A stretch of DNA of 35,415 nt from an uncultured Bacteroidales bacterium. Its GTDB lineage: Bacteria > Bacteroidota > Bacteroidia > Bacteroidales > WCHB1-69. Of this stretch, positions 1-35,415 are shown in pieces. The stretch is taken from positions 1 to 35,415 of the forward strand of contig CAMJPH010000018.1 in assembly GCA_946407715.1 (NCBI GenBank). Direction: 5' to 3'. Below the pieces are notes generated by a model. It saw only the letters and a program-made list of their open reading frames with translations, was not told where the DNA came from and made no database searches. Position numbers and translations under genes: made by a program. The first letter of the stretch is position 1; the number at the start of each line of letters is the position of its first letter.

Positions 1-31
1 CATACTTATACTCATAATACGTAATTTTGCG

Positions 32-39
32 CAAAGATA
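32..39 (-). promoter_or_regulatory. Predicted -7 promoter element reading out of the window
   Basis: On the minus strand this reads TATCTTTG, a match to the Bacteroidota -7 consensus TAnnTTTG. It points left, toward a gene whose start codon could be one of the minus-strand ATGs at 13-15 or 1-3, so that gene would have a leader of only about 10-25 nt. Almost none of that gene lies in the window and its identity cannot be judged. Confidence 0.6.
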
Positions 40-119
40 CGATTGTCGCGGGGACAACCATTCGCTTTCGGAGAATTTTATTAACGCGACGTTGTTCGTA
101 GAAGCGTAAGGGTGTTGTT

Positions 120-147
120 GTAGAAACGTTTCATGAAACGTCTCTAT
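120..147. repeat. Degenerate copy of the GTAGAGACG palindromic repeat
   Basis: Arms GTAGAAACG and CGTCTCTAT flank the core TTTCATGAAA. Compared with the other copies in the window each outer arm has one substitution, while the core is a perfect 10-bp palindrome. The copy lies about 17 nt past the stop codon of the WYL regulator gene, between that gene and the promoter reading out of the window. Confidence 0.7.
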
Positions 148-163
148 GGGACGGGAAAAACTA

Positions 164-1177
164 TCACGGATATAGCGCCTCCATCTTCCGCACCATATCA
201 CGCATCGTTTTCACCGCAGTGTCGGGGGCGAGAATCCTGACCCCAGGGCCGAAGGAAAGAATCTGCGCGTAAAATTCCATATTCAACACCACTTTGATTT
301 CGAAAATCACCTTTCCTGTGTCCTCGTCCCGTTCCAAAACCATCTGCGAAGGGTGAAGCGGTTTGGTCTCCGCGTAGGGAGCTTGATCTTTGTCGGCCTC
401 GAACCGAACCGTTGCCAAAGGGGTTTTGCGGGTCTTGGTCACTCCAATCACGTCCTTGAAAAAAGTGCTGCTGTCGAACCCTTTTTTCTCTGTAAACATT
501 TCATTGTCATTCGGTTCAATACCTTTGATTCGGTCTAAAGCCATCGTCAGCAATTTTCCGTCGCGGTGTCGCATTCCAAGCAAAAACCAACGGTTCCGAT
601 ACTCTTTCAGCAAGTAAGGGGAAACCGTCCATGTTTTGGTTTCCAGTGATGTAAAAGACTGATAATGAACATTTATGACTTGTTTTCTGGAAATATAGTT
701 GTACAAAGGGTTGAGGTATTTCAGCCCGATGAGGTTGCTGTTCCGCTCGAAATCCACAATGGGCTTTCGGTTTGACTTGGAAACGGCTAACTGGTCCTGC
801 ATCCGGTTGACCACATCGCTCATCTCCGTGAAGAAGTCAAAATCCTGAAACTGCCGCAACATACCCACGGCCTCCTGCATCATCTCGTAATCCCGTTGCG
901 ACAACGGCAAATTAGTGATGGAGTAGTCAGGGTCGGCATAGCGGTAATACTTCTGGTCATAAACCTCAATCGGAGCGTTGTATCCGTAGCGGTCGCTGCG
1001 CATCATCTGCAAATCCAGCTGCACCGTCCGTTTGGAGATATTTCCGACTCCTTCATAGTCGTACAGCGCTTCGGAGCAGGCATCCACCAACATGTCCAAA
1101 GTCCACCGCTTGCATCGGTTGCGCAAACAGTTGTCTATCGTCTTATATCGGATCAGTGCATTTTTTGTTAAAGGCAT
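164..1177 (-). CDS. WYL-domain transcriptional regulator
   Basis: A 337-aa protein with the layout of Bacteroidota WYL regulators. Residues 1-75 form an N-terminal helix-turn-helix region (start MPLTKNALIRYKTIDNCL). The WYL domain is at about 160-225, with a core reading SPYLLKEYRNRWFLLG, and a WCX-like C-terminal part follows to the end. WYL proteins are usually DNA-binding regulators whose WYL domain senses a ligand, in some cases nucleic acid. The frame stays open upstream to 1456, but that extension runs through a hexamer repeat array (Leu-Arg/Lys repeats) and through the promoters, so I take the ATG at 1175-1177. The gene is divergent from rtcB and shares its spacer, which suggests it regulates rtcB and itself; that role is inferred from position. 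Confidence 0.88.
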   Translation of the reverse strand: MPLTKNALIRYKTIDNCLRNRCKRWTLDMLVDACSEALYDYEGVGNISKRTVQLDLQMMRSDRYGYNAPIEVYDQKYYRYADPDYSITNLPLSQRDYEMMQEAVGMLRQFQDFDFFTEMSDVVNRMQDQLAVSKSNRKPIVDFERNSNLIGLKYLNPLYNYISRKQVINVHYQSFTSLETKTWTVSPYLLKEYRNRWFLLGMRHRDGKLLTMALDRIKGIEPNDNEMFTEKKGFDSSTFFKDVIGVTKTRKTPLATVRFEADKDQAPYAETKPLHPSQMVLERDEDTGKVIFEIKVVLNMEFYAQILSFGPGVRILAPDTAVKTMRDMVRKMEALYP

Positions 1178-1230
1178 ATTGCTAATATTCAGAATGTTAT
1201 AAACTTCGTCAAAGAAAAATTTCACTTTTG

Positions 1231-1238
1231 CAAAAATA
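1231..1238 (-). promoter_or_regulatory. Predicted -7 promoter element of the WYL regulator gene
   Basis: The minus strand reads TATTTTTG here, matching TAnnTTTG. Transcription would begin near 1222-1225 and give a leader of about 45 nt before the ATG at 1177. I see no convincing -33 TTTG at the usual spacing. The element is 8 bp from the perfect inverted repeat at 1246-1270. Confidence 0.6.
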
Positions 1239-1245
1239 ATTTTTT

Positions 1246-1270
1246 TACTACGCAAAAAGATTGCGTAGTA
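1246..1270. promoter_or_regulatory. Perfect 10-bp inverted repeat, candidate operator
   Basis: TACTACGCAA at 1246-1255 is repeated in perfect inverted form at 1261-1270 with a 5-nt spacer (AAAGA). It sits exactly between the minus-strand -7 element at 1231-1238 and the plus-strand -7 element at 1277-1284. A dimeric regulator bound here could block both divergent promoters. The obvious candidate is the adjacent WYL protein; that assignment is an inference. Confidence 0.6.
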
Positions 1271-1276
1271 GGGTTT

Positions 1277-1284
1277 TATTTTTG
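1277..1284 (+). promoter_or_regulatory. Predicted -7 promoter element of rtcB
   Basis: TATTTTTG matches TAnnTTTG. The start site would be near 1290, giving rtcB a leader of about 130 nt that contains the whole TAAGTY hexamer array. Confidence 0.6.
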
Positions 1285-1338
1285 CCGCCGAATTTAAAAG
1301 TGAAACGTTTCCACCTAAATTCAAAAGCAAAAATGAGC

Positions 1339-1404
1339 TAAGTCTAAGTCTAAGTCTAAGTTTAAGTTTAAGTCTAAGTTTAAGTCTAAGTTTAAGTCTA
1401 AGTC
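1339..1404. repeat. Hexamer tandem array TAAGTY, 11 units
   Basis: Eleven uninterrupted 6-bp units are either TAAGTC or TAAGTT. The array ends 17 bp before the rtcB start codon, inside the predicted rtcB leader. It reads through as Leu-Arg/Lys repeats in a spurious upstream extension of the WYL frame. Its repeat number could vary by slippage. Confidence 0.9.
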
Positions 1405-1421
1405 TAAAAATTATCGGAATT

Positions 1422-2594
1422 ATGAAAGAATTTATGATTGAAGACACGCCGGTCAAGATGTGGGCGTCCGTATGTGACGTGAAGGCTTGGAGAGAGATTT
1501 CGAACTTGTGCAGTCTGCCGTTTCTTTTCCATCATCTCGCGCTGATGCCGGATGTACACGGCGGTGTGGGGATGCCCATCGGGGCAGTTTTAGCCACGAA
1601 AGGCGTGGTCATCCCCAATGCAGTCGGGGTTGACATCGGCTGCGGAATGTGCGCGGTGAAGAGTTCGCTCCGTGTGGAGGATCTTCCGCAGGAGACGCTG
1701 CGCAAGGTCATCATGCGCAACATCCGCAAGCGCATCCCAGTGGGTATGGATCACCACAAAAAAGCTCAGGATGAAGCACTTATGCCGCAAGATTTCGACA
1801 TTGAGCAGACAACAGTGGTGAAACGTCAGTATGTGGCCGCCACCAAGCAGATCGGCACGTTGGGAGGCGGCAACCACTTCATCGAATTGCAGCGCGATGA
1901 GGAGGGGTTCGTCTGGATTATGCTGCATTCCGGCTCCCGAAATCTGGGCAAGCAGGTGTGCGACTTCTACGACAAGCTCGCACGCCAGCTGAACGAGCGA
2001 TGGTTTTCCACCGTCAACCCGGAGATGGAGCTTTCGTTCTTGCCGGTGAAGAGCCCCGAGTTCCATCAATATTGGGCGGAAATGCAGTATTGCGTGGCAT
2101 TCGCGTTAGCCAACCGTTCGCTGATGATGCAGCGCATTATGGAAATTTTGCAAGATGCTTATCCGGACATCACGTTCGAGCCGATGATCAACATCGCGCA
2201 CAACTACGCCGCGTGGGAGAACCATTTCGGGGAGAATGTGATTGTGCATCGAAAGGGAGCCACCCGCGCCCGCGTTGGCGAGGTGGGCATCATCCCCGGT
2301 TCGCAGGGGACTTGCTCTTACATCGTGGAAGGCTTGGGTGAGGAAAACAGTTTCCTGAGCTGTTCGCATAGTGTCGGACGACTGATGAGCCGCACAGAAG
2401 CGCAGAACACCATCGACTTGCAGGCGGAAATCGCCTTCCTCGACGCGCAGAACATCGTCCACGGCATCCGTACCCGCAGCGACCTCGACGAGGCACCTTC
2501 CGCCTACAAAAACATCGACGAGGTGCTGGCGCAGGAGTCCGACCTCGTGAAAATCCTGACCAAGCTGCATCCTATTGCTGTCATTAAAGGATAA
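1422..2594 (+). CDS. rtcB: RNA-splicing ligase RtcB
   Basis: A 390-aa RtcB-family ligase. These enzymes join RNA 2',3'-cyclic phosphate or 3'-phosphate ends to 5'-OH ends using GTP and Mn2+, in tRNA splicing or RNA repair. The family signatures occur in order: PDVHGG (43-48), DIGCGM with the metal-ligand Cys74, GTLGGGNHF (145-153), HSGSRN (169-174), the metal-binding His260 in NIAHNY, HRKGATR (276-282), GSQGT (293-297), and SCSHSVGR with His316 at the position of the guanylylated histidine. The last motif is SHSVGR where many homologues have SHGAGR. The length fits the short bacterial form. I chose the ATG at 1422; Met5 is a possible alternative. No archease or RtcA gene is adjacent; the divergent WYL gene is the likely regulator. 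Confidence 0.95.
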   Translation: MKEFMIEDTPVKMWASVCDVKAWREISNLCSLPFLFHHLALMPDVHGGVGMPIGAVLATKGVVIPNAVGVDIGCGMCAVKSSLRVEDLPQETLRKVIMRNIRKRIPVGMDHHKKAQDEALMPQDFDIEQTTVVKRQYVAATKQIGTLGGGNHFIELQRDEEGFVWIMLHSGSRNLGKQVCDFYDKLARQLNERWFSTVNPEMELSFLPVKSPEFHQYWAEMQYCVAFALANRSLMMQRIMEILQDAYPDITFEPMINIAHNYAAWENHFGENVIVHRKGATRARVGEVGIIPGSQGTCSYIVEGLGEENSFLSCSHSVGRLMSRTEAQNTIDLQAEIAFLDAQNIVHGIRTRSDLDEAPSAYKNIDEVLAQESDLVKILTKLHPIAVIKG

Positions 2595-2732
2595 GGCTGT
2601 CCGTCTGGGCTATGGTGGAAGGAGGAAAGACTATAGGTGGGTTTCGGTTTCTCGCCAGTGAAGGCTAACAGCCAAAGTCTTTATCATTAGTCTATGTCTA
2701 AGTCATAGTGGGATTTTGGTTCGGTCGCGCGA

Positions 2733-2770
2733 ACTATTCACTATTCACTGTTCACTGCTCACTGTTCACT
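2733..2770. repeat. Heptamer tandem array ACTRTTC, about 5.4 units
   Basis: Units ACTATTC, ACTATTC, ACTGTTC, ACTGCTC and ACTGTTC are followed by a partial ACT. The array ends 10 bp before the smpB -7 element and so covers the region where a -33 element would lie. In the rest of the rtcB-smpB gap (2595-2804) I see only a short AGTCTATGTCTAAGTCATAG stretch near 2691-2709, which resembles the other arrays. Confidence 0.9.
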
Positions 2771-2779
2771 AAAAAAGCG

Positions 2780-2787
2780 TATCTTTG
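2780..2787 (+). promoter_or_regulatory. Predicted -7 promoter element of smpB
   Basis: TATCTTTG is a perfect TAnnTTTG match. It lies 17 bp from the smpB ATG, so the leader would be only about 10-14 nt. The heptamer array occupies the upstream promoter region. Confidence 0.65.
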
Positions 2788-2804
2788 CCGCCGAATTAGA
2801 AGTC

Positions 2805-3263
2805 ATGGGCAAGAGAAAACAGGACACTCAGATCGCGATCAAGAACAGGAAGGCGGAATTCCTCTACTATCTGCATACTTCCTACACGGCGGGTATTGTG
2901 CTGACAGGCACGGAGATCAAATCCATCCGGGCGGGGCGCGCCAATATCACCGATGCCTATTGTTCGTTCATTAACAACGAGTTATGGGTTCATAACATGC
3001 ATATCAGCGAATATGCGCAGGGCAGCTACAACAACCATCAGCCCAAGCGCGACCGCAAGCTGTTGCTTCAACGCAAGGAGATGCGCAAACTGATGACCAA
3101 GCTCAACGAGCGCGGTTTCACCATCATCCCCACTTTGCTGTGGATCAATGAGAACGGCTATGCCAAATTAGATATCTCTTTAGCCAAAGGTAAGAAAATG
3201 TACGACAAACGCGAAACCATCAAGGAGCGCGACCAACGCCGTCGCGGCTCTGACGAAGAATAA
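2805..3263 (+). CDS. smpB: SsrA (tmRNA)-binding protein SmpB
   Basis: A 152-aa SmpB of normal length. SmpB binds tmRNA and delivers it to stalled ribosomes for trans-translation. The N-terminal oligonucleotide-binding region is recognisable ([18 protein letters not shown], then [20 protein letters not shown]), as is the [19 protein letters not shown] segment. The Lys/Arg-rich tail KERDQRRRG normally becomes helical in the A site and mRNA channel. The ATG follows a short leader after a strong -7 element. The next gene (MerR type) starts 6 nt after the stop codon, so the two are probably co-transcribed. The tmRNA gene itself was not found in the window. Confidence 0.97.
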
Positions 3264-3269
3264 ACGACA

Positions 3270-3635
3270 ATGGAAGAGAATCTGCCCATCACTGACACGT
3301 TGCCCGAGTCCATCGCGGAGCAGGAGAAAATCTGGTACGGTATCGGCGAAACCGCTGAGGCTCTGGGTGTTCCGGCCTCCACCTTGCGTTTTTGGGAGAA
3401 GGAGTTCGATCTGATTAAGCCCCGCAAGAACAAAAAAGGCGACCGTTTCTACTCCAAAAACGACATCGCCATCCTGCGCACCATCCAGTATCTCACCAAG
3501 GTGAAAGGTTTTACGATTCAGGGCGCAAAGACCGCCATCAAAACCAACTTCATGAAGGAGGCCGAAACTGCCGCCATCGTGGACACACTGACACAGATTA
3601 AGGAGAAATTACTGGAAATCAAGAAATTGCTGTAG
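3270..3635 (+). CDS. MerR-family transcriptional regulator
   Basis: A 121-aa protein with a MerR-type winged helix at about residues 22-90: YGIGETAEALGVPASTLRFW is the recognition HTH and the wing follows (RKNKKGDRFYSKNDIAILRTI). A short C-terminal helix (TLTQIKEKLLEIKKLL) is the likely dimerisation coiled coil. No effector domain or Cys ligand set is visible, so the signal is unknown. It lies 6 nt behind smpB. Its stop codon TAG (3633-3635) is part of the palindromic repeat at 3631-3660, so that repeat sets the gene's last codons. Confidence 0.9.
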   Translation: MEENLPITDTLPESIAEQEKIWYGIGETAEALGVPASTLRFWEKEFDLIKPRKNKKGDRFYSKNDIAILRTIQYLTKVKGFTIQGAKTAIKTNFMKEAETAAIVDTLTQIKEKLLEIKKLL

Positions 3636-3660
3636 AGACGTTGCGCGCAACGTCTCTACA
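3631..3660. repeat. Perfect 30-bp palindrome shared by two convergent gene ends
   Basis: Arms TGTAGAGACG and CGTCTCTACA flank the palindromic core TTGCGCGCAA. All 30 bp are self-complementary. The left arm contains the TAG stop of the MerR gene (3633-3635), and the right arm contains, on the minus strand, the TAG stop of the LytTR gene (3656-3658). The same 30 bp recur at 10370-10399. The element may act as a two-way transcription terminator, but there is no T-run on either side. Confidence 0.93.
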
Positions 3661-4750
3661 AACGTACCCGGTACCCGCCAGTCTTCTTGCTGCCGGTGTA
3701 TTCTATGATTCCCTCGTCCTTAAGCTGCTTGAGGATGCGGTTGACGGTGCTGAGCGAAAGGCGGCAGAATTGCACAATATCTGTGCCTTTGCAATCAGGG
3801 TGTCCGTTGATGTAATCGAGAACGAATTGGATGTTATTTCTCTCTTCTGTTTGACAGGTGGATTCCATCTCGTTGGAAATTTGTATTGTCTCCTCTATCC
3901 CTTGTGTTTGTTCAGGATTCGGTAAAAGCTCGTTTACGTGGTGTGGTCGTGGTGTGGTGTTTTTTTTCAGAAGCCTCATCGCATTTTCTTTGTATGCATT
4001 GGATATCAGGAAACCTATAGGTTTTTCTTTATCCATAAATGCAACATATACATTGTTTTCATCAAAGGAATGTACGTGTTTGTAGAACACAATGACACCT
4101 CGGGATATGCGTACCACAAGTTGGTTGCCAAGCTCTTTTGCAAAACTCGACAATGAACAGTTCCGGTTATATTTGTTGCCATCTGTTGTGAAAATATAGG
4201 TATAGTTTTCCTCTTGTTGGCAATAGACAATATCGTTTATGGGTATTGTAATCATCTTACTTTTATTTTCACCATTTTCGCATTTTGCAATGATAAGTTT
4301 GTTGATTTTTTTCATGGAGTCGTTGATTTCCTTATTTTCCCGAATGGAGTCCTCCAACAGGCTGACTAAAAAAAACAGACCAATAAAACAGAGATTTCTG
4401 ATTAGCAGTGTGACGGTGAGAAATATAGTGTATTCATGCAAAGTCAAGTCGCCTATTTGACTGATTATTTCGCTGACCTGCGGATAAACAAGCACTTCCT
4501 CTGCGATTGCGGCTATCAAAACACTGAAAAAAGTGGAAACAGCATATAAGAGGAACTTCCTTTTCTTGTACAGAATCGGAAAAAGTACAAAGTAATTTAG
4601 AAAACAAATCGAAACTACAAATATTGCCGTAATAGATTCTTTATACAAGGCTCCGTATGCGGCAGGCCTTAATAAGGAGTAATAATTGAATGCACACAAC
4701 ACAAGCACAGCAAAAAGCGTAAACAAAACGGCTTTGATTTTCTTATTCAT
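3656..4750 (-). CDS. Membrane-anchored LytTR regulator with C-terminal winged helix
   Basis: A 364-aa predicted membrane-bound transcription factor. Four hydrophobic segments (about 7-25, 40-62, 66-88 and 107-131) are followed by a short helical linker, a LytTR DNA-binding domain at about 153-262 (core NDIVYCQQEENYTYIFTTDG, later RISRGVIVFYKHVHSF), and a winged-helix region at about 303-364 (FVLDYINGHPDCKGTDIVQF through the end). LytTR domains contact direct repeats on one DNA face. There is no receiver domain or histidine kinase, so signal and output seem to be in one protein. It is divergent from the lipoprotein-subtilase operon, and the spacer carries repeats at 22-bp spacing, so it probably controls that operon. 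The gene is AT-richer than smpB or pyrB. Its stop codon lies in the 3631-3660 palindrome. Confidence 0.85.
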   Translation of the reverse strand: MNKKIKAVLFTLFAVLVLCAFNYYSLLRPAAYGALYKESITAIFVVSICFLNYFVLFPILYKKRKFLLYAVSTFFSVLIAAIAEEVLVYPQVSEIISQIGDLTLHEYTIFLTVTLLIRNLCFIGLFFLVSLLEDSIRENKEINDSMKKINKLIIAKCENGENKSKMITIPINDIVYCQQEENYTYIFTTDGNKYNRNCSLSSFAKELGNQLVVRISRGVIVFYKHVHSFDENNVYVAFMDKEKPIGFLISNAYKENAMRLLKKNTTPRPHHVNELLPNPEQTQGIEETIQISNEMESTCQTEERNNIQFVLDYINGHPDCKGTDIVQFCRLSLSTVNRILKQLKDEGIIEYTGSKKTGGYRVRL

Positions 4751-4821
4751 TTGTTTTTCTTTTATTTACAATATCTGTTTGTTAACTAATCAAATGATGG
4801 AAAAACCTAAATTTGTATTTG

Positions 4822-4829
4822 CAAAGATA
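4822..4829 (-). promoter_or_regulatory. Predicted -7 promoter element of the LytTR gene
   Basis: The minus strand reads TATCTTTG, a full TAnnTTTG match. The leader to the ATG at 4750 would be about 65 nt. Confidence 0.65.
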
Positions 4830-4876
4830 CAATAAATTTCGCAAATACGAGGGTAATTCACCGCAAACATAGACTT

Positions 4877-4953
4877 TTTATTGTGTCATTTCAACCCGTT
4901 TATTGTGCCATTATTCGATTTTGTCAAATTTTCGTCACAAACTCGTCAAATTA
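4877..4953. promoter_or_regulatory. Helically phased direct repeats, candidate LytTR operator
   Basis: TTTATTGTGTCATT at 4877-4890 recurs as TTTATTGTGCCATT at 4899-4912, exactly 22 bp later. From 4921 three 11-bp units follow (TTGTCAAATTT, TCGTCACAAAC, TCGTCAAATTA), and the outer two of these are again 22 bp apart. All four blocks (4877, 4899, 4921, 4943) are therefore in one 22-bp register, two helical turns. LytTR regulators are known to bind direct repeats spaced about two turns apart. The sites lie between the divergent promoters, upstream of both. Confidence 0.55.
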
Positions 4954-4987
4954 TTTAAATGATATAACAAATCGTTGGTTGAAGTTG

Positions 4988-4995
4988 TATTTTTG
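4988..4995 (+). promoter_or_regulatory. Predicted -7 promoter element of the lipoprotein-subtilase operon
   Basis: TATTTTTG matches TAnnTTTG and lies 27 bp from the lipoprotein ATG at 5023. No standard -33 element is seen at the expected spacing, which is consistent with an activator-dependent promoter. Confidence 0.6.
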
Positions 4996-5022
4996 CAAGA
5001 CTAACACTAAAATAAAAATCGT

Positions 5023-5520
5023 ATGAAAAAAAAATTATTGTATTTATGTTGCGGAGTGATTGCGTTTTCAATGCTTCTTACGGTTCATTCTTGTCGAAAG
5101 GAAAATCGCGCTGTTTTGTCTGAAAACAGGATGGTTCCGTTAAAAGAGGAAGCAAAGACCGGCAACCAATATTGGATGATTTGCGCCATAGGGCATGATG
5201 GTTCAAAATGTCCTGGATGTGTAACAATAAACGGAAAAAGAGTGCATATTGACTGCCAAGGAGAAGGTCATGAGTGTCAAAAAGCAACCAGAATAATGTT
5301 ACAGTGGAGTGTGGACAGTGTGTTAAGTGCTACGACATTGGACACGCTCGACCTGACAAATCTGGATATTTTCAACATGCCGGCCAGGTCATTGTCTTTA
5401 GAAATAGATGAAGGGGTTTATTCCTATTTAAACATCCCTTCGCAGCTGGTCTATCGTGACACCACCACCCTGCAGTTCACGTTCACGGGGCTGTCTTTTA
5501 CAAGTAAGCCGTTATATTAA
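5023..5520 (+). CDS. Small Cys-rich lipoprotein of unknown function
   Basis: A 165-aa protein with an N-terminal hydrophobic signal (residues 5-20) and a plausible lipobox VHSC, with Cys24 as the lipidated residue. The mature part has a compact Cys/His segment at 54-85: Cys54, His58, Cys63-Pro-Gly-Cys66, His75, Cys78, His83 and Cys85. This could hold disulfides or a metal. The rest (about 90-165) looks beta-rich and matches no family I recognise. It is the first gene of an operon with the secreted protein at 5555 and the subtilase at 6522, and it is divergent from the membrane LytTR regulator. It may be a surface accessory or target of that system, but its function is unknown. Confidence 0.75.
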   Translation: MKKKLLYLCCGVIAFSMLLTVHSCRKENRAVLSENRMVPLKEEAKTGNQYWMICAIGHDGSKCPGCVTINGKRVHIDCQGEGHECQKATRIMLQWSVDSVLSATTLDTLDLTNLDIFNMPARSLSLEIDEGVYSYLNIPSQLVYRDTTTLQFTFTGLSFTSKPLY

Positions 5521-5554
5521 TAATATTTCAAACATTAATTAAAAACAAAACAGT

Positions 5555-6505
5555 ATGAGAAAGATTTTTCGTTTATCATTATTAGTAGTATTCATTATAA
5601 TATTATTGATGGATAATGTTTCAGCGAATATTCGTATTGGGAATATTTTTGTGGATTGTTCAAAAGACACTATCATAGTAGGTGATAACATAACTGGATT
5701 CATACGCTATGAGGCCGATAACCATACTATTGTCTTACAAGATGCCATCATAATCATGCCCGACACGATGTCCGTAATCAGCGGGGGAATTTTGATTTAT
5801 GATGAAGATACAGTCAACATTAAGTTAATTGGAGATAACACGATAACAGGTATTGTTCCCATAGAAATTTCACACTCTGTGTGTTGTATTTCAGGATCGG
5901 GGCGACTCGTGCTAAATGCACCTTATGATGATGCCTGGGGTGGAATATTCTTTTGGGCATTATATCCTTCGTATGAAAACAGAAATGGCTTGATTATCTC
6001 TGATGGATGTCGAGTGGAGATACACGCCCCTTATTCTACAGGTATCTATACCAGAAGAAATCCCAACAATCCCGAAGAGACAAGAGACAGATGCCATGTA
6101 AAAGTAATAGGTAGCACACTCGTTGTGGATGCGGAAAATGTATTCTGGCATGTTGCGGATTTGATAATGGAAAATAGCCACATAGTAAATCCGATAAATG
6201 GATACTTCAGTGCAGACAGTGGTATTATAGTGGACAATATGCAACAAAATTGCACTTATTTGGAAATCTGTCCGGGAACATCGAATATCCCAATGTATGA
6301 CACAAGTCATTATAAAGTATTTGGATCAAGGAATGGAATTTGCTTGCAGGATATTTCCGAAAATGCCAATGTACGCATCTTCAGTATATCTGGTCAATTA
6401 ATACAATCCATGAAAATCACTCAAAACAACACGTTCATTCCTGTCAGAAGTGGGGTTTACATTGTCTGCATAGGAAATGTCAAAAGAAAAGTAATTGTCA
6501 TATAA
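5555..6505 (+). CDS. Secreted protein with T9SS-type C-terminal domain
   Basis: A 316-aa protein with a signal peptide (hydrophobic core 7-19, likely cleavage after VSA near residue 24). The body is rich in short beta strands with repeated I/V-x-I/V patterns and turns, resembling a right-handed beta-helix fragment (for example TVNIKLIGDNTITGI and CCISGSGRLVLNAP). The last 50 residues look like a T9SS type A sorting domain: NVRIFSISGQLIQS, then SGVYIVCIGNVKRKVIVI. T9SS cargo is exported across the outer membrane and attached to the surface or released. There are 34 nt to the lipoprotein gene upstream and 16 nt to the subtilase gene downstream. It is AT-rich like its neighbours. The specific role is unknown. 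Confidence 0.78.
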   Translation: MRKIFRLSLLVVFIIILLMDNVSANIRIGNIFVDCSKDTIIVGDNITGFIRYEADNHTIVLQDAIIIMPDTMSVISGGILIYDEDTVNIKLIGDNTITGIVPIEISHSVCCISGSGRLVLNAPYDDAWGGIFFWALYPSYENRNGLIISDGCRVEIHAPYSTGIYTRRNPNNPEETRDRCHVKVIGSTLVVDAENVFWHVADLIMENSHIVNPINGYFSADSGIIVDNMQQNCTYLEICPGTSNIPMYDTSHYKVFGSRNGICLQDISENANVRIFSISGQLIQSMKITQNNTFIPVRSGVYIVCIGNVKRKVIVI

Positions 6506-6521
6506 CATAAAAAGTAATAGT

Positions 6522-9500
6522 ATGAAAAAATTCTTATTTATAATATTGAGTGTGGGATTTTTGCCATTGTTCTGTCACATATATGCTCAGAAACCACACT
6601 ATTACTATTTCGACAAAGAAATAGAATTAACAGAAAATCCTATGATCCGATATATTGATTTGGTTGATGACGTGTCAAACGAGCTGGAGGTCGCTTTACG
6701 AGGAAAGTTACGCGAATATGCCACGGAAGCCCAATATGGGACTAACAAATATATATATACTATTACAAATCCTATGTTGACGGATTCTGTGTTGAAGATT
6801 ACAGAAGAGTATCAAAACATCATATCGTTAAATTCTGTACAATATAAGCTGGACTCGCAGACAATCCTGGTGCCCCAACGGATGGTTTTTGTGAAGTTGA
6901 AAAGCGAAAATTTGTCTCTGGAAGAGATACTGAAGACACGAAATATCTCGTATTCAGGCATTGAAAAAGATGAGTATTCAACCAATTGTTACACTGTCTT
7001 GCTTAATTATGATGGTGCTTTAAGCGTATCAGCTCTTTTGTATAATACAGGATTGTTCGAATATGCAGAACCTGATTTTTATAGTTCTATGCAACTGCTA
7101 GGATATGAAGATAATCCACTATACAGTCAACAATGGAGTGTTCATAATGACAGTATGAATATTGGATTACTGTCAGCCTGGAGCAAAACGACAGGTCATG
7201 AGAGTATCAAAATTGCTCTTTTGGATGTTGGTGTAGAATACTATCATTCTGATTTGGCTCCTAATATGCTGCCTGGGTATTCAGCCACTATGGATTGTTA
7301 TGGATATGATTGTAGCGGATACGACAATTTTATGGAGAGTCATGGAACTTTATGTGCAGGGATAATGATAGCAGCCAACAATAATGAAGGAATAGTGGGC
7401 GTATCATATTCGTCCAAGCTTATGTCTGTCAAATGTTCGGAAATACGTCCTACAGGTACGAAAGATCATTATCCAACCGGATGTGACCACATTTACGCAC
7501 ATCATTTGATGAAAGCATTAAATGCAGCTTGTTATACGCTCAAAGCAGATATCATCAACATTGCTTTAACAGACCGCCATCCATCAAGTGCAATTACAGA
7601 TAAGATAACTGAGGTGTGTCAAAATGGACGTGACGGGAAGGGATTGGTTTTTGTTGCGAGTTCTGGAAACAATGAATACTACATGTCTTCGGATACGTCA
7701 ATGTCTTGTTTCGCCATTCACCCTGACGTGATATCCGTTGGCTCAATCGCACCAACAGGATTACGTTCCGATAATGCGACAAACACTGGATGGTTTAGTT
7801 TCTCAAGCTGTTATGGGGAAGATTTGGATCTGGTTGCACCTGGAGAATTGATACCAACTACCGATATTTGTTCTGCCTATTCAACATTTGCCGGAACTTC
7901 TGCTGCATCATCACATGTGGCCGGAGTGGCCGCTCTGATATTGTCTGTTAACCCTTGTTTGACGGGAGAAGAAGTAAAACACATTATAGAATCAACATGC
8001 ACAAAAATTCGTCAGGATGTTTATACATACGACAACAACCCCAATCATCCGAATGGAACGTGGAACATTGAGGTTGGTCATGGACTGTTGAACGCTGGAG
8101 CTGCGGTAGCTATGGCACAGCAGACGCATGAATACACTGTAATAAACGATTCTTTAATATCTTCAAACAATATTTGGACTGGCAACAAACAAATAATCAG
8201 CGATTTAATAATTGACTCATTGGCAACGCTTACCATCACAGATACCCTCTTTGTGGCAAATTCAGCCCGTATCGTTGTCCGTCCCGGGGGCAAGCTCGTG
8301 GTCGATGGCGGCACGCTGACCAGTGCCTGTGGCGATGTGATGTGGCAGGGCATTGAGGTGGTGGGCGACCGCACCAAACGTCAGATTCCGCAGTGGCAGG
8401 GAACAGTGGAGCTGAAGAACGGCGCGGTCATCGAGAATGCGCGCTGCGGCATACGCACGGGGCTTGGGGAAGACAATTGGCACACCACCGGAGGCATCAT
8501 CAAGGCCGACAGCTCCTTCTTCATCAACAATCGTCGAGCCGTGGCTTTCCTCTCCTATACCAACCATTCTCCGGCAGGCACCATAACGGACAACCAAAGC
8601 AGCTTCAGCAGGTGTGTGTTCACCGTGGACAACAACAATTTGTTCTCCCAAAACAACGCCAGCTTCATCGACCATGTCACGATGTGGGAAGTGCGAGGGG
8701 TGAAGTTCCTGGGCTGCACATTCTCCAACCAAACGAGCGAACGCCACCAGCGTCGCCATGCCATCTATGCCGATGATGCAGGGTTCAAGATAGACACTTA
8801 CTGCAAGAGTCCCACGAACATTTTTCCCGATTGCGAATGCCCGGAGGCTCTTTCGACATACAACACCTTCTCGGGGTTCAGCACGGCGGTGGAGGTACTC
8901 ACCACGGGTGTGCAGCATGCCGTCCAAATCAACCACGCCCTTTTCAGCAACAACCATACAGGTGTGAAAATAGCTGGCAACCATTTTACTTCTGTGACGC
9001 GATGCGAGTTTGATCTTGATCAGGTGCCAATCCAGTCGCTAAGTAACAGAGGATTGGATTTGAGAACCAGCACAGGATATCTGGTGGAGGGCAACACCTT
9101 CAGCCGGAGCACTTACTCCGACCCGAGGGTGTTCTCCTCAACAGGCATCTATGTGGACAGTTCAGGCGTTGGCAACAACTCTCTGCACCTGAACACATTC
9201 GAGAATCTGGCCTACGGTATTTATGTGACAAGGAACAACGGGAATGATCAGTCAGGTCTGCAGGCCACCTGCAACGATTTCGACCACAACAAGTACGACA
9301 TATACATGACTGGCGGATCCTCTATGCGGAGTATGCAGGGATGGAGCAACAGTGGTGCAGATAATAGTTTCGTCAATACGCAGACGAACAGTTTCTACAA
9401 TCCAGGGCCGCAGTATATTTCGTATTTCTACAGCAGCGGAGGCAACCACGCTCCATACAACGTAACCCCGTCATACGTCGCATTGAACAGTTCCGCCACA

Positions 9501-10355
9501 GCCAACTCCTGTGCCTCCACGTTGTGTGATGGAGGATGGGTTCAGCCGAGATTGGCCGAGTTCCAATCTGACATGGATGCCTGCACGGGTTCAACCCAAC
9601 CGTTGTCCGACATCTATTACACCGCCGTGCGCACTCTTATGACCGATACCATCCTGGATCTTAACGAATTGGAGCAGTGGCACGCTGCCGCGCAGCCCAT
9701 CGGCGATCCGTATTCGCTGGCGGAGACGCGGTTCATGGAGGGTTATGTGGAAACGTTCACGGCAGACGTGGACGATGCGGAAATGGCCAACTATGCGGAA
9801 TTCCATGCGCTGAAATTGGCGTTGCGGGGAGACAATAACGACAACGCGAACAACCAGGACAACAATAATTCGCAAAATTCGTTTAATTCGCCGTTTATCA
9901 ATTGGTACGCATTGACCCCCGCGCAGATCGCGCAGTTGCAGACCATTGCAGAACGCAACACCGGCCGCGCCTCGGTGATGGCGAAAGGGGTGCTGTGTTT
10001 CTTCCATGGGATTTGTTACGAGGACGATTTGTTGGGGGACGACAACATGGACAACCAGAACAACAATATGGAGACCCGCAGTGCCAAGGTGCCGCAACAG
10101 GAAGGGGAAACGAATCTTACCGTCTATCCCAACCCCACCGACGACGTTCTGTTCATCGAATTGCGCGGCGGCGCGGGCATCGCGAACGTGGCGTTGTACG
10201 ATTTGCAGGGACGGGCGGTAGAGACGCACCATGGCACGTCTCTACAGGGCGGAACGGCCACCATTAACGTGCGGAACGTGCCTGCGGGTGTCTATGTTTT
10301 GCGCGTGACGGACACGGACGGGAACGAATATCGTCGGAAAATTGTCAGGAAATAA
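6522..10355 (+). CDS. T9SS-exported subtilisin-like (S8) serine protease
   Basis: A 1277-aa protein with a signal peptide (about 1-22, ending IYA|QKP). An N-terminal propeptide-like region runs to about 205. The S8 domain spans about 225-535, with the triad Asp235 (ALLDVGVEYYHSDL), His274 (SHGTLCAGI) and Ser460 (GTSAASSHVAG), and oxyanion Asn383 in SSGNN. A beta-helix-like region covers about 570-1010. A helical segment and two Asn/Asp-rich linkers follow, then a T9SS type A domain from about 1205 (VYPNPTDDVLFIEL to YRRKIVRK). I start at the ATG at 6522 because it opens the signal peptide; a TTG at 6495 is in frame but overlaps the previous gene. GC content jumps near codon 580, and a palindromic repeat is translated inside the sorting domain. 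It probably acts on the cell surface or outside the cell. Confidence 0.92.
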   Translation: MKKFLFIILSVGFLPLFCHIYAQKPHYYYFDKEIELTENPMIRYIDLVDDVSNELEVALRGKLREYATEAQYGTNKYIYTITNPMLTDSVLKITEEYQNIISLNSVQYKLDSQTILVPQRMVFVKLKSENLSLEEILKTRNISYSGIEKDEYSTNCYTVLLNYDGALSVSALLYNTGLFEYAEPDFYSSMQLLGYEDNPLYSQQWSVHNDSMNIGLLSAWSKTTGHESIKIALLDVGVEYYHSDLAPNMLPGYSATMDCYGYDCSGYDNFMESHGTLCAGIMIAANNNEGIVGVSYSSKLMSVKCSEIRPTGTKDHYPTGCDHIYAHHLMKALNAACYTLKADIINIALTDRHPSSAITDKITEVCQNGRDGKGLVFVASSGNNEYYMSSDTSMSCFAIHPDVISVGSIAPTGLRSDNATNTGWFSFSSCYGEDLDLVAPGELIPTTDICSAYSTFAGTSAASSHVAGVAALILSVNPCLTGEEVKHIIESTCTKIRQDVYTYDNNPNHPNGTWNIEVGHGLLNAGAAVAMAQQTHEYTVINDSLISSNNIWTGNKQIISDLIIDSLATLTITDTLFVANSARIVVRPGGKLVVDGGTLTSACGDVMWQGIEVVGDRTKRQIPQWQGTVELKNGAVIENARCGIRTGLGEDNWHTTGGIIKADSSFFINNRRAVAFLSYTNHSPAGTITDNQSSFSRCVFTVDNNNLFSQNNASFIDHVTMWEVRGVKFLGCTFSNQTSERHQRRHAIYADDAGFKIDTYCKSPTNIFPDCECPEALSTYNTFSGFSTAVEVLTTGVQHAVQINHALFSNNHTGVKIAGNHFTSVTRCEFDLDQVPIQSLSNRGLDLRTSTGYLVEGNTFSRSTYSDPRVFSSTGIYVDSSGVGNNSLHLNTFENLAYGIYVTRNNGNDQSGLQATCNDFDHNKYDIYMTGGSSMRSMQGWSNSGADNSFVNTQTNSFYNPGPQYISYFYSSGGNHAPYNVTPSYVALNSSATANSCASTLCDGGWVQPRLAEFQSDMDACTGSTQPLSDIYYTAVRTLMTDTILDLNELEQWHAAAQPIGDPYSLAETRFMEGYVETFTADVDDAEMANYAEFHALKLALRGDNNDNANNQDNNNSQNSFNSPFINWYALTPAQIAQLQTIAERNTGRASVMAKGVLCFFHGICYEDDLLGDDNMDNQNNNMETRSAKVPQQEGETNLTVYPNPTDDVLFIELRGGAGIANVALYDLQGRAVETHHGTSLQGGTATINVRNVPAGVYVLRVTDTDGNEYRRKIVRK
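10218..10245. repeat. Palindromic repeat copy translated inside the T9SS sorting domain
   Basis: Arms GTAGAGACG (10218-10226) and CGTCTCTAC (10237-10245) match the intergenic copies exactly. The core CACCATGGCA is palindromic except for two mismatched pairs. The repeat is in frame with the subtilase and encodes VETHHGTSLQ (residues 1233-1242), a loop between two strands of the C-terminal sorting domain. Confidence 0.88.
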
Positions 10356-10359
10356 CGGA

Positions 10360-10409
10360 TTGCGGGCGTTGTAGAGACGTTGCGCGCAACGTCTCTACAA
10401 CGTCCGCAA
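10360..10409. repeat. 50-bp near-perfect palindrome after the subtilase gene
   Basis: The central 30 bp (10370-10399) are identical to the palindrome at 3631-3660. Here the symmetry continues 10 bp outward on each side (TTGCGGGCGT and ACGTCCGCAA) with one G.T mismatch. It starts 5 nt after the subtilase stop codon and could serve as that operon's terminator, although no T-run follows. Confidence 0.88.
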
Positions 10410-10525
10410 ATTCATTTCAACGGTGTTGTTTTTACCGAAAAACAGTCTCGCATAGCAACAATATAATTAAAAATCCACTGTTTATAAGTAATTTTTACCA
10501 CAATAATTTGCAACTTTGAAAGTTG

Positions 10526-10533
10526 TATCTTTG
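10526..10533 (+). promoter_or_regulatory. Predicted -7 promoter element of the TPR-protein operon
   Basis: TATCTTTG matches TAnnTTTG and lies 35 bp from the ATG at 10569. TTTG sequences occur at 10507-10510 and 10515-10518, but both are closer than the usual -33 spacing. Confidence 0.6.
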
Positions 10534-10568
10534 TTCGTTTGTAAAATAGGTTATAATCAGTGAACTGT

Positions 10569-13500
10569 ATGAAATATATCAAGACCAGCCTGTTGTTTAT
10601 AATGACAGGGTTATTCGGCATATTGCCGGCCTTTGCACAGCGTACGGAGAATTTCAAATCCCCCCAATACGAGTACCAGACAGCGGTGGATTTGTTCAAC
10701 AAAGAGAAGTATGGTTCGGCGCAACAATATTTTAAATATGTGTATGAGAGCACCGATGACAAGCAACACGACTTGAAGACGAACTCGCTCTTCTATCAGG
10801 GTGTGTGTGCGGCCAAGCTCGACAACCAGGATGCCGGCTACCTGCTGCAGTCTTTCATCGACCGTTATCCGGTACACACCTCAGTGCCTGAAGCGCACTA
10901 TTATCTAGGCCGTTTCTATTTCGCCCGCAAGAATTACAAGAAAACGATTGAGCAGTTTGATGAAATCTACGAGTCGGAAATCCAGCCCGAAAATGTCCAG
11001 GAATACCATTTCAAGAAAGGGTATTCCTATTTCATGACGGAGGATTACGACAACGCCAAGATGATGTTCCGCAAGGCTCGTGAGGAAGAGGGTCCCTACA
11101 AGGACCGCAGCGTCTATTACCTTGCTTTTATGGCGTATCAGGCTGGACAGTACGATGCCGCCCTGGAAGATTTCCTCATCCTGAAGGACAATTCCGACCT
11201 CAGAAGCGAGGTTCCCTATTTCCTCACCCAGATCTATTTCAAGGAGGAACAGTACGAGAAGGTGCTGCAGGTAGCCCCGGAAACGGAAATTGTGAAAGAC
11301 AAAAATCTGGCGCAGGTTGCCCGCTGCGTGGCTCTTTCCAACTATAAGTTGAACCAGTATGAGGAAGCAGCGGAATCTTTCGACAAAATAAAGGATAACA
11401 GTCTGATAACCTTTGACCGCAATGACTGGTTTGCGAAAGGTTTCACCGATTACCGGGTGCAAAAATACAGCGATGCCATCACCGCATTCTCCCGCGCCGC
11501 TAATGACAAGAACCCCGATGCGATGACCCAGCAGTGCTATTTTCTCATCGCAGACTGCTACATGAAGAATGCCCAGCGCACTCTCGCGGCGCAGAGTTTC
11601 AAGGAGGCTTCAAAGTACAATTTCGATCCCACTATCAAAGAGGAAGCCCTTTTCAATTATGCCAAGCTGCAGTGCGAAACCTCCACGAGCCCGTTCAACA
11701 ATGGTATCGAAGCGTTGCAAGACTATCTGAACCAGTATCCTCATTCCCAACACAGCGAGGAGGCCTCTGACTATCTGTCGCGCATCTATCTCTCCACCAA
11801 GAATTACCAGGCGGCCATCAACTCTATTGAGAAGATGAAAAGCAAGAACCCGTCCATCTTGAAGGCCTATCAGCGTTGTACCTTCAACCGCGCTCTTGAA
11901 CAGATTAATAATCAAAATTATAAGGAGGCTATTGCCTTGTTGAACAAAACGCTCTCCAGCCCATCGGACAAGCAGATCCATCAAGATGCGCTGTATTGGA
12001 AAGCTGAGGCACAGTACCGTAACGAACAGTACAAAGACGCCTACTATTCTTTCCAGACTTATCAGAATTCCGACAGGGCTTCCACCAATGATTATTATGT
12101 AAACTCTTATTATTCATTGGGTTATGCGGCATTGAAGTTGAAACGGTATAGGGATGCCGGCAATCACTTTAAGACCTATCTCAACAAGACAACAAAATCG
12201 GAGGATATTGATATCCAAGCGGATGCATCTGCACGTTTGGCTGACTGCTATTTCATGCAGCTTGACCTTCCGAATGCCATAAAATATTATGACCAGTGCG
12301 AGCGTCTGGGGCAGTCGAACGCCGACTATGCAGTCTATCAACTGGCCAAATGTTATGGTTACCAAAAGAACAACAATAAGAAGATCCAGACCCTGGAGCG
12401 ATTGTTAAATTCTTATTCGCCATCAAGTTACAAAGATGATGCAGAATTTGACCTCGCGGTGACCTACCATACGCAGAATGACTTTTCGAGTGCCATCTCC
12501 GCCTACAAGAGTTTCATCAAGAACCATCCAAAGAGCCAGTACATCCGTCAGGCGCACACGCGTTTGGCACAGGCCTATTTGAACAGCGACAATCAACAGA
12601 TGGCTATTTCCACGTATAAGTATGTGGTGGAAACCTATCCCGGGTCGCAGGAAGCCAAGGACGCACTTGCCAATTTGGAGACCATCTATACGGAGAACGG
12701 AAACACAAGCGAGTTTTTCGACTATGTGCGTTCCAAGAACATGAACATCTCCGCCGACCGTCAGGATTCCATCGCTTTCAAGGCGGCGGAGACGAAATAT
12801 AACCGTGGTGACTGCGAGGCCTCTATAGCTGCTTGTCAGGATTATATCCGTCAGTTCCCGAACGGATCTTTCGTGGCCAAAGCTCACTTTTACAAAGGTG
12901 AATGTGAGTACGGAATGCGCCGCTATGACGATGCTTTGGCAGATTATGAGGTTATCATCAAGAAATACAAGACAGAATATAACGTGACCGCTTTGCACAA
13001 AGCAGCTTCAATATTATATAATGACAAGCAATACGCAAAGGCTCTGACCTATTTCAACAAATTAATGGAAAACACGACAGCTGAGGAAGAGGTTGTTTAC
13101 GCAAATAACGGTGCTATGCGCTGTGCCTATTTCCTGAAAGATTACCGTTCCGCGCTCACAAGTGCCGAGAATATAATCCGCTCCAACCAGCCCGATCAGG
13201 ACCTGTTGTCGGAAGCATTGCTGATTGCTGGTAATTCCGCCTTGGAACTCAAGGAGACAGAGACGGCCAAAAACTATTATGGCAGACTTGTGCCGAAAGG
13301 CAGCAATGATCTTTGCGCTGAGGCGGCCTACCATTTGGCCGAGATTGCACTTAACTTCGACAAAAACCTTGAAGAGTGCGAAACCCGGATAAAAGCAATC
13401 CTCGGCAGTGACTACTCCTCCGAGTATTGGTATGCCAAAACATTCATTCTTTACGGAGACCTCTACAAGGCCAAGGGCAACTATTTCCAGGCCCGCCACA

Positions 13501-13592
13501 CTTACCAGAGCATCGTGGACAACTATAACGGCGAGGATTTGGTGAAAGTGGCGCGGGAGAAGATCGCGGAAGTGGACGCGCTGGACAATTAG
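10569..13592 (+). CDS. Large secreted/periplasmic TPR-repeat protein
   Basis: A 1007-aa protein with a signal peptide (MKYIKTSLLFIMTGLFGILPAFA|Q) followed almost entirely by tetratricopeptide repeats. The TPR patterns are clear, for example AVDLFNKEKYGSAQQYFKYV, PEAHYYLGRFYFARKNYKKT and AEFDLAVTYHTQNDFSSAIS, each about 34 residues. TPR solenoids bind partner proteins. The frame also opens with a GTG at 10560, but the ATG at 10569 begins a proper signal peptide. The stop codon TAG is the first three bases of a TAGCAGT heptamer array. The following beta-barrel gene begins 58 nt later, so this protein may support assembly or function of that outer membrane protein. I do not recognise a named homologue. 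Confidence 0.87.
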   Translation: MKYIKTSLLFIMTGLFGILPAFAQRTENFKSPQYEYQTAVDLFNKEKYGSAQQYFKYVYESTDDKQHDLKTNSLFYQGVCAAKLDNQDAGYLLQSFIDRYPVHTSVPEAHYYLGRFYFARKNYKKTIEQFDEIYESEIQPENVQEYHFKKGYSYFMTEDYDNAKMMFRKAREEEGPYKDRSVYYLAFMAYQAGQYDAALEDFLILKDNSDLRSEVPYFLTQIYFKEEQYEKVLQVAPETEIVKDKNLAQVARCVALSNYKLNQYEEAAESFDKIKDNSLITFDRNDWFAKGFTDYRVQKYSDAITAFSRAANDKNPDAMTQQCYFLIADCYMKNAQRTLAAQSFKEASKYNFDPTIKEEALFNYAKLQCETSTSPFNNGIEALQDYLNQYPHSQHSEEASDYLSRIYLSTKNYQAAINSIEKMKSKNPSILKAYQRCTFNRALEQINNQNYKEAIALLNKTLSSPSDKQIHQDALYWKAEAQYRNEQYKDAYYSFQTYQNSDRASTNDYYVNSYYSLGYAALKLKRYRDAGNHFKTYLNKTTKSEDIDIQADASARLADCYFMQLDLPNAIKYYDQCERLGQSNADYAVYQLAKCYGYQKNNNKKIQTLERLLNSYSPSSYKDDAEFDLAVTYHTQNDFSSAISAYKSFIKNHPKSQYIRQAHTRLAQAYLNSDNQQMAISTYKYVVETYPGSQEAKDALANLETIYTENGNTSEFFDYVRSKNMNISADRQDSIAFKAAETKYNRGDCEASIAACQDYIRQFPNGSFVAKAHFYKGECEYGMRRYDDALADYEVIIKKYKTEYNVTALHKAASILYNDKQYAKALTYFNKLMENTTAEEEVVYANNGAMRCAYFLKDYRSALTSAENIIRSNQPDQDLLSEALLIAGNSALELKETETAKNYYGRLVPKGSNDLCAEAAYHLAEIALNFDKNLEECETRIKAILGSDYSSEYWYAKTFILYGDLYKAKGNYFQARHTYQSIVDNYNGEDLVKVAREKIAEVDALDN

Positions 13593-13631
13593 CAGTTAGC
13601 AGTTAATAGTTAGCAGTTAGCAGTTAGTAAT
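13590..13631. repeat. Heptamer tandem array TAGCAGT, six units
   Basis: Six 7-bp units: TAGCAGT, TAGCAGT, TAATAGT, TAGCAGT, TAGCAGT and TAGTAAT. The first TAG is the stop codon of the TPR gene (13590-13592). The array fills most of the gap to the beta-barrel gene at 13651. Confidence 0.9.
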
Positions 13632-13650
13632 TGAAAATAGATACAGAAAG

Positions 13651-15588
13651 ATGAAAAAGATAACGATATTGTTTTTTATGTTTTTATGTGCCGGTAGTTT
13701 GCGGGCGCAGGTGGTGGACTCTGCGCAGTTGCTGATCAAGTATGTGCCCAAACTGTCAAATTCCAATAAAATCAACCAGCAGGCTGTCTTGAAAGACACG
13801 GTGGTAAGCGAGCAGGTGGAATTCAACTACGTTATCGCTCCGAACAAGCCGGACCTTGATTTTGCGCCGGGTGACATGCAAGTGGGAAAACTCAACCCAG
13901 AAGTGAAAGAACGCTACTACCGAAACTATATCAAGCTCGGGTTCGGATACCCGATCACTCCGCTGGCGGAACTGTCGATGCACAACTGCCAAAATCCGAA
14001 ATACTCATACGGCTTGAACTTCCATCATTTTTCCTCATGGGCGGAACCGATAGGGAAGGTGCAGAAAAAGTTCGCGTATGCACCTACAAGTGACACACGT
14101 GTGAATCTGTTTTTCAATCGGATTTTCAAGAACCACACGTTCTATTCCTCGGTTGGTTACAATCACGAGATGGCCAACCTCTATGGTTTTTCCAAAGATT
14201 GGGTGCGTGAAGAATTGTACCTGAACCCCGAACAATATTACAGCAAGGAATACCGTGACAGCATCCACAACAATTTCAACCATGTACGTGCCGAAATCGG
14301 ATTTCGCTCTAATTATACTGCGGAAGAGAAACGTTTCAAGGAGAATGTGCGGGCAAATTACGATTTTATCCACACCTATTGGAAAAACATGGAACATGGT
14401 GTGGGATTGAAGGGAATGTTGGCATACGATGCCAAGTTCTTGAAAATATCCGGCTATCAACATTATCAGTTAGACATGAGTTTGAACTACTTCAATAATG
14501 TTTGGAATGACAGCGTGCCGATGGGTACTGACAGCAGTCTGTTACGGCGCCGCATCAACAACAGCTTCATGTTCGAATTAAAACCGACCATGAGTTTCAG
14601 CATTCGCGAATACCATCTGACATTAGGTGTCGGGGTGCCGATTCTCAACCAGTTCAACAAGACACAATGTCCAGTTTATCCGGTGGCTGAGGTTCAGATG
14701 GGTCTGATTCGCGGAATTTTGAACCTGTATGTAGGTGTGGATGGGCGAAGTTCGTACACTTCGTTGAAGGATTTGTTGTACGAAAACCCGTATGTGAAAC
14801 CGGATATTGACACGTTACGCTTCACTAAATCACAAATTAGCATTTATGGTGGAGTCAAAGGAAAAATCACCGACAAGTTGAATTACCATGTGTCCGCCAG
14901 ATACTCGTATTGTCGTGATCTTCCGTTTTTTATGTTAGATACGGCCAGTCTGCTCAAGAACCAGTTCGATGTAGTGTATGCCAAGAAGGGTACGGAATTG
15001 GATGTGAACGCTAATTTGAGTTGGGAGGCCATCAACCATCTTTACCTTTCCTTGAACGCGCGTTATCACGATTTCTTTTTCCTTGAGGATTACAACTGGT
15101 TTGAATCCGATGCTATCACAGGTGGCAAACCACTCTATGTCCCGCGTTGGGAAATAGGCTTTGAGGGCAAGTATATCCTAAAGAACCGTTTCATCTTCAC
15201 CGCCAATGCGAAAGTGGGCTTCAACCGTTGGGCAGTGGTACCCAGATGTATGCCAGTGATAGATGATTTCGGTGACCCGGTGCAAGATTTGGACGGCAAT
15301 TCAGTTTATCGGATGGAATACACATTGGAGAATGACATCCGTCACTTTGAGAATGGAGATACCAAAACGGTCAAGCCGGTGCTGAACTTCGGAATTGGCT
15401 TCGAATACTTGATTAACAAACAGTTCACGGCATTCGCCAATATCAACAATATCGGTTGCCAGTATGCCACGAACTACTACGGATTCAATAACTTCGGCAT
15501 CAATGCCATTGTGGGTGTTACTTATTCTTTTGGTAATGAAGCAATTAAACCTTTGAAGAAAAAGTCTTCCTCCACTCCAAAAATCTGA
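13651..15588 (+). CDS. Predicted outer membrane beta-barrel protein
   Basis: A 645-aa protein with a signal peptide (MKKITILFFMFLCAGSLRA|Q). After a stretch of about 90 residues come many alternating amphipathic strands typical of an outer membrane barrel, such as YIKLGFGYPITPLAEL, VNLFFNRIFKNHTFYSSVGY and KLNYHVSARYSYCRDL. The C-terminal part has the strand GINAIVGVTYSFG and then a short charged tail. No plug domain or carboxypeptidase-like domain is evident, so it is not a full TonB-dependent receptor, although the strand pattern resembles TonB-receptor barrels. It lies between the TPR protein and a small lipoprotein gene 2 nt downstream, suggesting a three-component envelope unit. The substrate is unknown. 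Confidence 0.8.
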   Translation: MKKITILFFMFLCAGSLRAQVVDSAQLLIKYVPKLSNSNKINQQAVLKDTVVSEQVEFNYVIAPNKPDLDFAPGDMQVGKLNPEVKERYYRNYIKLGFGYPITPLAELSMHNCQNPKYSYGLNFHHFSSWAEPIGKVQKKFAYAPTSDTRVNLFFNRIFKNHTFYSSVGYNHEMANLYGFSKDWVREELYLNPEQYYSKEYRDSIHNNFNHVRAEIGFRSNYTAEEKRFKENVRANYDFIHTYWKNMEHGVGLKGMLAYDAKFLKISGYQHYQLDMSLNYFNNVWNDSVPMGTDSSLLRRRINNSFMFELKPTMSFSIREYHLTLGVGVPILNQFNKTQCPVYPVAEVQMGLIRGILNLYVGVDGRSSYTSLKDLLYENPYVKPDIDTLRFTKSQISIYGGVKGKITDKLNYHVSARYSYCRDLPFFMLDTASLLKNQFDVVYAKKGTELDVNANLSWEAINHLYLSLNARYHDFFFLEDYNWFESDAITGGKPLYVPRWEIGFEGKYILKNRFIFTANAKVGFNRWAVVPRCMPVIDDFGDPVQDLDGNSVYRMEYTLENDIRHFENGDTKTVKPVLNFGIGFEYLINKQFTAFANINNIGCQYATNYYGFNNFGINAIVGVTYSFGNEAIKPLKKKSSSTPKI

Positions 15589-15590
15589 CG

Positions 15591-16013
15591 ATGAAACGTA
15601 AGGCAATCATATTCACACTGTTGTTGGCAATCTTTCTCACAGGGTGCAACAACACCTACCATCCTACGATTCCACACAGGAAGGTGGATTTCACCATTTA
15701 TCCCAACGACGTGATGTATTATCGGTTGAATACGTACGGCGGGTACGAGTACTTCACCGGCGGAGTGAGCGGGATTGTGGTTTATCGTTTGGACGAATGG
15801 ACCTTTATGGCATACGATCGCTCCTGTTCGTATGATTGGGAGGATAATGCGTCTTGGATCTGGGTTCACCCGAATGGCATCATGTTGATAGATTCACTCT
15901 GTGGTTCCACGTATAATATCTTGGACGGGAACGTCATTACTGGACCCGCCATTTGGCCGCTATACCAATACAACACGCGATACGACGGTGTTCGTTTGCG
16001 CGTTTTCAATTAG
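15591..16013 (+). CDS. Small lipoprotein resembling a Rieske domain without cluster ligands
   Basis: A 140-aa protein with a lipobox LTGC (Cys19 lipidated). Residues 74-127 follow the outline of a Rieske fold. FMAYDRSCSYDW takes the place of the first ligand box (normally Cys-x-His). DSLCGSTYNILDG, then VITGPAIWPLYQY, takes the place of the second box (normally Cys-x2-His-Gly-Ser-x-Phe, then the G-P-A-x2-P-L element). Both histidines are missing and only Cys79 and Cys104 remain, so a [2Fe-2S] cluster is unlikely; a disulfide between the two is possible. It starts 2 nt after the barrel gene. The Rieske relationship is my reading of the motif pattern and was not tested by structure. Confidence 0.72.
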   Translation: MKRKAIIFTLLLAIFLTGCNNTYHPTIPHRKVDFTIYPNDVMYYRLNTYGGYEYFTGGVSGIVVYRLDEWTFMAYDRSCSYDWEDNASWIWVHPNGIMLIDSLCGSTYNILDGNVITGPAIWPLYQYNTRYDGVRLRVFN

Positions 16014-16198
16014 CTTTTTGCTTTAAGTTTTTGTTTTTTGTATTTGCATATCCCGAAAACCCTTATTTCAGGTCGATTCTTGTTGTCAAGGCGTATAGGA
16101 TAATGCTATTATTATTATATAATGTATATATAGTAATATTGTATCAGCTTTTTTTTTTATAAATAATCGTAAGACGAAATCCGTATTGAAAAATTTTA

Positions 16199-16206
16199 TA
16201 TTTTTG
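16199..16206 (+). promoter_or_regulatory. Predicted -7 promoter element of the TonB receptor operon
   Basis: TATTTTTG matches TAnnTTTG, 48 bp before the ATG at 16254. The rest of the gap from 16014 is very AT-rich, with T-runs at 16027-16041 and 16149-16158. I see no clear terminator hairpin in it. Confidence 0.6.
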
Positions 16207-16253
16207 CAAGCTTATTATAGAGTGGATAATAGTTTTATGTTTAATATAAATTA

Positions 16254-19200
16254 ATGGCTATGATTAAAAAATTACTCGCAACTTTAGGAGTAATCATCCT
16301 GTTCGTTAGTGCGGCATTCTCACAGAGCCAGATTAAAGGTAAAGTGACAGACCAAACGAAAGCGCCATTGGCTTATACCAGGGTGTTTCTGAAGGTCGGA
16401 GACCGTGTGGTGAACATGGCAACCGCCGATGACAAGGGTGATTACGCATTGTTCAACATTGAGGCCGGAACGTACGATTTGCAGGCTGATGCTGTGATGG
16501 TCAACAAGACCATGACAAAATCCAATGTTGTTGTACCGTCCAATCAAGTCGTCTTTATCGACTTTGAGATTGACCTCACCTCTGACATTGAGGAGGTCGT
16601 TATCACATGGGAACCTCCCGTGTTCTCACAGGATAACACGACATCCGCCAGCCGTATGTCCGGTGACAATATCCGTACTACGCCTGGTCGTTCGGTGACC
16701 AGCGCACTGGCAAACCTTGAAGGTGTCTCCTCCGTGGATGGTGCCATGACCAGTGTCCGTGGTAACCGTTCCGATGGTCAACAGACCATCGTCGATGGTA
16801 TGCGTGTTCGTGGTAGCAGCGGTGTCTCCATGTCCTCCATTGAGGAAGTCCAGTTGATTCAGGGCGGTGTGCCGGCTGAATACGGTGACGGTACCTCTTT
16901 CACGGTGATTACCACCAAACAGGCCCCTAAGGATTTCCACGGCTCTCTTGAATTGCGTGGCTCCATTGACGGCTACAACAATTTCTTGGTGGCAGCGACC
17001 GTTACCGGTCCCCTGTTGAAGGGCAAGCACAGGAACGATCCTACACGTATCGGCTTCCTGTTCAGCGGTGAAATTTCCTATACCCATGACGGAGCTCCTG
17101 CCCGCGGCGGTACATGGGTGGCAAATGATGAAACTCTCGAAGCCCTCATTGCCAAACCGCTTCGCTATAGCACCTCTGAATATGGTGTCTATTATCAGGA
17201 AGGTTGCTATCTCACCAGCGAGTCTTTCCATAAAGAACGTGTCAGAAAAAACGCTGGTGGCTGGGATTACCTCGGACAACTGAAATTTGACTTCATCATG
17301 GGCAAACGCCACAATATGAAACTTTCTCTCAGTGGTTCTTACGAATATGACAAAGGGAAATCTTGGGGCTCAACATACGCGCTGTTTGACGGCGACAACA
17401 ACCCGATCTCCACTTCTAACAACACACGTGTGAGCGCCCGTTTCAACCACCGTGTTGTCTCTGACACCACCGGTACAGCGGTCCTCAAAAACTTGATGTA
17501 TGATATTAACGCTTCTTATACCCATATCGGAAGCACCTCTTATGCTGCCCATCATAAAGATCGTATCTTCGAATACGGCTATGTGGGACAATTCACAACT
17601 CACAAGGCGAGAGGTTATGAATATCATGATGAGTTGATTCTGGAAGATTCCATCAACGGTCCTATAGAATTACATGATGTTTACGAGTTTAACGGCTGGT
17701 ATGATTCTGTGGTTACTTACCGCGTCAATCCAGACTACAACGTGAACCCGATTTTGTCCCAATACACATTGAATTTCCTTGAAGAATTCCCCATGGAGAG
17801 TATTAGAGAGTTCCTCGGTTCCACACCGTACGACTTGAATCTCTACCAGTCGCTTGGCGCTTTGAGAAACGGCGACAGCCCCGACTTGATTTACTCCATG
17901 TATTATTCTCCCGGTACAGTGTTGGGTGGCTACAGCAAATCTTCTATGGATCAGATTGGTTTGAAAGCCAGTATCTCCATGAACCTCAAGGATCACGAGT
18001 TGAAATTCGGTTATGATTTCGAAAAGCTGACTTATCGCGGATATGGTATTTCCCCTATTCCGTTGTGGACGCTGATGCGTAACGAGGCAAACTCCCACAT
18101 CACGGAGTTGGATAAGGATAACCCCATTATTACTTACGGTGACGAAAACATTTATGTTGATTATAACCGTTATGTCAATCTTGATGCACAGACTGTGTTC
18201 GACAGAAATCTGCGTTCAAGTTTAGGTTTGAATCCTGATGGCGATGATTGGATTGATATTGACAATCTCGCGCCTAATACATTCAGCGTGGATATGTTTT
18301 CCGCAGAAGAGTTGCTGTTGGGAACATCTGCCGGTACAAACCCGTTGGTCAGTTACTATGGCTATGACTATACTGGCAAGAAGAACAACAAGAAAACCAC
18401 TATCGATGACTTCTTCAATAATGTGGAGAATGGACAGAAGACATATAACATTGGAGCATACGAACCTATTTACATGGCATTTTACATCCAAGATAAGTTC
18501 GCCATCAACTCCCTCTTGTTCAACGTCGGTTTGCGTGTTGACCGTTTCGATGCCAACCAGTCCGTCTTGAAAGACCCCTACCTGTTCCGTGAGGCTTACA
18601 CCGTTGGTGATTTGAGACAACTGAACAACAACCTGAAATTTGTGGGTAACGCCACGGATGAATGGGTGGTGTATTATTCAGGTAACGATGTGTATATGAG
18701 CGAAGCCGACATTAGCGGTAGCGAATTTAACACCCAATCCATCGTGGGTTATCGTTATAAAGATACGTGGTATGATGCAACCGGTCAAGAAGTGGTTGAC
18801 CCCGAGGGTGCCCTTTCCTTGAATGTGAACGGCCCTATCCTCAAGAACGAAATTGACCAGGTCAACTCTATCACCAAGGTGGAGTCAGGTGCTTTCACTG
18901 ACTACAAGGCTCAATGGTCTGTGATGCCTCGTATCTCTTTCTCCTTCCCGGTGAACGACAACTCATTGTTCTATGCGCACTACAACATCATCACCTCCCG
19001 TCCTACCAACCTTCAAATCTCCCCGGTTGACTACTTGTTTATCTCTAAACGTAACTCAGCCAATGACATTATCTATAACCCGAACATGAAACCGCAACAG
19101 AGTATCGACTATGAAATCGGTTTCCGTCAGAAGATTGGTGCGAAATCCGCTATCAGTATCAGCGCTTATTATTCTGAAAAACGTAATCAGATTCAGGCTT

Positions 19201-20036
19201 ACCGCTTCTCTGGTGCATATCCGAACACGTATTATTCCTACCAGAACATCGACTTCGGTACCGTTCAAGGCTTCACCTTCTCTTACAGAATGAACAGAAC
19301 CAAGAACATCACTCTTTCTGCCAACTATACGCTGCAGTTTGCAAAAGGTACCGGCTCCAGCAGCCAATCTCAGTTAGCCATCTTGCAAGCCGGCCAACCT
19401 AACCTGCGTACTTTGACCAATTTGAGCTTTGACCAGCGTCACAGAATCGGTGTCAACTTCGACTACCGTTTCGAGAGTGGTGTGAACTACGATGGCCCGA
19501 CCAGCGACAAGACTGTCATTGTTGACGGTAAGGAAACTGTCAAGACCATCGAATGGTTAGCCAACACTGGATTCTCTTTGTTGTTCTCTGCTGCTTCCGG
19601 TACACCTTATACCCGTTCCAGCACGCCGTATTCCACCATCGTTGCCGGTACCAACTCTACACTTTCCGGTACCATCAACGGTTCCAACATGCCTTGGCAG
19701 TACCAATGTGACTTGCGTATTGACAAGACCTTCATGTTCAATTTCAACAAGAACAAAAAGGATGAGAACGGCAAGGCAAAGGCTGCCAAACTCGGTTACA
19801 TTACTGTCTATGTTGATATTGAGAACCTGTTCAACTTCAAAAACATCATTTCCGTCTATGATTACACCGGCAACGCCGATGACGATGGTTATCTGTCAGC
19901 AGCTGCTTATCAACAGCAAATTAACTCTCAGGTCTATGTGCCTTCTTACATTGATTACTACTTGATGAGAGTGCAGAACCCGTATAACTATAGTCGTCCG
20001 ATCCGTGCAAGCTTAGGTATTCAATTCGGCTTTTAA
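16254..20036 (+). CDS. TonB-dependent outer membrane receptor
   Basis: A 1260-aa protein with a signal peptide (about 1-23, AAFS|QSQIKG), a carboxypeptidase-regulatory-like beta-sandwich at about 27-108, a TonB-box-like DIEEVVIT, a plug domain at about 130-230 (RMSGDNIRTTPGRSVTSALA, then VRGNRSDGQQTIVDGMRVRG) and a long 22-strand-type barrel ending in NYSRPIRASLGIQFGF. Receptors of this type import substrates energised by TonB/ExbBD. No SusD-like gene follows. Instead a 1581-aa surface protein and a PorV-like protein lie 25 and 27 nt apart downstream, so this receptor may serve protein export or surface assembly rather than glycan uptake. ATG codons at 16254 and 16260 are both possible starts. 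Confidence 0.93.
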   Translation: MAMIKKLLATLGVIILFVSAAFSQSQIKGKVTDQTKAPLAYTRVFLKVGDRVVNMATADDKGDYALFNIEAGTYDLQADAVMVNKTMTKSNVVVPSNQVVFIDFEIDLTSDIEEVVITWEPPVFSQDNTTSASRMSGDNIRTTPGRSVTSALANLEGVSSVDGAMTSVRGNRSDGQQTIVDGMRVRGSSGVSMSSIEEVQLIQGGVPAEYGDGTSFTVITTKQAPKDFHGSLELRGSIDGYNNFLVAATVTGPLLKGKHRNDPTRIGFLFSGEISYTHDGAPARGGTWVANDETLEALIAKPLRYSTSEYGVYYQEGCYLTSESFHKERVRKNAGGWDYLGQLKFDFIMGKRHNMKLSLSGSYEYDKGKSWGSTYALFDGDNNPISTSNNTRVSARFNHRVVSDTTGTAVLKNLMYDINASYTHIGSTSYAAHHKDRIFEYGYVGQFTTHKARGYEYHDELILEDSINGPIELHDVYEFNGWYDSVVTYRVNPDYNVNPILSQYTLNFLEEFPMESIREFLGSTPYDLNLYQSLGALRNGDSPDLIYSMYYSPGTVLGGYSKSSMDQIGLKASISMNLKDHELKFGYDFEKLTYRGYGISPIPLWTLMRNEANSHITELDKDNPIITYGDENIYVDYNRYVNLDAQTVFDRNLRSSLGLNPDGDDWIDIDNLAPNTFSVDMFSAEELLLGTSAGTNPLVSYYGYDYTGKKNNKKTTIDDFFNNVENGQKTYNIGAYEPIYMAFYIQDKFAINSLLFNVGLRVDRFDANQSVLKDPYLFREAYTVGDLRQLNNNLKFVGNATDEWVVYYSGNDVYMSEADISGSEFNTQSIVGYRYKDTWYDATGQEVVDPEGALSLNVNGPILKNEIDQVNSITKVESGAFTDYKAQWSVMPRISFSFPVNDNSLFYAHYNIITSRPTNLQISPVDYLFISKRNSANDIIYNPNMKPQQSIDYEIGFRQKIGAKSAISISAYYSEKRNQIQAYRFSGAYPNTYYSYQNIDFGTVQGFTFSYRMNRTKNITLSANYTLQFAKGTGSSSQSQLAILQAGQPNLRTLTNLSFDQRHRIGVNFDYRFESGVNYDGPTSDKTVIVDGKETVKTIEWLANTGFSLLFSAASGTPYTRSSTPYSTIVAGTNSTLSGTINGSNMPWQYQCDLRIDKTFMFNFNKNKKDENGKAKAAKLGYITVYVDIENLFNFKNIISVYDYTGNADDDGYLSAAAYQQQINSQVYVPSYIDYYLMRVQNPYNYSRPIRASLGIQFGF

Positions 20037-20061
20037 TCAATAGAAAAAAATAATAGGATAT

Positions 20062-23000
20062 ATGAAAAATATTAGACAAATTTTCTGCTTGACACTTCTT
20101 ATGGTGCTTGTGATGTCTGGCACATTGCGAGCCGAAAAAGTTAAAGGAGTGGTTAGAAGTTCTTCCTCACCGAAAGCGGAATCGGCCACCTGCCTTCCGG
20201 CAAGCAGCTCCAATGAGTTGACGGTGAACAATGTACGTGCCTATATCGAAACCGGTGGTACAATGTGGTTCAAGGAAGTTGCCGAATATGAGGTACCTCG
20301 TGGATCGGGCAAAACCTCCATGTTCTGCGCCGCGTTGTGGATCGGCGGACTTGACTCCAACGGCCAGTTGAAACTGGCGGCAGTTCGTTTCAGACAGGTC
20401 GGTGAAGACTATTGGACTGGCCCGTTGAAACTTGTGGGTGCAGGTACGACCAAAGATATGTGTATCAAGTTCGACAAGCATTTCAAAATCACTCGCGCCG
20501 AGGTTGATGAACACATTAACAGTTATAATACATCGGGTTATGTGATGCCCGCCAGTATCGCTAACTGGCCCGCCCATGGCGATGCATTGTACTCCTACTA
20601 TCTGGCTCCTTTTAAGGATGTGAACGACAATGGCGTCTATGATCCCGAAAACGGCGATTACCCGTATTATGACGTTGACAATGACCTCTGTCCATGGACG
20701 GAAGATAACATCGCCCGCGCTGCAGAGCATGCACTTCCCAGAACCCCCGAAGACGTTTATTATTATGGAGATGACTGGCATAACTCCAATGGTATGATTT
20801 ATGCCGACCATGTGTTGAAAGGCGATGAGACTTTGTTCTGGATTTTCAATGATAACGGTGGCCCGCACACTGAATCTCAAGGTGCTAACATCGGCCTCGA
20901 AATTCGCGGACAGTGCTTCGGATTCGCTACCAATGATGAACTCAACAACATGACGTTCTATTCTTACGAAATTATCAACCGTTCTACCTATACCCTGACG
21001 GAAACTTACTTCTCACAGTGGGTTGACCCGGATTTGGGATATGCAAACGATGACTATGTCGGCTGCGATGTAGGACGCGGATTGGGTTATTGTTATAACG
21101 GTTCTAATGTCGATGGTTCCGGTCAGAGCTGGGCATACGGCGACCAACCGCCTGCTGTTGGTGTTGACTTCTTCCAAGGACCTTACATGGATCCTGATGG
21201 ACGTGATAACCCGAAATTCTTCCCTGACAGTGCCTCTGAGATTGGCTATTGCGACAAATTCCTCAATAGCAATTTTGTGTTAGACCAAATGGCAATCAAT
21301 GGTGTGAATTTTGGTGATAGCATTGAAGATAACGAACGTTTTGGTATGAGACGTTTCGTGTATCACAACAACAACAACAGTGTCACAGGTGACCCGGATG
21401 TTGCCAGCGAATACTACAATATGCTGCGTGGTATTTGGAAAGATAATTCCAAGATGCGCTATGGCGGTAATGCCCACAGCTCCAACGGTGGTAATGGCCC
21501 TGAGTGCGACTTCATGTTCCCTGCCTTAACTGATGTTTGTAACTGGGGTACAAAAGGCATTGATCCTATTCCTTCTCAGTATGGTGCCGATGGATGGACA
21601 GAGGCTAATGTGGGCAATGCTCCCTACGACCGCCGTTTCATGCAGTCTGCCGGTCCTTTCACTTTGAAACCCGGTTCTGTCAACTATATTACCGTTGGTA
21701 TTCCGTGGGCTCGCGCTGCACAAGGTGGTGCCCAGGCTTCAGTGGATTTGTTGAAACGCGCTGATGACAAGTGCCAATCCCTCTTTGAGAACTGTTTCAA
21801 AACCCTTGATGGTCCTGATGCTCCCGACGTCACTATCCGTGAGCTTGAGAATGAACTTATTCTCTATATCTCCAATAACAATCCTCGTGCAAATAACTAT
21901 CATGAGTCTTATATCGAACTTGACCCGCAGATTCCGAAAACGTTGGCAACGGTTAACTATGTCAACCAATATGACACCACCTTTGCCTACACGGCTACGG
22001 GTGAGCCGGACACTATTGTCCATGTCTCTACAATTCCTGTTGAAACCCTTGACACGTTAACGCATGAACAACGTTCATACGTGTTCGAAGGTTATCAGAT
22101 TTACCAATTGAAGAATTCTTCAGTCAGTGTCACTGATCTCGATGATGCAAACAAAGCATTGCTCGTGGCACAGTGCGACATTCAAAATGGCGTTGGCCAG
22201 TTGGTCAACTGGGTTTACAACGATGCAATCGGAACATCTGTTGCCACCGAAATGGTGAATGGTACAGATCAGGGAATTTTCCACTCATTAAGAATCACGG
22301 AAGACAAGTTCGCTACTGGTACAAACAAGAATCTTGTTAACCACAAAGAGTATTATTTCCTCGTGTTGGCATACGGTTACAATGAGTATAAGAAATTTGC
22401 TCTGGATGCCGATTATCTCGATGGTCAGTCAACCACTTATTTGGCAGGTCGTAGAAACATTAAGGTCACGGTAGGTGTCCCGCACAAGCCTGTTGAGAAC
22501 ATCTTGAACTCCAAATATGGTGACGTGCCTATGATTACCCGTATAGAGGGTCAAGGTAATGGCGGGTTCTTCCTTGACATGACCGATGAATCCCGCGAGC
22601 AAATCTTGGCTAATAACGTCTATAACAATGTTCAGTACAAGAACAACTACGGTCCGTTGAGCATTCAGGTGGTGGATCCGCTGAAGGTTAAACCGTATGA
22701 CTACATTGTTAAATTCTTACCGAACAGCATCAGTGAGGATGTCAATGACAGTACCATGTGGCAGCTGATTATTTCAGATGATGTTTCTGACCGCGAACTC
22801 ATTGACAACGGCATTTTCGATGTTGTGGACGGTGATACTGTGGCGGCTCGTGTTACTACAGCTGCTATGCCTATTAGTATGACGAACGAGCAGCTTTTCC
22901 TTGAAATGGGTATCTCAATTTCCATCAAAAATGCCAATTTCAAGATTTATCAGCAAAGCCTTAAAGATTATGTTTTGGAGCACGGCGGGTACACTTATTC

Positions 23001-24807
23001 CAACCTGACGCGTTATGCGCAACCTGATGCAGTTGGTTCTGATATTTCCTATGACGGCGAAATCCCGTGGCTTAGCGGTGTTATGGACCAAGAAGGTGAC
23101 TATCCCGCTAACTGGATTCATGCCGGTCAACAGACGGCATCCAACAAATGGGAGTGTAATTCTGTTCAGCCAGATCAGGCCGAATGTGACTATATGAAAT
23201 GGCGTGCTGAGGACTTCTTTAATTTGTTCGATTTCGTGGATGCCAATGAAACGACAGAAAAAGTTCGTGGATTCATGGATCCCAACCAACAGTTTGAGAG
23301 CTTTGTGAATGGTTTGTGGGCACCATACGTGATGTCTTCACCGTATGACGGAGGTCCTAAAGCCAGATTCTTGGTTCAGGATATTGTTGAAGATGTCGCC
23401 GCTCCTTCTCCATCCGAGTTTGATTTCACCACTCTTGCTGCCATTCCTAATCTTGCTTCCTACAACCAAACTCTTACAAACCTCTATTCCGTGGATATTG
23501 TCCTTACACCTGACAAAAACCTTTGGACACGTGCGGTTGTCTTGGAGTCCGGCTCTGCAGGTTTGAATGACAACTACCTGATTACTCAGAATTTTAACGG
23601 TCAGACCTATCAGAACGTACGTATGGAACCGAAAAAATGTCCTTCTGTTGACAAAGATGGAAATCCGGACAATAGCGGTACCACCGGTATGGGTTGGTTC
23701 CCTGGTTATGCTATCAATGTTGAAACCGGCGAGCGCCTGAACATTATGTTCGCTGAAAACTCTGCCGATGAAATAAACAATGGTAACGACATGCTGTTTA
23801 ATCCCACAAGTGTGTATTCTTACTTGCGAGATCCAGCTGCTGACACGCTTATCTTAGATGAAGAAGGCAAACCGGTAGCTCTCTCTGAAGCACAATACAA
23901 TTATTATAGAGACCAGTATGGTGCGCAACCAGGCGGTTCATTAAGCTTCGGTGAACCTTTGAATGGCGGTCGTCACTATGTCTATGTCGTGGGAAGTTCC
24001 GGAAACACTGCCAACACGTATTATCGTTTCAATAGAGAAAGAAACTTTAACGATGGTGACCAAACTGTTAATGCAGCAGGTACCACGCATGGTGGCACTT
24101 TCACAGGATCTGATGGAAAGACATATCCGTACTACGATTGTGGTGTTTACGATGAAGGTAATTGGTTGAGAGAGAAATTCAATACATTTGCTTCAGAAAC
24201 AAACTATGGAACAAACGCTCGTAAGGCGAAGAAAATGCAGGTCTTCAACAATGTGATGTGGACCAGCATTCCGATGCCCAACCAGATGTATTCTGACCAA
24301 TGGCTGTCATCCACTGCCACTGTTAAATTGCGTGTATCTCGTCCTTATATGAGATATTCTTCCCGTTGGTATGATGATCCGTCTCAATCACCCAATGCTG
24401 GTATGAACAACGGTTATCCTATGTACCAGTTCACCACGAAGAATATTGCACCTTCCAAAGTTGAACAGGTGGTGGATGTTGAACAATTATTGCAGGATAT
24501 CAATATTGTTCCGAATCCGTATTATGGTTATTCAAACTATGAACATTCTGCACTTGAGAATTATGTTCGTATCGTGAACCTTCCTGCTAAGTGTACAATT
24601 TCCATCTATACGGTCAACGGCACCTTGATAAGAACACTTACACACGGATCCGATGCCGACTCCTACGTGCAATGGGATTTGAAGAACCATGCCAACATTC
24701 CTATCGCCAGCGGTGTTTATATCATTCATGTGCAAGCTCCCGGCATTGGTGAGCGTACGTTGAAATTCTTCTGTAACATGCGTCCTACTGACTTGAATGG
24801 TTTCTAA
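20062..24807 (+). CDS. Very large secreted surface protein with T9SS-like C-terminal domain
   Basis: A 1581-aa protein with a signal peptide (MKNIRQIFCLTLLMVLVMSG..RA|EK). No enzyme motif is recognised. The N-terminal 300 residues contain Asp/Asn-rich turns that may bind calcium (VNDNGVYDPENGDYPYYDVD). The middle looks like beta-sandwich domains. The last 95 residues resemble a T9SS/FlgD-like sorting domain: INIVPNPYYGYSNYE, then VRIVNLPAKCTISIYTVNGT and IASGVYIIHVQAPG. It then ends in LKFFCNMRPTDLNGF instead of the usual short basic terminus. It lies between a TonB-dependent receptor and a PorV-like protein, which suggests it is the cargo of a dedicated export or surface complex. That role is inferred from the operon. 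Confidence 0.85.
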   Translation: MKNIRQIFCLTLLMVLVMSGTLRAEKVKGVVRSSSSPKAESATCLPASSSNELTVNNVRAYIETGGTMWFKEVAEYEVPRGSGKTSMFCAALWIGGLDSNGQLKLAAVRFRQVGEDYWTGPLKLVGAGTTKDMCIKFDKHFKITRAEVDEHINSYNTSGYVMPASIANWPAHGDALYSYYLAPFKDVNDNGVYDPENGDYPYYDVDNDLCPWTEDNIARAAEHALPRTPEDVYYYGDDWHNSNGMIYADHVLKGDETLFWIFNDNGGPHTESQGANIGLEIRGQCFGFATNDELNNMTFYSYEIINRSTYTLTETYFSQWVDPDLGYANDDYVGCDVGRGLGYCYNGSNVDGSGQSWAYGDQPPAVGVDFFQGPYMDPDGRDNPKFFPDSASEIGYCDKFLNSNFVLDQMAINGVNFGDSIEDNERFGMRRFVYHNNNNSVTGDPDVASEYYNMLRGIWKDNSKMRYGGNAHSSNGGNGPECDFMFPALTDVCNWGTKGIDPIPSQYGADGWTEANVGNAPYDRRFMQSAGPFTLKPGSVNYITVGIPWARAAQGGAQASVDLLKRADDKCQSLFENCFKTLDGPDAPDVTIRELENELILYISNNNPRANNYHESYIELDPQIPKTLATVNYVNQYDTTFAYTATGEPDTIVHVSTIPVETLDTLTHEQRSYVFEGYQIYQLKNSSVSVTDLDDANKALLVAQCDIQNGVGQLVNWVYNDAIGTSVATEMVNGTDQGIFHSLRITEDKFATGTNKNLVNHKEYYFLVLAYGYNEYKKFALDADYLDGQSTTYLAGRRNIKVTVGVPHKPVENILNSKYGDVPMITRIEGQGNGGFFLDMTDESREQILANNVYNNVQYKNNYGPLSIQVVDPLKVKPYDYIVKFLPNSISEDVNDSTMWQLIISDDVSDRELIDNGIFDVVDGDTVAARVTTAAMPISMTNEQLFLEMGISISIKNANFKIYQQSLKDYVLEHGGYTYSNLTRYAQPDAVGSDISYDGEIPWLSGVMDQEGDYPANWIHAGQQTASNKWECNSVQPDQAECDYMKWRAEDFFNLFDFVDANETTEKVRGFMDPNQQFESFVNGLWAPYVMSSPYDGGPKARFLVQDIVEDVAAPSPSEFDFTTLAAIPNLASYNQTLTNLYSVDIVLTPDKNLWTRAVVLESGSAGLNDNYLITQNFNGQTYQNVRMEPKKCPSVDKDGNPDNSGTTGMGWFPGYAINVETGERLNIMFAENSADEINNGNDMLFNPTSVYSYLRDPAADTLILDEEGKPVALSEAQYNYYRDQYGAQPGGSLSFGEPLNGGRHYVYVVGSSGNTANTYYRFNRERNFNDGDQTVNAAGTTHGGTFTGSDGKTYPYYDCGVYDEGNWLREKFNTFASETNYGTNARKAKKMQVFNNVMWTSIPMPNQMYSDQWLSSTATVKLRVSRPYMRYSSRWYDDPSQSPNAGMNNGYPMYQFTTKNIAPSKVEQVVDVEQLLQDINIVPNPYYGYSNYEHSALENYVRIVNLPAKCTISIYTVNGTLIRTLTHGSDADSYVQWDLKNHANIPIASGVYIIHVQAPGIGERTLKFFCNMRPTDLNGF

Positions 24808-24834
24808 AATTATTAATCTTAAAAAACAGAGAAT

Positions 24835-26019
24835 ATGAAAAATCTATATAAATCATTAATAATTTGCACAATTATCGCTCTCTTGTCCGCAAGTACCTCT
24901 ATGGTGTTTGCAGGAAACAGAGACCGTTCCGGTCAGGCGGGTGCATCTCACCTGCTTATTGATCCGTGGGCTCGTACAAGCGGCATGGCGGGTGCAGGCG
25001 TTGCTGAAATCCGCGGTTTGGAATCCGTTTTCTCCAATGTGGCTGGTCTCACTGCTGTCCGCAAAACAGAAATTGCTTTCAACAGAACGCAATATCTTGT
25101 CGGTTCGGGTGCAGGCATCGGCATCAACTCAATCGCCATCGCCCAAAAATTAGGCAAGAAAAAAGATTTCGGTGTCATTTCCGTCTCTTTCTTCTCACAA
25201 GGCTTTGGTGATATCCAAATCACTACAACGGAACAGCCAGAAGGTGGCCTTGGAACATTCAGTCCTTCGTTGACATACATTGGACTGCATTACGCCAAGT
25301 CTTTCAACAACTTCATCAAAGGTGGTATCTCCCTCAAGGTGATTAATGAGCGAATTTCAGACTCTAAAGCCACGGGTTTTGCTATTGATGCAGGTGTTCA
25401 GTATGTGACTGGTAAATATGAGAATTTTAAGATCGGTGTCACGTTGAAGAATATCGGCCTTCCCATGCATTACAAAGGAGACGGACTTTCTGTTCGTTCT
25501 CGCATTCCGAGTCAGGAGTTCGAGCAGACTTTGGAGATGCGTTCCGCAGAATTCGAAATGCCTTCTCTCTTGTCCATTGGTGTTTCCTACGACCTCCTGT
25601 TCTTTGGCGGCGAATATGCCGATATGACGAAGGAACAGTTGGCTGAAGAGGGCTTGACCCGTGACGATGCAGACCACAGACTTACGTTTGCCGGTACTTT
25701 CACTGCCAACTCTTACACGAGGGATGTTTTCTCCCTTGGCCTTGAGTACGGTTTCAGAAATATTTTCATGATTCGTGCTGGTTACGGTCTTGAGAATATC
25801 GGTAGAGGTGCCAAGTCTAATATGGATGAGACAGCTGCCATCCTTTTGAACAGCGACTCCTTCTTTACCGGTCCTGCTGTTGGTGCCACTGCTGTCATTC
25901 CACTTACTAAAGAGCGCGTGAAACATGCTGTCGGTTCCAGAATCTATATTGATTATGCCTATAGATTCACCAACAAGTGGAGAGGCAACCATTATGTCGG
26001 AATTAAAATCGCCTTGTAG
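24835..26019 (+). CDS. PorV/PorQ-family outer membrane protein
   Basis: A 394-aa protein with a signal peptide (MKNLYKSLIICTIIALLSASTSMVFA|G). The N-terminal signature of the PorV/PorQ family is present (GASHLLIDPWARTSGMAGAG, then ESVFSNVAGLTAV), followed by FadL-like barrel strands to the end (YVGIKIAL). In T9SS, PorV binds the sorting domains of cargo and carries them from the SprA translocon to the attachment complex. This copy lies 27 nt behind the giant T9SS-like protein and is probably a paralogue dedicated to it. It is not marked as porV because nothing shows it is the housekeeping copy. Confidence 0.88.
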   Translation: MKNLYKSLIICTIIALLSASTSMVFAGNRDRSGQAGASHLLIDPWARTSGMAGAGVAEIRGLESVFSNVAGLTAVRKTEIAFNRTQYLVGSGAGIGINSIAIAQKLGKKKDFGVISVSFFSQGFGDIQITTTEQPEGGLGTFSPSLTYIGLHYAKSFNNFIKGGISLKVINERISDSKATGFAIDAGVQYVTGKYENFKIGVTLKNIGLPMHYKGDGLSVRSRIPSQEFEQTLEMRSAEFEMPSLLSIGVSYDLLFFGGEYADMTKEQLAEEGLTRDDADHRLTFAGTFTANSYTRDVFSLGLEYGFRNIFMIRAGYGLENIGRGAKSNMDETAAILLNSDSFFTGPAVGATAVIPLTKERVKHAVGSRIYIDYAYRFTNKWRGNHYVGIKIAL

Positions 26020-26039
26020 CGATTAGGATAACAATTTTA

Positions 26040-26047
26040 TATTTTTG
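26040..26047 (+). promoter_or_regulatory. Predicted -7 promoter element of greA
   Basis: TATTTTTG matches TAnnTTTG. A start near 26053 would put the hairpin at 26051-26087 at the extreme 5' end of the greA transcript. Confidence 0.5.
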
Positions 26048-26050
26048 TTT

Positions 26051-26087
26051 CAAAATAGAAGAGACTGTTCAGGTCTCTTCTATTTTG
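26051..26087 (+). terminator. Strong hairpin between the PorV-like gene and greA
   Basis: A perfect 15-bp stem (CAAAATAGAAGAGAC at 26051-26065 with its complement at 26073-26087) closes a 7-nt loop. It lies 32 nt after the PorV-like stop codon and ends in ...TATTTTG with only a short T-run. It can terminate the receptor operon, but it also overlaps the likely greA transcription start. Confidence 0.7.
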
Positions 26088-26107
26088 TGTAATTAAATAA
26101 AACTAAT

Positions 26108-26581
26108 ATGGAAGATGTTAAATATTACACGCAGGAAGGCTTGGATGCGCTTAAGCGTGAGTTGAATCAATTAGAAGCGGTGGAGAGACCTAAGATTTCT
26201 CAGGCTATTGCCGAAGCGCGCGACAAGGGCGACCTTTCTGAAAATGCCGAGTATGATGCGGCTAAGGAAGCTCAGGGCATGCTTGAACTTAAAATCGCTA
26301 ATCTTAAAAATCTGATTTCTAAAGCACGTGTCTTGGACGAGTCTAAGATTGATGTCTCCAAAGTGTTGATATATTCTATCGTAAAGATTAAGAATTTGAA
26401 GAACAACATGGTGATGACCTATACTATCGTGCCTGAATCAGAAGCGGATTTGAAAGGTGGAAAGATTTCGGTCTCAAGCCCAATCGCCAAAGCTCTTATC
26501 GGCAATTCCAAAGGCGATGTGGTCAGTGTGCAGGCTCCTGCCGGCGTTATGGATTTTGAAATTTTAGATGTTTCCCGTTAA
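26108..26581 (+). CDS. greA: Transcription elongation factor GreA
   Basis: A 157-aa GreA of normal length. GreA enters the RNA polymerase secondary channel and stimulates cleavage of backtracked transcripts. The N-terminal coiled coil carries the acidic tip motif in ARDKGDLSENAEYDAAKEAQ (about 38-57). The C-terminal FKBP-like globular domain follows (SPIAKALIGNSKGDVVSVQA). A HIT-family gene begins 10 nt after the stop codon, so the two form an operon ended by the terminator at 27005-27038. Confidence 0.96.
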   Translation: MEDVKYYTQEGLDALKRELNQLEAVERPKISQAIAEARDKGDLSENAEYDAAKEAQGMLELKIANLKNLISKARVLDESKIDVSKVLIYSIVKIKNLKNNMVMTYTIVPESEADLKGGKISVSSPIAKALIGNSKGDVVSVQAPAGVMDFEILDVSR

Positions 26582-26591
26582 TTAAAACAAT

Positions 26592-26990
26592 ATGGAAGAG
26601 ACAATTTTCACTAAGATCGTGAAGGGGGAGATCCCTTGCTATAAAATTGCTGAAGACGACCGTTTCTTTGCCTTCCTTGACATTTCACCTTTGGCAAAGG
26701 GTCATACTTTGGTTATCACCAAGTTGCAAAACGATTACATTTTCGATTTGGATGACAAGATGTTGGGCGATATGATGGTTTTTGCCAAAAAAATCGCGAA
26801 AGGCATTGAAAAGGCTATACCTTGCAAACGCATCGGCGTGGCTGTCATTGGCATTGATGTTCCGCATAACCATATCCATCTCGTTCCCATCAATGGGGTA
26901 GGGGATTTGGATTTCAAAGCTCCTCGGGTACAACTCTCAAAAGAAGAGTTCGGGGAAATTGCTGCTAAAATCAAAGCCGCCATTCAATAA
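26592..26990 (+). CDS. HIT-family nucleotide hydrolase
   Basis: A 132-aa histidine-triad protein. The catalytic motif PHNHIHLVPI contains His92, His94 and His96 (H-x-H-x-H), and the N-terminal part (FTKIVKGEIPCYKI) is typical of the HINT branch. These proteins hydrolyse purine nucleoside phosphoramidates or related adenylylated compounds. Residue 90 is Val before PHNH, a conservative feature of the family. It is in an operon with greA (10 nt) and followed by a canonical terminator. Confidence 0.94.
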   Translation: MEETIFTKIVKGEIPCYKIAEDDRFFAFLDISPLAKGHTLVITKLQNDYIFDLDDKMLGDMMVFAKKIAKGIEKAIPCKRIGVAVIGIDVPHNHIHLVPINGVGDLDFKAPRVQLSKEEFGEIAAKIKAAIQ

Positions 26991-27004
26991 AATTGTAGAA
27001 CAAC

Positions 27005-27038
27005 AAGGTGGCATAATAACGATGCCACCTTTTTTTTC
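27005..27038 (+). terminator. Rho-independent terminator after the HIT gene
   Basis: The stem AAGGTGGCAT / ATGCCACCTT (10 bp) with loop AATAACG is followed by a run of nine T at 27030-27038. The T-run ends only 9 nt before the ATG of the next gene (27048), leaving no room for a promoter between them. Confidence 0.88.
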
Positions 27039-27047
27039 TCTTGTATT

Positions 27048-27614
27048 ATGAAGATTATCGGAATAACAGGTACTTTGGGTGCTGGAAAAGGTACTATCGT
27101 GGATTATCTCATCCAACATTATGGATTTAAACATTACTCCGTCCGTGGATACCTTATTGAGGAGGCAAAACGGCGTGGAATGGAATTGAATCGTGACACT
27201 TATGTTGTGGTTGCCAATGACCTGCGTGCCAAGCATGGTCCCTCGTACATCACAGACCAACTCTATTTGCAAGCTGCTAAGAACGGTGACAATGCCGTCA
27301 TTGAAAGTGTCAGGACCCCGGGAGAAGTGGAGTCGTTGCGCAAACACGATCATTTCCTGTTGTTCGGCGTGGATGCCGATCCCGAAATCCGTTATGAGCG
27401 TGTGGTCAACCGCGCTTCCGAAACCGACCAAATCAGTTTCGATACGTTTATTGAAAACGAACAGCGAGAGATGTCCTCCACTGATCCGAATCACCAGAAT
27501 ATAGGCAAATGCATGCAAATGGCCGATTATGTCTTTATGAACAACGGTAATTTTCAGGATTTGTACAGACAAGTGGAACAGGTGTTGGGAAGTTCGGAGG
27601 ATGATAATGAGTAA
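27048..27614 (+). CDS. P-loop nucleotide kinase-like protein
   Basis: A 188-aa protein with a Walker A loop GTLGAGKGT at residues 8-16 and the overall layout of the adenylate kinase/dephospho-CoA kinase superfamily (GYLIEEAKRRGMELNRDTYV as the NMP-binding-like part, IESVRTPGEVESL, then FGVDADPEIRYERVVNR as the lid-like region). The substrate cannot be read from sequence; it could be a nucleotide kinase or a regulatory ATPase. It starts 9 nt after the T-run of the HIT-gene terminator, so its expression would depend on readthrough or on a promoter within the upstream gene. Its stop codon abuts the inverted-repeat element at 27614-27710. Confidence 0.82.
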   Translation: MKIIGITGTLGAGKGTIVDYLIQHYGFKHYSVRGYLIEEAKRRGMELNRDTYVVVANDLRAKHGPSYITDQLYLQAAKNGDNAVIESVRTPGEVESLRKHDHFLLFGVDADPEIRYERVVNRASETDQISFDTFIENEQREMSSTDPNHQNIGKCMQMADYVFMNNGNFQDLYRQVEQVLGSSEDDNE

Positions 27615-27710
27615 AACAGGCGGCCGGATTTTTGTGAGTAATTGCCAATTTTTAAGGTGGGACTAAAATGATAATGTATTTTATAGGTGGGACTTACCGG
27701 TCGCCTGTTT
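27614..27710. other. Noncoding element bounded by 14-bp inverted repeats
   Basis: AAACAGGCGGCCGG (27614-27627) pairs with CCGGTCGCCTGTTT (27697-27710), with a single G.T wobble when read as plus-strand RNA. Between the arms AGGTGGGACT occurs twice in direct orientation (27655-27664 and 27685-27694, 30 bp apart). A segment from GTAATTGCC (about 27638) to GGGACTTAC (27698) has imperfect inverted ends. It could be a terminator whose loop received a small mobile-element remnant, or a structured RNA. I cannot match it to a known RNA family. Confidence 0.5.
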
Positions 27711-27729
27711 GTTATCATTTTTCAGCGAG

Positions 27730-27737
27730 CAAAGATA
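27730..27737 (-). promoter_or_regulatory. Predicted minus-strand -7 element facing the noncoding element
   Basis: The minus strand reads TATCTTTG, a full TAnnTTTG match, although no minus-strand gene follows. A transcript starting near 27723 would run leftward through the element at 27614-27710 and antisense to the kinase gene. I see no matching plus-strand -7 element for the helicase gene in this gap. Confidence 0.45.
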
Positions 27738-27759
27738 TAAAAAATTTCTTTCAAAATTT

Positions 27760-27786
27760 AATTTATAAAAATATTTTTTATAAATT
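27760..27786. other. A/T-only 12-bp inverted repeat upstream of the helicase gene
   Basis: AATTTATAAAAA (27760-27771) is repeated in perfect inverted form at 27775-27786 with a 3-nt loop. It lies 53-79 bp before the helicase ATG in a region of almost pure A/T. The stem would be weak in RNA; as DNA it may be flexible or easily melted. Confidence 0.5.
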
Positions 27787-27838
27787 TTTATTTACAATTA
27801 ATAGCTAAAATAAAACACATTAACCTAATTGAAAAACC

Positions 27839-30211
27839 ATGACGAAAGAAGAGAAAATTTTATCGGAACTCAATGAGAAACAGCGGGTTGCAGTTTCTCA
27901 AACGGAAGGGCCCGTGATGGTGCTGGCGGGTGCCGGTTCCGGAAAAACACGAGTTTTGACCTATCGGATAGCTTACATGTTGGCTGTGAACAACATCAGT
28001 CCGTTTCGGATTTTGGCGCTGACGTTCACCAACAAAGCTGCTGCGGAGATGCGTGAACGTATCATCCAGCTTGTGGGCGGCGAGACGGCAAAGGCAGTGA
28101 CCATGGGAACCTTCCACTCCGTGTTTTACAAGATTCTGCGTATAGAGGCCGAAAAAATCGGTTACGGCCCGAATATCACCATATACGATACTGATGATGC
28201 CAAATCTTTGATTAAGAGTATCGTCAAGGAAATGGGATTGGATCCCAAGCAATATACGCCCGGCTTTATTCTGAACCGAATTTCCATGGCCAAATCGAGT
28301 CTGCTCTCGGCTCAGGAGTATGCGGACAACCCGGAAATCGCTGCCGCCGACCGTATGTCCAACAAGCCGATGATTGCGCAGATTTTCTTCAAATACAATG
28401 ATAGGCTTCACAAAGCCAATGCCATGGATTTTGATGATCTGCTCTATTACATGAACGTCCTCCTGCGTGATTCGCCCGAAGCACTTTTCAAGTACCAAAA
28501 TCGTTTCCAATATATTCTGGTGGATGAGTATCAGGACACGAATTATGCTCAGTATTTGATTATCAAACGATTGGCGGCGTTGAACCAGAATATTTGCGTG
28601 GTGGGTGACGATTCGCAAAGTATCTATGGCTTCCGGGGTGCGGATATTCAGAATATCTTGAACTTCAAAAGAGATTATCCGAACACGCGGATTTTCAAGT
28701 TGGAGCAGAACTACCGTTCCACGCAGAACATCGTGAATGCGGCCAATGAGGTAATTCGCCACAACAAAGACAGGATGCCCAAGAAAGTGTGGACGGATAA
28801 CGTTGAAGGGCCGAAAATAGAGTTGATACGGGCTTCTTCTGATATGGAGGAGGCGAACGAGATTGCCAACAAGATTTTCGAGTGTCAGATGAACGAACAT
28901 GTTGAAAACCGGCAATTTGCCATCCTTTACCGGACCAATACACAGTCGCGCGCGTTGGAGGAGGCTATGGTAAAGCGGCATATTCCGTACAAGATATTGG
29001 GTAGCATATCTTTCTATAACCGCAAGGAAATTAAGACAGTGCTGGCCTATTTCCGCTTGGTGATCAACCATTACGACGAGGAGTCGCTCCGTCGGGTGAT
29101 TAACTACCCAATGCGCGGCATCGGGGACACCACGCTGGCTCGTTTGGCCACTGCCGCACAAGCTGCCGGGGTGCCGTTATGGGATGTGGTAGAACGTCCA
29201 GAAAACTATGCCACGGAATTAAACGGCAGCGTGACGGCTCGTTTGCATGATTTTGCCGACCTTATCAAAGGCTTCTCCGCGCAGCTGACGACAAAGGACG
29301 CTTACGAGTTGGGAATGCAGATTCTGGTCAAATCCGGAGTCGCCAAAGCCTTGAACGAGAATGTTGAGGAGAAAGAGCGTGTGGATCATGTGACGGAGCT
29401 ATTCAATGCCATCCAAAGCTTTGTGGACCGCGAACCCGAGAATATCCTCAATGAAGACACTGGCGAAATGTTAGAAACCTATTTTCCCTCGTTGGACCAG
29501 TATATGCAGTCTGTGTCGCTGTTGGATGACCGTGATTTGAACAAGGAGGATGAGGAGAAACAGAGCAACGTGGTGCGGCTGATGACCATACATTCCGCCA
29601 AAGGATTGGAATTTGACTATGTGTTTGTGTCGGGGATGGAGGAGAATTTGTTCCCGTCGTCCATGAGTTTGGATTCCCGCGCTGCTTTGGAGGAAGAGCG
29701 TCGTCTGTTCTATGTCGCGCTGACCCGTGCCCGCAAACAGGTTTTCCTCTCCATGGCACTCTCGCGGTTCCAGTATGGCCAGCGTCGGCCGTGTGAATGC
29801 AGCCGTTTTTTGGACGAAATTCCTGACCGTTACATGAAAGTGATTCAGAAGGCGTCGGAGGGCAGTGGTATGTTCGGAAAGTCTTATTCCGAGCCGGAAA
29901 CTGGAAGATTCCGCTTTAAGTCCGAGTCTCGTCCGTCATCTTCTGGCTATACGCGAGAGGTGCGGAAACAGCCGGTTGTCGCAAAGCCCGTGGTGAAAAC
30001 CAAACAGGATGTGCAGCTTGACCAGATCGGGGAGTTAGCGGCACCGGAGTCCGTACAGCCCGGTGTGCGAGTCTATCACACGAAATTCGGTTTCGGTCGG
30101 GTGGATTCTGTTTCCGGCAACGGCCCCGATGCCCGTGCTGTGGTTATCTTCGATACTGTAGGCAGCAAAACCTTAGTCCTTAAATTCGCTAAATTATTGA
30201 TCCCAAAATAA
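27839..30211 (+). CDS. uvrD: UvrD/PcrA-family ATP-dependent DNA helicase
   Basis: A 790-aa superfamily 1A 3'-5' helicase acting in DNA repair and removal of nucleoprotein blocks. The motifs occur in order: Q motif LNEKQRVAV (11-19), Walker A AGAGSGKT (30-37), Ia LALTFTNKAAAEMRER, Walker B VDEYQDT (228-234), III GDDSQSIYGFRGA (256-268), IV LEQNYRST (289-296), V IHSAKGLEFDYVFV (about 583-596) and VI FYVALTRARKQ. The C-terminal 65 residues (VRVYHTKFGFGRVDSV to LLIPK) form the Tudor-like domain that binds RNA polymerase in PcrA/UvrD. The gene starts with ATG after a long A/T-rich leader. The GSCFA gene begins 6 nt after the stop codon. Confidence 0.96.
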   Translation: MTKEEKILSELNEKQRVAVSQTEGPVMVLAGAGSGKTRVLTYRIAYMLAVNNISPFRILALTFTNKAAAEMRERIIQLVGGETAKAVTMGTFHSVFYKILRIEAEKIGYGPNITIYDTDDAKSLIKSIVKEMGLDPKQYTPGFILNRISMAKSSLLSAQEYADNPEIAAADRMSNKPMIAQIFFKYNDRLHKANAMDFDDLLYYMNVLLRDSPEALFKYQNRFQYILVDEYQDTNYAQYLIIKRLAALNQNICVVGDDSQSIYGFRGADIQNILNFKRDYPNTRIFKLEQNYRSTQNIVNAANEVIRHNKDRMPKKVWTDNVEGPKIELIRASSDMEEANEIANKIFECQMNEHVENRQFAILYRTNTQSRALEEAMVKRHIPYKILGSISFYNRKEIKTVLAYFRLVINHYDEESLRRVINYPMRGIGDTTLARLATAAQAAGVPLWDVVERPENYATELNGSVTARLHDFADLIKGFSAQLTTKDAYELGMQILVKSGVAKALNENVEEKERVDHVTELFNAIQSFVDREPENILNEDTGEMLETYFPSLDQYMQSVSLLDDRDLNKEDEEKQSNVVRLMTIHSAKGLEFDYVFVSGMEENLFPSSMSLDSRAALEEERRLFYVALTRARKQVFLSMALSRFQYGQRRPCECSRFLDEIPDRYMKVIQKASEGSGMFGKSYSEPETGRFRFKSESRPSSSGYTREVRKQPVVAKPVVKTKQDVQLDQIGELAAPESVQPGVRVYHTKFGFGRVDSVSGNGPDARAVVIFDTVGSKTLVLKFAKLLIPK

Positions 30212-30217
30212 GAAAGT

Positions 30218-31078
30218 ATGCAATTCAGAACCATCATACCAGCCCCGCAATATCCTTTTGAAATCACACCGAACGACACGGTGATGCTTGTGGGTTCCTG
30301 TTTCTCCGACAATATGGGGCACTACTTTGATGTGCATCGTTTTGATGTTTGCTCCAATCCGTTCGGGGTGCTTTTCAATCCGATTTCCATAGACAGGGCA
30401 TTGCGTTTTATGCTTCAGCCCGACCTTTTTGACAAGAACCGCTATTTTTACAAGTATCGTGATTTATGGGTGAGCTTTGCCCATCATGGTCGTTTTTCAA
30501 AGGAGAATTACGAGGATTTTGAGGCTGAAATTGACCGTAGTTTGCAGGAATGTTCCGATTTTCTGCATAAAACCCGCTATTTGTTTGTCACTTTCGGAAC
30601 GGCGTTTTGTTATAAGTTTATTCCCCGGGATTTGATTGTCTCCAATTGCCATAAGATTCCGAACCATCAGTTTGAGCGGATTCGTTTGGATCAGAAAAAG
30701 ATTGTGTCTCAATGGAATAGCACGCTTAAGTTGCTTAAAGATGCGGTTCCGGATTTGAAGGTGATTTTCACGGTGAGTCCGGTTCGTCATCTTGGCGACG
30801 GGGCGCACGAAAACGCTTTGAGCAAGTCCGAGCTTCTTTTGTCGGTAGATAAGTTGGTGGACAATGAAACCACATTTTATTTCCCCGCTTACGAGTATTT
30901 GATGGACGATTTGCGGGACTATCGTTTTTACGCAAAGGATCTGTGCCATCCTAACGATATGGCGGTCAGTTACTTGGAGGAGAAATTGGCGGAGGCCTTT
31001 TTCTCTCAGGAAACGCGGGAGCAAATGGTGGAAATTGAAAAGGAGAACCGTTTCCTAAATCACCGCCGGTTCAGGTAG
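30218..31078 (+). CDS. GSCFA-domain protein
   Basis: A 286-aa protein with the GSCFA signature LVGSCFSDNMG (about 24-34), followed by NPFGVLFNPISI, VTFGTAFCYKF, VSPVRHLGDG (His in the RH pair) and CHPNDMAVSYL near the C-terminus. The GSC (Ser), Asn and DxxH-like positions suggest an SGNH-hydrolase-like fold, so a cytosolic esterase or acetylhydrolase activity is possible. The substrate is unknown. It is co-transcribed with the helicase gene (6 nt gap) and converges on purN with only 6 nt between stop codons; no terminator fits in that gap. Confidence 0.88.
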   Translation: MQFRTIIPAPQYPFEITPNDTVMLVGSCFSDNMGHYFDVHRFDVCSNPFGVLFNPISIDRALRFMLQPDLFDKNRYFYKYRDLWVSFAHHGRFSKENYEDFEAEIDRSLQECSDFLHKTRYLFVTFGTAFCYKFIPRDLIVSNCHKIPNHQFERIRLDQKKIVSQWNSTLKLLKDAVPDLKVIFTVSPVRHLGDGAHENALSKSELLLSVDKLVDNETTFYFPAYEYLMDDLRDYRFYAKDLCHPNDMAVSYLEEKLAEAFFSQETREQMVEIEKENRFLNHRRFR

Positions 31079-31084
31079 AAGAAA

Positions 31085-31651
31085 CTACCGGTTGATTACT
31101 TCATTGATTGTCAGTGGGAAATATTGATGTTCTAGCTGGTGGATTTTGGTTTCGATGGTTTCTAACGTGTCGTCATCCTCCGCATGGAAGGCGAACTGGT
31201 TGATGATTTTGCCAGTATCCACGCCTTCATCGACAAAATGGATGGTGATGCCGAACACTTTCACGCCGTAGTTGTAGGCGTCGGCGATGCCGTGTGCGCC
31301 CGGGAACGAGGGCAGCAGGGCAGGGTGCAGGTTAATGATGCGCATTGGGAAAGCTTCCAACAGCGTGGGTCCGATGATGCGCATATAGCCGGCCAGCACG
31401 ATGTATTCGACTTGTCGTTTTTGAAGTTCGGTTAGAACGGCCTGTTCGTAGGCGGCCTTTCCGGCGTAGTCCTTTGCACAAAAAGTGAACGCGTCAATGC
31501 CGGCGGCATTGGCGCGTTCCACTGCTTTGCTTGAAGGATTGTCGGATACCAATAATGCGATGTCGGCGTTGAGCGTTTGCTGTTTCACGGCTTCGATAAT
31601 GGCCTGGAAATTGGAGCCGAAACCGCTGGCGAATACGGCAATCTTCTTCAT
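31085..31651 (-). CDS. purN: Phosphoribosylglycinamide formyltransferase PurN
   Basis: A 188-aa GAR transformylase, which transfers a formyl group from 10-formyl-THF to GAR in purine synthesis. The phosphate-binding loop is FASGFGSNF (7-15). The catalytic residues are Asn107 and His109 in NLHPALLPSFPGAH and Asp145 in VDEGVDTG, each one position from the E. coli numbering. The length is slightly shorter than E. coli PurN. The gene is 6 nt downstream of the Cys-rich lipoprotein gene and probably shares its promoter at 32219-32226, an unexpected partner for a purine enzyme. Confidence 0.95.
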   Translation of the reverse strand: MKKIAVFASGFGSNFQAIIEAVKQQTLNADIALLVSDNPSSKAVERANAAGIDAFTFCAKDYAGKAAYEQAVLTELQKRQVEYIVLAGYMRIIGPTLLEAFPMRIINLHPALLPSFPGAHGIADAYNYGVKVFGITIHFVDEGVDTGKIINQFAFHAEDDDTLETIETKIHQLEHQYFPLTINEVINR

Positions 31652-31657
31652 AGCGAA

Positions 31658-32173
31658 TTAGTTACCTTTCGGACATTTGCCGCCTTCCTTGGGGCAGCCT
31701 TTGCCTTCACCTTTGCAACCATGGCCTTCGCCTTTACATCCGGGTTTGTCACCGCCCTTGCAGCAAGCTTTGCCTTCACCCTTGCAACCGCCGCAGCAGC
31801 TCATTTCGTCGAAAGCGGCTTTTCTGTCATCGAGGGAGAGTTTGTCCCAGTTGAGCATGGCAGCCTCGAATTTGGCTTTCTTCTCTTCCTGGGCTTTCTT
31901 CATAGCTTGCATCTCATCGTATTTGGCCTTGCGCATGTCAAGCAGTTCCGCTTTGCGCTCATCGGTGAGATTTTCCCAGTTCTGCCAATCCTCGGCAGCC
32001 TTCTTGCAGGCTTCCATTTCGGCTTTCTGTTCTTCGGTCATCTCCTTGCAGCAAGGTTGATCTTCGGCTTGCACTTCGGTGCATTCAGCTTTCTGCTCAG
32101 CAGGTTTGTTGTTGGTGCAGGCGGTGAAAGTCAGACAGCATGCAGCTGCCATCAAGATAAAAAGTTTCTTCAT
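31658..32173 (-). CDS. Cys/Gly-rich lipoprotein, possible metal binder
   Basis: A 171-aa protein with a lipobox-type signal (LTFTAC, lipidated Cys19). The middle (about 43-125) is a charged helical region with repeats such as MTEEQKAEMEA and LTDERKAELLDM, reminiscent of Spy/CnrX-type periplasmic metal-sensing helices. The tail (126-171) carries nine cysteines in CCGGC, CC and KGEGKGC-like units separated by Gly/Lys, similar in style to metallothioneins. Fourteen cysteines, including Cys19, remain in the mature form. Copper, zinc or cadmium binding is likely but untested. It is the promoter-proximal gene ahead of purN (6 nt). No metal transporter is adjacent. Confidence 0.8.
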   Translation of the reverse strand: MKKLFILMAAACCLTFTACTNNKPAEQKAECTEVQAEDQPCCKEMTEEQKAEMEACKKAAEDWQNWENLTDERKAELLDMRKAKYDEMQAMKKAQEEKKAKFEAAMLNWDKLSLDDRKAAFDEMSCCGGCKGEGKACCKGGDKPGCKGEGHGCKGEGKGCPKEGGKCPKGN

Positions 32174-32218
32174 TTTTTTGCTTTTTAATTTGTTTCTAAC
32201 TTTAATGAATTACAGGCG

Positions 32219-32226
32219 CAAAAATA
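32219..32226 (-). promoter_or_regulatory. Predicted -7 promoter element of the Cys-rich lipoprotein-purN operon
   Basis: The minus strand reads TATTTTTG, matching TAnnTTTG. The leader to the ATG at 32173 would be about 40 nt. Confidence 0.62.
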
Positions 32227-32278
32227 GTCTTTTTTCAATCCCCGAACTGTTTAAAATTCTTAAATTTGCATGGAACGA

Positions 32279-32306
32279 ATAGAGACGCAAAATTTTGCGT
32301 CTCCAC
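32279..32306. repeat. Palindromic repeat copy with CAAAATTTTG core
   Basis: The core 22 bp (32282-32303) are a perfect palindrome: GAGACG, then CAAAATTTTG, then CGTCTC. The outermost bases differ slightly from the other copies (ATAGAGACG and CGTCTCCAC). The copy lies 25 bp past the pyrI stop codon, and a further partial arm ACGTCTC occurs at about 32312-32318. It may terminate pyrBI transcription. Confidence 0.85.
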
Positions 32307-32330
32307 TTCTTACGTCTCTTTTTTGCGTCA

Positions 32331-32765
32331 CTATTTCACAGGATACGGTATCACAATGTCGTCGCAGTACTCGCAGCGGTAGGAGCGTTTCTCCTTATCG
32401 ACGAGGTGGAAGACGTGCGGGAAATAGTGTTCCACGGAGGTGACGCAGCGCGGGTTCTTGCAGCGTATGATGTTCTCCACGCGGTCAGGCACTTCTAACT
32501 TCACCTTCTTGATGGTTTTCCCGTCCTCGATGATGTTTACTGTGGCGTTCGGGTCGATAAGCCCCAAAAAGTCGTAGTTGATATCGATGACATTGTTGAT
32601 TTTGATAATGTCTTTTTTGCCCATCTTTTGGCTGTAAGCGTTGCAGATGAGCGCGACATTATAATCGGCCGCGTCAAGGTTCAGATAATTGAACACTTGG
32701 ATGCCATATCCGGCGGTAATGTGGTCGATGACAATACCTTTTTCTATACTGGTGATTTCTAACAT
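32331..32765 (-). CDS. pyrI: Aspartate carbamoyltransferase regulatory subunit
   Basis: A 144-aa PyrI. It has the N-terminal allosteric nucleotide-binding domain (GIVIDHITAGYGIQVFNYL) and the C-terminal zinc domain with Cys102, Cys107, Cys131 and Cys134, the same C-x4-C...C-x2-C spacing as E. coli PyrI. It assembles with PyrB into the ATP/CTP-regulated dodecamer. It is transcribed behind pyrB, but the 132-nt gap between them is filled with heptamer arrays and is unusually long for a pyrBI pair. Confidence 0.96.
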   Translation of the reverse strand: MLEITSIEKGIVIDHITAGYGIQVFNYLNLDAADYNVALICNAYSQKMGKKDIIKINNVIDINYDFLGLIDPNATVNIIEDGKTIKKVKLEVPDRVENIIRCKNPRCVTSVEHYFPHVFHLVDKEKRSYRCEYCDDIVIPYPVK

Positions 32766-32803
32766 GATGCTTCTTATTTATGATGATGTTTTCTTACTGT
32801 TTT

Positions 32804-32845
32804 GACTTGAGACTTGGGACTTGAGACTTGGGACTTTAGATTTGA
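32804..32845. repeat. Heptamer tandem array GACTTGR, six units
   Basis: Units GACTTGA, GACTTGG, GACTTGA, GACTTGG, GACTTTA and GATTTGA. The array is in the pyrB-pyrI gap and is roughly the inverted complement of the second array at 32866-32900. Confidence 0.88.
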
Positions 32846-32865
32846 GAGTTTTTATCATAAATCAT

Positions 32866-32900
32866 AAGTCTTAAGTCCTCAGTCCTCAGTCTTACGTCTA
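32866..32900. repeat. Second heptamer array in the pyrB-pyrI gap, five units
   Basis: Units AAGTCTT, AAGTCCT, CAGTCCT, CAGTCTT and ACGTCTA. On the minus strand the last unit begins with TAG, which is the stop codon of pyrB (32898-32900). Because its units are complementary in pattern to GACTTGR, the transcript could fold into a long imperfect hairpin with the array at 32804-32845. Confidence 0.85.
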
Positions 32901-33821
32901 ATATATCCCTAAAAGTTTCAAAATTAACGCCATACGTACATACATGCCGTTCTTGGCCTGCTGGAAGTATTGCGCTCTTGGGTCGTCATCGACTTCGGTG
33001 CTGATTTCGTTGACGCGGGGCAGCGGGTGCAGGATGTAGGTGTCGGGGCGGGCGTAGGACATTTTCTCCTTGTCAAGGATGAAACGGTCTTTCAAGCGGA
33101 TATAGTCCTCTTCGTTGAAGAAGCGTTCACGCTGTACACGGGTCATGTAGAGGAAGTCGAGCTGTCCCATATAAGGTTCCATCTGATCGACCTCTTGGAA
33201 TGGGATGCCTTTCTTGCGGACGACCTCTTCGCGGATATATTCCGGAACTCTCAGCTCCTCAGGGGAGATGAAGATGAAGCGGACACCCTCGTAGTTGCTG
33301 AGGAATTTGACGAGGGAGTGGACCGTGCGGCCGAATTTAAGGTCACCGCAGAAGCCGTAAGTTTTGTTCTCCACGTTGCCGCGCAGACGCTCGATGGTGA
33401 GGATGTCGGTGAGGGTTTGCGTGGGGTGCTGGTGGCCGCCGTCGCCGGCGTTGATGAGCGGCATGTGGATGTAGTGGCTGGCCAGACGCGGGGCACCCTC
33501 CTTGGGATGGCGCATGGCCGCGATGTCGGCGTAGCACTCCACAGTGCGCAGCGTGTCGGCAATGCTTTCACCCTTCGCTGTGGAAGAGGAAGCGGCCTCG
33601 GAGAATCCGATCACTTGGCCGCCCAAGCGCAGCATGGCCGTCTCGAAACTGAGGCGCGTGCGCGTGCTCGGCTCATAAAAAAGAGTTGCCAGGATCTTGC
33701 CTTCGCAACTCTTGCTGTACTTCGCCGGATCGGCGATAATCTGGTGACCCAAATCAAAAATTTCGCGGAACTCCTCCCGCGTGAAATCGGACGGGTCGAT
33801 CAAACTTCTGTTTTTTAACAT
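32898..33821 (-). CDS. pyrB: Aspartate carbamoyltransferase catalytic subunit
   Basis: A 307-aa PyrB, which makes carbamoyl-aspartate in pyrimidine synthesis. The carbamoyl-phosphate loop is [13 protein letters not shown] (48-60, with S-T-R-T-R at 52-56). The 80s-type loop is SSSTAKGES (78-86, Lys83). His132 is in [12 protein letters not shown]. The aspartate-site HPLPR motif is near residue 265. The ATG is preceded by a strong Shine-Dalgarno sequence, which is rare in this window. Its stop codon TAG lies in the heptamer array at 32866-32900. PyrI is downstream. No PyrR-type attenuator is evident in the leader. Confidence 0.97.
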
Positions 33822-33826
33822 AATAA

Positions 33827-33833
33827 ACCTCCT
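33827..33833 (-). promoter_or_regulatory. Strong Shine-Dalgarno sequence of pyrB
   Basis: The minus strand reads AGGAGGT with 5 nt to the pyrB ATG. Most genes here lack such a site, as is usual in Bacteroidota, so pyrB may be translated with unusual efficiency or under leader control. Confidence 0.7.
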
Positions 33834-33911
33834 ATATTTTTAATTATAAACAACTTCCATATTTCATTGAGGCTTTTTCCACCCCTTAATTTATCAAAAC
33901 TAAAACCAATG

Positions 33912-33919
33912 CAAAAATA
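33912..33919 (-). promoter_or_regulatory. Predicted -7 promoter element of pyrBI
   Basis: The minus strand reads TATTTTTG, matching TAnnTTTG, with a leader of about 85 nt to the pyrB ATG. Confidence 0.62.
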
Positions 33920-33978
33920 GTATTTTTTTAGGATTAGAATAGTCTCGTGAAAAAAATATGATAATTCTAAGTCATGTT

Positions 33979-34008
33979 ATAGTCATAGTCATAGTCATAG
34001 TCATAGTT
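33979..34008. repeat. Hexamer tandem array ATAGTC, five units
   Basis: Four perfect ATAGTC units and one ATAGTT. The array is between the divergent pyrB and iron-sulfur protein genes, 49 bp before the latter's -7 element. Confidence 0.9.
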
Positions 34009-34056
34009 AATAGCAACAGGCATTGAAAAACCAAAAGCTAATAGCTAAAAAAATCG

Positions 34057-34064
34057 TATCTTCG
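34057..34064 (+). promoter_or_regulatory. Predicted -7 promoter element of the iron-sulfur protein gene
   Basis: TATCTTCG differs from TAnnTTTG at one position. It lies 19 bp before the ATG, giving a very short leader. Confidence 0.5.
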
Positions 34065-34082
34065 CGGCCAAAATAAATAGGT

Positions 34083-35378
34083 ATGAAAGACATTTCCTCA
34101 GAAAGCATCCAAAAGGCCGTCAATATTTTGACCAAACATACGGACAGTAAGCTGCTTACGCATCTTAATGCCTGCGCTCACTGCGGGTTGTGCGAGACCA
34201 GCTGCCTCTTTTTCAAGACATTCAAGGAGGCGAAATACATTCCCGGCAAGAAGGTCGATATGGTGTCGTCTATTTATCGTCGCTATTGTACTTTCTTGGG
34301 CAAGACTGCGCCTAAATTGGCGAATGCCAAGGAGTTAACAGGGGATTACATCGCTGAGATGGTGGATTCGCTGTACGGTGCGTGTACGATGTGCGGGCGT
34401 TGCGTGAAGCACTGTTCCATCGGGGTTGACATCCCGTTTGTGGTGCGTACGGGTCGCCGGATGTTGGCCACCATGGGATGTGTGCCTGAAACGCTGCAGG
34501 CCACGGTTGATGCGGCGTTGAAGACCAAAAACAACATGGCCATCCCGAAAGAGGATTTTGTGGACACCATCGACTGGATGCAAGAGGAATTGCAGGACGA
34601 ATTGGAGACCGAGGAGACGCTGATCCCGCTGAACAAGGAGAATGCGGAGATTCTCTACACGCTGAATCCACGCGAACCGAAATTCTTCCCGCTTTCCATC
34701 GCGGCAGCTGCTAAAATTTTCCATGTTGCCGGTGCCGACTGGACACTCTCCGATGAAATGTACGATGTGACCAACTACGGTTATTTTTCTGGCAACGATG
34801 CACATGCCAAGCAAATCGCGCAGCACATGTACGATGAGATGGCGAAATTGAAATGCAGGACATTAGTGTTGGGCGAGTGCGGTCATGGCACGCGCGCACT
34901 CCGTTGGGAAGCCCCCAACTATATGGGTCAACATCCTGATTTCAAGATGATTTCCTTGGTGGAGTTAATTGAGGAATATATCCGTTCAGGTAAAATAAAA
35001 CTGGACAAGTCATTGAACAACAAGAAATACACGATTCATGATCCATGCAATATCGTACGTAATGGAGGATTGTTCAATTCGTTGCGTTATGTGGTGAAAC
35101 AGGCGGTGCCGGAGCTGATCGAGATGGATCCTTACGGCAGTGACAATTTTTGCTGCGGCGGTGGCGGCGGTATGTTGGCCATGAGCGAATACAACGAACG
35201 TCGCCTGAAGATCGGAAAGATTAAGGCCGACCAGATCAAGGCAACGGGCGCGGATGTGGTGATTACCCCGTGCCACAACTGTGCCGACCAGCTTACACAA
35301 ATCAACCACGAATATAAGCTCGGAGTGGAGATTAAATCCGTGGCTGAGGTGGTGGCCGATGCGATAGTTCTAATGTGA
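34083..35378 (+). CDS. DsrK/HdrD-like iron-sulfur protein with CCG motifs
   Basis: A 431-aa cytoplasmic protein. Two 4Fe-4S motifs of the C-x2-C-x2-C-x3-C type are present: Cys31/34/37/41 (CAHCGLCETSC) and Cys101/104/107/111 (CTMCGRCVKHC). The C-terminal half has a GECGHGTRALRW motif (Cys266, as in DsrK) and a full cysteine-rich CCG motif: Cys322, Cys357-Cys358 and Cys397-x2-Cys400, the pattern that holds a noncubane 4Fe-4S cluster in heterodisulfide-reductase-type proteins. Such subunits pass electrons from a membrane quinone or cytochrome partner to a disulfide or similar acceptor. The window ends 37 nt after the stop codon, so the expected membrane partner would be just downstream. The electron acceptor cannot be told from sequence. 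Confidence 0.88.
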   Translation: MKDISSESIQKAVNILTKHTDSKLLTHLNACAHCGLCETSCLFFKTFKEAKYIPGKKVDMVSSIYRRYCTFLGKTAPKLANAKELTGDYIAEMVDSLYGACTMCGRCVKHCSIGVDIPFVVRTGRRMLATMGCVPETLQATVDAALKTKNNMAIPKEDFVDTIDWMQEELQDELETEETLIPLNKENAEILYTLNPREPKFFPLSIAAAAKIFHVAGADWTLSDEMYDVTNYGYFSGNDAHAKQIAQHMYDEMAKLKCRTLVLGECGHGTRALRWEAPNYMGQHPDFKMISLVELIEEYIRSGKIKLDKSLNNKKYTIHDPCNIVRNGGLFNSLRYVVKQAVPELIEMDPYGSDNFCCGGGGGMLAMSEYNERRLKIGKIKADQIKATGADVVITPCHNCADQLTQINHEYKLGVEIKSVAEVVADAIVLM

Positions 35379-35415
35379 CACAGAATCCAGCCGTTTGTTT
35401 TGTTGGAGCTTTGAA

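Follow-up and report, generated by a model that had tools for sequence, protein, structure and literature searches.

Palindromes with constant arms and variable cores in a Bacteroidales contig are probably double-foot REPs mobilised by a RAYT group

A palindrome family with shared arms and differing cores

Why should repeats in one genome share their outer arms, differ in their centres and still read as palindromes? We addressed this question in a 35,415-nucleotide stretch from an uncultured Bacteroidales bacterium (the window), for which the original prediction was a five-copy family of palindromic repeats. Searching the window for GTAGAGACG-N10-CGTCTCTAC with up to three mismatches returned five 28-bp palindromes, each comprising two 9-bp arms and a 10-bp core and starting at 120, 3632, 10218, 10371 and 32279 (no strand assigned), whereas 100 dinucleotide shuffles yielded no match, bearing out the family as such. 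We conclude, with a probability of roughly 0.83, that these are copies of a double-foot REP, a self-complementary 28-bp element with GTAG and CTAC ends, mobilised by a group of REP-associated tyrosine transposases (RAYTs).

The predicted sharing of arms is exact in three copies (3632–3659, 10218–10245 and 10371–10398), with two mismatches each in copies 1 (120–147) and 5 (32279–32306). The same three copies have exact double-foot ends (5′ GT[AG]G and 3′ C[TC]AC) in which GTAG pairs with CTAC, as it does by construction in the exact-arm sets below; one or two foot bases are changed in copies 1 and 5. The cores TTTCATGAAA (copy 1), TTGCGCGCAA (copies 2 and 4) and CAAAATTTTG (copy 5) form all five base pairs, for which the chance in a random core is 0.001. 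In copy 3, CACCATGGCA, close to class CGCCATGGCA, forms only three of five, so that the description of four self-complementary cores stood and that of the fifth as nearly so was generous. Two of the boundaries first proposed, 3631–3660 and 10360–10409, overrun the 28-bp unit; around the latter, however, the palindrome does run on into the flanks of copy 4, giving a longer hairpin at 10357–10412 (no strand assigned; 23-bp stem, −27.3 kcal/mol) with copy 4 at its tip.

Several copies are closely tied to genes. The GTAG of copy 2 supplies the TAG stop of a merR-type open reading frame (ORF; 3270–3635). Copy 3 lies in frame, translated VETHHGTSLQ, in the T9SS sorting domain of a plus-strand subtilase ORF (6495–10355), and a palindrome copy occupies the equivalent position in G001 paralogues; secreted proteins that carry such a copy in frame in their sorting domain are an additional point of interest. 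Copy 1 is also present in G007, and copy 5 in G007 and, with shortened ends, in G022; copy 5 is missing from the corresponding place in G015 and G011. Scanning the window for decayed copies and for a sister family with GTAGGGGCG arms gave no additional convincing copy. Since no RAYT gene was seen within the window, the five copies there appear to be dispersed progeny.

Abundance and genomic placement

A search of relatives with the arm pattern, as the original prediction had proposed, found 1,769 exact-arm copies in the 36 nearest-genus genomes. The element occurs in 34 of these 36 and in 8 of 24 other genomes of the order; a reversed-pattern control gave none in all 60. Spacing is strongly fixed: in 0.4 Mb of genome G014, 28 of 39 facing arm pairs no more than 80 bp apart are separated by exactly 10 bp. 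With its length, high copy number and mostly intergenic location, the element fits the general description of a REP as a 20–40-bp palindrome.

Copies were intergenic in 32 of 40 cases in the genus set and in 88 of 146 in the genome_contigs set, where 18 were undecided at contig edges. Median distances to gene 3′ ends were 15 bp and 60 bp, respectively, and few intergenic copies fell between divergent genes (4/32, p = 0.042; 4/88, p = 5.6 × 10⁻⁶). This placement, together with the long hairpin that copy 4 tips directly past the stop codon of the subtilase ORF, is what would be expected of host-selected RNA hairpins, acting as terminators or mRNA 3′-end stabilisers and spread solely by ordinary duplication and recombination. 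We nevertheless consider that account very unlikely, as 8/40 and 40/146 copies are intragenic, some in frame within known domains, and the palindrome is strongly enriched inside RAYT genes. Moreover, the exact 28-bp unit, arms constant, occurs in several phyla; a terminator would require no particular arm sequence.

Perfect dyad symmetry, the fixed spacing of 10 and the existence of core classes could alternatively denote sites for a symmetric DNA-binding protein, such as a regulator or chromosome organiser, with different proteins for different classes. However, the family has dozens of core classes, copies lie within coding frames and RAYT genes, the regions between divergent genes where regulators act are those in which copies are rare, and two of the 36 genus genomes contain no exact copy; we regard this possibility as very unlikely.

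A RAYT group carries the palindrome within its genes

The mobiliser is likely to be a RAYT (TnpA_REP, HUH/Y1). In line with the original prediction's suggestion to look for a REP-associated transposase, one RAYT group holds the palindrome both within and next to its genes: among 57 RAYT ORFs (13 of 70 loci lacked an ORF by motif and were left out), 31 contain the 28-nt palindrome inside the frame, 17 of them with exact arms, another 6 merely have it nearby and 20 have it neither inside nor near. By comparison, taking the copy density found in the richest genome, the chance of a copy in a 700-bp stretch is 4.3%. The palindrome is also encoded in frame in 72 of the best 120 homologues. Both the RAYT query and the alignment included element peptides, which may bias them towards element-bearing matches. 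Its position is mostly after the HUH motif and sometimes before it.

The identity of these proteins is supported by matches of all eight RAYTs compared to NCBIfam NF047646 (8.7 × 10⁻¹⁸ to 5.9 × 10⁻¹⁰) and by a match to TnpArep (PDB 4er8; 3.9 × 10⁻⁹). Counting against it, every NF047646 match falls under the curated cut-off, and Pfam Y1_Tnp matched one of the eight, below its own cut-off. HUH and the tyrosine are invariant across 16 aligned rows. HUH is present in 57/57 RAYTs, preceded by N in 42 and D in 15, with I, V, L or F as the middle residue; the motif [WF]Q....[DE][HRNY]..R occurs in 52 (W in 49), the HUH–Tyr distance in 55 has a median of 100 (range 69–182) and the tyrosine motif is frequently YIxNNV. 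IS200-like Y1 genes were rejected as partners: allowing up to three arm mismatches, the element lay inside the matched stretch in none of 60 Y1_Tnp loci (58 from the genus and one each from G045 and G055), and 8 of the 60 had one or two elements anywhere in the surrounding 2–3.6 kb. One such gene, at L115, has an element on either side, but its own repeats border the gene.

These associations are consistent with a process in which the element would fold as a single-stranded hairpin that the RAYT would recognise, cut and join, with GTAG serving as a guide, and might thereby be copied around the genome. A BLAST search with element-free flanks for empty sites gave 20 matches, none clean, and five aligned sites had rearranged or partly deleted neighbourhoods. 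Because no clean filled and empty pair was found, movement of the element is something that we infer, and its link to RAYT is an association. Direct-repeat counts flanking the window arm family were near shuffle level, showing no target duplication for this family, as would suit the RAYT reading; GTAGGGGCG copies in viral contigs had an excess of 2-bp direct repeats (16/98 versus 5.5 expected). Insertion into older palindromes was rejected as a rule, as a 9-bp palindromic extension was found in just 3/95, 3/143 and 0/103 copies.

Core classes follow RAYT lineage

Cores were perfectly paired in 237 of 391 distinct copies, and when two bases departed from a core class the changes were complementary in 41 of 50 cases (3.7% expected), so that the proposed test of covariation came out positive. 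The suggestion that cores look maintained as palindromes needs one correction: imperfect cores recur as classes, with 31 distinct copies of CGCCATGGCA, 17 of CAAAATCTTG and 12 of CAAAATATTG, indicating that symmetry is not imposed every time the element is copied. It is more likely that same-class copies descend from a RAYT-borne master, each core class being the progeny of such a master, and that classes are separated by paired changes. The window copies represent four classes (TTTCATGAAA, TTGCGCGCAA, CGCCATGGCA-like and CAAAATTTTG), and each of these was also observed within or next to a RAYT gene in another genome.

Bacteria are known to perfect quasi-palindromes by template switching, and the predominance of complementary two-base changes would fit core symmetry that arose when replication forks perfected imperfect palindromes in this way, a transposase playing no part in that symmetry. 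We find this very unlikely as a full explanation, because perfection should remove the imperfect cores that persist in many copies, in the three classes above and others, and because core class follows RAYT lineage; template switching could operate alongside the RAYT process.

Three comparisons connect core class to RAYT lineage. First, where a locus had at least two palindromes, their cores were concordant in 22 of 26 RAYT loci versus 1 of 9 other loci (p = 1.6 × 10⁻⁴, ignoring kinship between genomes); counted by pairs, the non-RAYT control was concordant in 1 of 11, with the 10 pairs of L044, itself a RAYT locus, left out. Second, a tree of 58 RAYTs required 26 core changes, compared with a mean of 37.1 and a minimum of 33 in 300 shuffles, although this agreement may reflect plain co-inheritance because an element and the RAYT gene that contains it are linked. 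In the trees, rows more than 85% identical were thinned, CGCCATGGTA and CGCCGTGGCA were treated as one class with CGCCATGGCA, as was CACGCCCGTG with CACGGCCGTG, and for database proteins the cores were read back from peptides, which is partly ambiguous. Third, the five genus genomes in which the CAAAATTTTG RAYT class was seen contained 58, 47, 24, 12 and 9 CAAAATTTTG copies, versus a median of 1 in the other 35 genomes (p = 3.8 × 10⁻⁴, again ignoring kinship).

Each core version thus tends to pair with one RAYT branch, and the predicted nonautonomous REP-like element with core-specific classes agrees with a RAYT group that carries the palindrome in or beside its gene and whose lineage core class tracks. 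The pairing has exceptions. The cognate RAYT was not seen in some core-rich genomes: no RAYT match was found in G004 (68 CGATTAATCG copies) or in G001 and G015 (95 copies each), and G014 has 52 CAAAATTTTG copies, yet its own RAYT pairs with GTAGAGCCG-CGCTGCAGCA. Conversely, a RAYT locus with CAAAATTTTG is present in G075, G084 and G098, which have just 2, 1 and 1 exact copies. CGCCATGGCA occurs in 30 of 100 genomes with no visible tie to RAYT class.

Tentatively, and with the odds against it, the element might consist of two modules: arms read by the whole RAYT group for guidance and cutting, and a core at the hairpin tip that each RAYT would read as the password of its own lineage. The in-frame palindrome would keep enzyme and substrate linked, so that new enzyme–core pairs could arise and spread as a unit. 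The family combines a single fixed frame with many cores and with transposase genes bearing their own substrate, and so offers a compact natural experiment on the joint change of a single-strand DNA transposase and its substrate.

Comparison with known systems

The window palindromes are of a published kind, the double-foot REPs of TnpA_REP subclass 2.4, and the result is chiefly a well-supported identification. As described in the part of Quentin et al. (2018, PMC6006769) considered here, these REPs have GT[AG]G 5′ and C[TC]AC 3′ ends; their transposase, which is plentiful in Cyanobacteria and Bacteroidetes with scattered occurrences in other phyla, has NH[IFV]H, WQ and YIxNNP motifs with a long, variable HUH–Tyr distance (median 88), and REPs occur in frame within its gene, generally between HUH and Tyr. 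The feet and the in-frame REPs inside the transposase gene agree with our family and, compared by motifs and spacing, the proteins largely do so too. The RAYTs studied here differ in often having YIxNNV, in an HUH that may be PDHxH or NHLH and in some in-frame copies that precede HUH. That part of the description gives no element sequence, constant-arm and variable-core division or test of core by lineage, and a literature query with the element sequence string returned nothing useful among the matches listed.

GTAG REPs, as far as the accounts drawn on here extend, are 20–40-bp palindromes with a GTAG terminus and RAYT association, lie near gene 3′ ends, provide TAG stops, have in-frame gene copies and show RAYT-specific classes, class switches and orphan REPs following RAYT loss (Di Nocera et al. 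2013, PMC3733652; Nunvar et al. 2013, PMC3686654). Our element resembles them in terminus, size, RAYT link, 3′-end placement, TAG stop, in-frame copies and RAYT-specific classes. A GTAG REP with one unpaired tag was nonetheless ruled out: those elements have an unpaired GTAG at a single end, whereas here the element is symmetric and GTAG pairs with CTAC. Bacteroidetes are not named among phyla with GTAG families in the part of the 2013 survey considered. Rickettsia palindromic elements, in the same partial account, likewise form in-frame palindromic insertions in protein genes, but are longer or CGTC-tagged; CGTC repeats were reported there without a transposase partner (PMC3733652).

Also comparable are sister palindromes of the form GTAGGGGCG-N10-CGCCCCTAC, identified in this analysis, which share the 28-bp plan, differ in the arms at two positions and are absent from the window. 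They occur in 96 stretches of viral contigs, occupy equivalent places in relatives and include a copy within a same-group RAYT in G037 (L621). Relative to these known systems, what is new here is the anatomy of constant arms and class-specific cores, their paired evolution and the in-frame copies in T9SS sorting domains.

Constant arms and palindromic cores define a REP family

The predicted five-copy family with common arms was borne out: five sites in the window (starting at 120, 3632, 10218, 10371 and 32279) match GTAGAGACG-N10-CGTCTCTAC with at most three mismatches, and no match arose in 100 shuffles. The arms are perfect in three copies and carry two changes apiece in the other two. Near-complete core symmetry had also been claimed, and this held for four cores, which form all five pairs, but less well for the third in window order, which forms three of five. 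One copy supplies the TAG stop of the merR-type gene (3270–3635), another lies in frame within a subtilase gene with a T9SS sorting domain (6495–10355), and another forms the tip of a 23-bp hairpin downstream of a stop codon. The T9SS domain makes a Bacteroidota the likely source.

When relatives were searched for the arms with a 10-nt spacer, the pattern appeared in 42 of 60 genomes: 34 of 36 in the nearest genus, where counts range from 0 to 237, plus 8 of the 24 others. As a control, the reversed pattern gave no copies in any of the 60. The genus total was 1,769 copies in 91.5 Mb, and the nearest genome (G001) held 95 exact-arm copies. Arm spacing was exactly 10 in 28 of 39 facing pairs no more than 80 bp apart in 0.4 Mb of G014, a relative's genome. 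A scan of named genomes returned at least 118 stretches with the element, and the matches listed (80 titles) include Bacteroidota, Cyanobacteria, Anaerolineae, Spirochaetales, Planctomycetaceae, Acidobacteria and Desulfuromonas. On viral contigs (L337–L540), GTAGAGACG palindromes occur on 109 stretches and GTAGGGGCG palindromes on 96.

Core statistics were based on 391 distinct exact-arm copies, with each flank pair counted once. These comprise 120 cores, 45 of them perfectly palindromic; pairing is perfect in 237 copies and reaches at least four of five pairs in 364. Measured against the 17 classes having at least four copies, departures involved one base in 52 copies, two complementary bases in 41 and two other bases in 9, compared with a complementary share of double changes of 3.7% expected by chance, so the proposed core covariation is present. 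Imperfect core classes are nevertheless kept in many copies, and therefore the idea that cores are maintained as palindromes stands in part: symmetry is favoured, yet is not enforced at every copying event. One recurrent class, CGCCATGGCA/TGCCATGGCG, lacks symmetry; its TGCCATGGCG strand folds better (−10.7 versus −8.4 kcal/mol). Unit boundaries are GTAG and CTAC with a weak preference immediately outside, and flank analysis of copies of the GTAGAGACG/CGTCTCTAC arm family revealed no target duplication.

Genomic setting of the copies

Copies cluster close to gene 3′ ends, with few between divergent genes. In a Pfam scan of seven intragenic copies chosen by eye out of 48, the element fell within a Por_Secre_tail match in all seven. 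In-frame REPs within these T9SS C-terminal sorting domains were seen at window 10218–10245 and at loci L213, L252, L263, L278, L318 and L319, and they fall at two regions of the domain.

Two window copies with identical TTGCGCGCAA flank a 6.7-kb segment (3660–10370). Contig C176 of G001 carries the merR end (up to window 3614) and, no more than about 50 bp on, the sequence of window 10461 onward; segment-like pieces are present at other places in G001 and G022. Because merR in G013 and G014 likewise ends in CTGTAGAGACG, the segment may have been gained via REP–REP recombination. Further dispersed repeats, for which relatives hold numerous matches, lie at 1339–1407, 2733–2793, 5431–5494, 13587–13633, 32804–32850 (a direct repeat of GACTTGGGACTTGA type) and approximately 33970–34050.

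RAYT genes carry the element

IS200-like Y1 genes (Pfam Y1_Tnp) were rejected as the partner, as the element lay within the matched stretch at none of 60 loci. Those of L115 (~2409–2936) and L132 (~1550–2011) are bordered by palindrome arrays of their own (GGTGCGTAGCACC type and ACCCC..GGGGT type). ORFs with an MP(N/D)HxH motif host 10 of the 40 intragenic copies from the named genomes, and the partner was therefore sought beyond IS200-like Y1 genes. One such protein, used as a query, had relatives in 54 of 100 genomes, and all eight proteins tested received the NCBIfam label REP-associated tyrosine transposase (RAYT), each under the curated cut-off. The RAYT profile matches TnpArep 4er8 at 3.9e-9; HUH and a C-terminal tyrosine are invariant in the alignment (16 rows). 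The motif [WF]Q....[DE][HRNY]..R, present in 52 of 57 RAYT ORFs, has the spacing of the GTAG-contact region as described in PMC6006769.

The original prediction had pointed to a REP-associated transposase, and this RAYT group, found in relatives, answers to it. Among 70 RAYT loci, the motif yielded an ORF at 57 and none at 13; the palindrome is internal to 31 of the 57 ORFs (exact arms in 17), solely nearby at 6 and neither within nor near the other 20. Related arms GTAGAGACA, GTAGAGCCG, GTAGAGGCA and GTAGGGGCG also occur at RAYT ORFs; thus, outside the GTAGAGACG/CGTCTCTAC family, the arms too are variable. One RAYT locus is from the cyanobacterium Planktothrix rubescens. Searching a protein database gave 7,996 candidates with scores, of which 7,245 were better than 1e-5; of the best 120 homologues among these, 72 encode an in-frame element. 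A motif scan of the viral-contig stretches gave no convincing RAYT with an internal element. Loci L541–L549 hold RAYTs of a different group, with their own short repeats at reading-frame ends (encoding peptides such as DASSV, HLRDAD and GGAAFLPQ).

Core class tracks RAYT lineage with exceptions

At RAYT loci with at least two palindromes, all cores agree within two bases at 22 of 26, compared with 1 of 9 other genus loci at which copies neighbour each other. A tree of 58 RAYTs, built with the loop removed and element peptides masked (51 rows carrying a core label), required 26 core changes, against 37.1 on average and never fewer than 33 in 300 shuffles. Where the RAYT class with this core was seen (five genus genomes), CAAAATTTTG copies numbered 58, 47, 24, 12 and 9; the median for the remaining 35 was 1. 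Counter-cases exist, these and the counts above being drawn from draft genomes and a subset of RAYT matches: G014 has 52 CAAAATTTTG copies with no cognate RAYT seen; G075, G084 and G098 have the CAAAATTTTG core at a RAYT locus but just 2, 1 and 1 exact copies; and G004 has 68 CGATTAATCG copies and no RAYT match. G003, which has a RAYT of the CGATTAATCG class, holds nine CGATTAATCG copies, four at the RAYT locus, and the CGCCATGGCA core is common across genomes regardless of RAYT. Orphan REPs in Pseudomonas and Stenotrophomonas are put down in PMC3686654 to RAYT loss or a REP switch at the RAYT.

Proposed mechanism and relation to known REPs

In related systems, as PMC8266576 describes, the enzyme binds a single-stranded hairpin and GTAG helps to select a cut at CT or CA. 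The RAYT would handle a single-stranded hairpin of the GTAGAGACG-core-CGTCTCTAC element in the same way, with RAYT-borne masters as the probable source of spreading copies and the core as a putative lineage mark. Strand choice may be relaxed for this element, because GTAG starts both strands.

Within the parts consulted of the REP and RAYT literature (main texts), we found no description of an anatomy of constant arms with lineage-specific cores. In the 2018 classification (PMC6006769), TnpA_REP subclass 2.4 is abundant in Cyanobacteria and Bacteroidetes and has double-foot REPs (GT[AG]G at the 5′ end, C[TC]AC at the 3′ end) as well as in-frame REPs within its own transposase gene. The GTAGAGACG-core-CGTCTCTAC family matches that description in its double foot and in-frame copies in the RAYT gene, and we therefore assign it to this known kind.
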